The position numbers and the translations under genes are program-made. Shown piece after piece: positions 1 to 64,000 of a DNA stretch of 64,000 nucleotides. This DNA comes from Kalaharituber pfeilii (lineage: Eukaryota; Ascomycota; Pezizomycetes; Pezizales; Pezizaceae). Position 1 is the first letter of the stretch. Each line of letters starts with the position of its first letter. The notes under the pieces are model-generated. The model searched no databases, was not told the origin of the DNA, and was given only the letters and a program-made list of their open reading frames with translations. The stretch covers positions 124,001 through 188,000 of the forward strand of contig WHUZ01000077.1 of assembly GCA_015179045.1 (NCBI GenBank). Reading direction: 5' to 3'.

Positions 1-2253
1 AGGCGGAGGTTGTGAAACTGCTGCTGGACCGGGGGGCGGATATCAATGCTGTAGGTAGCGAGTATGGGACCGCACTGGGTGTGGCTGCATATAGCGGAGA
101 GGCGGAGGTTGTGAAGCTGCTGCTGGGCCGGGGGCTGATATCAATGCTGGATGTGGCGAGTATGGGACTGCACTAGGCGTGGCTGCATTCACAGGAAATG
201 CGGAGGTTGTGAAGCTGCTGCTGGACCGGGGAGCGGATGTCAACGTAGGTGGCACGTATAAAACTCCTCTGGGTGGGTACGCAACTGCCCTGGATGCAGC
301 AAAGTCCGGCAATGCCGAGTCAGGTCTGCAGGCGCTGCTGGCCGGCGCCATAGCGAATGTCAATCGCAACAATGAAGTGACACCCCTTTCCCTATTCCAT
401 ACGCCGGGTATTTTGCAACATCATCTCTTCGCCATGAAGTACAAGTCAAACGACTCAATACCTCACCACCCTTCCTCGCTAATGCACAATTACAGGGCAT
501 CATCCGCGCTGGAGGCATCCTTACCCCAGACCTTGCTGACGTTCCTTGTAGGGAACTCAGCACAGAAGTGCTCTTTTCCACCCTAACAGCTCTTGTCGGC
601 CTCCGCAGTGATTCCACTGAACGCCTTCGACGCTGGATCCAAAATGATATTCAGTACTTTGTTTCACAAAATTTTGACTTTGGTCTAGCATATGCCGCAG
701 CCCATGTCGGGTGGAAACACTTCAACGAACAGGCGTTTAATGTAGCGGTGCAAAGGGCGCAGTGGCTGAGAAAAGCGAAGGAAATTGACGAAGAGCGCAT
801 AAATGCAATCTACAGGGATGGCACTGGACAGCATCTTATCAAGTCACCATACTCCGTAATGCCACGCCGCATCTGGGACCTGAAGAGTAATCGGGTGGTA
901 GACTTTCGAATGTTGCATGCAGAAGTCAACTCCATTGAGGTTCCACATAAAGGCACTCGAAGGCCTACCTTCTGGGCAGTCTCGCACAGTTGGACTAGCG
1001 ACATGAGGACAGTAGAGACTTCTGTTAACCAATACCAGTGGCCTGTCCCACTTCCTAATGGCGTGGATATAGAGTCCTTACGGAAAGAGCTACTCACCCT
1101 GGGCGCAGACTACGTGTGGCTTGATGTTCTCTGTCTCCGACAGCAATCTGGCACCTCTACAGCCCAGACACGGACTCACAATAACGTTCCCCTCGACACA
1201 ATCAAGCATGATGAATGGAAGATAGATGTTCCTACTATTGGTAATATATACCGTGCAGCAGTGCAGACGGTGCGTTATTTCAATGGCCTTGGAAGACCTT
1301 TTAGCAAGGAAGGCTGGGATGATCCCCGTCACTGGCTACGGCGAGCTTGGACCTTGCAGGAGATCAGGACGGAAAACAGGACGTTCAATGGAGGAGTGCT
1401 ACGCGGCAATGGGCGTATCATCCTGAACACCAAGGGCACAATTGCTGGGAAGGTCACCACACTGAGGGGTGCCATTCGTCCTGTTTTGAAGCTTGCTACG
1501 GATGCAGGCAGCCCTGGCGGCTGCAAACTGTATGAACTCACGAGGGAAATGGCTAGTCGCTGTGCGACACAACCTACGGATAAAGTGGCTGGACTGTTCT
1601 ACCTCCTGCGCGCAACTCAGCTACCAACTTACGACGAGAATATAAACGACGAAACTGCCTGGAGACAATGTTTTCATGTGCTTCCATTCGGAAAAAAGAT
1701 TGAGATCCTGTTCGACTTTCCTTACCGGGGGACAGAACAGCAATGGTTCCCGACCTGGAAGCAAGTAATGGAATGGCCAGAACGTGACCAGGACTACGAG
1801 CACACTCCAACAGAGTGGCCTCAAAATCGCAGAATCCCAGAGTTGATTGAGCCTAAGAGAGACCTCGAACATATTTTTCTCTGTGAAGTCTGGGCAATTT
1901 CTCATGCTCTCGTTCATAAACCAAGTGAAGTAAATGAATATGAAGTTAAGATAGGGAGTGAGGTTTTCGGATTCTATTGCCCGTACCTGTCACAAGCGCC
2001 AATTGAAACGGATGATCGACAATTCACCCTTGCCATCCTCGACCCGGAGCAAACCTATAACAACTGGGTAGTATGCAAACAGCTTAATAGGGAAAATGGG
2101 CGATACAGGTCAGAGGATGAAGATGAGAGTACTATTGAACTCGAGGTTCTCAAAAAGGTTGGGGTTCTTAGAACAGATTCGAACAGTGACTTCTTGGTCC
2201 TAAGCGGAGATGGTGACTCCGTGATGAGAAAGATCAATGCCTTATTTGTGTGA
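1..2253 (+). pseudogene. Ankyrin-HET gene, copy 1, 5'-cut by the window edge and frameshifted
   Basis: This is a second copy of the ankyrin-HET gene at 25512-28040. The reading frame starts in the ankyrin repeats at base 3. It loses one base in a G run near 130-135 and another in a C run near 383-386, so the ankyrin part, the linker and the HET part lie in three different frames. The HET part (about 970-1390) still reads through: FWAVSHSW, YVWLDVLCLRQQ, IGNIYRAA and WLRRAWTLQE are all present. The frame is open to the TGA at 2251-2253. A continuous ORF from 568 needs a GTG start, which is not credible in a fungus. The gene is therefore probably inactive, although the HET frame has no stop. 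The upstream end is outside the window. Confidence 0.85.
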
Positions 2254-3121
2254 ATTTTTTTTTTTTTTTACAATGAAATTTTGTTCCCCAGAATAATGCA
2301 ATGAGAATGCTTTATCGTTATTCAATTTTATATCTCAACGATTTATTGACCCTTTGTTTGGTTCTGTTTTGTTTTCTTTTGTTCGTTTTTCGTTTCTTTA
2401 AGTATTTATTTCATTTCTTTCACCTGCAGAAGTGCGAAATTTCCGCTTTTATTCTATGATGGTATAGTGTTAGATTGGTGTGGCAAGATATGAGGAGAGC
2501 GTGTGGTTGGGAGTGGAAAAATCGATGATTCATGCAAGATTATGTTGGAGTGTAAATGTCCGGTAGTTAGGCAATGATTGACTCTGGGCAAGAGACCTGG
2601 GTCAAACGCGTAGTCAAAGGGGTTTGCGGGATAAATATTGATTGTGATTTTGCCTTTAATTTTTTTAGTATTTTCACTTACAGTGTAAAAGCGTGGGATT
2701 TTATGTTGTGGGGAAAATTATGCGATATATTTGCGACGGGAGTTATGTTGCTTAAGTATATAATACAATAATATTGTTAAAACATTGATAGTTATGAAGC
2801 GTTGGGATCTCTCTTGGCAAAATTTAATTGTTCGACTACTAGACAATGATATTGTGCTGTAGAGTACATGCAGTAACTACGTACTTGAAACGGCGGCTCT
2901 CCTCCCAGCCGTAGGCTGGTAGGCTGAAAGCACTTCCCGCAAACACAGGACGAAATACAAGAAATAAAGCAAGCCAATAGACATTCTCTGTGTCGCTGCT
3001 GCTGGAGGGATTCAGAATATGTTTTCTTCCACAGTCTCAATACCGTTTGTTGTGTATGCTTCCAGTAGTGGTTTGTCTAATGGCACGTACGCAAGAAGCT
3101 AACGTCGCTTACCGGGATTTC
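1..3121 (+). repeat. Direct segmental duplication, copy 1 (partner about 25787-28925)
   Basis: Gene body and about 870 bases of 3' flank match the partner in the same orientation, with scattered substitutions. Copy 1 keeps a 10-base stretch near 2953-2965 that is absent from the partner, and it lacks the partner's expanded TTTTG tract. Similarity ends at ...ACCGGGATTTC (3121 and 28925). Different retroelement or unique sequence follows on each side. The left edge lies outside the window. Confidence 0.9.
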
Positions 3122-3590
3122 TTATGGCCCGGAGACAGGCACCTGTGCAACTACCTACAAAACCATCCCCTGTAAAAGCACACAATAATACCATAACCTC
3201 GGTGATGCGGAGGAAACACAAAGCGAAAGCCCAATCCCACAAGAGAACAATCAAGCATGAATACCCAAATATCCCCCCAGAAAATCAAGCAGTCATGTCC
3301 ATCTCCTTCACCTCCCTCCCCTTCCCCTTTCTGTCCACCTTTGTGATTCTATCCCAGTCATACAGGCACGAGTGGTGCCATTTGCCTGATAACCGCACCT
3401 TCGCCGGTGTTTGACTATCTGATTCTACCTCCTCCTCTAGGTAGATGACAATCGAGCTAGTCTTCTTTCCCTCCCTCCTTTCTTTATTCACCAACCATCT
3501 TGCCGCGACAATCCTCCCCATCCACGGGTTCGCCTTTTCCATCCAATCGCAGATATCGGATATGTTAACACTATGGGCCATTGAGTGCTA
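3122..3590 (-). mobile_element. Non-autonomous LINE remnant: ORF1 fragment plus B-type 3'UTR
   Basis: Read on the minus strand, 3590-3285 encodes a piece of a Tad1-like LINE ORF1 (about 98 residues), with RIVAARWLVNKERREGKK followed by TSSIVIYLEEE. This pattern (RWL, GK, SS-V-YL) is typical of ORF1 of these LINEs. It is followed directly, without any ORF2, by a 3'UTR at 3270-3122 that matches 30113-30262. The last part of the 3'UTR (hairpin and poly-A) is missing because the segment stops at the duplication boundary 3121/3122. The ORF1-plus-tail layout resembles the element at 62107-62590. Confidence 0.6.
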
Positions 3591-4454
3591 ATACGGGAAA
3601 CTCGGTAGTGGGGAAGGGTGCCAAGCTACCCGCGTTACCGGTCTCCGTTGTTGCCACTACGGAACTGCTCCTGACCGAAGCCTTTTAATTCTTTTCACTC
3701 TCCCTACGGCGCTATAAGTCGCTTCTTGGCCTCTCTGCTCGGTGATGGCTGAACCCCGCAAGCAGGAGCAGTGGCACTGACTGCAAGAGCGGAGAAAGAG
3801 TTTTAGTGTTTGAACGTATGCATTACGTTAGCATATGGACGACTTCAACCAGGAAGTCTTCAAAATTAGTCTCATCAATTACAATCAGTACCTGTCTGGC
3901 TGGAGATACTACATTCAACCAAAATATTGCGGACACCTAGGACGTTGAGCACTGCCGGGTGACTCCAAAATGCCTTCTAAAATTCTGGAACTCCTTCGAT
4001 CGGCTTGAAATTAGATACGACACATCTAGATACATGTAGAAGCCTATTTTGAACTTTGGTTTACGGCAGAGATTTTTTGAAGGTGGGTTGATATTGGTGA
4101 CATTTCTGGTTGGAAACGACAGACACCTTAAGCTCTAATCTTTGGACAATTATTTTCTGGGTATTAGGGCCATTGTAGCAGATGATCCTGGTGATCTAGG
4201 TGATGTGCGCAAAGTGGAGCGGGGCCAGCACCCCGTTGGCGGAAGTGGTGTCCTTGTCTGAACAACTGTAGTGTCCAAAGTGCTATCAAAGAAGCGTCAA
4301 TATCAGGGACATCTGTGTAGAGAATACTTCTGATGACTCTGAAGATTTCTCACCTTGTTTGAGGATACGTAGGGATGGTTCCGCGCTGGAGAGGGTAATG
4401 GGTTTTGAGACTTTCCTGGCCTAGATTTTGGTTGCATTTTTAATAAAGCGCTAT
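3591..4454. other. No gene recognised
   Basis: No long open frame, RNA gene or element end could be supported here. The stretch reads as unique or very old decayed DNA. Confidence 0.5.
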
Positions 4455-4962
4455 GAGCGTGGGGCGCGCTGCACCTAATTCCACTACTCTACGCACTGGG
4501 TCCTCTGCTGGGAGGTTGCTGGGCAAAGGAGGAAGAGAAGGAAGTATCAGGTAGTTGAATGGAGAAGATTACTGAGCATGAGCAAGAGTTGTTTGATTGT
4601 ATAGCAAGTGCAGAAACCAATACTAGAAAGACATAACTGTAGAGAGGTGAAGGTAATAGAAAACGAGTATGAAGAGATGAATTTTTTTTTTTATATCATT
4701 GTTCGCGTGCTGAACAGATGAATAAACAGTGAATAGGAAGGATGAAAGATGAAGATGAAGATGAAAGACGAACAAGGTAGAAAGAATGCCTTTCTTATAC
4801 CAGTTAGTGCAGCATCACCATTCCTAAGCACTCCCATGCCCCTGGACTTACCCTCATCATGTAACCTAGCATTGCCTATTTTGCCATACGACCCTCGTGA
4901 CCTGTGGCGTCTGAGCCCAGCGTCATCGCGATAACAGTGTCTTAGGCACGGTGCCTATATGT
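4455..4962 (+). repeat. Dispersed repeat, inverted partner at about 52374-52866
   Basis: The sequence from AGCGTGGGGCGCGCTGC (4457) to about 4962 is the reverse complement of about 52866-52374, at roughly 85 percent similarity by eye. No coding frame or terminal repeats were found, so the repeat class is unknown. The two copies differ by a small retroinsertion at 4683-4711, which is present here and absent from the partner. Confidence 0.75.
4683..4711 (-). mobile_element. 29-bp retroinsertion carrying only half of an A-type 3' hairpin
   Basis: Poly-T followed by ATATCATTGTTCGCGTGC is the complement of the last bases of the A-type LINE tail. Target duplications GAAGAGATGAAT (4671-4682) and GAACAGATGAAT (4712-4723) flank it. 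The paralogous repeat at 52638-52652 has the empty site with one copy of the target. Confidence 0.85.
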
Positions 4963-4969
4963 TCTGGCC

Positions 4970-5085
4970 TACCGACGAACATTGCGGTTCGCGAACCGGC
5001 CAGGCCCATTCGCGAATAGGCCAATTCGTCGGTGGGCTGGCCGATTCGCGAATGGGCCAGCCCACCCGCGAACAATTTTCTTTAC
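4970..5085. repeat. Cluster of GC-rich palindromes built on TTCGCGAA
   Basis: GGTTCGCGAACC (4986-4997) and ATTCGCGAAT (5008-5017 and 5044-5053) are perfect palindromes. GGTGGGCTGGCC (5031-5042) pairs with GGCCAGCCCACC (5055-5066) around the third palindrome, giving a nearly perfect 36-bp palindrome. GGCCCATTCGCGAAT and its complement are repeated at 5003 and 5044. The role is unknown; it may be the end of a decayed DNA element. Confidence 0.8.
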
Positions 5086-5596
5086 AAGTACCACTAGGTA
5101 CCTCTGTATGCTGCTAGTAGCAAGTATAGAGAAACGTTCTGCTACCAAGGATAATTGATGAGCCAGTTATTGTGTGCTTGCACAGCTCCATTGCCACTGA
5201 CAGGTTGCAACTTGCAAGTTGCCACTTGAAAGTTGCTGTCGGTAAGGCTACTAATTTGACTCCCAAGTTGCCACTTCCTACCAACATGCTAGAGGATAAT
5301 AAAGACAACATAATTAAAAATTTGCTGCGCTTCTTCTAACACTGCTGTAGTAAAGAATATAGATTTGTTATCATAGCTAAATTATTACTAAAGAATAACT
5401 ATAAAAAAATTAGTAACTAGACTTCTAGTATTCTTCTTGCTCTAAGTGAAATTTTGGAGTCATCTTCTTAGGTAGAGATATCTGGATTCCTCCGCCGTTG
5501 CTAGTAATATCTTGTGGTAGTAACAAGGATTGCGTTGATGCCACGAATTAGAATTTTGGAGCACTTAATAGAATCCTTAAGCGCCAAGCATCCACT
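5086..5596. other. No gene recognised
   Basis: AT-leaning sequence with a few short imperfect repeats of GCAACTTGCAAGTTGC type (5200-5290). Nothing codes convincingly. Confidence 0.5.
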
Positions 5597-6001
5597 TTAG
5601 GCTCTATCCCACTCGTACTGGCTGGACTTCAGCCATTCCCTCCTAATCTCACTCTCGCTGGTGTTTAATCCTGCTCCGGGTATACTTTGCTCCTCTAGGT
5701 ATATCACAACTGAGTTGGTGACTTTCTCCTCCGTGCGACAACAACTTTTCCAGGACGAGTGCTTGGTCGTAACTCCACGACCAGACGCTCCCCCGAGACG
5801 CAGATTACACCAAAGCGAAGCCCAGGACCGCCTGGCACAGTATATCGACTTTGTTTGAAGGAATTCGAATTCGCAGAACCCTTCCCCCACGATAATCGTT
5901 TTTTCGACTTCGTGAGAGGAAATCTCAAAAAAAAAAACATCACGACCCGGGGGCCCTGCACCATTGGTGTCAGTGCACCCGGACCCTAGAATAACACTCA
6001 C
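5597..6001 (-). pseudogene. LINE ORF1-like fragment
   Basis: The minus-strand frame contains TEEKVTNSVVIYLEEQ followed by WLKSSQYEWDR. The same order of motifs is seen in the ORF1 fragments at 3285-3581 and 62342-62530. The N-terminal half of the frame has no recognisable features. No poly-T, hairpin or target duplication could be found on its left side, so its boundaries as an element are not defined. It is probably a decayed piece of a Tad1-like LINE ORF1, the nucleic-acid-binding protein of the retrotransposon. There is no evidence that it is expressed as a protein. Confidence 0.5.
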
Positions 6002-6386
6002 AAGAGGTGTGGGTACACAGGCGTCGAGCTAAACCCGTTTCGGATACCGATACCGATTGACGAGATCGGGTAATCGACAGAGCCACAAGGGAGACACGTC
6101 CCAAGGGGATTCAGCCAGTTAGATTGTAACAATCTAACCCGGACCCCTCGCCCCAGACCAGCTCCGGTCCTATACTGGCAACCAACATACTACTCGCCAG
6201 TACTCGTACACGTGCAGCTGACCCTGACACCCTTGCAATTCGCTGCACTCCTTCTAGCACTCCGATATGTATATATCCCTGCACCTGTGAGCACGCTTAA
6301 GCGACATGGCCGCCAGCATCCCGGTCATTGCTTAACAACCCGAACCGAAGAACATACCAGAACCTGCTAGAAGAACCTGGATCCCC
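6002..6386. other. No gene recognised
   Basis: No coding frame or element end was supported. Confidence 0.45.
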
Positions 6387-6472
6387 AGAACCCGCCGGAA
6401 AGCCGCAGAACCCACCGGAAAGCCGTAGAACCTGCCGGAAGCTATAGAACCTGCCGGAAAGCCATAGAATCT
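6387..6472. repeat. Minisatellite of about 20 bp, split by a retroinsertion
   Basis: Four units of the type AGAACCYGCCGGAAAGCCRY lie at 6387-6406, 6407-6426, 6427-6445 and 6446-6465. A fifth begins at 6466 and continues after the insertion at 6473-6653 (AGAATCTGCTGGAAA). Confidence 0.85.
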
Positions 6473-6653
6473 TGAAGGAAGGAAAGACGTCCCCCGCATC
6501 GACCCACCCACAACACCACAGAAGTCCGTGGGACTCACATGTAATGAGACAAGTAGTTAGTTTGTATTTTTTCCTTTAATAAAACCCTCGCCATAGCCCA
6601 TAGGGCGGCACGCGAGTAATGATATGAAAAAAAAAAAAAAAAAAAAAAAAAAA
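6473..6653 (+). mobile_element. 181-bp A-tailed retroinsertion
   Basis: The target duplication GCCATAGAATCT occurs at 6461-6472 and 6654-6665. The insert ends in the A-type hairpin (6587-6616, CTCGC...GCGAG) followed by TAATGATATG and about 27 A. The upstream 110 bases have no coding potential and look like a LINE 3'UTR. Confidence 0.9.
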
Positions 6654-6699
6654 GCCATAGAATCTGCTGGAAACAGGTATCGCCGAGCTTATTCTCGGG

Positions 6700-7060
6700 T
6701 ATTCCTGACGCTTCTACCTGCTTCCAGTCACTTCCCTGGCCATCCATGTACTTCCTGTCGTTTCCTTTGTTTTCCATATACTTCTAGTCGCTTCTCGGTT
6801 TTCCATGTACTTCGTTTGTTTGCTTGTTTGCTTGTTTGCTTGTTTGCTTGGATTTTCCACCGAGGGTTTTCTATAAAGAGGCCCTCCTCCCTCCTCCCTC
6901 TTGCTTCTCCACGCAACAACTTGTTTCCTACCCAAGTTGTGTATTTAGCTTTTAATACATCTACCTCTCGATATCTCATAGTTCCGACCGCCTCTGTCTC
7001 CACTGTGAAATCGCCTCGGCGCCCGCCGCCCACCCCGTACCCAGATCTTGTACCTTGACC
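6700..7060. repeat. Short tandem repeats, then a promoter-like LTR-type stretch
   Basis: Imperfect CCATGTACTTCCTGTCG-like units lie at about 6745-6810. They are followed by (TTTGCTTG)n at 6811-6850. Downstream CTATAAAGAGGCC (6870s) is TATA-like and is followed by pyrimidine-rich DNA, as in an LTR, but no paired end was found. Confidence 0.4.
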
Positions 7061-7391
7061 CGGACCCGTTCATCACAAACATCTGCTTCCTGCCGACTAG
7101 CCTTCTGCCTAGCAGTCTGATAAATGACTTTCTCACCATTTATCTTTTCCACTCTCTCATCCAATAGTGTAATACACCCTACTGACCTAAACATCTCAGA
7201 CTCCTTGTGAAGTTGTGTAGCAACCCAGTCTTTCTGCTATTCAACCATACTATCCTTTTCTACTGGAATAGGTACCCTAACTGAGTCCCCTACACCTTCT
7301 TGGCCAAGGTAGAGTATAGAACCTTTCCTATAAACATCTCCTCTGGATAGTGCCTTGCCTAAGTCTTCACATATCTCTCGATTATGCATAC
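7061..7391 (-). pseudogene. Old retroelement gag-like fragment, distal part
   Basis: The minus strand reads as a protein with a C-x2-(C)-x3-H-x4-C-like motif (CYWDGGMHNREIC, second Cys replaced), then EDLGKALSRGDVY and later EKINGEKVIYQ and RQKASRQEADVCDE. This resembles the zinc-knuckle segment of some fungal retroelement gag proteins, from general knowledge of the family. One in-frame TAG follows KDSMVE. The first part of the motif lies beyond the younger Gypsy element at 14831-14900. Removing that element and one target copy joins the two halves in frame. Confidence 0.5.
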
Positions 7392-7395
7392 CTCC

Positions 7396-7695
7396 TAAAA
7401 ACGGCGTAAACAGGGGTTGAGCGGCTCAAGGGACTATGGTAGGAAACACAGAAGAACACGGTAACACTGAGGCACAGGAATCACAGATCTGGCATTCGCT
7501 GAGGTTGTTGTTCTAGTTACAAAAAAAAAAGGAGCGGAAGGGCCTCTCAAAAAGTCCCCTTAGAACACTTAACTTCATGAAAGCGTCATATGCAAACGGG
7601 AATCCGTGTTTGTACCCATGCCGTTTGTAGTTTGCTCCATGCATACCCATTCATGCATTCCTCCGTTTATTCTATGCATCCATCCCTCTGTAACA
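7396..7695 (-). repeat. Gypsy 3' LTR
   Basis: 300 bp, direct repeat of 14527-14826. It differs by a GAA indel, a few bases around 7570 and two substitutions near the right end. That is a small difference for a coding region so broken. Confidence 0.92.
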
Positions 7696-7704
7696 CCCCC
7701 CTTC
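7696..7704 (-). promoter_or_regulatory. Polypurine tract
   Basis: GAAGGGGGG on the minus strand directly precedes the TGTTACAG start of the 3' LTR. This is the expected site for priming plus-strand DNA. Confidence 0.85.
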
Positions 7705-9753
7705 ATCAGGGATTCGGAGTTGTCGTCTCCGAAATCCCGTAACCAAACAAAAATCAGAAAATCAAAAAAAAAACTAAAAAATTAATTAAAAAAACTGCAA
7801 CTTTTCCATCAATCAAAATCACGAAGGATGAAAGGCTTAATTCGGTCGGTATGCCACCCTCGGTACTGGCTATGGTCAGGGGTCTCGAAATCGATTTTGC
7901 CTTTGGTAGAAATATGAGTGATTTTGGCTGGACCTCTCCATTTGTCGTCCCAAGGGCTACCAGGTTTTCCTCTTTTTGCATAGTTCTGGAACAGAATGAG
8001 GTCCCCAATATGATATTGATGTTTGCGTAAGCCAGCCTGGTATTTTTGCACCCTCTTCTCCCATTGCTTCAGCTGTCGAGAAGTAGTAAGGTGCCGAATT
8101 TCGTCCAGTTTCTCCTTGTGTAAATAACGATGCTGTCTGGGCCCTTCGCTTGGTTCTGCTGCTGGTAAGATTAAATTCTGAATCGCCGATCGAGGTTGAT
8201 ATCCATATAGGAGCTGAAATGGTGAGTAGCCAAGCGAGCCGATCTTTGAATTGAAGGAGAACATGGTTGGCTGGATCAATTCTTTCCATGCCTTTGGGTC
8301 CTGATTAGCGAGCTTTGCGATTGATGACCTAACTGACCGGATAGCTCTCTCAGCTTTGCCTTGAGTTTTCGCAGTTCCCGGACGTGCAAAGACCCATTTG
8401 ATGCCATGTTCCTTTGCAAACTCCGTAGCCTCATGGTTGTGGAAGTGCGAACCCCGGTCTGAATGGATGATGCGAGGGAAACCATGTCTTAAGAAGGTTT
8501 GTTGCAGTAGCCGGATAGTAGCTGCGCCATCAGCAATTCGACAGGTTAGTAGTTCTAGAAACCCTGTAAAGTTGTCAATCATAACAAGGATGTCTGCATG
8601 ACCTCCCACAGACTCGAAGGGACCAGCATAGTCTACTGTAATCATCTCAAAAGGCTCCGGCATTATGATCGGCCTTAGTGGTTCCACCGGAAAATCTATC
8701 AGATCTGCACATTTTTGACATCTCTCGCAGGATTTGCAGTATTGGCGACAGTCGCGCATCATTGTCGGCCAGGCATAGCCTGCCTGTAGGATTCTTCTGT
8801 AGGTGATCTCTGCCGCATAGTGCCCTGCACAGGTGTCATCATGGAATTTCTTCAGGATCAATTAAATTTGCCTCAAGTTCGGGACTGCTCTCCAAAGGCC
8901 ATCATATCCTTCCAACATCGATCTCCCAGTCTCGTCGATTCGGTATCTCCTTGCCATGTGTCTAATCCTAATCCTCTCACCTTGCGTCCATCCCTCTTCA
9001 AATCCTCCAGACAGCAGAAAAAAACGAAGACCACTCCTCCAATCATCCCATGTCACTTCTGACCGTTTCACTAGCTCTTCAACCATTCCCACGCCATGCC
9101 TTTCTTCCATTTTCAACCTTTCCTCTCGTTCCACTTGCTCAAGCAACTCCTGTGGGACCCGAGATAGAGAATCTGCAACAACTAAGGTCCTTCCTGGAAC
9201 GTGATGTACTGTAAAATCGAACTCTTGTAAGGCGAGGACCCATCTGTTGATCTTACTATTTGTTGATCTCATGTTGTATATATAGGTAAGGCACTGACAG
9301 TCGGTATAGAGAAATAATCGAATACCATATAGAAGGTGCCGGTTTTTGCTGACGAAGTAGTAAATTGCATAGGCCTCTCGCTCAGTCTGCGCCCACCGTT
9401 GCTGAGTTTCGTTTAATGCCTTCGAGAGAAAAGTGATTGGACGAGCTTCACGAAAAACGGTGGCTGGTGTAAGCTTCGTTCCCGGAAGGCTCAGTATTGG
9501 GGTGCTTGGTACCGGAACATTTGATGCCGGAATGCTTGACGCTGGAACGAGCTGTCCGATGACGCACGAAATCGCCCAGGGAGATGCATCAAATATCATG
9601 ATCACAGGGCGTGTAGGGTCATATGCCTGCAGTGTAATGTCCATTTGGATATCTACCACCAACTGCATCATCTTTCGTTGGTCTTCTTCAGACCAGTAAA
9701 AGGTGTAGTCCTTTGCAGTAAGTCTTCGTCCCATTCGCCCTTTCACCCCTGGA

Positions 9754-9793
9754 TTCTCCAGCTTGGCAATACCTTCTCCAGCTTGGCAATACC
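9754..9793. repeat. 20-bp tandem duplication that shifts the pol frame
   Basis: TTCTCCAGCTTGGCAATACC occurs twice in direct succession (9754-9773, 9774-9793). The 20 extra bases explain the frame change between RT and RNase H. Confidence 0.95.
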
Positions 9794-10459
9794 TTTCTTC
9801 CAGCCTCGTAGCTTTTCACTCATGAACTTTGTTTTATCCGAAAGGCTTGGAATGAACTTCGCCATCCACCGGATTGCAGCCAGGTTTCTTTCCACATCTT
9901 CAGGGCCAGTGACGGGCTTCCGGAATAAGGTTGAAAACTTGTCGACGAGCTCCGGAGACTTTGATAAGCCTTTTTTCGAAACAATATGGCCAAGCAGCTT
10001 TTGGGTCCTCATTAAAAGTGGCGACTTCCGCGGATTGATAGATGTGTTTGCTCTCCTATAGCATGGGAAAACGACGAATTCCAAAAGATCCAGTTGTGCA
10101 TCAATAGCGACTTCATCACTGTCATTCAAGTTCGCATTCCCACTCGCGGTATCAAGGTTGTCAAGATAAAACTGCAAATCCGGGCCTACAACATCACTAA
10201 ATACAATCTGCATGAAGGCTGAATAGGTCCCCGGGGCTCCTTGTAAGCCAAAAGGCATGTAGTGCCATACGTATGCGCCCAGTCCAGGTACAACAAAGGC
10301 AGTCAGATAAATCGATTCCTCCTCCATTGGTATGCAGAAGTATCCTGAGAAGCCATCCACCGCACTATAGACCCTTCTCCCCGCCAGGGTTTGAAGAACT
10401 TCCTCCAGGAATCTGAGTTGACCCACACCTTTTTCAGAGATTGAGTTCAGGTAGATATA

Positions 10460-10619
10460 TTTTTTTTTCTTATTTTTTTTTTTTATATCATTAATCGCTG
10501 GCCGCCCTACGGGCTATGGCGATGTGCCATGGATTTATAGAGAAAATAGTAACTAGAATCAGTCCCCCCCCTTCCCCTGAACGACCCTAAACGTAGCTAA
10601 AAGAAAATTAACGTCACTC
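10460..10619 (-). mobile_element. 160-bp A-tailed LINE 3' end inside Gypsy RT
   Basis: Target duplication TCAGGTAGATATA (10447-10459, 10620-10632). Poly-T, ATATCATT, then the hairpin in its ATCGC/GCGAT version. The rest matches the 3'UTR of the longer LINE copy at 39908-40065 almost base for base. Confidence 0.93.
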
Positions 10620-11494
10620 TCAGGTAGATATAGTTGATGCATAGGCGAAAGGGGTCTGCAGAGGTTGCTTCAGGTTTTGGTGCTAAGCGGATATTAGAGA
10701 GCATCTTCGCTTCAGTGATCTGAGAAATCAAGCCGGCTTCTTCCAGTTTCGCCAGGTACGCCATCAGCCATGTTCGCTCCTTATATGATAGTTTGTCCCG
10801 GATATGTTGAACTTTGAGTTTAGCATCCTCCTTCAGGACTATACGGTGCTTGATGATGTTTGTATGCCGCATCTCTAGGACGTTAGTTGCCACCCATGGC
10901 CTCATCTCCCGGAGGATTCTTTCCAATCTCGCCTTCTGCAGTTCTGACACTCCTGTCTAGTTCACCTTCCATTCAACATCATCAATCTTCAAGATCTGTA
11001 CTCCTCGCTCAAGGTCCAACTTCGAATCTGAGTCCTCAAAGGCATCCTCCTCAGTAGCAGTGAGTATTCTCGCAGAGTCCTCTGTTTTCCAGAATTCTGG
11101 TGTCCTATCCGTAATGAGCTGCAGAATTTTGTCATGTTGCATGTTCGGAATCGGCGGATTTCCCACGAAAATCGACTTCCGGCTCGGCTGCCTGTGTGGA
11201 ACTGAGTTCGCAAATGAGACCATGGTGGAGGTGTCCTCTTCATCTGATTCGACTCCGGAATGAGCTGGTTGGATATCCTCTTCAATCCATGCCACCGCGG
11301 CTCGTGCTACCTCTGCTCGGATAGGTGTCACTTCCAGCTTCTTCACAGTCAATAGGTTGTAATCTTGTCCAACGTTGAAGATTAGGCACTGCTTGCTGGG
11401 AATAGTTTCTGAGTGGGCCCATCTCTTCTCGCCCAGGTATTTACCTCCCGCAATAATAATTGGTGGTCCCTCTGCACCCGGAACTTCCAGATAA

Positions 11495-14460
11495 TCATGG
11501 CGCATTCCCATTTTCGCATCCAGCATGGCCATAAACGGACAAGATCTCGTATCCTCCTCCAGCATTGCAAATCAACAGGGTATGTTCCACCACGACTCCT
11601 TGACCCAGGTCTACCATTATCTTGATCCACCCATGAATTTTACTCTTACCACCAATGCCTGTTACACTCATCTCTCGATCCGGAGTAATTATTTTCACCT
11701 GATTATTCTCCCTCAGAATTCTTGCTGAAAATGATTCACTGATAAGAGAGCAGGTAGCGCCACAATCCATCAAGACGTGCTGATTAAAGATGCCTGCAAA
11801 ATAGGCTCCCACTATGAAAGCTGGAGACCACTCTCTCATCTGGCTCTTCTCCTTCACTGCTGCTGCTGCGAATTGTTGTGTGTCTTGTTGAGGAGCTCTC
11901 AGAGCCCTTGGAGGTCGTCGTAATTGCGGCTGTTGTACCCGGATAAAACTCCCCACGTCGGAATCACTGGCATCACCGGCGTCATTCTCGGTCTCGGTCT
12001 CGGTCTCGGATGTAGCTTCTCCTGGTCGGCGTCTTGATGTTCGTGGAGGCGGCGGAATCTCTTCATCATCATGGGGCGGTGGTTGCTGACGTCGACGCAG
12101 AATCCTTTGTGGCTGTGGTCTCGGAGGTGCTGAGGGCGCTGAGGGTGCTTCTTCTAATTCCGATTCTGGAGTGAGAGCTTTGAAGAGGTTGTTGCGGAAT
12201 GTTTTCGACTCATGGCAGAGCTGCTTAAGAGGTAAGGTTAGTGATGTATTTTCCGCCCACTGCTCTGCATTGAGTGCCTGAGCCTTTGTCTTATCTCGTC
12301 TTCGTTCTGCAGGTGTAGAGAATATGGTGTCTGGATTTCGCCTTGCTGGCATGGCACTTGGAAAGTCATTCAATATATAACCTGCCATCATACCCACTTC
12401 GCTCAAGCCAATTTCGTCGTCATCCTCATCTTCTAAGACTCTGGCTGCGGATTCGGTCTTTATGGCCCTCTCTCGCCGGCTCTGCTCAAGGCGATGCTGG
12501 CACGCTGTTGGAGCGGGTACCCCCTTCTGGATTCTGAGGTTCTCTCTTTCCTCTTCATTTCGATATGGCTCATTGCAAATTCCAGCATGATGGCCCTTAG
12601 TCCAACAGTTCCAACAAAGAGTTTGTGCCAGTCTATTCCCTTCTCTGTTGTTTCCAGAATTGCTAGGAGTGTTGGTATCTCCGGAGGTTTCGCTGGGATC
12701 GGCCCGAGTTCGCTGAGACTTTACGGCTCGTTTATCCGAGGTTGATTTTTTGCTCTCCGCCGGCTTACCCTCCTCCGGCTGCTTACCCTTCGGCTTACCG
12801 TCTGCACTGAGCTTTTCATACAGTCGTTTCTGACTTTCAATATACATCCTCTCTCTTGCCAGGGCTTCATCCAGTTGACGTTGCAATTCGACTTTCTCCT
12901 GTTGATATTTGGAGGCCTGCTGGCGATGCCTTTTTGCTGAGAGGTCGGCGTCTTCTGGTTTGTTGTATTTCTTGCGGTTATCGAGAAAGATCGGATCCTC
13001 GTCCAGTTTGTACTTTGCTTCCACTGCACGCAGCTTCCTCTTAGTCTCCTCCCAAGTCTCTGTTCTGAAATCCTTCTCCTCACCAACGTAAAACCTCAGA
13101 AATGCAGGATCCAGGCCAGATATGAGAGTTTCAACATGGTTGTAATCCGTCATCATAGTGGTTAACTGACCCTGCCATGGCCAAGTGCTACAAGCGGGGT
13201 TATGTGATTAAAAAAAAAAAAAAAAAAAAAAATAGTGGTTAACTGAGTTGCAGGAACCTGATCTCTGATGTCTTCATATCGCGCAATGTACTCATCCACA
13301 GGTTTTCCGTCTTGCCTGACCATCTTCAATTGAGCAACTACCGTTGCCGCAGTGATCTCTTCATTTCTATCCCCATATTTTGTTGTCAGTCGCTGAACTA
13401 ACTTCGCATAGGTATCGATTTCGGTGTCTTGCTGTTCAGCCAACCATGACTGCGCTCCAATGAACTTTCTACCATCTAGGCCTTTGGCAGGGGGAGTGCT
13501 TGGGTCTCTCAGTGTGGCTATCAGCAGTTCTCTCTTCATTTCTCCATCCATGAGTTGCCGATTTGTTTGCCCTCCCACTGTGTCATGTAGCCTCACGAAG
13601 GTCTCAAAAGTACGGAGGAATCCACGGAATTTGGTGGTCCCAGTGAATTCTTTGGAGCTGATTGATGTAATATATTGAGCACGCAGTTGTTCTGCAGCTG
13701 CTGCTGCTGCGGCCGCCATTTCGTCTTCTGTATCAAGTGGGTTACCTTGAGAGTCTTCAGAGGATTCCGATTCGGGCTTCGGTTGATTCGATTTCTGAGA
13801 TGTTCCTGATTGAGATTCTGATTGCCCCACTTGCTTTTTCCCTTTTCCAGCCTGCTTTTCCGGAGTAGGTGTAGAATTACCGTCTTCGTCCTCGAAATCG
13901 TCGTAAAGCGATTCTAGGTAGTCGTATGAGCTTGCGATGGATGAGGGTAATGTAGCCGACAAATCTGGAGGTTGATTTTGGGCTGGCTCGGGTGTGATGT
14001 CAATTTTTCCTTTATACCACTGGTAAAAGATTTCCGCTGCTGGGCTTTCTTCAAAACACTTGAGGTAGTGTTTGTAGGCGTCTTCGAATTGAGTCCACTC
14101 TAGGAAGTACGTAGGTGGTTTTTTCCCCAGTGAATTCCTCCCTTCAAATTCCCCAAACAGAGATGGATACCTCTTCGCGTTCTCCTCTTGCAAAATCCCA
14201 ACAAAATACGGCAAAGTCTCTTGGGTAACCGCCCGGGAAACAATTTTATGACACACGGATTTATTCTCAAGAGACAGCCTTCCAAACAAGTATGTAGGGT
14301 CCCTCTTCTTCCCAAACCAGTAAAGTTTGGCCGCTGCTTTCACCAATAGATGATCTACCCTCAGAATTGGTAGAAGATCACTGGTAATAGGGCTCTTACT
14401 TGGTACCTCAAATGGGGGTAGCTGAAGTAGAAGGAGTGCCTCCTCGTTAGAACCACGGTG
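11495..14460 (-). pseudogene. gag: Gypsy gag-protease polyprotein
   Basis: The minus-strand frame runs from about 14460 to 13247. It resumes after a 62-bp retroinsertion (13170-13231) from 13156 to about 11560. The N-terminal half contains LYWFGKKRDP and capsid-like sequence. An acidic, Gln/Ser-rich linker follows. The zinc knuckle CWNCWTKGHHAGIC (about 12618-12575, C-x2-C-x4-H-x4-C) binds nucleic acid in this family. The retropepsin motif LMDCGATCSLI (about 11775-11740) keeps the Asp but has Cys in place of the usual Ser/Thr. A one-base frameshift near 11560 separates protease from the downstream part. No ATG is visible upstream of the annotated frame, so the true start is uncertain. Confidence 0.85.
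13170..13231 (+). mobile_element. 62-bp hairpin-only B-type retroinsertion
   Basis: Target duplication ATAGTGGTTAACTGA (13155-13169, 13232-13246). The insert begins exactly with the outer stem CCCTGC (13170-13175), which pairs with GCGGGG (13194-13199). TTATGTGATT and about 22 A follow. Nothing else is inserted. It lies in the gag frame of the Gypsy element. Confidence 0.95.
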
Positions 14461-14508
14461 GCTGACTCAAGAATCTCTGCTCGATAAGGAAGTTGTAGTA
14501 TTGAGCCG

Positions 14509-14525
14509 CCACGTACCAGGCTCCA
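14509..14525 (-). promoter_or_regulatory. Primer-binding site
   Basis: TGGAGCCTGGTACGTGG on the minus strand starts one base inside the 5' LTR. Starting with TGG, it fits pairing with a tRNA 3'-CCA end. The isotype was not identified. Confidence 0.7.
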
Positions 14526-14526
14526 G

Positions 14527-14826
14527 TAAAAACGGCGTAAACAGGGGTTGAGCGGCTCAAGGGACTATGGTAGGAAACACAGAACACGGTAACACTGAGG
14601 CACAGGAATCACAGATCTGGCATTCGCTGAGGTTGTTGTTCTAGTTACAAAAAAAAAAGGAGCGGAAGGGCCTCTCAAAAAGTCCCCTTAGAACACTAAC
14701 AAACTTCATGAAAGCGTTATATGCAAACGGGAATCCGTGTTTGTACCCATGCCGTTTGTAGTTTGCTCCATGCATACCCATTCATGCATTCCTCCGTTTA
14801 TTCTATGCACCGATCCCTCTGTAACA
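14527..14826 (-). repeat. Gypsy 5' LTR
   Basis: 300-bp direct repeat of 7396-7695, starting TGTTACAG on the minus strand and flanked on the right by target copy CTCC. Confidence 0.92.
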
Positions 14827-14830
14827 CTCC

Positions 14831-15992
14831 ATCCCAGTAGCATCCTCTAACATTAGTCCTATTCGATACTGGATATTCCCAGTTGCCATATTGATTTGGT
14901 GAGTAGTTTGTTTGCGGCCACCATAGCCATCATTTCTGCTATCTGTGCATTAACCCGTTTTTGAGCCTCAATCAAACTGGATCCTTTAAAGCGCTCACCT
15001 GCCCCTAAGGAAACATCTCATATGACAAATTCAATCTTCCGCCTCTGGCATCAAGAAGCTATCATTTTCCATCACATATTCCTTATGTTTGCCTATCGCC
15101 AAGGCAGAACTGGATGAACTACCTTCCACTCTGAAGCTCTCCTCTTGTATGCTCAATTGCTGACGTTTACCTCTTGGATACATCATGTCTGTGGCCGCTT
15201 CACGGTACATTGTACTGGTATCTCAATTCCCACTGAGGTCCTCAACTTTATGGAAATCGCCTTCTTACGCACAGTTGATATTGCTTTCAGGGATCCACGT
15301 TTTTCATTCTTCAGTTCTAGATAAAGATTCATATCCGTCTTAGCATTCTTTTAGGCCTCAATTATCTCTTGCATAAGTCCTTCTGCCTCTTCCTTTTTAG
15401 TACATTCTCTCATGCCAATGAGGTCACTTCGATACGAGCACGCTTTAAGTTCCTCTAAGACATAACGGGCTCTCTCAAAAGGCTCCAAGCTTGCAATTTT
15501 GATAGCCTCATTAGTTACATAATCGAGCATATCCTCATCTGTAAGTTTATTTTTGACTAGTTGAATAGTCTGGTTGTTGAATTCCTCATTAAGTTCTTCT
15601 TGCTTCATTAATTCTTTCATAGCTATCTGATTAACCAACCCGAGGTTAGCCCCATTATGGAACTCACTTCCAATTTCCATTGGCGCTGATACATTGCGTA
15701 GTCAAGCATTTGGTAAAACTTTCTCCCAATTTTCAGCAAAACCTGTAGTCACATTGTTTAAGCCAAACATTTCATCTTCGTCTTCTGACATAGGCTCAGG
15801 TATATGGGTATCCAAATGCATGGAACCAGTAATAACAACGTCATCCTGACTCTTCGTATTAGAGTCTTCTAGTAGTATTGTTCCACTATATTGAGAATCG
15901 GGTTGGTTTACATCACCGGCCTCTCCACCAACTTTTGACCGGTCAATTGGCTTTATTTCTCTATACTTCTTTTTCTTTTGTTCAAATCTCAA
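14831..15992 (-). pseudogene. Old retroelement gag-like fragment, proximal part
   Basis: Minus-strand open stretches at 15992-15702 and 15680-15351 are charged and acidic, with phrases such as LDYVTNEAIKIASLEPFERAR. Further pieces at 15350-14831 run through several frameshifts (NLYLELKNEKRGSL, MMYPRGKRQQLSIQEESF, LIEAQKRVNAQIAEMMAMVA). The final codons, after removal of the Gypsy element, run on into the zinc-knuckle fragment at 7391-7061. I read this as one decayed gag-like ORF into which the Gypsy element inserted. The family is not certain. Confidence 0.45.
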
Positions 15993-16900
15993 TCTCTTTA
16001 ATAGTTCACCCCAGGCAGGTATCTCACGAGGTCATCATACATTATTGGTTCTATAGCCCATTCTTCTGGAGTTCTAGGTCCCTCCCATAACTTCATAAGA
16101 GGTGGCTACCCATGTTAAGGTGTCTCAATACTAACCTAGAGTTCTTGCCTCAATAGGTTGCAGAGATTGTTTATTGTTGGGTTTTCTCTAGAGCTAGTCT
16201 CTCTAGAACTTACTCCAGTACTTCTAGAGGTTTTTTCTTGAGCTCTCTTTCTGCTTCTAAGATTGTTTTTATTATTCTATTTGGTCTTTTAAGTTTATTC
16301 CTTTTCCTTTACTTTCTTATTACTTGTTAGTTCTTATATTCCTGTTTTTGAAAAAGGAAGAAGGAAGTAGTTACTGTGCCTATAGTTATTTTAAATTCTC
16401 CTCTTAGTTATACTTCTTCTAATATTAATATTTGAGAAAAAATCTTATAGAAGTTTCAAGATTCTCTAGAAAGATAAGCTTCTTAGGGTACTTTTAGAAG
16501 AGTCTTTAGTGGGAAAAATATAGAACAGTTATAGAAGATTGATAAAAAGTTATTTCTTTTAAACTTTAGTAGTAAATAAATTTTATAGTTGTTTGTTTAT
16601 CTTTGTTAAATTATTTAAGTACTTTGCTCTCTTACTGAGATGCCTTTCTTTTAAAAAGGTATCTAAGTAACTTTTATTAACAAGTAGGTAAACTACTAAT
16701 AGACTTAATAAAATAATAATTAGTTATACTATTAATACTAGCAACTAGAGATAGGAGACTAAGTCTAAAGTAAGAGTTGTAGTTACTGATAAAAGTATAG
16801 CTAATATTAGCTATTCATAGATAAGGGTCTTAAAGTAAGTCTGATTGCTTTGAATTGTACTCTATCTATAATAAAAAACTATTTAACTTAGATAGCTTCT
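15993..16900. other. AT-rich, RIP-like stretch without genes
   Basis: Long runs rich in TA and poor in CG. No open frame of note. Consistent with an old, heavily mutated repeat. Confidence 0.5.
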
Positions 16901-16980
16901 TTTTTTTTTTTTTTTTATATCAATACTCGCTTACTACCCTAAGAGCTATGGTAAGAGTTTTTATTAAAAAACTCCAAAAA
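16901..16980 (-). mobile_element. A-tailed retroinsertion, old
   Basis: Poly-T, ATATCAATACTCGC, then a diverged A-type hairpin in which stem bases have changed on both sides (CTTAC/GTAAG). A LINE-like 3'UTR follows. No target duplication could be defined. Confidence 0.6.
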
Positions 16981-17188
16981 AGAACGAAAGAAGTAAGCAA
17001 CTTTAAATAACATAATTCCCACAGTTTATCAGGATCTTATCTACCAAAGAACTCCTCTATAGACTGTAGCTTGAGAACTCTAAAGATCTATTCTGAATAG
17101 GAATTGGAGAAGTTTATATAAGATTTCTAGTCCTATAGAATTATATAGGCAGGTTTTTTGTAGCTACTAGTATAGCATACTATATGAA

Positions 17189-17632
17189 TGTCACGGAGGT
17201 TGACATAGTGGATAGAGAGTCTATGATCTCCTAATGAGGTAGTCATTACTAGAACGGTCGCTCCGTTAGTAGTGTAACACCATTAGGAAATAATAGTAAG
17301 CACTAAGCAGGAAGCCTAGGGTTGATCAGGACAGGACGCTGTCAGTCACCTACGGCTTGGCAGAGTAAGCCGCCACAGGGCCCTAATTAGAAATGCTACT
17401 CCGTTATCTCTAGAAGAGATAACTAGGCTAGGTTTAATACTAGGAGGGGCTGATAAGTCTGAAACCTGATAGGTAACGGACCGGACCGTGTATCCAGTAG
17501 ATTGGAACAAGGCCTCAGCCTCCGTAGAAAGCCACTGTCAGAAAGGGCACTTAGGATGGGATCCAGTAAGAGTATTTAACTTGAGCTGGATGGCCCGCCC
17601 CGACAGAAGAACCATTATCAGTGAAAGCTGTA
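17189..17632 (-). repeat. Candidate LTR
   Basis: On the minus strand it begins TGTTACAGC and ends CCGTGACA, 444 bp, with a purine-rich TAAGCGGGAG just outside its start. The flanking 5 bp do not match (ATGAA, CTCCC), so it may be one LTR of an otherwise lost element. Confidence 0.4.
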
Positions 17633-17639
17633 ACACTCC

Positions 17640-18250
17640 CGCTTAAAGTTATTTCTGTATAAGAATATATTCTAAGTTTTTTATTCACATAATCGGCCGT
17701 GACGAAGCACCCCCGTTATAATGAATTCCTAAAACATAGCTATGCTTAGCTCTATTTCATCTAAATAAAAACACTATCTTATAAAATAAAGAAATAATAA
17801 ACTATATACTACCAAGTTTATAGGCCTCTATGATGCAATATTTTAAGGTATAGGATATGGCACCTAACCTTACAAGCACCTCAAAATAGTACATGACTTG
17901 TAAGTAATACATGAGTAAGAAATTCAGGATAAAAAAGAAATAGTTAGTTCAGGGTAAGAACAGCTTAAAAAATAACTAATGATTAATTATCTAACTATTA
18001 TTCCATAATAACCCAGCAAGCTCTAGCCAATTGGTATAATAAAATTCCTTGACGTGCACTACAACAGAGAGAGATGGTTGAACAATTCTATTTGAAGTCA
18101 ATAGTCAGATATATCTTGCTACAATAGTAATAGTACTATTTGTCAGGGCTTAAACAAATTCACGACCTGCACTAGTACGAGAATTCTTAACTAATACATT
18201 AAAATATTGGGAAGTAACAGACTATAACATAAGTATTTCTCTATACGTGA
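17640..18250. other. AT-rich, no gene recognised
   Basis: Many TA steps, no useful frame. It lies between the candidate LTR and the stop-riddled ORF and may belong to the same old element. Confidence 0.4.
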
Positions 18251-18251
18251 A

Positions 18252-18929
18252 CTAGAAAAAAGTAGAGATAGCATTTGCATCGGGATCTCCATGTTTCTTT
18301 TTTGATTTCCCAGTTTTCTTTGCAGTATCCTTAAGGTACTCTATCCCAGGTAGGGAACCAAGGTAGTAGCGAGCAAGGGTCTCAAAGCAACCGACAAGAA
18401 TACCTTAGATTTCAAGAGTAAGATCTTTAATGTACTGATATTTGCGGACAACCTCAACTACGCCAGGAGTTTTTGGAGCGAGCAGGAGCAATAAGCTATA
18501 GATCAAATCGTCTCTCAGAGTATGGACTTTAACTGTGATGATGCCAACAAGCTAGCGAACTTTCTGCATCTATTCCTCTCGAGTCTATAATTCCCATTAG
18601 CATTCTGCATACTGTATCTACGGCTTATGTACTATAAGTGGTACTCTATTCTCCTTTAGGTATGGCTCCGGGAGGTATAGCCTGATGAATATAATACTTA
18701 CAGTAGATAATTGAATCAAATCCAATAATTGACCAGGGAGCCATTCGTTGAGGTTTGTTTTATTCTACACCACATATGCGGTACCCTCATAAGGGTCATC
18801 CTCACTGTTGGCCAGCCCTAGTTCAATCTTGACCTTCACTCCTGAGCTGATTGTGGTATTGTCCTTCTTGAGGCGGTCGGAGGTACGACTGAGAGTTTCA
18901 TTATAACTAGCCTTCCTTGGAGGGGCCAT
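18252..18929 (-). pseudogene. ORF of unknown family with RIP-type nonsense mutations
   Basis: From the ATG at 18929 the minus strand reads one frame of about 225 codons with no indels (MAPPRKASYNETLSRT ... GVKVKIELGLANSEDDPY ... LAPKTPGVVEVVRKYQYIK ... KKTGKSKKKHGDPDANAIS). It is broken by seven internal stops, and each one is TAG or TAA where CAG or CAA would restore Gln. This is the pattern left by C-to-T change at CpA, as in repeat-induced point mutation. I do not recognise the protein; it could be the gag-like ORF of an old element or a duplicated host gene. A GTAAGT-like site occurs inside but no plausible intron follows. Confidence 0.7.
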
Positions 18930-18965
18930 GGTAGGCTTGATAGATGAGCAGGGATTAGAGTAGAG

Positions 18966-19028
18966 TTTTTTTTTTTTTTTTTTTTTTTATCATATGACCC
19001 CGCTTGTAGCTGTTCGCCATGACAGGGC
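18966..19028 (-). mobile_element. 63-bp hairpin-only B-type retroinsertion
   Basis: Target duplication ATTAGAGTAGAG (18954-18965, 19029-19040). Poly-T, then ATCATATGACCCCGC. The body ends one base beyond the outer hairpin stem. Confidence 0.93.
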
Positions 19029-20130
19029 ATTAGAGTAGAGCAAGATAGCTAATTGGATGGGAGTACAGTGTTTTAGTTATCGTTGTGTAGGCTTCGTAAC
19101 AGGGATGATGTTTGTGGAATGGTTATTGTCATTAACATTAGGTAGGGGATTTTTATTTTTTAGGAAAAAAATAAAAAAAAATAAAAAAAAATACAGCCAC
19201 CACAAATATGGTAGCTGACATGCTAAGGTGTCGGCCACACTCAACCTCCCTATTTCGGGTGACTTTAGTTCCAGACTACGGCCAGAGGCTAGAAAATAAT
19301 AGTCTGGGCACGAGAACAGAAATTTCTTTATTATCATACTAGGGGTTGTCGACGAACAACTGGGAATGGCTACCAGAAGGTACCAGCGAAAATACACCAA
19401 CCAAACTAGGCAGGTGTCATGAGGCACCCCTTTTACCCTTATGAAATTTATTAGTAAGTACTATGAATTACCACAAATAAGCCTCTACACAACAAGACTC
19501 ACACGTATCAACTTTACCATGCCCCATCTAAGTCGAAGAGCTGTAATACAATAAGAGCTCAGAAGTGAAGCAATGTAAAAGCTATCATGATGTTTATGAT
19601 TTTTTAATTGATGTATGATGAACCTATAAAGAGGATATGTATGCATTATTTGTGTTTGTAGATGCATCTTAATGTTGACGTGATCGGGATGTGAATATGC
19701 GGGTGATGCATATGGTACAAAATAATGTGGGTATATGCAGCAAAGTAGGCTACTAACTGAGTACTACTTACCAGAAGAGCCCACTACCAGTCAAATTTGA
19801 TGTTAGCGTAGGCGTCGCTGGGCTCGCGAGAGTGGCACTGAGGCGACTCCGGGTTCACGAAGGCAGCGAAGCGGACGGCAAAAGGTTATGCGAGAGCATT
19901 AAGTGAGAGTTCAACTTAGAACACCGCTAGTGTCTTGATTCTTCTAGCTATCTATTCGGCCCGTTTATATAGACTTCCCGGCCATCAACATGATATGACA
20001 ATGACATGATGAATATAGATAAGATATGTAGATAAGGAGATATAGTAGAAACGTGCATTAGGAGTAGCGGTAGCAGCGACTAATGCATGTACGCATATTA
20101 GTTTGTAAGCCATGTGCAGTTATTAGTCTA

Positions 20131-22074
20131 TGGTTGGGGACATCTGTACGCGGAGTAAAATGCACCCCAACTTCAACGCTTTAAAGCGCAACCACAACAA
20201 ATAGATAAAATTAGTTTCGCGTCGTAATATGATAGATCAGACAATAAAGAATAAAGTTACGAAGCAATATTTATTTATTTGATTTTTTGTTACAGTGTTT
20301 CATCGAGTTAAAAACCAGGATTTTTGTATGGAGAGGGGTCATAAATGTCGCCTTTAAAAATTACTAAATATAGTATATTACATAATAGTCTAGCCAAAAA
20401 CAGAAATAAACTAACTAAAAATGGAATAGACTATATACATCCCCTATACAATACCCCTTTTACCACTTCGTTTTATCTGGTACTTGTCTATGTCCCTTAT
20501 ATATATGTGAATGAAACTCTTTAGTTCCATAAGTTAATCCCTCACTATATGCATCAATTGTACGTAAACAATGATGATAAAAGCGATTAATAGATGTAGA
20601 AGAAACAGAATGTAAAGCCAAAGGAAGGGTATCTCGTAAACCATCAAATGAATAAGAACAGTTTTCTCGCAAATAATACTTAACAGAACACCAATAACGT
20701 TCAATAAAATTAAGTTCACAATGAAATTTGGGATAAAAAATTACCTGTTGACCAGCAGCTTCTAATTCTTCTTCTAACCGACCTTTTGCTGTATAAAGTC
20801 AGGTTGCTGAGAAAGTAAAGTTCGTGCACAACAACCTCCGATAAGATCTGGCTTACAGCCAGGACGATCATGAGAAGTTGGACATTTAAGAAGAAAAGCA
20901 AACCCATCTGACCGATAATTTTTCCAAAGTCCTCTTTCTTTCAGCACTTGACGAATACCTTTTGGCTTTCCTCGCAGTAAAGCATCAGGATAATTCATTG
21001 GAAATACCATAGCTTGAGGTATTTGTTTTGCATGAATAAATCCTTCACGCATTAATGGTTGTTCTCCACCGGGATTAAGATTCATTCGTGCTGCTACAAG
21101 TGCATCCGGAGCAAATGAGCAATGATTTGAAGCATTATCAAAGGCAAACAATGCTTGACAGTTTGGAAATGCATACCGGAAGATAGGTAATGCTGTTCGA
21201 ATTGTATGCTCAACCATTTTATCACCTGTCCAATAGCTCTCCTTTCCATATTCTAAGAATTCAAGTGCTTCACGAACAGGTTTGCCGGTTGCTGAATTTG
21301 TTGGCCCACATAGGATTGCGTAGAAGCTCATCATCTGAAATATGATCAGGAACACATAGAATTCCACCCGGAGTAAGAAAGCCAGAAACCATAATACCTT
21401 TACCTTTACCTTTAGGTCGTAATGGTTGTTTTCCATCCTTCATCCAGATTTTACGCTTGCCATCATTAGCATTAAATGTGGACTCATCATGCGTAATTAA
21501 AACTAATGGTTTTTCTCCATTACGGAGGACACTAGCCGGTGGCATATCAAATGACCCATCTTCTTTGAAAATCACAAAGCGGCGTTGAGCATCCTTCCAT
21601 TGGGGTAAAAAAATCGAATTTCGATAAGTAATCACATCCTCTCGCTCATGTCCATCAATATAAACTGACTTTGTAACAGTATTATATTGAAATCCCATTC
21701 TTCTTAGCCATCGCCGAGCAGTTCTAGCTCTTATACGAAGCGTACGAGTAGATACCGAAGAGTTTCGCTCCGTATTACTCTCACAATTTTCTATAGCATT
21801 TTCCAATGTAGCTGTTATAACCGAGACTGCACGCTGTGAATTTAAGTATTCACCAACTGCTTTAGCTAACCCATAGGCCGTGATTTCTGTTATTTAAGTT
21901 TAGCCTTACTTTTACTACTTCAAGTTAATTTATTTAATACTTACTTTCACCAGTACCACTCAGCCATTCCCGTACTCACCATGTACCCATGTACCCCCCA
22001 TGTACCCATGTAAATAGTGTGCTTAGTCATCGAACCAAATGTCGCCCCTACTCCGCGTACAGATGTCCCAACCA
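20131..22074 (-). mobile_element. DDE DNA transposon, 1.94 kb
   Basis: 27-bp terminal inverted repeats TGGTTGGG(G)ACATCTG TACGCGGAGTA, flanked by TA (20129-20130, 22075-22076). It contains one transposase gene on the minus strand. Confidence 0.9.
20460..21890 (-). pseudogene. DDE-superfamily transposase, frameshifted
   Basis: The minus strand encodes an N-terminal helix-turn-helix-like part (TARRWLRRMGFQYNTVTKSV), then the catalytic core. First Asp in VLITHDESTFNANDG, second Asp in ALFAFDNASNHCSFAPDAL, Glu in CELNFIERYW. This DDE spacing and wording matches the fungal DDE endonuclease family related to Tc1/mariner transposases, from general knowledge. Single-base frameshifts near 21275 and 20785 break the frame; all three catalytic residues survive. 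The C-terminus ends at about 20460 with HSHIYKGHRQVPDKTKW. The element would cut and paste DNA at TA sites when intact. The true start codon is uncertain: the frame is open upstream to about 21890. Confidence 0.85.
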
Positions 22075-22396
22075 TATATGACTTCTGTTGACACACACTT
22101 CCTTAGGCGACTGCCGTGTCTCGGGCCTCAAGTGTTTCCATGCGTTGCCTAGTAGTGATCAGCTACATCTTCAGCGTACGGCTTATTGGATACTGGCAGT
22201 GCTTCCGGGTCCTTTCCCGTAAGTCTTACCTTAGCCGTAACATTTGACTAGTAACAGGCATTACGTTGGTACTAGAGACTACCAGCCAACAGACCAATGA
22301 ACGAAGGGGCTAAGGCACTAAAAGCGCCTCAGTTAGTAGTAGTACTTTCTGGTAACCATTCCCAGTTATTCGTCGACAACCCCTACTGTATGCCTG

Positions 22397-22476
22397 TCTC
22401 TGGGCTTTGAGGGCTTGCCCAGGGACCCTGCCATGGCTTGGCGCTGCAAGCGGGGTTACATGATGTAAAAAATATC
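22397..22476 (+). mobile_element. B-type LINE tail
   Basis: GGCTTGCCCAGGGACCC and the B hairpin (CCCTGC...GCGGGG) followed by TTACATGATGT and a short A run. No target duplication was found. Confidence 0.7.
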
Positions 22477-22479
22477 CTT

Positions 22480-23266
22480 TGCTATATAAGAGTGAGGGTA
22501 GAATGCTATACTTACTCTTTACAAAAGGTGTATATATAGTATGGCCATCTAATATCTTCCAAATGTTCAGGTACATCTGCTGTATATTTTGCAATTGATC
22601 TCAGGTTGCTAGCATGCCTGACGCTGAAGATATTGCATGTGGAAGTTGTACGAGGGGGAGTGCCAAGAGATCGGTCACTAATAGGTGCTCGGTCACTAAT
22701 AGGTAAGTACCAGTATAATAATTTAGATGAGCACTAGCTGCCACGACGCATCTAATACCCAGATTGTCCGAGCCCTACTCTGTAAGTCTAAGGGACTCAT
22801 GGATGCTTTATTAATTGTACGAGAGATATATATTTGTTGTTGCTGGCTTTGTTGTCTTTGTAAAAAAAAAAGGCAGCCATGTCTTAATACTTGGAGATGC
22901 GGCGGAACAATACCAGCCAACGCTGGCATCCATTTACAGTTAGGGTAAAGGCATACCGGAATCACTAGATCTGCTTTTATAATACAACATAATCTGCGAT
23001 TCCCAGGAAAGTTCAATCGTGGTATCAAGGCTCCCGATGGAGCTAGTCACTAGCTGCGTGGCAAAAGCGGGGTGCAACAAGGTGGAGCTACAGAGGGGAG
23101 TTGCAGGTGGACAAGATACGTGGAAGCAGCCAACGTTGCAGCGTGTGTGTGTCTAAGGGTATGGTGCACGGGCTCTATTCACCCTTAGGTACCAGTTGCC
23201 ATATATGCAGATGCTAGTCAATGCAACTTTATAAGTGAAGACTTGCAAATTCAACTCAATAGAAGG
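22480..23266. other. No gene recognised
   Basis: Only short frames. Nothing supported. Confidence 0.45.
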
Positions 23267-23714
23267 ATTTTGCAACATCCGGGTAAAGTTGTTCGGGTAA
23301 TTACAAAGCATGATTATTAAGTGCAAAAATAACCATAACAGCAATAGGGATTTTGCAAGCAACTTGGGATTGTGACTTGGGTAAAATTCTTGGTACAACC
23401 TTAGGAGACTGTGCGATAGCTACATACACGATACGTATAGTGTGGCTGGCATTACTTGCTTCACGACTTGCTTGAGAAGGCATTTTTTTCAGCTCTAATG
23501 ATAGAGGAGTATCTGAAGATATTATAGACAGAAGCGCGTGTATAAAAAAATGCTTTGTTATGAAATCCAAGTTTTCTCAAGAAAATGGGTTTAAGCGGTA
23601 TACTTGCTGTTAATTAACCTGTATATATGCTGTTAACTGTGCCACAAACACTTCGTTGCTACAGCAACATTGCTTAATAATTACCCGAACAACTTTACCT
23701 GGATGTTGCAAAAT
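23267..23714. mobile_element. 448-bp MITE-like element
   Basis: Inverted ends ATTTTGCAACATCC, then GGTAAAGTTGTTCGGG, then TAATTA at 23267-23302 and 23679-23714, with one mismatch over about 35 bp. No coding sequence inside. A clear target duplication could not be assigned. Confidence 0.75.
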
Positions 23715-25511
23715 ATTTCTCTGCCATTGCAACATTTCTGAAGAAAAATCAAATGAATATATCAAAATGAATGTGCTTGGTAAGATAAATGGTTCAAGAT
23801 ACTTTCTAGCCCATGAGTATTCGGTCCCTAGTAGTACTCAAGAAAGGAAGGTTCTCCAGAAATAGTTGAAAAGTGAATTATTATGGAGTAGAAGGAAATA
23901 GATAAGCAAAAAACTAATTGCAGTTCAAGAGAAAGAGATAGCTCATACAAATAGATTGAATTTGGATACTATTGGATTCTTATTTGGAAGAACTATTGTC
24001 GTAAAGTATGGTAAGGGGCGCTAGCAGATATAAAGAACTTCCCTCCGTAACTCTGACTAATGATAGCATAGAAAACTGCTATTATCTAATCCACTATACA
24101 TCTCAAGATGGCCTTCCTCTATATAAGCGATAGTTACAAAATTCAAACACGCATGCATAGCGACACGATATACTTTGCTGGCTAGTGAAGCTGGCATTCT
24201 GGTCGCTTGCCTAGGCACGAAATTAGCCACCTCCATTTTGCTGTACTCACTGATATGTTGGCGAAGCTCATCCCCAGTCCCGAGGCGCCCCAGTACTGGA
24301 GTATAATGCAAGAATTTTCAAGCGACCAAACTGTTCGATACTGCGAGTGCATTGAAAATCTCAGTGAGAGACGGTCAGCTGAGAGTTTGGCCCATGCAAC
24401 GCCAGAGAATAAGGCTACTGAACAGATCGGGGAACAGCAGGCATCATCCTATCTTCCTGCCCTGTCATGGCGAACAGCTGCAAATATCATCCTGCACAAT
24501 GCACTCGCGTCAATAAATAGAGCAATTGTTATCATAGCTTGTCAAATAATCGGCATTCTGCGCACCTTTATTTTCATTTACGATGGTTTCACACGATGAA
24601 TCATGTATTCTACATCACAAATTCAGGCGTTCTCAGGCCAACATGCAATGTTGCTGCAGCGTGGTGTCAATCTGGTTTGGTACACAATCTCAATGCCGGT
24701 TTTTGCAAGTCCATTCGCTGGTACATGCTGCTGGTGAAGTGTTATGCATGAGAGTCTTAGAGTGCATCCCTGTCGAATCTCAACCTTAAACTCTTTTGCT
24801 CTTCATATGATTGCTCTTGATTCATTTTACAACATGCTATTACTGTATTAGATGTCTGTTTGTCGATCAGCAAATGCAGTCAATGGTTTCTGATACGATT
24901 ACACTAGTGACATTGACTCTGTAAAGAATTTCCCCGCCCGCCTATCCCTCTTGGACATTTTTACCTATCCCGGTTTGTTCTGACCCATCGTACACAATTG
25001 TCCACCCTGCCATTGGACATCGTGCAGTATTTTTGAAATTTCACAGCCGATGATAATTGGGCTAGCGCCACTTTAAAATTTTTCCATCTATCGAGGCTGA
25101 ACATCCAGCTGGTGACTCTAGCGTGACTGAGTTTCGTCAATATGGGTGAATGTAATTACTATTCGTGAAAATTCTGCAGGTGGGGAGGATATGAAAAGGA
25201 TGTAAATGGGCGGCCTAGAAATAGATATGGCTCCCTGTAAATCTGAATGGTGTCCAAGTCATAAATTGAAGCCCTGCGATCAAAACGTCTGCGCACTACT
25301 AAGAAGCGTGTACCAAACAATCTTTTGTTGTTTCTGGGACCCTTAGTGCCGAAGGGAGTCAAGGTCACATCACGAGGCGCAATTACTGCTAAATATCCTA
25401 GGTTCTTCCCCCCACGATCAGCAACCATACGGCATAAGGCCCAACAACCTAATCGCCAGCCAGGAGTCAAGCCAGCGAAAGAGTAAGTGTCCGCAAAACT
25501 TATACCTCAAA
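23715..25511. other. Upstream region of the ankyrin-HET gene
   Basis: No convincing gene. A 130-codon frame (24207-24599) overlaps a diverged B-type hairpin (CATGGCGAACAGCTGC at 24468-24483) and has no recognisable domain. A 103-codon frame on the minus strand (25470-25159) is likewise unexplained. The promoter of the ankyrin-HET gene should lie here, but no sure element was identified. Confidence 0.4.
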
Positions 25512-28040
25512 ATGATGGACAGGAACGGAAATATCAACGCCGTACGTGACTCCGGTTGGATATTGTGGAATGCTATAATGGAGGGAAAGAAGAAACAGGT
25601 GTCGCTGCTGCTCGACCGGGGGGCGGATATCAATGCTCTAGATGGCGGGTATGGGACTCCACTGGGTGTAGCTGCATCCACAGGAAACATGAATATTGTG
25701 AAGCTGCTGCTGGACCGGGGGGCGGATATCAATGCTGTACATAGATGGCATCGGACTCCACTGGGTATGGCTGCATCCAGAGGACACACGAATGTTGTGA
25801 AGCTGCTGCTGGACCGGGGGGCGGATATCAATGCTGAATGTGGCGGGTATGGGACTGCACTGGGTGTGGCTGCATTTAGCGGAGAGGCGGAGGTTGTGAA
25901 GCTGCTGCTGGACCGGGGGGCGGATATCAATGCTGTAGGTGGAAACTATGGGACTGCACTAGGTGTCGCTGCATTCAGCAGCAATGCGGAGGTTGTGAAG
26001 CTGCTGCTGGACCGGGGAGCGGATGTCAACGTAGGTGGCACGTATAAAACTCCTCTGGGTGGGTACGCAACTGCCCTGGATGCAGCAAAGTCTGGCAATG
26101 CCGGGCCAGGTCTGCAGGCGCTGCTGGCCGGCGCCATGGCGAATGTCAATCGCAACAATGAAGTGACACCCCCTTTCCCTATGCCATACGCCGGGTATTT
26201 TGCAACATCATCTCTTCGCCATGAAGTACAAGTCAAACGACTCAATACCTCACCACCCTTCCTCGCTAATCCACAATTACAGAGCATCATCCGCGCTGGA
26301 GGTATCCTTACCCCAGACCTTGCTGACGTTCCTTGTACGGAAATCAGCAAGGAAGTGCTCTTTTCCACCCTTACAGCTCTTGTCGGCCTCCGCAGTGATT
26401 CCACTGAACGTCTTCGACACTGGATCCAAAATGATATTCAGTACTTTGTTTCACATAATTTTGATTTTGGTCTAGCATATGCCGCAGCCCGTGTCGGGTG
26501 GAAACACTTCAACGAACAGGCGTTTAATGTAGTGGTGCAAAGGGCGCAGTGGCTGAGGAAAGCAAAGGAAATTGACGAAGAGCGTACAAATGCAATCTAC
26601 AGGGACGGCACTGGACAGCATCTTATCAAGTCACCATACTTCGTAATGCCACGCCGCATTTGGGACCTGAAGAGTAATCGGGTGGTAGACTTTCGAATGT
26701 TGCATGCAGAAGTCAACTCCATCGAGGTTCCACATAAAGGCGCTCGATGGCCTACCTTCTGGGCAGTCTCGCACAGTTGGACTAGCGACATGAAGACAGT
26801 AGAGACTTCTGTTAACCAATACCAGTGGCCTGTCCCACTTCCTAATGGCGTGGATATAGAGTCCTTACGGAAAGAGCTACTTACCCTGGGCCCAGACTAC
26901 GTGTGGCTTGATGTTCTCTGTCTCCGACAGCAATCTGGCACCTCTACAGCCCAGACACTGACTCACAATAACATTCCCCTCGACACAATCAAGCACGATG
27001 AATGGAAGATAGATGTTCCTACTATTGGTAATATATACCGTGCAGCAGGGCAGACGGTGCGTTATTTCAATGGCCTTGGAAGACCTTTTAGTAAGGAAGG
27101 CTGGGATGATCCCCGTCACTGGCTACGGCGAGCTTGGACCTTGCAGGAGATCAGGACGGAAAACAGGACGTTCAATGGAGGAGTGCCACGCGGTAATGGG
27201 CGTATCATCCTGAACACCAAGGGCACAGTTGCTGGGAAGGTCACTACACTGAGAGGTGCCATTCGTCCTCTTTTGAAGCTTGCTACGGATGCAGACAGCT
27301 CTGGTGGCTGCAAACTGTATGAACTCACGAGGGAAATGGCTAGTCGCTGTGCGACACAACCTACGGATAAAGTGGCTGGACTGTTCTACCTCCTGCGCGC
27401 AACTCAGCTACCAACTTACGACGAGAACATAGACGACGAAACTGCCTGGAGGCAATGTTTTTATGTGCTTCCATTCGGAAAAAAGATTGAGATCCTATTC
27501 GACTTTCCTTACCGGGGGACAGAACAGCAATGGTTCCCGACCTGGAAGCAAGTGATGGAATGGCCAGAACGTGACCAGGACTACGAGCACACCCCTACAG
27601 AGTGGCCTCAAAATCGCAGAATCCCAGAGTTGATTGGGCCTAAGAGAGCCATCGAACATATTTTTCTCTGTGAAGTGTGGGCAATTTCTCATGCTCTCGT
27701 TCATAAAGCAAGTGAAGTAAATGAATATGAAGTTAAGATAGGGAGTGAGGTTTTCGGATTCTATTGCCCGTACCTGTCACAAGCGCCAATTGAAACGGAT
27801 GATCGACAATTCACCCTTGCCATCCTCGACCCGGAGCAAACCTATAACAACTGGGTAGTATGCAAACAGCTTAATAGGGAAAATGGGCGATACAGGTCAG
27901 AGGATGAAAATGAGAGTACTATTGAACTCGAGGTTCTCAAAAAGGTTGGGGTCCTTAGAACAGATTCGAACAGTGACTTCTTGGTCCTAAGCGGAGATGG
28001 TGACTCCGTGATGAGAAAGATCAATGCCTTATTTGTGTGA
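25512..28040 (+). CDS. Ankyrin-repeat HET-domain protein
   Basis: 842 codons, single exon, ATG at 25512 in CAAAATGATGG, stop TGA. Residues about 20-215 hold about six ankyrin repeats with the unit VKLLLDRGADINA...GTALGVAA; the units are nearly identical at DNA level. A linker follows. The HET core spans about residues 413-545: FWAVSHSW, YVWLDVLCLRQQ (about 462), IGNIYRAA, WLRRAWTLQEI. HET proteins trigger cell death when incompatible fungal strains fuse; ankyrin repeats usually bind partner proteins. Here the ankyrins are N-terminal to HET, and a further 290 residues of unknown function follow. No signal peptide or membrane segment, so probably cytoplasmic. The gene is intact while its duplicate at 1-2253 is frameshifted. 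No introns are needed. Expression and specificity are unknown. Confidence 0.92.
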   Translation: MMDRNGNINAVRDSGWILWNAIMEGKKKQVSLLLDRGADINALDGGYGTPLGVAASTGNMNIVKLLLDRGADINAVHRWHRTPLGMAASRGHTNVVKLLLDRGADINAECGGYGTALGVAAFSGEAEVVKLLLDRGADINAVGGNYGTALGVAAFSSNAEVVKLLLDRGADVNVGGTYKTPLGGYATALDAAKSGNAGPGLQALLAGAMANVNRNNEVTPPFPMPYAGYFATSSLRHEVQVKRLNTSPPFLANPQLQSIIRAGGILTPDLADVPCTEISKEVLFSTLTALVGLRSDSTERLRHWIQNDIQYFVSHNFDFGLAYAAARVGWKHFNEQAFNVVVQRAQWLRKAKEIDEERTNAIYRDGTGQHLIKSPYFVMPRRIWDLKSNRVVDFRMLHAEVNSIEVPHKGARWPTFWAVSHSWTSDMKTVETSVNQYQWPVPLPNGVDIESLRKELLTLGPDYVWLDVLCLRQQSGTSTAQTLTHNNIPLDTIKHDEWKIDVPTIGNIYRAAGQTVRYFNGLGRPFSKEGWDDPRHWLRRAWTLQEIRTENRTFNGGVPRGNGRIILNTKGTVAGKVTTLRGAIRPLLKLATDADSSGGCKLYELTREMASRCATQPTDKVAGLFYLLRATQLPTYDENIDDETAWRQCFYVLPFGKKIEILFDFPYRGTEQQWFPTWKQVMEWPERDQDYEHTPTEWPQNRRIPELIGPKRAIEHIFLCEVWAISHALVHKASEVNEYEVKIGSEVFGFYCPYLSQAPIETDDRQFTLAILDPEQTYNNWVVCKQLNRENGRYRSEDENESTIELEVLKKVGVLRTDSNSDFLVLSGDGDSVMRKINALFV

Positions 28041-28143
28041 ATTTTCTTTTTTTTTTTTTCCAGTGAAGTTTTTTTTCCCAGAATAGTGCAATGAGAATGC
28101 TTTATCGTTATTCGATGTTATATCTTAACGATTTACTACCCTT

Positions 28144-28203
28144 TGTTTTGTTTTGTTTTGTTTTGTTTTGTTTTGTTTGTTTTGTTTGTTTTGTTTGTTT
28201 TTC
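28144..28203. repeat. TTTTG microsatellite in the 3' flank
   Basis: Expanded TTTTG/TTTG tract. The duplicate at 2350-2395 has only a few units. Confidence 0.9.
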
Positions 28204-28925
28204 GTTTCTTTAAATATTTATTTCATTTCTTTCACCTGCAGAAGTGAGAACTTTCCGCTTTTATTCTATGATGGTATAGTGTTAGATTGGTGTGGCAAGA
28301 TATGAGGAGAGCGTGTGGTTGGGAGTGGAAAAATCGATGATTCATGCAAGATTATGTTGGAGTGTAAATGTCCAGTAGTTAGGCAATGATTGACTCTGGG
28401 CAAGAGACCTGGGTCAAACGCATAGTCAGAGGGGTTTGCAGGATAAATATTGATTGTGATTTTGCCTGTTATATTTTTAGTATTTTCACTTACAGTATAA
28501 AAGTATGGGATTTTATGTTGTGGGAAAAAATTATGCGATATATTTGCGACGGGAGTTATATTGCTTAAGTATATAATACAATAACATTGTTAAAACATTG
28601 ATAGTTATGAAGCGTTGGGATCTCTCTTGGCAGAATTTAATTGTTCGGCTACTAGACAATGATATTGTGCTGTAGAGTACGTGCAGTAACTACGTACTTG
28701 AAACGGCGGCTCTCCTCCCAGCCGTAGGCTGGTAGGCTGAAAGCACTTCCCGCAAACACAGGACGAAATAAAGCAAGCCAATAGACATTCTCTGTGTCGC
28801 TGCTGCTGGAGGGATTCAGAATATGTTTTCTTCCACAGTCTCAATACCGTTTGTTGTGTATGCTTCCAGTGGTGGTTTGTCTAATGGCATGTACGCAAGA
28901 AGCTAACGTCGCTTACCGGGATTTC

Positions 28926-29235
28926 ACCTATTACCAGTGCTAGGAGGTTCTTTACTTATTTCTTATTTTTTGTTACTCATTTCTACTCCCACATTTGCCT
29001 ATGCATTTATATGAGTTCCTCATTGTCATACTTAGCTCCTCAGTACTCTATTCACCTGTAACAAGTTGTTGAAAATAGTATAGTGAAACGTTTAGTCTTT
29101 CCAGCACGTTCGATTGTTTCTACTTCTTCTATATCATTCTACAATGTTCTACTACTTTCTAGTTTTCTCTTATCCGTCATGTATTTATTTGTTGTATACT
29201 ATGTATTCTGGATGTTTCTGTCTTTATGTTCTTTC
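28926..29235. other. No gene recognised
   Basis: Sequence just beyond the duplication edge; T-rich, no feature. Confidence 0.45.
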
Positions 29236-29239
29236 CTTT

Positions 29240-29906
29240 CGATACTTCTAGATCTCAGTTGAGCTCACTCCCATGCCCATCCCAAACATGGGCGTAGCCA
29301 TTATGTGAGTCAAAGGACACAAGGGGCTACCGGGCAATGTGGAAGCAGACAGGGCGGGAAAGATAGGCACATACATCCAATACCAAGACGATATCACCAC
29401 GTAACCTGGGATCAGACAGGCAGCAAAAGCCCGCAGAGCGGAGGAAAGAGACAGACTGGGACTAACATACAAGCCCCTACAGCGACTGGGACACTATGTA
29501 GGCACGATGGCGGGACTGTTAGGAGGCAAAAGCCTACGATCCTGGAGATACCGGATAGGAAAATGTGACAGTCCGGAGTGTCGATGGTGCGGGGAACAGG
29601 AAGAGACCACCACACAACTATTGGACGAGTGCCGAGTATGGAAGGGAAGGATATGACCCGGCGGGTTGGAGGACAAACGCAAACCACTGGAGGAGAGGGA
29701 CAGGGACCCCTTACTGAGACTGATGAGCCAAATGGAGGAGTGAACATATGGATTCTTTATTTAACTTTGTTTTACTGTCATACTTCCCATTTTACTAGTT
29801 AACTTCTTCCTACTTTCATATCATTATCTCCTATGTACATATCTCGCCATAGCCCTCAGGGCAGCATGCGAGTACTGATATATATATATATATAAAAAAA
29901 AAAGGG
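29240..29906 (+). mobile_element. 5'-truncated LINE, ORF2 C-terminus and A-type tail
   Basis: The plus strand reads the end of an RNase H domain (VKGHKGLPGNVEADRAG). After a stop it continues with a C-terminal motif CRWCGEQEETTTQLLDEC (C-x2-C-x9-L-x4-C, where the usual His is Gln-Leu). A 3'UTR follows, then the A-type hairpin at about 29843-29872 (CTCGC...GCGAG with loop TCA), a TATA run and poly-A. Confidence 0.8.
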
Positions 29907-29987
29907 CAGATAATGTGAATGTCACATGCTTGGATGCCGATTTGTACCTACACGAGGAGTAAGGTTAACCTGGCCGTTTCCTTTTGT

Positions 29988-30041
29988 CTGTATCTTTTTT
30001 TTTTTTTTTTTAATATCATTAATCATGTGCCGCCCTTTTTT
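29988..30041 (-). mobile_element. A-type tail cut by a B-type insertion
   Basis: Poly-T, AATATCATTAATCATGTGCCGCCC, then a second poly-T of the next element begins inside the hairpin. Confidence 0.6.
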
Positions 30042-30284
30042 TTTTTTTTTTTTTTTTTTGGTTTCACGTAACACCCGCTTGCAGCTGGTCGCCATGGCAG
30101 GGTCCCTAGACCGAAGTCCTTATGGCCCGGAGACAGGCACCTATGCAACTACCTACAAAATCGTCCACTGTAAACGCACACAACAATACCACGACTTCGG
30201 TGATGCAGAGGAAACACAAAGCGAAGCCCAATCCTCCAAAAGAACAATCAAGCACAAATACTCAAATATATATATATATTTTTG
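30042..30284 (-). mobile_element. B-type LINE 3'UTR
   Basis: Poly-T and the B hairpin (TGGC-loop-GCTG inner stem). The 3'UTR at 30113-30262 also occurs at 3122-3270. Confidence 0.75.
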
Positions 30285-30750
30285 TTAAATCACGTAACCC
30301 CGCTTGCAGCGCCAAGCCATGGCAGGGTCCCTGGGCAAGCCTTCAAAGCCCGGAGACAGGCTTAACAAAGTTCTATATACACCTCGCCATTCCACCCCCC
30401 TTCTAAAACCTGATTCCAGAACCTTGCGGACGTTCTTCTGGTTTCTGCATCGGGAAGGCTCCCCTATTCCACCCCATGACCTCCTCCTTCTCCTCTCCTT
30501 CCTCTCTCCTCTCCTTCCTCCACCCTTCACACCTTCGCAGCCCGAAACAAGAATTTCTCGTTACATGACGTCCTCCCCCCCCTCATGACTTTCCAACCCG
30601 GGTCGGGAAATCGCGCGCTTCTAAAACCTGATCCCAGAAAAGAACCTTTCCAACTCATCCCACTCCTTCCCATTCTCCGCCGTCCTTTTCCAGTTCTTCT
30701 CCATGTCCCCCCATTCTCTAAAGCCTTCTGGACGAAATTACCCTGAACCA
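30285..30750 (-). mobile_element. 5'-truncated B-type LINE
   Basis: Begins at the left with TTTGTTAAATCACG and the B hairpin. The minus strand then encodes a diverged version of the ORF2 end seen at 36557-36700 (ending with WKRT, ...ELERFFSG-like wording). A CCTTCTCCT-rich low-complexity stretch lies at 30484-30535. Confidence 0.7.
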
Positions 30751-30787
30751 TTAGTAAGGCCAATGCTGACAGAGCGGACTGATCACC

Positions 30788-31248
30788 TGTTAGGCTTGGC
30801 AGAAGGTTCGTTATCTTTTAAATAGGGTAGTGCTACGGAAGTATGTGTCATTATTTATGGTAGGGTCTCCGGACCTCTAAGGCACTCAGTTTATGAAGCT
30901 AATATGCACACATGCATTAGTACATATCATTATCTTGCGTCTGTACTATTTTTGCATGTTTCTGCTACATGGACCTGTTAACACATATATTGGCAGTAAT
31001 AAGGAATTGCCACGTTGCCAGTCATTTATTCACTTGTTGACTAGTCATGTAGACTGCGCTTAAGTCTATATAAGCGCCGGCTGGCGATAGCATAGTTAGA
31101 AGAATCAAGACACTAGCGGTGTTCTAAGTTCTCTATAACTCTGAAACCTATCGTTTCCTTATTACACCCGTGAATCGCTCCGCCCCGCTGCGCGCCCTAC
31201 GCCGAGTAGCTGCCCTTCCGGTCCGCCGTATATAGCCTCCGTAGCCGT
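30788..31248 (+). repeat. LTR of the TGTTACGG family (diverged)
   Basis: Starts TGTTAGGC. Contains TTATGAAGCTAATATGCACAC, GTCTATATAAGCGCC (TATA box) and ACACTAGCGGTGTTCTAAG, all shared with the solo LTRs at 19801-22242 (inverted) and 39148-41702. Ends near CCGTAACA. The 3' part differs from the others and no target duplication was found. Confidence 0.6.
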
Positions 31249-31309
31249 AACATCCATTTCCAGCGCACGGCGAAGCCGAGCCCCTCATGCCCGTAACAGA
31301 AACTATAGA

Positions 31310-31590
31310 TCTGGATTTATATATTTTTACATATATTAACGTTAATCCTTTCATTCAAACCCCACTGGGCCGTAGCACTCATCACCACTTATTACCTACG
31401 CTATGTCCGCGCATCACAGCTGCTACAGATTGGCAGCAATGTCCAGTCGACATGACATGAGGGGCCAGAGCGTCAGATACCATTGGGGGCCATTATAGAG
31501 TCTAGGAAGGCCCGAGAGCAACCTCATGCTCTATGTATATAGATGCCGTACTTTTGGCTGCCCTGTCTACGGAGTAATAACAAGTTTTTC
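31310..31590 (+). repeat. Fragment of a TRIM-like LTR element (TGTTAGAG family)
   Basis: 31310-31440 matches the inverse of 57735-57840. From about 31476 it shares GGCCCGAGAGCAACCTCATGC-like wording with 34022-34189 and 50985-51157. It is degraded, so ends are approximate. Confidence 0.5.
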
Positions 31591-31882
31591 AATAGGGACA
31601 AGGTTATTGAGCAGTTCTTATCAGAGGCCTCAATGGAGGTATGACCACTTTGTTGCATCACTCCATTCTAGCTCAGTAGCATACTATTGGAATTCAGTAA
31701 AATAGACAGAACATTCTTTCTTTGCGTGTCAAAGATTCTAGAGCTTTAGATCTGCTGAGTACTATAGTAGTCAGAGTCATCAAATACAGTTTTAAGAATA
31801 GTAATCAGAGCTGCAAAGTTAGTAAGATTGATATAATTATCTAGAATAAAAGAAACTACTTGTTCCAGTGCCATTTTGTTAA
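31591..31882. other. No gene recognised
   Basis: Nothing supported; target of the two retroinsertions that follow. Confidence 0.4.
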
Positions 31883-31894
31883 GTAAGGACATAG

Positions 31895-31948
31895 TCCTGC
31901 CTTGGCGAACAGCTGCATGCGGGGTCACGTGAAATTAAAAAAAAAAAA
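31895..31948 (+). mobile_element. 54-bp hairpin-only B-type retroinsertion
   Basis: Target duplication GTAAGGACATAG (31883-31894, 31949-31960). The body starts TCCTGC at the hairpin base and ends TCACGTGAAATT plus 12 A. Confidence 0.95.
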
Positions 31949-31969
31949 GTAAGGACATAGGATAGCATA

Positions 31970-32051
31970 TTTTTTTTTTTTTTTTTTTAATATCAATACT
32001 CGCAGGCCGCCCTACGGGCTATGGCGAGGGTCTTTATTAAATAAAATGAAG
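31970..32051 (-). mobile_element. 82-bp A-type retroinsertion
   Basis: Target duplication ATAGGATAGCATA (31957-31969, 32052-32064). It uses part of the previous insert's target copy, so it is the younger of the two. Poly-T, hairpin, then 24 bases of 3'UTR. Confidence 0.93.
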
Positions 32052-32103
32052 ATAGGATAGCATAGGTAACTTTGTTTACCAGGAAAAGTGCTCACCTTTA
32101 GAT

Positions 32104-32601
32104 TGTCAAAACGGACAGTCTGATCCCGCCTTCTATTATCACGACATACACGTTCTGTTAATGTTTTATTGGCTTAATTCTTTCTTATCTTCGTTTCACA
32201 TGTCGTTCACATGGATGGTTGCTATGGTTATCTCGTATATTGTAATTCTTTCATTTATTTACGGAATTACTTCGGATATCACATTCAGCTGGGATTTGTT
32301 TCGAACTCGCATACAGCTTGTGTTACTTCGTCTTTTCTTTACAAAACTGTACAAGTTTGTTGCCTATATCTACGGCTACCATTTGGGTATAGTCGTCTCG
32401 CTTTCTGTGTATATAGTCTGCGGAAACCCGCACCCACTTAATACCACAGAGTCGCTCCACTCCTCTCCTCGTTACCTTCCTCCGTGCCTCCACTCCATTG
32501 CTGCCTCCGTTTGTACCATTATCTTTCCTCTATAGCGCTTGCCCCGCTATCCTTATTCTTCCGCTACGCATCGTATTACCCTCTCGTGGGTCACGTTGTT
32601 A
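32104..32601 (+). mobile_element. Solo LTR, 498 bp (TGTCAAAACGG family)
   Basis: Begins TGTCAAAACGG, ends CACGTTGTTA. Target duplication TAGAT (32099-32103, 32602-32606). A near-identical copy with a hAT MITE inside is at 55115-55995. Confidence 0.93.
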
Positions 32602-32606
32602 TAGAT

Positions 32607-32928
32607 GAGGTTGAAGGAGGAACGGCCCTCAATTGATCTCGAGACTCTTCAACCTTGTCAGAGTCAGGAATTTTTTGAGAAGGGTTAGCAGGAGTGAAAG
32701 TGTAAAAAGGGGGTGCATTTCAGGCTAGAGGGGCTTGTGTCATGCGAGGCAGCAGTAGTTGTAAGTTGGAGGTTAGCAACTTGAAGTTGAGTGTTGAGGT
32801 ATGCAACTTCTGCATTAAGGTGTATAACCTCTCCACTATCTTGTGGTGACAGCGAGGTATAGGAAGGGAGGTTGCTGATGTCCATTAAAGTGGCTTTGAT
32901 ACAGTCCTGTAGTCCCTTCTGGTCTTAG
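32607..32928. other. No gene recognised
   Basis: A 66-codon minus-strand frame (32885-32685) contains a short leucine/valine heptad-like stretch but no known domain. Confidence 0.35.
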
Positions 32929-32939
32929 CATTTGGAGGA

Positions 32940-33140
32940 TTTTTTTTTTTTTTTTTTTTTTTTATAATATCATTACTCACATGCCGCCTGTAAGGCTATG
33001 GCGAGGTATTGCTTAGATACATATCAGATGAATAACTAAGGAGAAGGAAAAGAGGAAAAGAGAAGAAGAGAGGAGTAACCACTCCTATGATCGTCCAACC
33101 CATTCCAGCAGCTCTGCCAGTGTGTCCCTGTCTCCGTCTG
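32940..33140 (-). mobile_element. 201-bp A-type retroinsertion
   Basis: Target duplication CATTTGGAGGA / CACTTGGAGGA (32929-32939, 33141-33151). Hairpin with inner stem GCCT/AGGC and outer CTCGC/GTGAG, that is, changes on both strands. Confidence 0.9.
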
Positions 33141-33319
33141 CACTTGGAGGAGGTCAGTGAGGGCTGCAGTTGCCAACGTCTACAGTTCAAGTGTCAGAAG
33201 GTGTAACATGATGATGATGTAGTGATGTCACTCGAAACGGGCAGTGCGCTTGGTAGAGATTGTGGCACAACCTAGTGTAATACCAGATTGTAAATGGGGC
33301 TCATGATCTATGGAGCACA

Positions 33320-33412
33320 GGCAGGCAGCGGTTCAGTAGTGGTTCAGCAGGCAGCGGTTCAGGAGACAGTGATTCAGCAGACAATAATTCAGCAGGTCCT
33401 GACATTCAGCAC
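33320..33412. repeat. Minisatellite, GGCAGCGGTTCAGCA-like units
   Basis: Five to six imperfect units of 14-18 bp ending in TTCAGCA or TTCAGGA. Confidence 0.75.
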
Positions 33413-33689
33413 AGCAGGTATCCAATCCTACTTAGTGAAAACTAAATACAAGAGGCTGCGTGAAGAGAAAAGAAAAAGAGAGAATACATGGCCATGAACA
33501 CCGCCAGATATGCACCTTGAAAACTCCGCAGTCTATACTCGATCGCCTTCAATTCATTCCGAATTCTACTGAATACTTCTAATGTGCCAGAATGCTTGTC
33601 GAAACATCTTAGCGTGGTATTGATTGTCCGTCAGCCGTTATTCCCGTTACAATATGCACCATCGGAAAACTGATTCCCCCCAGCTGGGA

Positions 33690-34005
33690 TCGGGTTATGA
33701 GATATCCAGATGCGCTGTTCCAGGAGGAGCAACTACCAGATAGCTTCCCCCGAAAGTGAGAAATTGCCACTGAAAAGTGATACGGCTTCCGTGTTTCCCG
33801 AGGTCCAGCTCAGGCGCGAATGTCGTATGCAGAGCCGGTCTGGGATCTACGTTGAATACTACATTGCGATTGGCGAAGGCCCCAAGGGGGATAAGGTTGA
33901 GGTGCGGCTTGATTCCCCTCTCGGGAGTCATGACCAGCCTGAGGTGGTCTTGCCTCAGGTGCAGTTGCTAAGTATGTCCTGTATATGTCAAGTTCCATGA
34001 TCCTG
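33690..34005 (-). other. Possible fragment of a host gene
   Basis: The minus strand has an open, protein-like stretch with HLNLIPLGAFANRNVVFNVD, then DPRPALHTT and WQFLTFGGSYLVVAPPGTAH. It has ordinary amino-acid composition and no repeats. No start codon context, intron or domain could be fixed, and I do not recognise the family. It may equally be chance. Confidence 0.3.
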
Positions 34006-34021
34006 CCCTAGAACCCTATTC

Positions 34022-34189
34022 TGTTAGAGATCTACAGTAATGTCGGAGTGTCGGAGGTGTCGGATATCAGAGAGGTCCGTGATAAAGGGTGGTAAGGGCC
34101 CGAGAGCAACCTCATGCTCTATGTATATTACTTTGGCTACTCTCTCTACGAAGGAATAACAATCATCTCTTTCTACCCAAAGCTCAACA
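34022..34189 (+). repeat. Short LTR, 168 bp (TGTTAGAG family)
   Basis: Begins TGTTAGAGATC, ends GCTCAACA. Inverted relative of 50985-51157. The flanking 5 bp do not match, so it may be one end of a former TRIM element. Confidence 0.7.
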
Positions 34190-35144
34190 GAAATTGAGGA
34201 GAGTCACATCAGTGCGCCTGGTAGCATGCTGCTGCGGGAACAGCCACAAAAGGACGGGCATCGGGTATCCCTTTTATGATTCGGGCGGCACTCGAGCTCG
34301 AGCTAGACCGCTTCGCCAAGTTTGAAGATGAGAAAGGCAAGGACCCAGGACGTTGAGCATGACAACGATGACAAGAATAGCGAAGAGACGGGGAATGACG
34401 AGCGAGCCATTGATGACGTCTATGGCGAGAACTACTCGGCGGATATGTCTTCCGCGTCGGCATTGTGCTGGCTAGATAGGTTATTTCTGCACGTGTATAT
34501 TGAGTAGTAGGGAGTGTGAAGTGAAGTATCATATGCTAATCCTGTCTTCTATTATTATGCTTTATCTTATTTATCATCTTTGAACTACTTTTTTGTTTTT
34601 TTTTGGCAACATAATCACTCACGCAGGGTTACTTACTCCGATGCCAAGGCCGACATATACTGTATTAGATCGAATATGCTTCTTGGCCAACAGGCAGATA
34701 CTAAAATGCAAATATCCACCCATGGCTGCGAACATCTGGCCAGGCATGCACGCTTGGCGTTGTCAACCCTATGAATGAATACCTTGTTGAGTGGAATTTG
34801 AAGAACATTGTTTTGCAGCGTTACGTGTTTAATTTCTTAATTCGTTTCTAGATAGATTGCGATTGAAAAATCCAATTTTGAGTACCCAAACGGGGGAGGA
34901 GAAAGATACATACGCCGTTCGCTGCCATGTCGGGGCTGTTTGGTTGTCACGTCCTGAAACGTAGTCTGTTCCGATAAATTCACTACCACTGCAAGGCACA
35001 GCCTAACCTTTTCAAAAATGTGACGCATCTTATTCTCTTATACCCCCTTCTTCCCCGCGTCCACAAGTCATCTTCGGCACTATCCGCCGTTCTCTCTCTC
35101 TCTACCTCTCCCTCCCCATTCAACCTCCTCCCTTAACATCGCCC
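34190..35144. other. No gene recognised
   Basis: Low-complexity Ser/Arg-type frames only (34209-34532). Nothing supported. Confidence 0.4.
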
Positions 35145-35154
35145 CCTCTGCATC

Positions 35155-35220
35155 CCTCTCACTATATCCCACAGTGCGGCATGCGAGTAATGATTAAAAA
35201 AAAAAAAAAAAAAAAAAAAT
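35155..35220 (+). mobile_element. 66-bp hairpin-only A-type retroinsertion, diverged
   Basis: Target duplication CCTCTGCATC (35145-35154, 35221-35230). The body begins one base before CTC of the hairpin. 3' half GTGCGGCATGCGAGTAATG and about 25 A. Confidence 0.85.
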
Positions 35221-36367
35221 CCTCTGCATCTTCAACCGGGTTTCTCCTGCATTCTCTCCAGTCCTTCCTTATTTCCTCTTCCCACATCTTCGTTTCCTGC
35301 ATGCCCTTCTTCTCCTACTCCTGCCGCTTCTTTTGCAGAGGCCCGTTCTCTCTATGCTCCCAATAGGATGTTATACCAAGTCGCAACTCATGTACTAGAA
35401 ACGTGAGCGCCGCTATACAGGCCACAGCGACCCAGTTGGCTTATTTTGTCACCTCATATACAACCCTCCTCGGGGGGCGTCTCGGGAGGAAGGGCTCGTC
35501 GTAGCAGCAAAAGTGGTGACGCACCACTTCTACAACCTCCTCGGGGCACGTCCAACATCACGTGACCGAGGCCGTATCTCGACTACCAGACATCGCAGCG
35601 ATAAGCGGACAACAGGAAACGACGCCCCTCGGCCCGACGGTCGCGGGGACCCCAAAAGCACACTTGAAATCGACGAAATAAACACCTTCCCCCACGAAAT
35701 AGGATCTAGACAGCCAAAAACCAGCTCAGACCGGAGACTCAGACAGCACGCCCGTTCACCACACCCAACACTCTCACATCTCACGGGGGGCCGCAAGACC
35801 CCATCAACGGCGACCCACACCTACGAAATCACCTTTGACGTGGACCAAGAATACTAGCCTGATCACAGCACCCCGGAGGGCGCGGGAGCCCACCGATCGA
35901 ATAACGAGGATAGGCTGGTCACATATCACAACGACAAAGAACGACAGGCTACACGGCTCAACCACGAGACGATCACACATCACATCGGATAGGTCACATT
36001 TACACTGGATAGGTTACACACCACATAGATCACATACAGATCGACGGATCACCACCACCACCACCACTACGCCACCAAAGGACCGAGCTATACCGGACCA
36101 GGAACAACACAAGCCACGGCAACACGACATACAGCCACACCGACGGCAAAACACAGCAACAGCCACGACAAGAAGACCAAGACCACGTGACACGCGGAAA
36201 CAATGCCGAACACCAGAGCGGCGAGCAGGAAGGGCAAGTACACGGTGAACGGAATACAAATGCACGCAATAAAGAACTGGCAGGCACATGAGGACTTGAA
36301 GTTCATAGCGGAGGATAAACAAGGGACTTTACACCAGTTCCACGATATCATCGGCTGCAAGAAGGTG

Positions 36368-38326
36368 GATTTTTTTTTTTTTTTTTTTTTTTAAATCACA
36401 TAACCCCGCTTGTAGCACGTGGCCATGGCAGGGTCCCTGGGCAAGCCCTCGAAGCCCGGAGACAGGCTTAACAAACCCCCCTCTCCCCCCTCCCCTCTTC
36501 TCCACACTTTCGCACCCCGGCAAGCAAACTTCCCCGACGGCAAACCGCACGGCGCCCTAGAACCTGATCCCGGAGAAGAACCTTTCCAACTCATCCCACT
36601 CCTCCCCATTCTCTGCTGTCCTTTTCCAGTTCTTCCCCATATCCCCCCATTCTCTAAAGCCTTCTGGGCGAAACCTCTGCTGACTGCACTGGAAGGCTAG
36701 GTGCGCCCCCGTCTGGGCCTCCCCGCAGCTGCACTTGTCCGATTCCGCCACTCCCATCCTCTTCAACCACACCCCGCACCTTCCTCTCTCCAGGCGCATG
36801 GCAGTGAAGTTGGACACCGCTGTCCTATTCCACTCCATAACCTTCCCCTTTCCAAAGCCCTCCACTTCTCTCCTCTCCTTCCTCCACGCTTTCACCCTCT
36901 GGCGCACTCCACTTCCAGTGGCCACCTCCTTACCCTGCATCCCCGTCCCCTTCTTTGCCCACTCATCCGCCTTCTCGTTGCCTGCGATTCCGATATGAGC
37001 TTTTACCCACAACAGTTTCGCATCCCCCCCCTTCTTCTTTCTCCTCGCCACTGCATTCACCACCCTTCTCACATCCTCCGTCTTTCCCTTTCCCTCCCTG
37101 CCTGCCTTCTGAATCGCCATGACAGCAGCTTCAGAATCTAAGCAAACCAGGACCGGTACCTCCTCCGGTACACTCTCCAGCGCACTTCTCACCCCCCTCA
37201 CCTCCCCGTCAAAAACCGTCGCCGTTCTCCCTACTACCTCCGCCACCACCGCTGATCTCCCCCACACCCCGCCCCCACCTTGCTGTCCCCGACCTTACTA
37301 CCATCCGAGAAGAGAACCGCTCTCCCTCTTCCGGCTTCCTCAACCGAGGTCTCCCACTCTTCTCTCCCTCCCCCCTTTCTACCTAGCCTCTCTGCGCACT
37401 CCACTTTCACCTTCTCACACTCTCCTCCCCATGAGATCTCCTCGCCCTCCTCCGAGAACCTTGACCACTGCCCCTGCCAGCGGTCCAAAACGCTTTCATA
37501 TCCATCCCCCTCTTCCAGGGCCCACTGCACCCCCAGTCCTTCCAGTTCCTCGTCCCCTCCTCCTTCTCCTCATTCCCTCTCCTGAAATCTCCTGTGCATA
37601 GTTCTGCAAGCTCCGATGGTACCTCCACTTCCCGAACTATCGCCCTTGCCTGTGCTGCGTCCAGGATCACCTCCGCCCCCTCCACTCCGCACACTGCGTT
37701 CACCCCCTCTACCCCTGTGCCTCTCCCCCCTCCAGCTGCCTTCTTTAATGCTTGCAGCTGTACTCTCTCCATTTCTCTTCTCCATTCCTTCTGTCCTCTC
37801 CAACCTATCTCACTACCCCACATGGCCACCGCTCTAATCATGCCCGTATAAATCTGTCTCCAGCTCCTCGGGCTTATTCCCCAATCCCTATTTCCCAACC
37901 CCGCTAGTGCTCCGGTCAACCTTCTTGCTCTGCTGACTCTGTTTTTCCAGTGTGCCGTGAAGGTCAAATTTTCATCAAAGATGACCCCCAGCCACTTCAG
38001 AAACTCCCCCTCCTTCTTCTGCCTCTTTCCTACGCCAAACGTTATCATCTCCCACTTCGACTCCTCCAGCGGGACCTGATCTTCCTCTGCCACCTCTTCC
38101 ATCACCTTCTTCACCTTCTCCCTCAATCGTCCCATATCCCAATAGCCGTGCCAATCCAGGATCGTCGCAGCTAAATCGTCCACATATGACAGCACCTCCA
38201 CCTCCGCTCCAGTGGCTACCCTCCTCACCCTCTCCTCCATTTTCTCGATTGTGGGCGCCATGAAGATTAGAAAAATGACTGGCGAGAGTGGGGACCCTTG
38301 TGGCACTCCCACGTTTTGGCGAAGGT
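36368..38326 (-). mobile_element. 5'-truncated B-type LINE, 1.96 kb
   Basis: At the left, poly-T and TAAATCACATAACCCCGC with the B hairpin (GCCATGGC...). A 3'UTR follows, then ORF2 on the minus strand from RNase H back to the RT box, ending at the right with GVPQGSPLSP. Short GAAGGT repeats flank the LINE together with insert 38327-38459. Confidence 0.88.
36557..38312 (-). pseudogene. LINE ORF2: RT palm, RNase H and C-terminal zinc motif
   Basis: Reading from 38312: GVPQGSPLSPVIFLIFMAP, then SYVDDLAATI, so the RT catalytic YVDD is intact. The thumb follows (RARRLTGALAGLG). RNase H has VLFSDGSKVGDS, GEVRGVRSALE, VCLDSEAAVMAIQ and LLWVKAHIGIAGNEKADE, which supply the D-E-D-D residues. The C-terminal motif is CSCGEAQTGAHLAFQC. 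One frameshift lies between the RT part and 37267. Endonuclease and the N-terminal RT are missing by 5' truncation, which is normal for a LINE copy. RT would copy the LINE RNA at the target, and RNase H would remove RNA from the hybrid. Confidence 0.88.
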
Positions 38327-38459
38327 TTTTTTTTTTTTTATATCATTTAATCGCATGCTGCCCTATGGGCTACGGCGATATTTAGTTACAAATAGAAATA
38401 ACAGGAAAAATGAAGATGACACCGTAGAAATAACTGTCTCAGAAAAAAAAAAAAAAAAA
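38327..38459 (-). mobile_element. A-type insertion bounded by poly-T and poly-A
   Basis: Target duplication TTGGCGAAGGT (38316-38326, 38460-38470). The left end is poly-T plus the hairpin in its ATCGC/GCGAT form, and the right end is 18 A. Both ends look like tails. Confidence 0.85.
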
Positions 38460-39412
38460 TTGGCGAAGGTAATAGACCAGGCAGTTGCAAGGGGAAAAGA
38501 AGAGGAGAGAGCAGACTACCATGTGAGGGAAATGGAGAAGATCACGGTCAAAGACATAGAGGAGGGAAGGGTAGACACGCAACAGATCATAGACTTTATT
38601 GAGAAAAGCAAGGCGATGGGCTACGAAGAAATCGGAGAACACATAGGAGAAAGCATAACGGTTGCACAGAAGCGAAACGGCAGACCCACGGTGATAAGAA
38701 GTACCTACGACGACGAAATGGATATCGCGGCGATGGACGAGGACTCAACATGGACTATGGGTACGAAACAGCCCACGGTGGAAGATGCGCACGAAGAGGG
38801 AGAAGACAGGACAAGGGGGGACAGCTATGGATACACACCCCCACCAGTGAGAATACAGGTGCAAGACAGCCAGGGCCTCGGAGGAGTGAGACCGGAGACT
38901 CCAGACCGTCCGAGGACACCAGATGTGGAAGAAGCCAGCATGAGGAAGGCTATTTGATTGAAACCGTAAACGCGGCAGCGAAACAGGCGAGGGAATGGGA
39001 AGCGAAAATAGCACAGGGGAGAGTGAAAAGAGAAACGGTTAGATTCATGGGGGGGTCGATGGCCGAGGCACTGAGGGGACTTGAGAAGAGGTTTGGTCTG
39101 GGAAGGTGGAGGAGAGTGTTACAGATTCACCGCAACCGTAGGGCGGGTGTTACGGCTAAGGTAAGACTTACGGAAACGGTTCCGGAAGCACCGCCAGAGG
39201 CGTACGCTAAAGATGTGGCTGATCACCACTAGGCAACGTCTGGGTACTGGTAAACGGCGGTCGCCTACTGAAGTGTGTGTTGAGGTTGCACATGGCCTAC
39301 CAATATGCGCACATGCATCACGGACCTTCCTAATGCATGGTTTCTGTTACGTCTCTTTGTCTGTATGCCTTATACGGCAACGCATAGGGAGGAAAGTGCA
39401 GAAAGATTTTTT

Positions 39413-39813
39413 TACAATAATGTCAGGATTTTGTGTTGCGTTACATTGTGAATGCGAACAATTTATTCCATCACAAAATATGCGAAAATGTGGAGACCAA
39501 GACTGTGGTCATCCGAAAGGAACTCACCACGGATCTACCGCATTATCTACTGCATCATCTACTGGTACTGCCATTATGCCATCTTCTTCTCAAATCTCCA
39601 CAAGAGGTTCGAGAAGATCTTTGGGTGGAGATTTGAGAAGAAGATGGCATAATGGCAGTACCAGTAGATGATGCAGTAGATAATGCGGTAGATCCGTGGT
39701 GAGTTCCTTTCGGATGACCACAGTCTTGGTCTCCACATTTTCGCATATTTTGTGATGGAATAAATTGTTCGCATTCACAATGTAACGCAACACAAAATCC
39801 TGACCTTATTGTA
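39413..39813. repeat. Near-perfect palindrome with 189-bp arms
   Basis: Left arm 39413-39601, right arm 39625-39813, spacer 23 bases, one mismatch seen by eye. Each arm encodes, reading inward, a Cys/His-rich peptide (CVALHCECEQF, then CGDQDCGHPKGTHHG) that ends at the centre. It looks like two head-to-head copies of the 5' end of one ORF. Confidence 0.95.
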
Positions 39814-39819
39814 GAGGGT

Positions 39820-40610
39820 GATAGAGTGACGAAGAGTGACGAAGAGTGACGAAGAGTGACAAAGCGAAGAGTGACGAAGAGTGACAAAGCGAAGAGTGAC
39901 GAAGCGATTTTTTTTTTTTTTTTTTTTTATATCATTAATCGCTGGCCGCCCTATGGGCTATGGCGATGTGCTATGGATTTATAGAGAAAATAGTAACTAG
40001 AATCAGTCCCCCCCCCTCCCCGGAACGACCATAAACGTAGCTAAAAGAAAAATAACGTCACTCTCCGAGCATCTCCATCAGCCTCATCAGCGGGTCTTCT
40101 CCCCCCTCCCCTTCGACCCTCGGTGGTCTCCTCACGTGATCCTCCCCCCCGGCCACCTCCGCCGCCACACTCTGCACTGTCCTAGCAGATGTCTCGTTGT
40201 CTCCTCCTCCTCCCGGCAACCACCTGCACTCTGGTCCGTCCCCTTCCCCAATTTGCCACCTCCAAGCACGTAGACCCTTACCCCCAACAGTCCCGCCAAC
40301 CTCCCCGTCAGCTGCCCCAACCTCTCTAGTGGTCTATATGACAATTCCAACCGGTTTCTCTCCCCCGCCCTCTCCCTCCTTCCTCTTTGTCTCATACCGG
40401 CTTCCGTAACAACCTCTAGGGCGCGCTGCAATGCAGTACCCACTCTCGCCGCCTCATCCGCCGCCTCGTTCCCAGCAAAGTGACGAAGCGAAGAGTGATG
40501 AAGCGAAGAGTGATGAAGAGCGACGAAGAGCGACGAAGAGTAATGAAGAGCGAAGAGTGATGAAGAACGAAGAGTGATGAAGAGTGAAGAGTAAAGAATA
40601 AAGAATATTT
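39820..40610. repeat. GAAGAGTGAC satellite, split by a LINE
   Basis: About 10-bp units GAAGAGTGAC with AAAGC variants at 39820-39907, continuing at 40479-40610 with GAAGAGTGAT variants. The LINE end 39908-40478 sits between. Confidence 0.9.
39908..40478 (-). mobile_element. 5'-truncated A-type LINE, 571 bp
   Basis: Target duplication AGTGACGAAGCGA (39895-39907, 40479-40491). Poly-T, hairpin (ATCGC/GCGAT form), 3'UTR, then the end of ORF2 on the minus strand. The ORF2 part starts inside RNase H (AGNEAADEAARVG), has RERAGERNRLELSYRPLERL, and ends with EEEETTRHLLGQCRVWRRRW. Confidence 0.93.
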
Positions 40611-41160
40611 TTTTTAATTATTATTTTTCAATCTCTTTATATAACTTTTTTTTTTTTTTTTTTTTTATACTCGTTTAAGTAATTCTACTTTACATTATAC
40701 TAAAATAATTTTATACTATTTTTATAATAATTCTATAAATACTTTATGTCTTATGCACAGACTCTATTGTTCGTTACTGACATGTTACAATTTGTAAAAT
40801 AAATCACTTATTTCTATGATATGTTACAAGTAAAAGTATAAATTTATTACTGTGGCGTATTATACTAGCTATAAGTGTATGTTCTAATCAAGCTACTACA
40901 GAAATTATTGACCAGCAACAGTAATATCACAGCTACAGAAATTATTGACCAGCAACACAGTCGCGGTCAATTTCTGGAGAGGCCCTATAAGCTTAGGCTA
41001 GCCAGCTAAGATTTGAACCAGTGTAGTAGTCAGTTAGTAGAACCGGACAAAGAACTTGCTAACTAGACCACATACACATTGTTGCAACGTGGGTGCTAAA
41101 TTAAATATTAGACGCTAAGTAAGCCCCTTGCGAGTGGCGTGTCAGTGCGCAAAGCCTCTA
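40611..41160. other. AT-rich interior of the TIR element
   Basis: No ORF. CTACAGAAATTATTGACCAGCAACA is partly repeated at 40896-40920 and 40932-40955 (units of about 24 bases). Confidence 0.5.
40995..41076 (-). tRNA. tRNA-like relic (A- and B-box wording)
   Basis: On the minus strand GTGGTCTAGTTAGCAAG resembles an A box, and CTGGTTCAAATC resembles a B box about 45 bases on, followed by TTAGCTGGC. The T stem does not pair well. It may be a decayed tRNA or tRNA-derived SINE head, or chance. Confidence 0.25.
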
Positions 41161-41243
41161 CCAACAACATCAGTGCGCAAAAAATCTTTCTGCACTTTCC
41201 TCCCTATCATATGCGTTGCCGTAGCCTTAGCATGTTTATCGTC

Positions 41244-41579
41244 TAGTGAGCGGCACGAGCCGAGCCAGCTCGAGCTCAAACGAGCCAAGATCATGCTAGT
41301 GTTTTTTTTGACAGCTCGCTAAAATGCTTAGCCAGTGCAAGGTTTCATAAACTGTAAATACCTAATATAGTAATAATTAGAGACTTGGAGCTCATTCTGA
41401 CCTACCAACAACTTCGAAATGCACAATTTAGCTGATAGTAGTGAGAAAGATGAAAATTTAGCTTAGTTTAGTTTAGTTTGTCAATATTATATATATAATC
41501 AATAGCTAGCTCGAGCTCATGCCAGGCCAGCTCGAGCTCACCCTCCAGCTCGGCTCGAGCTAGCTCGTGCCGCTCACTA
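41244..41579. mobile_element. hAT-type MITE, 336 bp
   Basis: Inverted ends TAGTGAGCGGCACGAGC. The right target copy is GTTCTAAG (41580-41587), which is the natural LTR sequence. The matching left copy is missing, so insertion or later recombination deleted the LTR stretch on that side. Rich in GAGCTCGAGC. Confidence 0.88.
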
Positions 41580-42054
41580 GTTCTAAGTTGAACTCTCACT
41601 TAACGCTCTCGCGTAACCTTTTGTCGTCCGCTTCACTGCCCTCGTGAACCCAGAGTTGCCTCAAGAGCCACCCTCGCGAGTCCAGCGACGCCTACGCTGA
41701 CAGCGGGCGGTCGGTGGATGCGCGCATATGCGACGTAGGCGATATGCGACAGTCGGGCGCCGGCGTCGCAGTTGCGAAATATGCTATATGAGCTACGCAG
41801 AGGACTAGCGAGTATCGCTGGTCAAGTGTCTTTTTGGCCTGGTGGACGGTAACTCTCTGCGTTTACCACCATCCGTTACAGAGAGAGACAGAGGAAGGAC
41901 TAAGACTATGGACGGAGAACACGGCCAGGGAGTACTGGAAACAAAAGGGAGAGTGTGATGGAAACGACCTCGAAGCAGCGATCGGGGCTCAGCTGCAAAT
42001 CCTGGAAGAAAGCCTGAGGTATACCATAGTCAACTAGTTGGCTAGGGAGAGAGA

Positions 42055-42287
42055 ATTTTTTTTTTTTTTTTTTATATCATTAATCGCTTGCTGCCCTATG
42101 GGCTATGGCGATGTCCTAGATACATAATGAAACGAGTAATATAGCTCTCCCCTTGTCGTCCCCTCTACTACATGAAAGGAAAAATTCTCCGCGTTCTGGA
42201 CTCACTCCCCCAACATGTCTATCATCGCCCTCAGCGGGTCCCCCTCCCCCTCCTTTCCCCGTGGTGGTCTCCTTATATGCTCCTCCC
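42055..42287 (-). mobile_element. A-type LINE 3' end
   Basis: Target duplication CTAGGGAGAGAGA / CTAGAGAGAGAGA (42042-42054, 42288-42300). Poly-T, hairpin in ATCGC/GCGAT form, 3'UTR. Confidence 0.85.
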
Positions 42288-43941
42288 CTAGAGAGAGAGA
42301 GATCATCCGAGAGGGCATGCGAGAACTGGCAGGCAGGTTGTCACAGCAAGAGATGGAGACTCACACGGTAAAGCGCTTACAAGAAAACGAGGTCTGGGAC
42401 CTGCACAAGAGGATATCAGACGTTATGGGGGTTTTGCAACAGTCGATCAGTCAAGTAAGCAGGAAACTGGGGGGAATAGCGGAGGTTCTGAAGGAGCGGC
42501 TCCTAGGGTATCTGGACTTCCCACAGGACCTACTGGAACAGGTTAATCAGGAGACAACCATGAACGGGCCAGAGGCACGGCCAGAGGAGGCTGGAGAAAA
42601 GGGGAAGCAGACAACAAAGAGAATGAGGAGGGAAGAAGGAGCCCCCCATAAGACCGAAGAGAAAGGAGAAGGTGAAGGACGAGAAGGCGGGGATGAACAA
42701 CGCACCGGAGAGACAGGAGCCCACCCAGACCCAGAAGAGTGAGAAGATAGAGGCGGACAAGAGGCAGAAGGGGAGAGAAGCGGGAGTTGAGGTCAGGGGC
42801 AGGACTGGAGGCGAGAGAGAAGGCAATGAACATTTGGAGAAGAAGACAAATGGAGCCAGAAAAGAGATGGCGGGGGAAAAAGAGACGGTCGAGCATGAGA
42901 CAGGGGGGAAGGAGAGATGGACAAGGAGGATGGGGACATACCCATGCCAGACGCACCAAGGGCGGAGGAAGAGGGAGAACAAGAAGAGCCCACACGGAAG
43001 CCCACAGAGAGCGCCTTACCTGAGAACACCCCAAGAGGGCCCAAGCACGCTGTACTGAGGGGACTCAAGACGTACGCCAGAGTGGCAGCAGATACGGGCA
43101 GTGGGCGGACAGTAGATCTGAGAGACAGGGGAGGGAAAAGAAAGACGATGCTGACAGACCCATGGAGAACAAAAGAGCTGTAGCAGGCACGACTACACGG
43201 AGCCCCAAACTGGCAAGAGAGCTGCATCGACCCGAGAGAGGCCAACAAGGCGCTGGAGGAGTTTAAGGAGAAAGCGAATTGTCACCTCGGACAGGATGCT
43301 CCATACCAGATAAGAAGGATAATCCTAGACAAGGAATTTCCGCATGAGAGGATACTCTTAATGGCGGACACCAAGAGCAAAGAGGGCCCAAGAACCCTGG
43401 ACACCCTGCAGAAGGCTATACGAAAGTCCGGGTCATCAGCAAGGGCAGACTGGGACAAGAGGATGGTGGAAATGGTCACATTTGACCTGAGCATAATGGA
43501 ATCGCCAACTAGAGTAGGAAGAGATCTGGAAGACGAGAACCCAGGAACGGTGGGGCCGAGGGGGGCGAGAAGATTGACAGCTAAGCAGGTCCCACCCAGG
43601 AATAGTAACCTAGCTTTCTTCTTCTTTGTGACTGATAATATGATAGAGGTGCTGAGAGATGGGCTGAAATTCTAAGGAGGAAGGGTCAAATGCTACTTAA
43701 GGGCGGATGTGAGCAAGGAGAAGTCAGACAAGGCAAGGAGATACTGATACACCGATTCGGAGGGTTACTGCATTCACTTTCAGGTGGGTCAGGTGATTGA
43801 GTGGGTCCCAAAGCAGTGAAACCTACCAGAATGGGTGAAAGGTTTACCTAGGAGGAAGGAGGCTGAGAAGGTAGCCAATTTGAACAGAGGATGGAAGCAG
43901 ACCTGCCCGTGTTGCAAGATGACTAACTACTACCCGATGTG

Positions 43942-44001
43942 TTCCCCCTCGCCATAGCCTACAAGGCGGCACGCGAGTAATGAAATAAAAAAAAAAAAAA
44001 A
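43942..44001 (+). mobile_element. 60-bp hairpin-only A-type retroinsertion
   Basis: Target duplication TACCCGATGTG (43931-43941, 44002-44012). Five bases, then the hairpin with inner stem GCCT/AGGC, TAATGAAAT and 14 A. Confidence 0.95.
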
Positions 44002-44105
44002 TACCCGATGTGCAGAAGGCCATTACAGAAGAGCAACTGGATCCCGAAGAAGACTGAAGAACAGCAGTTTCGTCCTCACAGAGCACCAGGGAAGGAGAGG
44101 ATGAT

Positions 44106-45945
44106 ATGTTAAGAGTCGCCTATCAGAACGTGAGGAGGGCGGTGGTGGGGACAGACTTGGCACTGCAGGAGGCAGCGGAACGGAAAATAGACATTTTCTT
44201 CATAGGAGAGGCATGGAGGGCACCGAGAGGAGGGACTACCTTTCACCCAGCTTATGAGACAGTGTACGCACCAGTGAAGATGGGAGGCATAGCAGCATAC
44301 ATGAGAAAGGAGTGGGTGGGGGGAGCAAGAGTGGAGGGAGAGGATAAATTCATTACCGTTCAGGCAGGCGGTAAGAGAGTGACAGGAGTATATTGGAATA
44401 AGGAGGCGAGCATGGAGGCAGAACTGGACAAGATCAGAATGACAGACCTCCTCATCGGGGATTGCAACAGTCATCATAGGGATTGGTCATCGAAACAGGA
44501 TAGCAGAGGACCGGACTTGAGGGAAGGTATGAGAGCACTAAGCCTGAAGCAGCAACCAGACAGGAGGACCGGGACCTGGACAAGAACAGTGAATGGAGAA
44601 GTGTGCACAGCCTTACTAGACTTGGTTTTCACGAGGAGAGAGGAGTGGGAGATAGGCGGGTTGACATAGATAGCAGGCGCAGACCATGCCATAGCTTTTT
44701 TTTTTTTTTTTTTTATTTCATTACTCGCGTGCCGCCTTGTAGGCTATGGCGAGGGCATGCCATAGTTTACGGACACCTGAAGGGAACAGACAGATGTGGA
44801 TTGAGGGTTACAGACTAGGAGAAGTGGGAAGAGTGCGTAGAAAAATGGGGCAAGGAACCATTGCCCAAAGGGGACCCTTATGATATACTGAAGGACCTTA
44901 CGGCTCGATTCACCAGGAAGCTCGGTTAAATGATCAAACGAAGAGGTGGTTCGACAAGGAAGTGAAGGAGGCACATAAGATGAGTAGGTATATCTTGCGC
45001 AAACAGAATGGATTTGACTATGAGAGCAGGATCAAAGCCAGGAGATTACTCAGGGACATAATACGGGACAAGAAGAAATGACACTGGGAGGAATATCTAG
45101 AAGAGGACAGGATAACGTCCCCCTGGGATATATTTAGACTAGCAAGAGACCCCATTCCAGAGTCGGGAACTGATGGGCATCCGAGGCTCAGACCAGGAGA
45201 TAGCCGATGCTCTGGTGGAGCAACATTTCATAACGAAAGAAGAGGAGCTGGAGACCCCAAGGAGACCGGAGAGGATAACGCTGGATAGGGAGGAAGCCAG
45301 GCAAGCTATTGACAAGGCACTGAGCAGAACGAAGTCAAGGTCGGCTCTGGGTTCGGGTGGAGTTCAATATGGACTACTCAAACTATGAGAGGCTTCACGT
45401 TGTACAGGCAAATCAGGGAAAGAATAGTGGACTACATAAACAGAGACTATGACTTTGCAAGAGGCTTCGATGTAGTCATGATACACAAGAAAAACAAACT
45501 CAGAGAGCTACCGGGTAGCTGGAGACCGATCACCTTATTGAATACAGTGGTGAAGTTGGGACAGAAAGTAGTGGCAGACTTGATACAAAGACAGGACTGC
45601 CTGTTCCATAAATCTCAGCTGGGGGGGAGACCACACAGAGGTGCAGAGGACCTCCAGAGGCAAACGCTAAAGGAGGTGGATAGGAGACTAGGACAGGGGA
45701 AATGGGTAGTGCGGGTAGGAGATGATATCAAGTCGGCATTCAACTTCGTAAGAAGACAGAAGGTTGTAGAACGACTAGGATGCAAAGACTCCAATCTAAT
45801 GGCTTTTGTGGATTCATTTCTCCAGCTTGTTATTATTTAATGTCCCCGACGGTGCCTGGCTATCGCACATTTTCCGGGACTATACGCAGTACAAGACTTT
45901 ACATAGGAAACGGGGTTGCCCCCTCTAGGAAAGAAAAACAAAAAA
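44106..45945 (+). pseudogene. LINE ORF2: endonuclease and N-terminal RT
   Basis: The ATG at 44106 starts MLRVAYQNVRRAVVG. The APE-type endonuclease part has IDIFFIGEAWRAPRGG, LLIGDCNSHHRDWSS and LLDLVFTRR. This enzyme nicks the target DNA for LINE priming. A 61-bp hairpin insertion (44695-44755) and several stops or shifts follow. RT pieces: ITLDREEARQAIDKAL (about 45275), GSWRPITLLNTVVKLGQKVV (45508), SQLGGRPHRGAEDL and VRVGDDIKSAFNFVRR (45715). The GLPP wording expected before the catalytic box is at about 45912, after which the sequence switches to the next element. YxDD, RNase H and the 3' end are absent here. Confidence 0.82.
44695..44755 (-). mobile_element. 61-bp hairpin-only A-type retroinsertion
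   Basis: Target duplication CATGCCATAG (44685-44694, 44756-44765). Poly-T, ATTTCATTACTCGC, hairpin with GCCT/AGGC inner stem. It ends two bases beyond the outer stem. Confidence 0.95.
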
Positions 45946-46016
45946 AACCAAAAGCAAAGAAAGAAAGAAGAAAATGAGTTCCACCAGCAATCCTCCCATC
46001 GCCTCCTTCCACCCTC

Positions 46017-49000
46017 CTACCCTTGGCCCCGCTTCCCAAAGTTAGCAGGCCGAATCCGCTCTGCTACCCTCATGCAGAAATTCTGCGTCCTAGACCACTC
46101 CTCCTTCCCGAACAAGACATCAAAACCTGTGGGTACCACCCGCCCATTCCTGCGCGTCCCATAGAGGCCCTCCTCTAGCCTCTCCCTCTCGAGCTTCCGG
46201 CATTTCCGCATGATATGGTCTCTCATTGCCGGCTTGTCTTTCCCACAGAGAGGGCACGCAACCCTCTTGCGAGATATCTCCATGAACGCTCTCACTCCCT
46301 TCTTGGTCCAGTGCCGCAGCCCTAGACCCCACGCCTTTGCCCCCAAGTCCTTCGCAAACTCCGCTCCATCTCGTGCCCTAACTTCTGCGACCGTAAGTTG
46401 GCCGGGGACCCCCTGCATCCTCCACCCCGGTTCTACTACTGCCCTCTTGGCCTCTTTGTCTGCTCTCTCGTTCCCAGCAATCCCCAGATGTGCCGGAACC
46501 CAGATTATATATCCTTCTATGCCTTTATCCGCCAGCTTGCTGCTCATCCTGAGGAGTTCGTGCTCTAATCTTGAGCGTGCTTTGCACTGTCCGTCCAACG
46601 CTGTCCGTACCACATACTGTGAGTCTGTCAGGATGTACATCTTTCCTTTTCCAAGGCCCCTATCAGCTCGCAAGAGCGCCACCCGGCATGCCTCCAGAAC
46701 CGCAGCTAGCTCGGCTACGTCGTTGTCATATGTGTCCAGTAATGCTACCCTGTATGCCTCATATCTGTTTGACTCTTGCTCACCCACACCCCCATATGCT
46801 CCCAGTGTCGGCCTGCGGACCCTAACTGCTGCTGCCCCTACCCCAGCCTCTGAGCGGCTCCCATCCGTATACCACACCTGTGCCCCACTCCAAACCTGCT
46901 CTTCTTCCCACACTGCCACTGCAGCAATCCACCGTTCACATTCCTCCTCCTTTGGTCGCCTCTGCTCTGTCTCTATACTTCCCAAGATTATTCCCTTTCT
47001 CCACGGCTCCCACTCCCGAGCTACGTGTAACTCGATTCTGGTGCCTAGCTCTTCCCCCACCGCCTCCTGTATCAGCTTATCAACTAGACTTCCTTTCCCT
47101 ATCCTACTCCGGTTTATATGACCTGGGACTGTTGCTATCCTAATGGCTGCTCTCCTCCGAAGCTTATCAATGTATGCATCCGTTGGTATGACTCCCAGTT
47201 CCCCTACTGCTACCTTGAACGAGACGCTCGTAGGTAACTGCAGTAGTGCCCTAACCATTCGTGTGTGCTCTTTTCTCAGTGTTTCCCGATCCTTTGTAGA
47301 CTTGTATATCTCCGCTCCATAGGTAAGTGTTGGAAGTAGTATTATGTTAATCAGCTTAACTATAACATCTATTCCTAGACGTCTCTCTCTTATGGTTTGT
47401 GCCATCTGCCACGTCCGTCCCCATGCTTTCTTGACACTTATACTTACTGTATCTTGGTAAGTCCCCTTTATTGTATTCGGTGTCTTAACTCCGAGCCTCT
47501 CATATTCTCGCTTCTGATCACCGTCCTTCTTCTCTCCTCCGTATGCAACGGTATGCCGCTTTTCCTTTGGTAACACCAGCCCCCAGGTATCCTCGAACTC
47601 CTTAAGCGTATCTTCTATGAGCCCAAGAAATTTATCCCACTGTTTGCCAGGTAATAGACCCGTAATACCTATAAACCCATCATCCATATAGGCATCTGTG
47701 TCAACCTCTATATTGTGTTTGTTCTTGATTCTCCAGTCGACTACTCGCTTTTGTTGCTCTGATAGATGTCCCATCCCTGCCTTCCTCTTAGACCCACCGG
47801 AGGACCCCTGCTTAGCCATATAATCCCAGATCCTCTTCTCTAGACTCCGCCTCGCCATTCGCAGTGCCACATCCATTACTAGGCACCAAATAAGAGGCGA
47901 CGCTGGCCCTCCTTGTGGTAGCCCATTGACTATTACTGGCCTTCCCTCCCCTCCCGGCCCATCCCACTGAATCCAGGCAGTCCGTTCCGTTGCCCTATCA
48001 ATCACTGCATCTGCCCATTCCACCAACTCCGGATGCGCCATTAAAGCGTGTAGAACCTGTGCCCCTGACGTTCCCGAGAAGGCCGACTTGACGTCAAAGT
48101 AGATACCGAGCCTAGCGTGAGTATTGGAATGACACTCAGTCTTCTTAACACACGTACTCCTCCTTATAAAGATGCGTTCATAGTCTGCATGCTTGATCAG
48201 CAGATCCACTGCTCCCTGTCCTGTGCGCGCTCCCAGTGTATGCTCAAACCAGCGCACTTTCGCTTTCATACCTTCAACTAGGCCCATCTCATATAGCTTC
48301 TCTAAAATGCCCATAACACCAACTGGTCGCCAGCTGGACAGGTCCCCAGCTGCTGTTCGCCCTGGCTTCATGATCATCTTGATTCTTATATCCCTTCTTC
48401 CATCCCAGCTTTCATGCTCTTCCCACTTCTTCCTAAACACCTCTCCTAATAGCCGTTCCTCTGCCTCTGGCCCAGCTGCTTTCACCACTTTTGCTAGCGC
48501 TCGCTTATTCCAACCGTCGATTCCTGCTGCCGCTTTGCCGCTGAGCTTTCTCCATACCTCCTTCCATATCTCCCTCCAGTTCTGTGACTCCCTATTTGTC
48601 CCCTGGTCAATATTCTCTGCCAGAGCTTGCCTATACGTCACCTCCCCTGCTCCCAGAACCTCCCTATTGCATGACGGGAAATTTGCCTGTACAATTCCCT
48701 CTATGACCTCCTCCGGAGCCAGTCCTGGTGGTCCTGGGACCAAGCCAATACACCTCTTCCGTTTCTTCCCTGAGACCCGCCTCCATGTCTCCCAAACCTT
48801 GCCCATTTCTCCCAATTCACCCCCTTCTAGCAGAACATCTTCTTTGCCCAATAGTTCATCCAGATACGTATCTCTAGCTCTCCTTACTTTCCTTCGAAAG
48901 TCCTTCCGGAGTCTCCGCAGTATTTGTTCCTGCCTCTCCGCTTCATTGCCAGTAGCTCTAACACGTGCCCTATCCACCCGGCGAGTCTGTTGATGTAGCT

Positions 49001-49953
49001 CCCCACGCTGTCGCTCTAGCTCATCATTCCACCACTCACATTGTCCCTTTCTTGCCTCCTGCCTCTTGCCAAATACTCTAGTTCCTAGGACTTCCTCAAT
49101 CTCTTTGATCCCTACGCTCCCCCCTAATGGTTGCACCAATATCTCCCGCATTCCAGCAATTGCACCGCGAAGACCTGTTCCGGCTCCGGCTACGGCCTCG
49201 GCCACGACCCCAGCCTCAGCACCTCTCTGACTTGGAGGTCCCTTATCTGTCCTCTTACGTCTCCTTGTTCCACCCTCCCCTGTTACGGCTGGACCTCCAA
49301 AGGGTGCCGATAACCCCACTACCAGCATCGCATGGTCCGAACCGATCCACCACTTCTGTACCTTGCCCAGAGGTCGAGTACCCGCAATCATATCAATGGC
49401 CTCGTAACTGGCCTTGTGCTGTACCTTCTCCCGCCTCGTAACTGGATCGCCTCTGTTCACCGCCGCTCTAAGTCCTATTGCATCCATCCATCCTGTAATG
49501 CTCTTAATAAGATCTTTATTGTCCCAGGCCCGTGGAGAGAGTCTCCCTGCCCAGTACTTGTGTTGAACATTCATGTCCCCTGCAACCATAACTTGCTGTC
49601 CTCGATCCTTCGCTTCCTGACATAGTCTCACCAGTCTCTCCATCCACCTGTTTTGCGTTTCTCTGCTCTGCCGTGGATGTCGATACAGCCCAATTACTCG
49701 CCATTCCGCAATATCTAAAACAACCACATCGTTCGATTCCTGCCTCCCGCTCAACTATGCCCCGTGTCTCATATATCCACTTCGAGACCCAGATCGCTGT
49801 TTGTCCTTGCCTATAACCCACCGCCTGCTCACTCTCACCTGCTCCGAAATTCCTTGGCACCTCGCTGATTATTCTCAGCTCAGCTTCTCCCCATGGCCCC
49901 ATGGCTTCTGCATACTCCCAAACCTTTCTCACATTAAGTACCTTAACTACCAC
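46017..49953 (-). pseudogene. LINE ORF2, complete domain set, one frameshift
   Basis: A frame of about 1245 codons runs from 49754 to 46017. The first about 65 codons (VVVKVLNVRKVWEYAEAM, then QTAIWVSKWIYETRG) are in another frame, joined near 49745 by a one-base shift. Endonuclease: QQVMVAGDMNVQHKYW and WWIGSDHAMLVVG. RT: SSWRPVGVMGILEKLYE, GIYFDVKSAFSGTSG, NGLPQGGPASPLIW and AYMDDGFIG, so the YMDD box is intact. RNase H: VWYTDGSRSEAG, DVAELAAVLEA, YILTDSQYVVR and IIWVPAHLGIAGNERADKEA. The C-terminal motif is CPLCGKDKPAMRDHIMRKC. Only the single shift separates it from an intact ORF2; two antisense frames over it are shadows. Confidence 0.93.
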
Positions 49954-50023
49954 GCCCCAGGGGGTACCTCGAGTACCCCCTCCCCCCTCTCCCCCCCTAA
50001 CCGATATTTATCGGCTTCGGGCA

Positions 50024-50392
50024 TCATAACCTGATGGGTCGCCCCCCGCGTCCCACGCGCGTGAAGCCCTCATTGTCGACCTGACAGTACGCTGCATAAT
50101 GCCCTGATCGCCCGCACCGGAAGCAGCACCCAGCCTGTGCATGGCCAGGCCGTCCCTGGATCCGGGGGTTTGTTCTCATCTGTCCCTTCCGAGGGCAGTT
50201 CCTTGCTATGTGCCCCTGGCCCTGACATTTATAGCAGAAGGTCTTTTCTCGAACCTGCTGGCTTCCCATGGCTGGTCTCACCGGCTTGAACCTCATTCCC
50301 CCGCAGATATATCCCATGGCGTGGTTTAGGACTATAGTCCAGGCCATTGCAGTAGGCTCTAGATAGATCTCACTAGAACGAGAGTGGTGCAT
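50024..50392 (-). pseudogene. LINE ORF1 C-terminal part
   Basis: The minus strand gives about 122 residues with two zinc knuckles of C-x2-C-x4-H-x4-C form, CYKCQGQGHIARNC and CFRCGRSGHYAAYC, separated by a basic linker, and a stop at 50024. ORF2 begins about 70 bases downstream. The knuckles bind the element's RNA in this family. The N-terminal part of ORF1 is missing beyond about 50400, so the copy is 5'-truncated. Confidence 0.85.
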
Positions 50393-50400
50393 TGTAGGAA

Positions 50401-50984
50401 GCAGTTTCGACTATGGACAGAACCCGTGCGAAGGTGGTGGTGGAGGCATCTCAGGCCAGAGATGGGCGGTGACTGGGGGACAGGAAGAAGAGTTGGCGGT
50501 GTGGGAGTTTGACACTGGGTAAGCATGCTTGCTACTCGAATTACATATCGTACGTGTTATTGGTGCTAGAAAGGAAAGTCTTCAGACAAACATACATTTA
50601 TGTGTTACTCGCAATAGAGCAAAAGATGCAGCCCTCAGAATCCGACTCCGCCCGATCTGATTGGCCACGAACACTTCAGCCTACAATAGCCTTCTCACCA
50701 TTGTCCCAGCTTCTACCTCCCCAGAAAGACTCACCACCACCACACCCTCCGACGGCGCCCTCTAAGATCCACACACTTGTCATCGATGACGGCTCTCTGA
50801 GATTTGAACTCACGCACAGGATCGCCGCCCATATCGTGAAATTCGCACACAGTTTAACATTGCTTGCCAGGAAAAGTACCTTGCGACCGTGGGAATGGAG
50901 GATACGACATACGAGTTGCCGCTGAGGAGTACGGTGAAGGTGTGAGAGTTGGAGAAGGGCGGGGCGTTGAGGTGGATGTGGGAT
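50401..50984 (+). other. Possible gene remnant, interrupted by a short LTR
   Basis: The plus strand from ATG 50626 reads MQPSESDSARSDWPRTLQ and LVIDDGSLRFELTHRIAAH. In another frame it continues with GMEDTTYELPLRSTVKV, and after the LTR (from about 51175) with VELGWGVKLDEQGLVALKV. It looks like a frameshifted protein but I do not recognise it. It could be chance. Confidence 0.3.
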
Positions 50985-51157
50985 TGTTGAGCTTTGGGTA
51001 GAAAGAGATGATTGTTGTTCCTTCGTAGAGAGAGTAGCCAAAGTAAACCTATATACATAGAGCATGAGGTTGCTCTCGGGCCCTTACCACCCTTTATCAC
51101 GGACCTCTCTGATATCCGACACCTCCGACACTCCGACATTACTGTAGATCTCTAACA
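50985..51157 (-). mobile_element. Solo short LTR, 173 bp (TGTTAGAG family)
   Basis: 5-bp target duplication GGGAT (50980-50984, 51158-51162). On the minus strand it begins TGTTAGAGATC and ends GCTCAACA. Such short LTRs are typical of TRIM elements. Confidence 0.88.
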
Positions 51158-51162
51158 GGGAT

Positions 51163-52373
51163 GGGAGCGGCGGGAGGAAGGTGGAGCTGGGGTGGGGCGT
51201 AAAGCTGGATGAGCAGGGATTGGTAGCGTTGAAGGTGCAGAGCGAGGGGGACGGAAAGAAGGAGACGGTGTTGGCGGTGAGTGGCGTTGCTTCCTGTAGG
51301 GTTAGGGTGGGATGTGGCGGTGTGGGTTTGTGGGGCTGACGGCTGGCGTTGTGCGGGCGGTGCAGATTTTGCCGTTTGCGTAGGCTCGTCAGCAAGATAC
51401 TTGTAGATATTTCCTGCTTGGGGCCAAGTAAATTGCAGTAGAGCATAACCGGACTAAGTAGAAGAAGGAATTTCACCGCTAAGGATTTCCTGGAAGGGAA
51501 GGATGCAAAAGGGCAGGTTTCTACTCCCTTCTTCCCTTCTTCCCTTCTTCCCTTCTCTTCCCTCTTCTATTCCTTCCCCACCCTTTCTCATTCCCTTCTT
51601 GCTGCTGCTGGCCGTGCATTCTCCTTTGCTCCATCTTTTCGCTACTATCCAATGTATCTATCTGCCGATGCCTCCCAACTCTTGCTTCAACGTCCTTCTC
51701 TCCTTCTATTCTCTCGTCACCCGGGTACCGTCCCCTCTGTCATCTTTAAAGTTTAAAGCCGACACCTATTCTCGGAAACTGCAAGCAAGAGCTGCAAAGG
51801 AAGCAGAGAAAGGAAAATACTGTAGCTGAGAGTATTACTATATGCATTCAACGCATTGGGGTTCCCATGTTCCTGAAATTGAAAGTAGTCTTCATAACCC
51901 CACCAAAAACGCGATTGTCAAGATTAAATATTATAGATATTCCGCATTTGATATCCACATTGCGTAAGAGGCAGCCCTCCTTCTTTTGGTCTTTAGGTAA
52001 GCTAGCTTCTCCAGTCACACGTATCTGCAAGTGTCCTGCGTCAAGTGGAAATCTAATCCTATGCGATAATCATCTTGCTAAAGTGTTGCTATGCATACTT
52101 AGTGCCTCTAACACCTGTTGAGGGTGGGTAACTGGATCCCTTGCTTCCGCTGCCGCATCCCAAATTTGAAGTCGATTCCCAAGATACTTCAGCGCAAGTG
52201 AATATGGAGTTTGAAGTCACGAAGCAAAAATTGCAAGAAGCTTTGTAGTGCTGTTATTGGATGTGAGCTCGAGATGGATTGAGAGCTTGTGAGCTTCATC
52301 ACTCGATATATCCATCATTTGCAGTTGCCGTCGGGAAGCTCACAAAAACACAACATATGCTGACAGTGTGTAG
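51163..52373. other. No gene recognised
   Basis: A C/T-rich tract lies at 51525-51600 (CTTCTTCCCTTCTT repeats). Short frames only. Confidence 0.45.
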
Positions 52374-52866
52374 GCGGTGCGCCTAAGCTACTATTACCGT
52401 GCTGATGCTGGGCTCAGACGCTGCAGGTCACGTGGGTCATATGGCTGTACAGTCAATGCTAGGTTACATACACACAGTGAGGGTAAGTCCAGGGTCATGG
52501 AATATGCTCAGAAATGGTGATGCTGTACCAACCTGTATAAGAAGGACATTCTTTCTACCTTCTTCATCTTCATCTTTCGTCTTTCATCTTCATCTTTCAT
52601 GTTCGTCTTCATCTTTGATCCTTCCTATTCACTGTTTATTCATCTGTTCATACTCGTTACCTTCAACCTTTCTGCAGTTATGTCTTTTAATATTGGTTCT
52701 GCACTTGCTACACAATCAAACAACTCTCGTCATGCTCAGTAATCTTCTCCATGCAACTACCTGATACTGCCTTCACTTCCTCCTTTGCCCAGAGAACTCC
52801 CACCAGAGGGCCCAGTACGTAGAGTAGTGGAATTAGGTGCAGCGCGCCCCACGCTTATAACAGCTT
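52374..52866 (-). repeat. Dispersed repeat, inverted partner of 4455-4962
   Basis: It carries the uninterrupted target ATTCATCTGTTCATA at 52638-52652, where the partner has the 29-bp insertion. Confidence 0.75.
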
Positions 52867-53029
52867 ATCATGCACTGCAGAAGGGTGATGGGGGTGGGAA
52901 AGTGGAGGCTTGGAGTGGAGGAGATGCACTAGAAAGCTGGACCAAGGTAGAGGAGGGGAGCGAGGGAGAGGTACATTATTTTGTGGTTTGTTTCGCATCA
53001 GGAAGAGAAATCGATGAGCTAAAGATGAT

Positions 53030-53087
53030 CTCGCCATAGCCCTTAGGGCGGCATGCGAGTAATGAAATAAAAAAAAAAAAAAAAAAA
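53030..53087 (+). mobile_element. 58-bp hairpin-only A-type retroinsertion, cleanest example
   Basis: Target duplication GAGCTAAAGATGAT (53016-53029, 53088-53101). The insert begins with the first base of the outer stem CTCGC (53030-53034), which pairs with GCGAG (53055-53059). The inner stem is GCCC (53039-53042)/GGGC (53046-53049). TAATGAAAT and about 19 A follow. Confidence 0.97.
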
Positions 53088-53458
53088 GAGCTAAAGATGA
53101 TAGACAGACTTTGTTCTGTACACAAATATATTACAGAGATAGTATAGTACGATGGAGTTTTTTGCTGAAACGAGCGGGTGTGTATATAAGGCTGACAGAT
53201 GGGATATCAAGGAGGACCGCAACGCGGATGGAAAACAGGGCATGTGGAAGTTCGTGGCGTGGTTTGGGGATGCCACCTAGAAGCACATTACAGTGTTATA
53301 ACTCGAATGAACCTGCTTATGGAGAGCAAGGTCAGGGAGAGGGCTCGCTGGGGGAGCGAGTTCGGCTTTGTGGTGACACAGTTTGCCTATGTTTTTGTGC
53401 AATTGCACTCCTAAACGGCTACAATTTCTCTGTGTTTGTATATATATAGTTACTTGTA

Positions 53459-53540
53459 GTCTCGTAACCAGACGCTGACCTAGCGGAGTCCAACCATTTT
53501 CCTGAAACTCCGCTTAGTCAGCGTCTGGTTACGAGATTAC
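53459..53540. mobile_element. 82-bp foldback element
   Basis: The arms CTCGTAACCAGACGCTGAC... and its complement (about 30 bp, two mismatches) surround a loop of about 17 bases. 10-bp direct repeats GTTACTTGTA flank it (53449-53458, 53541-53550). A 10-bp duplication would fit a Mutator-like MITE. Confidence 0.85.
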
Positions 53541-53649
53541 GTTACTTGTATGCTTTTGACAGGTATGTGTTGATGGGATGAGATGAGAATAGTACAAGGT
53601 AGTTACGAGACTAGTACAAGGACCGCTACATATTATTAGCAGTAATTAG

Positions 53650-53656
53650 TTCGGCA

Positions 53657-53691
<35 letters not shown>

Positions 53692-53998
53692 ATAACCCCG
53701 CTTGTAGCACGTGGCCATGGCAGGGTCCCTGGGCAAGCCCTCATAGCCCGGAGACAGGCTAAAATAAATTTCTACGTACATGGCCCCATCGCGCCGTCGC
53801 CCCCGCTCTCCTAATTTCTAGAACTTGACCCCGGCGAAGAAATTCTCTAAAATGTCATATTCCTCCCCATTCTCCGCCTTTCTCTTCCAATTCTTTCCCA
53901 TGTCGCTCCACCTCTCAAAACCTTCTGGACGGTTCTTCTGGCTTCTGCATCGGAAAGCGAGATGCTCCCCCGTAATTAGTTCGGCACGCGAGTAATGA

Positions 53999-54031
<33 letters not shown>
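53650..54031 (+). mobile_element. Half-hairpin A-type retroinsertion, split by a B-type LINE end
   Basis: Target duplication GTAATTAG (53642-53649, 54032-54039). Body TTCGGCACGCGAGTAATG ATAT plus about 31 A, that is, only the 3' half of the hairpin. The body is interrupted at 53658-53971. Confidence 0.85.
53658..53971 (-). mobile_element. B-type LINE 3' end, 314 bp
   Basis: 16-bp target duplication GTAATTAGTTCGGCAC (53642-53657, 53972-53987). Poly-T, B hairpin, 3'UTR, then a diverged ORF2 end related to 36557-36700. Confidence 0.93.
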
Positions 54032-54035
<4 letters not shown>

Positions 54036-54039
54036 TTAG

Positions 54040-55046
54040 CTACTTATATATTGCTAATTGAGCTTGATCTTATGCTGCTATGGATTGGATGGATACTTGT
54101 GGTATGTATATGTGCGAGAGATGGAAATGGATATTGATATTCTTGCAGGAGTTGGGGTTCAGAAAGATGGTGGGAATAAGAATGGCGGTGTTTGTGATGT
54201 GGGTTTTGTGGTCCCAAAGCATTGGGCTAGTTGTTAGTTGCCAAGACTATCAACGAACCCAGGGCCCAGAAACGTGGATGCCCAGGCCAGGCCCTTGTAA
54301 ACAGCAGACTTACTATACCCGGTAATCAGCGCAATTCCCTGCCACCTCTAGAATAGAATAGCGGAGAATTCAAGATACATCTGCCTGTAATGGTAACATT
54401 GAAATTTCTACTTAAAATGCTTCGGTAAGCTTTCGCTCAACTTATTCGATCTATGAAAATATAACTAGTCAATGTCACCTAGTTACAGGCACACTGCGCA
54501 CACAAATTCGGTACAGTAACAATAAAAAATTGATCTGACTTTACCAAAAATGAGTTCCGTGGGTCATTGGGTTTCTTTATGATCAAGAATAATGGCAGTC
54601 ACTAAGAAATAACAATCGTGGTACGGTGAATGTGAAATACGGAATTGGTTGCTGGACTTGGATGTACATACTTTACATGTGAGTTGGATGTCACTTGCGG
54701 CCACAGGTCTGAGCAAATGGCCAGGGCTGTCCATCATATGTATATACCTACGTTCTACCCAGTCACCGGTGGTGAGTGGAGAGCGTAGATAGAAAAGAAC
54801 AAGCAAGCAAAACAGCTCAAACAACAGAATAATAATAGTAATAAAAAAAGAATACATGAGATGCAAGACCCTATGCATGTGCACTATTTTTACTGTATTT
54901 TTGACCTTCCCCTGTACTAATAGACAGTTGAAGAGACATAAGATATTTCTCGCACCTTTTGGGTGCTCGGTCGAGTTTTTATAGATCTGTGACAATGAAG
55001 TTTCGAATTTGTTTCTCGAATCTCTTGGTACGTACGGGCTTCATGG
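54040..55046. other. No gene recognised
   Basis: A 143-codon minus-strand frame (54995-54564) includes a hydrophobic run (LLFELFCLLVLFYL) but no known domain or clear start context. Confidence 0.4.
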
Positions 55047-55054
55047 AACAGGAA

Positions 55055-55056
55055 TT

Positions 55057-55087
<31 letters not shown>

Positions 55088-55114
55088 TACTCGCATGCCG
55101 CCCTATGTGCTGGT
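55055..55114 (-). mobile_element. A-type retroinsertion truncated inside the hairpin
   Basis: Target duplication AACAGGAA (55047-55054, 56001-56008). Poly-T, AAATCATTACTCGC, hairpin that stops a few bases into its 5' arm. A solo LTR later landed at its end. Confidence 0.85.
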
Positions 55115-55995
55115 TGTCAAAACGGACAGTCTGATCCCGCCTTCTATTATCACGACATACACGTTCTGTTATTGTTTTATTGGCTTAATTCTTTCTTATC
55201 TTCGTTTCACATGTCGTTTACATGGATGGTTGCTATGGTTATCTCGTATATTGTAATTCTTTCATTTATTTACGGAATTACTTCGGATATCACATTCAGC
55301 TGGGATTTGTTTCGAACTCGCATACAGCTTGTATTACTTCGTCTTTTCTTTACGAATCTGTACAAGTTTGTTGCCTATATCTACGGCTACCATTTGGGTA
55401 TAGTCGTCTCGCTTTCTGTGTATATAGTCTGCGGAAACTAGTGAGCGGCACGAGCTAGCTCGAGCCGAGCTGGAGGGTGAGCTCGAGCCAGCTCGTGAGT
55501 AAGAAAGCTCGGCTCGAGCTGGCTCGAGCTGGCGTGGCATGAGCTCGAGCCTGGATTGATTATATATATAATATTGACAAACTAAACTAAACTAAGCTAA
55601 ATTTTCATCTTTCTCACTACTATCAGCTAAAGTGTGCATTTCGAAGTTGTTGGTAGGTCAGAATGAGCTCCAAGTCTCTAATTATTACTATATTAGGTAT
55701 TTACAGTTTATGAAACCTTGCACTGGCTAAGCATTTTAGCGAGCTGTCAAGAAAAATACAATAATGATCTTGGCTCGTTTGAGCTCGAGCTGGCTCGGCT
55801 CGTGCCGCTCACTAGCGGAAACCCGCACCCACTTAATACCATAGAGTCGCTCAACTCCTCTCCTCGTTGCCTTCCTCCGTGCCTCCACTCCATTGCTGCC
55901 TTCGTTTGCACCATTATCTTTCTCTATAGCGCTTGCCCCGCTATCCTTATTCTTCCGCTACGCATCGTATTACCCTCTCGTGGGTCACGTTGTTA
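55115..55995 (+). mobile_element. Solo LTR (TGTCAAAACGG family) with hAT MITE inside
   Basis: Target duplication CTGGT (55110-55114, 55996-56000). Without the MITE it equals 32104-32601 with few changes. Confidence 0.93.
55439..55814. mobile_element. hAT-type MITE, 376 bp
   Basis: Inverted ends TAGTGAGCGGCACGAGC. 8-bp target duplication GCGGAAAC (55431-55438, 55815-55822). The empty site is seen in the paralogous LTR at 32420-32427. 8 bp and TAGTG ends fit hAT. Confidence 0.95.
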
Positions 55996-56008
55996 CTGGT
56001 AACAGGAA

Positions 56009-56929
56009 GCGAGTATATGGTGTAGGAGTCTTGAGAGCGTGGATTCTGTGGACCATACAATGTCCATTCCCGATAATATCAGTATCATTAATTGTTGAAA
56101 TTATGCGTACACCCGAGTTGCTATCCGCCACTGGGTGGCGAAGCGCTAGGTACGAAAAAGCCTATTGTATCATTTCTATGATTCCTATTGATTTCATTAC
56201 TGCTCATATCTTGACGTAAATATTGTGGTTTGAAGACGAATATACACTATGTCATTCTTTCACTATTGTTAGCTTTATTCTATATTTTGCCTATTATTGC
56301 CTATCATTATTCATGTATATAAGTCAGAGCTTCTGACGACTCTTCATACAATATACGAAATCTGCTACATAATTCTAGAAATTTACTTCATTAATATAAT
56401 CACTAACCACGGAGGGAAAAATCTATTTCGCTCAAATAAATCCAATCACTCGGGCTGTTCAATTATTAAGCGGTGGTTATGTTAATACGCTGAGTACCAA
56501 TCACCTGGGCCGTCATATTTGACCAGAATGACCGGAAGCAGCCTCGCTAAATAGGGGTTTTTACGTACGATGAACCGCCCAGAACATATACATACAAAAC
56601 TCTTATTTTCTCGCCACTCCAGGCCGGATATCCGATCAGGGCCAATACTCTACCTGCACATTACAAAATATACAGAACGGACCACAATCAAATATGGATC
56701 ATAGCATTCTGCGACCTTAGTGATATCACGTGATCAATCAACCAACTACGGACCGAACTGCTTGTTGGAATCTTTGCCCAACTTCTATAAAAAAGAGGGG
56801 ATATGCGAGGGATAATTGATCACGGCATAGCCTAATTCACGCAGGGAAGATATTATAGAGATACGGTTAAGTCTATTGATCTGAGAGTCACAAGAGCAGC
56901 AGATTTATATACATGAGGAAGCAGAGCAT
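56009..56929. other. No gene recognised
   Basis: AT-leaning sequence, no frame above 110 codons with a recognisable domain. Confidence 0.45.
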
Positions 56930-57023
56930 AAGAAGAGATGATTGTTATTACTCCGTAGACAGAGTAGCCAAAGTACGGCATCTATATACATAGAGCTCTT
57001 GGACCTTACTAGACTCCGTCATG

Positions 57024-57589
57024 ATCGGAGCCCTACTACAGTATCCGACGGAGAAGGTCACGGAAGCCGGACTACACATGGAGGTCAGGGCGCGGCGAAT
57101 CGAACAAAGAAACAGACTAGGACGAAGCTACAGACCACTATAGTGCCTAGGAAGCCTGACGGGCACCCTGGGGGACCTGCTGGGCGGAAAAGGCGTCAAC
57201 TCCTGGAAATATAAGATAAAAAAGGCGGAGAGCCTGGAATGCCGAAGGTGCGGGGAAGAAGAAGAGACGGCAACACACATCTGGGAGAGCTGTAGGGTAT
57301 GGAAACAAAAATGGCCAGGGGGTCAGGCAGAGGCGAAAGCACCCAAGGGGAGAGAAGGCGAGGAGGGTGACCCATTGGTGGACATGCTGACATGGGCGAG
57401 GACATGACGAATCAATTCTTTTAAGGGGGGGACTGGACGAAGTTATTTCACTAATTTCCACTGCTTACTTATTTCTGACGGTTGAGACTCCTTTATTTCC
57501 TATATTTATTCATTACGTACCTAATCTCGCCATAGCTCACGGGGCGGCATGCGAGTAGTAATGATATTTAAAAAAAAAAAAAAAAAATT
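57024..57589 (+). mobile_element. 5'-truncated A-type LINE, 566 bp
   Basis: Target duplication GACTCCGTCATG / GACTCCCTCATG (57012-57023, 57590-57601). The plus strand encodes the ORF2 end: RIEQRNRLGRSYRPL, a stop, then CRRCGEEEETATHIWESC (C-x2-C-x8-H-x4-C). The hairpin near 57528-57557 has inner stem GCTC/GGGC (G-U pair). TAATGATATTT and poly-A follow. Confidence 0.9.
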
Positions 57590-57646
57590 GACTCCCTCAT
57601 GGCCCCTACTGATGATCGACCTGCCATGTTTAATTGACCGGACATT

Positions 57647-57705
57647 TTTTTTTTTTTTTACGGTCACGTAACCCCGCATACAGGCTACTGGCCTATGGCA
57701 GGGAA
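57647..57705 (-). mobile_element. 59-bp hairpin-only B-type retroinsertion
   Basis: Target duplication ACCGGACATT (57637-57646, 57706-57715). The inner stem is AGGC/GCCT instead of TGGC/GCTG, so both strands changed. It ends two bases past the outer stem. Confidence 0.95.
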
Positions 57706-57840
57706 ACCGGACATTACTGCAGATCTCTAACAGCTGTGATGCACGGACGTATCGCAGGAAATAAGTGGTGATGGGCGCTAGGGCTGGGTAGGGGTTGATT
57801 GAAAAATAGATATATATAAATTTAGATCAACGTTTACTAT

Positions 57841-58209
57841 TTACTGATCATGGGTAGTAGCCCACGACCACACTAGTATCTACAAATGGCGGCAATACAT
57901 GAGGCCTTACTGCACCCTGATCCAAGGGGCGCTAGGGCATTCGATGGATGTTATGGTAATTAGAATCTCTAGTTAAGGTGTTCTATGGTCGCAAGTACCG
58001 ATAGATATAGCACTCTCGACATCCAATATGTCACTTCTGAGCTCGTCATAATCCAGCTGGAATTAACAAAACAAACACGTCGCCATGAAGTCGTCAGATT
58101 GCGGTCCTGTTGAATACAACGGATATCTCATCGTAGCCACTTGGGTAGTTTACGAGTACTGAAATTTAAAAATAAAACCAAGAACAAGGACAAAAACTAG
58201 CCATTTATT
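57841..58209. other. No gene recognised
   Basis: Nothing supported. Confidence 0.4.
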
Positions 58210-58728
58210 GCTTGCTTAGCTTTCTTTGCAATACCCTTTTAATCATGAAGGCGGGAATGCGCATGGCGGCCAAGGCCCGGCGAGCAGCGCACGGCAGAGC
58301 GATCGACCAGGACTGATCTACAGAGAGTGGGGATAGGGTACGCACGCTGGCTGGCGTGTTGGGGGGGAAAGGTCTGAAGGCCTGAAAGCATAAAATGGGC
58401 AAGGCGTACAGTCCAGAATGCAGATAGTGCGGGAGAAGGATACGGCAACTCAAATTTGGAACAGGTGCGATGCATGGAGGAGTGAATGGCCAGGACGGCT
58501 AAAACCAATATATAGGCCACCGGTCGCAAGGGAGAGGGAAGGGGAGGGGGAAGGGGAGGAGAAGGGGACCCCGTGGTGGAACTATTGAGGTGGATAGAGA
58601 AATACTGTAATTTCATTAGGTCTGGCTTTTACCGTTGAATTCGTTTTTTTTGTTATTTTATTTCCTTTATCTCCTATGTAATTAATCTCGTCATAGCCCA
58701 TAGGGCGGCATGCGAGTAATTTTCTTTC
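58210..58728 (+). mobile_element. 5'-truncated A-type LINE
   Basis: ORF2 end in decayed form (SPECR, CG, then TAT-IW-type wording), a G/A-rich tract at 58528-58566, then the hairpin at 58686-58715 (CTCGT...GCGAG). The usual poly-A is replaced by a T-rich tract, probably because another element joins here. Confidence 0.7.
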
Positions 58729-59100
58729 TTTTTTTTTTTTTTTTTTTTTCGTTAATGCTGTGTTGTTTTGTAGAGACATGGTGAGAGTTATTATCGCTAC
58801 CTACAAATGAGAGTCTCAAGCAAATATAGGATATAAATGAAAATGATGACCTAATAAACTCGATTGTAGCTCTCCACCTCCTGCCGCCCCACATAGTAAG
58901 CCTACTAGTGGGTCTTCTCTTTCTTCGGTGCAAATTATATCTCTCGCTCTGCTGGGTATGCGTTTTTTTTTTTTTTTTTTTTTTTTTTTCACGTGACCCC
59001 GCATGCGGCTGTTCGCCATGGCAGGGCTCCTGGGTATGCGTACCGGGCACCTCTCCAACTAACTTCGCACAATTACCAGACTCTGAAGCCCGTGTATAGT
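58729..59100 (-). mobile_element. A-type LINE 3' end, diverged
   Basis: Poly-T (58729-58749), a degenerate hairpin, then a 3'UTR with GTGGGTCTTCTC resembling 40085-40100. It is split by the B-type insert 58964-59029. Confidence 0.55.
58964..59029 (-). mobile_element. 66-bp hairpin-only B-type retroinsertion
   Basis: Target duplication CTGGGTATGCGT (58952-58963, 59030-59041). Inner stem TGGC/GCCG. It ends three bases past the outer stem. Confidence 0.95.
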
Positions 59101-59123
59101 CTGTCTACCAACTATCTATTTGA

Positions 59124-59723
59124 TTAGCCTGGTAGGATCCTCAGTGAAGGGCAGGGTGATGGTTGATACCTTGCCACATTGCAAAAAAGTAGCTTCGTGT
59201 TGTTCCTAATATTTTGGATTGCATCCTGTGCAGAATTGACAATTTTTGTACCAAAGTCCTTCAATTTCTCCCCAACTGATTCCAGCCAAGCCAAAATGGT
59301 TGTTGCTACTGCACGCATCCCATCTAGAATCCCCTTCAAAAACTTGCGAAATGGCTTAACCCATTCCAACCGAGTTTCAAAGTCCTGCGTTGCCTCTTCT
59401 TGCACCTGCTCTGGAAGTTCCTTAACTATCGTACGACATCGGACCTCAACTGACTCAACTGTTCTGTCAAGATTCTTCTCGAGGACATCAATTAACTTCT
59501 GTTTTTGTACTTCGGCGTTCTTAGGTCGCAAATGATTACTCGTTTTGAGGCGTTCAACTTCTTGCTTGAAGTCATCCATGTATTCTTTCTGTTGATGAAT
59601 AGCGGCTTCGTTCTCCTTGCGCAGTCTTTCCTGCGCCCTGCATAGTTTCTCCAAAGATTCACAGCTTCCCTTGATGAGGATTGCGGAAATGCCGATCGCG
59701 AAGATTCCAATCATATCCAACAT
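59124..59723 (-). CDS. Small protein with N-terminal hydrophobic helix and coiled coil
   Basis: 199 codons on the minus strand, ATG at 59723 in ACCATGT (A at -3), stop TAA at 59124. Residues 1-18 (MLDMIGIFAIGISAILIK) form a hydrophobic helix that could be a membrane anchor or signal. Residues 22-75 are charged with heptad spacing (LCRAQERLRKENEAAIHQ), a likely coiled coil. Residues 115-185 are amphipathic (FRKFLKGILDGMRAVATTIL). No introns, no stops, ordinary composition, so I take it as a real host gene. The layout recalls helical-bundle membrane-active domains found in fungal cell-death proteins, but no family motif can be named. It is isolated between LINE remnants and unique DNA. Confidence 0.7.
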   Translation of the reverse strand: MLDMIGIFAIGISAILIKGSCESLEKLCRAQERLRKENEAAIHQQKEYMDDFKQEVERLKTSNHLRPKNAEVQKQKLIDVLEKNLDRTVESVEVRCRTIVKELPEQVQEEATQDFETRLEWVKPFRKFLKGILDGMRAVATTILAWLESVGEKLKDFGTKIVNSAQDAIQNIRNNTKLLFCNVARYQPSPCPSLRILPG

Positions 59724-61890
59724 GGTTTCCGTGCTTCGCTGTTGTCTACCTTGTGTTAATATCAGAAAACTATAAATTATAATAAGAAACTTACGATTTT
59801 GATACCCAGCACTAAGATTGATTTATGGAATTCAGCGAAAGTACGTAGAAGTTTGGAGGGAGATGAAGTGTAGTGTATTAATGTGTTTAAATAGAGCTGT
59901 TATAGCTTACGAATGGTCAACTGCGATTGTCTAAAGTTAACCAAAAGTAGCTGGAGATTCAGTGGCTAGTAATGTTCAAGGATATGAGCTATTTTGTTAT
60001 CGCCTCGATTGCTATGATATCTTATATTTCTCCATGGAAGGCCGAACATACTGTATCTACAGTACGAAACAAAATCCACTCTGACAACAATTCCAAGGCT
60101 GTTGCAATCATTGCAGTCCACTTCGCAATATGCATGCGGCCGAGCTATCCACTAATATTCTTGCAGTCTCATTTGCCAACTGAATCTTGCGGTAGCTGTA
60201 CAATCTAGAGGATGTGTGAAGCAAGACATGACTGGATTGTCCGAGCCGTTAATAGAGGGATTTTGCAATCCTGTGCTCGGGAGGAGGGGGAAAAAGCGCT
60301 GTGCATGCATTAATTTACGCTACTCGACAGGGGGTAAAAGGTGACATTTTGTCAGAACTTTTGTGCGGGATTTACACAAAAAAATATGACACATGTATTT
60401 TGACTGCATACAAGTTAAAAAGGTGTTGCACAATTCTATTTAACTACTATAACAGCGAAGCTGATCCAGCACACTTCTAACCAATGACAGGAGCCTTTCT
60501 TTTATCATTTTATCACACTCTTTTGAAGCTCTTCCACCTCATTTGCGCATTCATCATGTGAAATAATAATTCAGATGTACTCAACTCAGGTAGTTTCACA
60601 ATTGTGACTTTCATGACCGAAATCTTTGTGTGCCGAGCTCGGATTTTCATTTCGCTATTGTGTGAGGCTTTAGCGAGTGATTGGAGGCTGACTGGGAAAT
60701 GGAGTCATGCGAGTTGGTTGAAAACAAACATTGAAGGGTGTAGCTATGTGAAGCGTGCAGGAACCGGTTCGAGACTGTGTAGGAAAGGCCTGTAGAGTGA
60801 CAAGTATACATAACAAATAGGTGAATTCTGTCCTAGCAACTATCCCTGTTACTGTACATGGTATGCGCTTCTGAAGACTTACCCCTACTCTCGAGTTCAT
60901 ACCCCTGTAGAAAGGAATTAAAATTTATAAGGCTAAAATGAACTAACCTCAAAGTGTACCATATCATTCCAAAGAACAAGATTAAAACTCCACAACACTT
61001 ATCAGCCGCTATCTTTGACCACTGACTTTACTATGCATATCCAACTTGAATGCTGACGCTACTTGCTCTTCTTAGATTGATGTTACTAAGGCATTTCTAC
61101 TCAATACTCCTGAGAATAAAGTTTGAACTTGAAGAGCGCCACCGTCGCAATGTGGCTACAGATAAACCTGTCATATTGGATACTCAGGCTTGTCATACTG
61201 GATAACTTGTCATATTACATAAGCTTTGTCAGCCCGAATTTGGGCCTGTAAGATTTTTGAATATTTTCATTCATTGGAAGAATAACCATTTGACTGGCCG
61301 GTTTCCTAGGTTTACTGGTAATTTGACCTGTCATATTAGAGAGTGCCAATAGTAGCAAGGATCATAATGCTTAGCGATAGAATTTTCATTTCGGTATATA
61401 TACAATTCACAGAACAGATAGTGTTATTTATCCTAGTCATGCTTCTGCAGTGTTCATCCTAACCCCGTTTGTGCTCTTTGTAGTTGAGAGTACTACTATT
61501 GGTTTGACTATTATTAAATGGACATATAATACCCAGAACTAGCAGGCCCAGAAGACGTAGACTCAATGGATCAGGATCAGGTTGAAGAAGACTACTATTC
61601 GGGGAACCAGAGCCAGTCTCACTCCGTGATGTAAATAATGTATTGTGAACAATTCAATCAAGTGCTTTGTTGAGTAGAATCAGCAAAAGGAAGTATAGCA
61701 CAGGAGGACGAACAAGCAGCACTTGCACTTCAGTCACTTGAAAAGTACATAACCTTGTTGAGCTTGAAGCATCTCTTGAAACAGGTCTCAATTACCTCCT
61801 ATTTTACTCCTGTATGGTCTCTTATTTAGGTAGGTACGTATTTTTGCATGTACTTGGCTCGAAAATTGATCTCAGTCTTCTAAGTACTGC
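59724..61890. other. Unique DNA, promoter side of the 199-codon gene
   Basis: No second gene was supported. The frames at 59972-60208 (78 codons, hydrophobic start) and 60604-60795 have no recognisable features. TTGTCATAYTGGATA-like units recur at 61150-61215 and near 61320. Confidence 0.5.
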
Positions 61891-61902
61891 ATAACAGAGC
61901 TT

Positions 61903-62042
61903 TTTTTTTTTTTTTTTAAAAAAAAAAAATATCACGTGACCCCACATGCGGCTGTTCGCCATGGCAGGGCCCCTGGGTGTAAACCCTCAGAGCCTGGAGG
62001 CAGGCTTATCTAACTACCTCTTCCCTACAAATGAAAAAGTAC
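61903..62042 (-). mobile_element. B-type retroinsertion with a mixed tail
   Basis: Target duplication ATAACAGAGCTT (61891-61902, 62043-62054). The left end is T15 followed by A12, then TATCACGTGACCCC and the B hairpin, then 3'UTR. Confidence 0.92.
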
Positions 62043-62106
62043 ATAACAGAGCTTGATGCACGTATTCACCCGGCTTCTCATGTTTGATTTACCGTGGGCG
62101 CAGCTT

Positions 62107-62590
62107 TTTTTTTTTTTTTTTTTTTTTTTTATATCAATACTCGCATGCCGCCCAAAGGGCTATGGCGAGGTTTTATTAAAAGAGAAAAAAGAAGTCGAAC
62201 CCCAAACTATCTACTACTAACTACATGTAGTGCCCGCGAAACTTCTCCATGATGCGGGTGGCAGTCCCGGTCCCGGTATCTCCTACTTTCGTCCCCTCTC
62301 CGACTCGTACCGGACCGATCTGAGCCAACGTCCCCGAGCCTCACCCCCTCAACATCCGTCTCCTTTTCCAAGTATACAACCGCCGAGCTGGTTTTCTTCC
62401 CCTCCTCAACCAGCGTGGTCCTCTTCCTCAGCTAGCGAATTCCCGAAATCTTTCCCAATTCCTTGTTCGCGGCCTCCAACCATTGTCTGACCTTCCCTAG
62501 GTCCTTCCGTAGGGCGATCCCGTGTATTACGATGCCGGTTTTTCCTTTGGTGGTGGCATCGGAAATGGTTGTTGGGGAGGTGGCGGTTTT
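62107..62590 (-). mobile_element. Non-autonomous LINE derivative: ORF1 fragment plus A-type tail
   Basis: 15-bp target duplication CCGTGGGCGCAGCTT (62092-62106, 62591-62605). Poly-T, hairpin, a 60-base 3'UTR, then directly ORF1-type coding on the minus strand: KTGIVIHGIALRKDLGKV, WLEAANKELGKI and EGKKTSSAVVYLEKE. No ORF2 lies between. The complete flanks show the unit inserted in this form. Confidence 0.88.
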
Positions 62591-62605
62591 CCGTGGGCGC
62601 AGCTT

Positions 62606-63135
62606 CACAGAGCCAGATTCGTATTCCAAATTCTGTGCCAGATCTCGATTCTCGTAGCAACCACAAAATAAAAATTCTCAGACTCCCAAATTCTCAATTG
62701 TGTCAGCAGATCGCGCCCCCGCATCACTACAAAGGCAGGTGCTTTATGCACCAGTTATTGCATGCAAAACTATCTACACCTATCGCTCATACAACTATGA
62801 TGTTTTAGCACTTTGGTTCGTCTGTGAAAAATTTCTGTGAATCTGGAATTTGGCAGAGGCGGGGTGAGAGGTCTGCCAGATTTGAGAAGCTGGACAGGGG
62901 GTTGAGAATTTTTCTGGGCGATCGAGCACTGACAAACCTGTGAATCTGCGCCTACGGGAAGTCGTCCATTTGCTACCCCGAACATGATTGCTCTGCCTCG
63001 ACTCAGTGTATACGAGTGGGTCATGCTGGTCAGTGGGATGTTGCCATATAAATGGGTGCAGCTCCAAGGTTGAACTGAGAATTTGACCATGGGGATGGAA
63101 CCCAGGTTCTGAACGGCTAAGGAAACCGATCAAAA
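62606..63135. other. No gene recognised
   Basis: Frames up to 112 codons on the minus strand (63133-62795) without known features. Confidence 0.4.
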
Positions 63136-63310
63136 AATCTATAGTTTGTGTCCTCCGTTAGGGACCAAGGGACCTAAAAGTAGGTAACGCGAGCAGTAAG
63201 GGAAAGTATGCGCATTTAAGGGTCAACTGGGGCTACCAATTGAGGAGCTCGTCACGTTCGATATAGGAAACCGGGATGCACTGCAGAGGGTAGAAAAGGA
63301 TATAAGGGTC
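63136..63310 (+). pseudogene. Possible LINE ORF2 fragment
   Basis: The plus strand has a short protein-like run, EELVTFDIGNRDALQRVEKD, just left of the inserted tail. It may be part of the LINE that resumes at 63728. This rests on position and wording only. Confidence 0.3.
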
Positions 63311-63727
63311 TTTTTTTTTTTTTTATATCAGTACTCGCATGCCACCCTAAGGGCTATGGCGAGGTTTAGCTACATGAGAATTAAAGGGAAAATAACGGAG
63401 AATTAAAAGGGAAAGTAACAGTAGTACGAATGATCAAAACAACCAAAGGTTCCAATAAGCAAATAGCCGAATCTATCGCCCCGCTTATTCCAGGATGTCC
63501 ACCAATGCATCTTTGTCATCCTTCTGGTCGCCCTTCGTGGGTCTAATCAGGTCCACCTCCCCTCCGGGCCATTCTTCTTCCATACCTTGCACCGTGCTAG
63601 TACGTGGGAGGTGGTCTCCTCCTCCTCCCCGCACCACCGGCACTCCGGGCTGTCTGCTTTGCCTATCTCATGTCTCCATCGTCTTAGGCCTTTGCCCCCT
63701 AAGATGCCCTCCAGTGTCGACACCTTC
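63311..63727 (-). mobile_element. 5'-truncated A-type LINE
   Basis: Poly-T, ATATCAGTACTCGC, A-type hairpin, 3'UTR, then the ORF2 C-terminus on the minus strand: LRRWRHEIGKADSPECR and CRWCGEEEETTSHVLARC (C-x2-C-x8-H-x4-C). Confidence 0.85.
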
Positions 63728-64000
63728 TATCAAGGGGATGAGGAAGGGGATAAAAAAGGCGGCCCCGGCACCGGCAAACCTAGTGGTACTGACAGACTCA
63801 CAGGCTGCAATAGCGGCAGTGAGGAAGGCGGGAACCCAGGGGAGGGCACGAACCGAGGACCTGAGGAGAGGGGTTGATGTGATTGCGGAGAGGAAGAGAA
63901 AGGGAGGAGATGTCAAGCTGATGTGGGTGAAAGCTCATATTGGCATCGCAGGCAATGGGGCGGCAGATGTCGAGGCGAAGAGAGCGGCGGACAAGATAGG
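63728..64000 (+). pseudogene. LINE ORF2 RNase H, running off the window
   Basis: The plus strand reads LVVLTDSQAAIAAVRKAG and VKLMWVKAHIGIAGNGAAD, followed by VEAKRAADKIG. These are the third and fourth acidic blocks of the RNase H domain; the Asp of TDSQ and of GAAD are present. The usual NE/NK before the last Asp reads NG here. It continues past base 64000, so the tail type is not known. The short open stretch and truncation leave open whether this copy is intact. Confidence 0.8.

Follow-up and report, generated by a model that had tools for sequence, protein, structure and literature searches.

The window analysed here, a 64,000-nucleotide stretch of contig WHUZ01000077.1 from the ascomycete Kalaharituber pfeilii, contains inserts in which target duplications enclose a 30-nt hairpin joined by a short linker to an A-tail, and the data support such hairpin-only inserts being both real and numerous (Table 1). 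Their hairpins belong to two families, F1 (with the types F1a and F1b) and F2. The original prediction listed nine inserts, its reader's own selection; all nine were recovered, measure 39-46 nt without the A-run, and carry the target duplications claimed for them (9/9, each scoring at least 9). Its statement that their 5′-ends fall 0-5 nt from the hairpin base was right as to closeness and slightly too narrow in range, as we measured overhangs of 0-6 nt relative to a 30-nt hairpin frame; the hairpin of the insert at 57647..57705 is 32 nt long, so its true overhang is about 2 nt. A single T stands between the A-run and the duplication at 35155..35220. When the whole window was searched by rule, 28 hairpin-plus-poly-A sites were found, 17 of them with a duplication scoring at least 9 within 300 nt, and these divide into 9 with the 5′-end at the stem base and 8 with the end elsewhere (-21, 23, 72, 80, 114, 134, 175, and 246).

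Table 1. Hairpin-bearing inserts and related elements in the window.
Feature	Position	Strand	Remarks
F1a hairpin-only insert + poly-A	13170..13231	+	15-bp target duplication
F1b hairpin-only insert	18966..19028	-	12-bp duplication; templated end G at +1
F1b hairpin-only insert	31895..31948	+	14-bp duplication
F2 hairpin-only insert, hairpin mutated	35155..35220	+	10-bp duplication (score 9)
F2 hairpin-only insert	43942..44001	+	11-bp duplication; 6 extra nt
F2 hairpin-only insert	44695..44755	-	13-bp duplication, 1 mismatch
F2 hairpin-only insert	53030..53087	+	14-bp duplication; end at stem base exactly
F1 variant hairpin-only insert, 32-nt hairpin	57647..57705	-	10-bp duplication
F1b hairpin-only insert	58964..59029	-	12-bp duplication
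F2 copy ending inside hairpin (18 nt)	4682..4710	-	13-bp duplication, 1 mismatch
F2 copy, 23 nt past hairpin frame	31970..32051	-	13-bp duplication
F1b LINE 3′ end, 72 nt past hairpin frame	61901..62041	-	13-bp duplication
5′-truncated F1a LINE 3′ end, 246 nt past hairpin frame	53658..53971	-	16-bp duplication
LINE with RT + RNase H ORF pieces, 3′ end F1a hairpin + poly-A	36370..38342	-	parent-type element; 5′ limit approximate

An empty site is available for the insert at 13170..13231, which is inserted in a gag-matching ORF of an LTR element: its flanks abut in two other copies of the host element, and the flank matches overlap by 12 and 15 bp, as a single copy of the target would. Across a set of 135 sites, 66 had a duplication score of at least 10 as compared with 1 when flanks were swapped. 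A deduplicated set of 228 sites, some of them sampled because the hairpin was intact or because LINE context was present, gave 133 that reached this score (shuffled rate, 0.97%); 89 of the 133 have their ends at -3 to +6, where swapped-flank trials gave 0/2275. With controls this close to zero, chance is excluded as a source of the duplications. The inserts also emerge from a scan blind to the hairpin, in which 264 kb were searched for inserts of at most 120 nt at 118 poly-A runs (at least 10 A). An insert with a duplication was present at 27 of the runs (0.4 expected), and all of these were whole or partial F1 or F2 tails except for one of low complexity; 19 of the 27 were 38-46 nt in size, and a 3′ stem edge lay near the end of 1. 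Duplications of varying length around an A-tailed insert, the mark of a LINE-derived product of target-primed reverse transcription, were found, with lengths of 10-19 bp among copies passing the score. A-tail and duplication lengths are alike in short, middle, and long copies, and the Y/A target junction is similar between copy classes; because a Y/AA motif arises in part from extending duplications beside an A-run, we use only the class similarity at the two junction bases.

Clustering of 5′-ends at the hairpin base, as originally proposed, was confirmed in samples that were not picked by 5′-end and that came from several contigs of the one genome; neither an absence of the peak nor a lack of duplications, the two outcomes named beforehand as counting against the proposal, was seen in them. 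In these samples (63 F1 sites), 27 of 36 duplicated F1 inserts begin at -2 to +4, and 10 of 30 duplicated F2 inserts begin at -1 to +6. Pooling gave 53 of 74 F1 inserts at -2 to +5, a further 10 starting at the base of the next stem, and 11 of 33 F2 inserts at -1 to +6. The remaining F2 ends lie within the hairpin (6/33) or past the base over 11-511 nt (16/33), a spread indicating that ordinary truncation happens too. Among 20 F1a hairpins picked as being without LINE context, the best duplication was at -3 to +2 in 19, and the other had its best duplication at 61 plus a shorter adjacent match. A sample of 40 loci with intact F1b hairpins placed 27 of 28 duplicated F1 sites, one of them an F1a neighbor, at -4 to +5. 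Ends spread along the element, as expected of ordinary truncated LINEs, were thus not found for F1 and were found in part for F2. The peak at the hairpin base leads us to reject random 5′ truncation for the hairpin-only inserts of both families, in line with the empty swapped-flank controls. That nine chosen copies gave a misleading view of such truncation has next to no probability: the 8 other duplicated copies in the window do end elsewhere, but the peak persists in samples not picked by 5′-end and its position drew no control hits.

The hairpins are the 3′ tails of LINEs, a link established for F1; for F2 it was made by eye, and on that account we do not take it as established there. In the window, the F1a tail comes after RT and RNase H ORF pieces, and RNase H homology (37-44% identity) was found in 5 of 20 F1b LINE-context loci. 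We used an upstream GGGG as a proxy for LINE context; loci fetched in this way had LINE-like upstream sequence in 20/20 cases, and one locus, L052, is a hairpin-only insert with a chance GGGG. Among the first 100 matches listed, the seven commonest F1b hairpin variants occur also with the LINE GGGG upstream. This, together with the 20 LINE-like upstream sequences, makes the unit look like a tail trimmed from a LINE. The large LINE ORF at 46017-49754 had no relative at E <= 0.001 among 7993 candidates scored in the protein collection, and because no F1 or F2 hairpin was seen in the 417 bases downstream of it, we do not take it as the parent.

The junctions at the 5′-ends of F1 inserts are precise. 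The templated part of F1 inserts stops at the outermost base pair of the stem, with G in 41/41 F1b and A in 7/7 F1a inserts, both able to pair with the U after GCGGGG. Bases beyond this pair match the LINE in 2 of 19 cases; the junctions tallied are those at the F1 stem base, and some extra bases of F2 inserts (AC) do match the LINE. A second peak lies upstream, as 8 of 10 duplicated LINE-context copies begin 36-41 nt further out, where for F1b a 7-bp stem is predicted to have its 5′ base. No insert ends at a stretch some 17 nt upstream that weakly resembles a stem, and in none of the three duplicated LINE-context copies of F1a type does the end coincide with the upstream stem (ends at 154, 197, and 246).

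Structural constraint was counted for F2, the F1 hairpins having been aligned. In 44 distinct F2 hairpins, 97.5% of cells are paired (16-52% when slid), and compensatory cells number 17 vs 4.2 in shuffled alignments; two-sided pair changes (2) and further pair types (6) show no excess, so that two of the five measures do not rise above shuffles, and since the sequences are related the test is indicative only. At that strength, F2 appears to possess the conserved 3′ stem-loop of a stringent-type LINE tail. Stems in LINE context are not clearly stabler than shuffled sequence (z from -0.3 to -1.7), and the F1b unit alone has a z of -2.3.

Several known classes were considered. The inserts have the LINE-like 3′ tail of a SINE without a pol III-type head (tRNA, 5S, or 7SL): nothing precedes the hairpin within them, ARAGORN detected no tRNA in the window, and the window had no Rfam match at gathering scores, pol III-type heads and known ribozymes included. 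We therefore rejected a tRNA-headed SINE for the want of a tRNA in the window, an HDV-like or other known ribozyme on the Rfam result for known families there, and a MITE, which would have terminal inverted repeats and duplications of fixed length, because the duplications vary in length and the A-tail is at one end only.

We propose that hairpin-only retroposons arise when LINE RNA is shortened from the 5′ side ahead of its reverse transcription and then copied to run-off, an origin that the sequences make probable. A 5′-to-3′ exonuclease would trim LINE transcripts from the 5′ side, or an endonuclease would cut them, until a stable stem halts the process, the last stem being shielded by a putative bound LINE protein. 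Target-primed reverse transcription would then copy the protected 3′ fragment all the way to the real 5′-end of that fragment, and the enzyme would run off there, often adding one or a few bases. 5′-to-3′ exonucleases often halt a few nucleotides ahead of a stem; the F1 ends are flush with it, an observation against trimming.

The original prediction had left two mechanisms side by side, a stop of reverse transcription at the hairpin and a short hairpin RNA as the template, and we favor the second because ends are found at the 5′ edge of each of two successive stems and the junctions resemble run-off. A stop, in which RT copies the hairpin of a full-length LINE RNA and then halts because the protein is tethered to the hairpin or blocked just upstream, would explain the short inserts without a new RNA species, but we consider it unlikely. 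Approaching from 3′, a polymerase that stalls should halt at 3′ edges, so that ends at 5′ edges fit trimming; a hairpin already copied should leave no stem to mark its 5′ edge; and the F2 peak stands in an unrelated, AT-rich upstream context. The sharply fixed starts suggest a cut-down RNA rather than a stalled copying enzyme. Excerpts of the literature do give a stop some precedent, as the 3′ stem-loop is a binding site for stringent LINE proteins (PMC4176376) and reverse transcription of the fungal MGL has been suggested to pause or jump close to hairpins (PMC2104539).

Somewhat less likely still is an independent small-RNA element, an ultra-short SINE with its own gene or one excised from host transcripts of earlier copies. 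The fixed 5′-end, the high copy number, and some variants with their own linkers (GCGCGC plus GACAC, common to two copies) would suit such an element. The spacing of pol III internal promoter boxes does not fit in 40 nt, and we found neither a tRNA in the window nor upstream sequence common to the examined copies; the stem-base peak is alike in F1a, F1b, and F2. The recurrence of the commonest F1b variants in LINE context, among the matches listed, also counts against the independent hairpin RNA originally suggested and leads us to reject a separate hairpin lineage as the sole source. Trimming of the cDNA, by a 3′ exonuclease or flap nuclease cutting past its own hairpin before second-strand synthesis, likewise predicts ends at 5′ stem edges. 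We hold it to be improbable, since in cDNA the outermost pair of F1b, G-U in the RNA, turns into a C-A mismatch, and a flush cut would drop the +1 base that is G in every F1b insert; a cut leaving one base still fits.

Trimming of the LINE RNA, the reading we prefer, has partial parallels in known systems. In SINEs, a promoter-bearing head stands before the tail, and the present inserts differ from stringent-type SINEs in having nothing ahead of the hairpin. What they share with stringent-type LINE/SINE pairs (UnaL2 and ZfL2, fungal Tad1-clade LINEs, and Mg-SINE with MGL), as far as the published excerpts describe them, is a 3′-terminal stem-loop common to a LINE and a short non-autonomous element (PMC4176376, PMC5135761, and PMC3747384). 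They resemble 5′-truncated LINE copies in their LINE 3′ end, A-tail, target duplications, and host families, and differ in that F1 ends fall on the outer stem pair and peak again at the next stem. In the MGL/MINE chimeras of Magnaporthe, as excerpted, fungal LINE ends also lie at preferred, hairpin-associated positions, but MINE are template-switch chimeras with MGL parts of at least 230 nt, and the present units are simple 40-nt inserts (PMC2104539). For R2, excerpts describe a stable 5′ RNA structure proposed to shield the template from 5′ decay, with bases added at run-off (PMC11331408 and PMC2718515), and our proposal shares both elements. The protective structure of R2 is the template's own 5′-end, whereas in the present case the recognition hairpin at the 3′ end would form the barrier and give the minimum. 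Excerpts of the open-licence literature yielded no description of hairpin-only retroposons.

The cause of LINE 5′ truncation is unsettled, with RT failure, decay of the template RNA, and early second-strand synthesis all proposed, and truncated LINE junctions are also reported with non-templated bases (both in excerpts of PMC2718515). F1 ends that fall on stem 5′ bases with single-base precision offer a natural readout favoring template decay for this class of insert, and they make the truncation question testable with mutants. We give an even chance to the broader view that the hairpin at the LINE 3′ end acts as a barrier to decay and that RNA trimmed back to this hairpin is a major substrate of retrotransposition, so that decay of the RNA ahead of copying largely determines 5′ truncation here and the smallest retroposon possible, consisting of the recognition hairpin alone, arises from LINE subfamily after subfamily. 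If the template-decay reading is true, the minimal mobile unit produced by a LINE would be about 40 nt, and repeat annotation may overlook inserts of that size, an abundant class. We rate the hairpin-only inserts as a kind of LINE-tail retroposon that bears on the cause of LINE 5′ truncation.

The assembly searched comprises 78.0 Mb in 360 contigs, the window being a 64-kb piece of its contig 336 in that numbering; domains in the window are those of Ankyrin/HET proteins, a LINE with endonuclease, reverse transcriptase (RT) and RNase H, and LTR-element ORFs. Given the taxonomic distribution of HET domains, this set suggests a filamentous ascomycete. All nine inserts that had been listed there as a hairpin, linker and poly-A were confirmed, target duplications included. 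By rule, the window holds 28 hairpin-plus-poly-A sites; 17 of these have a duplication (match score at least 9 within 300 nt), nine beginning at the hairpin base and eight elsewhere. A scan blind to the hairpins, which used only poly-A runs with duplications in the window and in 200 kb picked by location, in 20 stretches from contigs 2, 46 and 13, returned an insert no longer than 120 nt at 27 of 118 poly-A runs versus 0.4 expected; 26 were whole or partial tails of two hairpin families, F1 and F2, one was of low complexity, and 19 of the 27 were 38–46 nt long. The insert at 13170 breaks an LTR-element ORF, and its flanks abut in two other copies of the element (the second confirmed by repeat alignment), where the flank matches overlap by 12 and 15 bp, equivalent to one target copy.

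Other features of the window
Feature	Position	Strand	Remark
Gene-region duplicate	4-3227 and 25584-28925		copies 80-99% identical piece by piece
Ank/HET ORF	25347-28040		overlaps gene-region copy 25584-28925
625-aa ORF	376-2253		in gene-region copy 4-3227
Inverted repeat, 189 bp, 99% complementary	39413-39813		arms 23 nt apart
LINE ORF, 1245 aa	46017-49754	-	endonuclease, RT, RNase H

The outer stem is CCCTGC/GCGGGG in F1, with T[CT]A[CT]GTGA after it, and CTCGC/GCGAG or ATCGC/GCGAT in F2, where TAATGATAT or a close variant comes next; in both families a variable linker then leads to poly-A. Subtype F1a (GGCCAAG or GGCCACG) forms the 3′-end of a LINE in the window, directly past an RNase H piece, and subtype F1b (GGCGAAC) showed RNase H homology (37–44% identity) within about 500 upstream bases at 5 of the 20 loci selected for their LINE context. 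As judged by eye, F2 copies that retain upstream sequence resemble LINE C-terminal coding sequence. No F1 or F2 hairpin occurs in the 417 bases after the 1245-aa LINE ORF, and thus another LINE type may be present. The F2 hairpin looks to be under structural constraint: across 44 distinct but related sequences, 97.5% of cells are paired, versus 16–52% when the partner is slid, and 17 cells are compensatory, versus a shuffled mean of 4.2; pairs changed on both sides (2) and further pair types (6) were not above shuffles. Fold stability in context was not clearly beyond that of shuffled sequence (z of -1.4, -0.3 and -1.7), and the F1b unit folded alone gave a z of -2.3. Passages in PMC3747384, PMC5135761 and PMC4176376 describe fungal stringent LINE/SINE pairs that share a 3′ hairpin, among them Tad1-clade LINEs and Mg-SINE with MGL.

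Between GTG and the A-run, the F1b linker may be absent or read AT, AAAT, AAAGGG, ACACAC or AAGGGG (e.g., at loci L013, L050 and L123 elsewhere in the genome), a strong variation suggesting that the RNA 3′-end is loosely chosen or that bases are added as copying starts. Two F1 copies have a T run immediately 5′ of the 3′-end A-run, unlike the usual A-tail, one in the window at 61901-61929 (minus strand; 12 T and 17 A) and one at locus L022 near 6961 (minus strand; 13 T and 24 A). At 29995-30110 of the window (minus strand), the 24-A run of an F1 LINE 3′-end directly abuts an F2 hairpin reduced to its 3′ half, with a 17-A run after it, possibly an F1/F2 template-switch chimera or a nested insert. 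At three loci (L037, L039 and L130), a hairpin and its A-run directly precede a complete or partial second hairpin with another A-run, and these dimer-like inserts are perhaps template jumps between two tails. Template switching in Magnaporthe MGL is associated with hairpins, according to a passage in PMC2104539.

The original prediction held that 5′-ends peak at the hairpin base, and for F1 this was borne out in samples not chosen by 5′-end (the window, the 200 kb and 60 contig-1 loci from listed 3′-arm places). These contain 63 F1 sites (2 cut by locus ends), 36 of them duplicated (score at least 10, within 300 nt), and 27 of the 36 begin at -2 to +4, counted outward from the 30-nt hairpin frame towards the 5′ side; copies with no duplication in that range may extend farther or have decayed. 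For F2 the peak is partial, with 72 sites, 30 duplicated and 10 of these at -1 to +6, in a tally that under-counts ends inside the 3′ arm because the pattern requires that arm; many other ends are spread inside or beyond the hairpin, which shows that ordinary truncation also occurs. Pooling the window with loci L009–L148 (deduplicated, 560 nt searched) gave 116 F1 sites, of which 74 were duplicated; 53 of these began at -2 to +5, the exact +1 position accounting for 23. The pool's 73 F2 sites included 33 duplicated ones, with 11 ends at -1 to +6, 6 within the hairpin and 16 farther out. Because some pooled loci were picked for LINE context or for having their F1b hairpin intact, these proportions are not those of the genome. 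Among 40 loci hand-picked from the first 100 F1b places, 33 had an F1 site by rule and 28 sites were duplicated, 27 at -4 to +5 and the remaining one at 38. Twenty F1a hairpins picked for absent LINE context were all duplicated, the best duplication lying at -3 to +2 in 19; in the exception, L155, the longer match lies away from the hairpin, at 61, and a shorter one adjoins the hairpin, so this copy may also be hairpin-only. Another 20 F2 loci yielded 18 that could be scored, the remaining 2 having no site by rule; 9 had a duplication scoring at least 10, 6 of them starting 1–4 nt from the frame, including L179 with its unusual hairpin. Over 228 deduplicated sites, 89 fell at -3 to +6, a range into which none of 2275 trials with swapped flanks fell.

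Immediately beyond the frame, all 41 F1b junctions scored carry G and all 7 F1a junctions carry A, which covers 48 of the 49 junctions at 0 to +5 (one longer-hairpin variant went unscored). Since this G or A can pair with the U after GCGGGG, the templated F1 sequence ends at the outermost pair. Compared with run-off at +1, 54 F1 junctions comprised 23 exact, 20 with extra bases and 11 with overlap; among junctions that lack extra bases, about one-quarter would overlap by at least one base by chance, so microhomology is not clearly in excess. In 19 of the junctions with extra bases, the base adjoining the templated end is T (11), C (5), G (2) or A (1), where the LINE has G; one further junction, from the F1a set, has A. 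According to PMC2718515, R2 polymerase adds non-templated bases on template run-off, and truncated copies carry bases of this kind too.

A second peak lies at the next stem upstream. Twenty loci were selected because GGGG precedes the F1b hairpin; LINE-like sequence lay upstream in every one, and 10 were duplicated (score at least 10, within 560 nt), 8 of these starting 36–41 nt beyond the frame; L058 and L099, from other samples, belong to the same class. In the centroid fold, this is where a predicted 7-bp stem, AAGCCTG/CGGGCTT, has its 5′ base. The ends here are fuzzier by 1–3 nt, lie in an A-rich stretch and come from several hairpin variants. No 5′-ends fell at a weak stem-like stretch between the two F1b stems in the LINE-context copies sampled, and the three duplicated F1a-type LINE-context copies ended at 154, 197 and 246, none at the upstream stem.

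On the forward strand of the genome, the 3′ arm, linker and poly-A matched 1729 times for F1 and 2421 times for F2; reverse-strand counts (11429 and 16037) were left unused because they multiply single copies, the same place being listed repeatedly with varying gap lengths. Patterns yielded 801 F1b hairpins with TCACG and, when slightly widened, 178 with GGGG directly before, as in the LINE; of 539 F1a hairpins with A at +1, 300 have CAGGG before, as in the LINE. The LINE's adjoining bases are therefore missing in at least 623 of 801 F1b and at least 239 of 539 F1a hairpins. By extrapolation, hairpin-only inserts would number about 2000 genome-wide, assuming that the sampled stem-base fractions (27/63 for F1, 10/72 for F2) hold and that the reverse strand equals the forward. 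Among the matches listed for contig 1, 34 of 38 forward F1 and F2 places lie in 45–560 kb versus 0.56–2.99 Mb, a crowding that suggests a repeat-rich compartment.

The peaks at the 5′ edges of two successive stems lead us to infer that LINE RNA is cut back from the 5′ side before copying. A 5′-to-3′ exonuclease, for example, would trim the RNA and be held at the 5′ edges of stems, and the shortened RNA would then be copied through to its end. The last stem would possibly be shielded by the LINE protein, given that stringent LINE proteins bind the 3′ stem-loop (stated in part of PMC4176376); for R2 template RNA, a stable 5′-end structure has been proposed as decay protection (a passage in PMC11331408). 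An endonuclease cut at the stem base would fit equally well, with the ladder of two stems tipping the balance slightly towards a general trimming process. Stalling of RT at the stem, one of two options in the original prediction, fits poorly, because an enzyme arriving from the 3′ side should stop at 3′ edges whereas the peaks are at 5′ edges, and only one of the 27 blind-scan inserts (12 nt, F2) begins near a 3′ edge. The portions of open-licence literature searched yielded no description of hairpin-only inserts with a stem-base ladder. The other option, a short hairpin RNA as template, agrees with ends at 5′ edges; judged from junction anatomy in samples of this one genome, copying of such a short RNA, left by trimming of the LINE transcript, would be the step that gives rise to these inserts.
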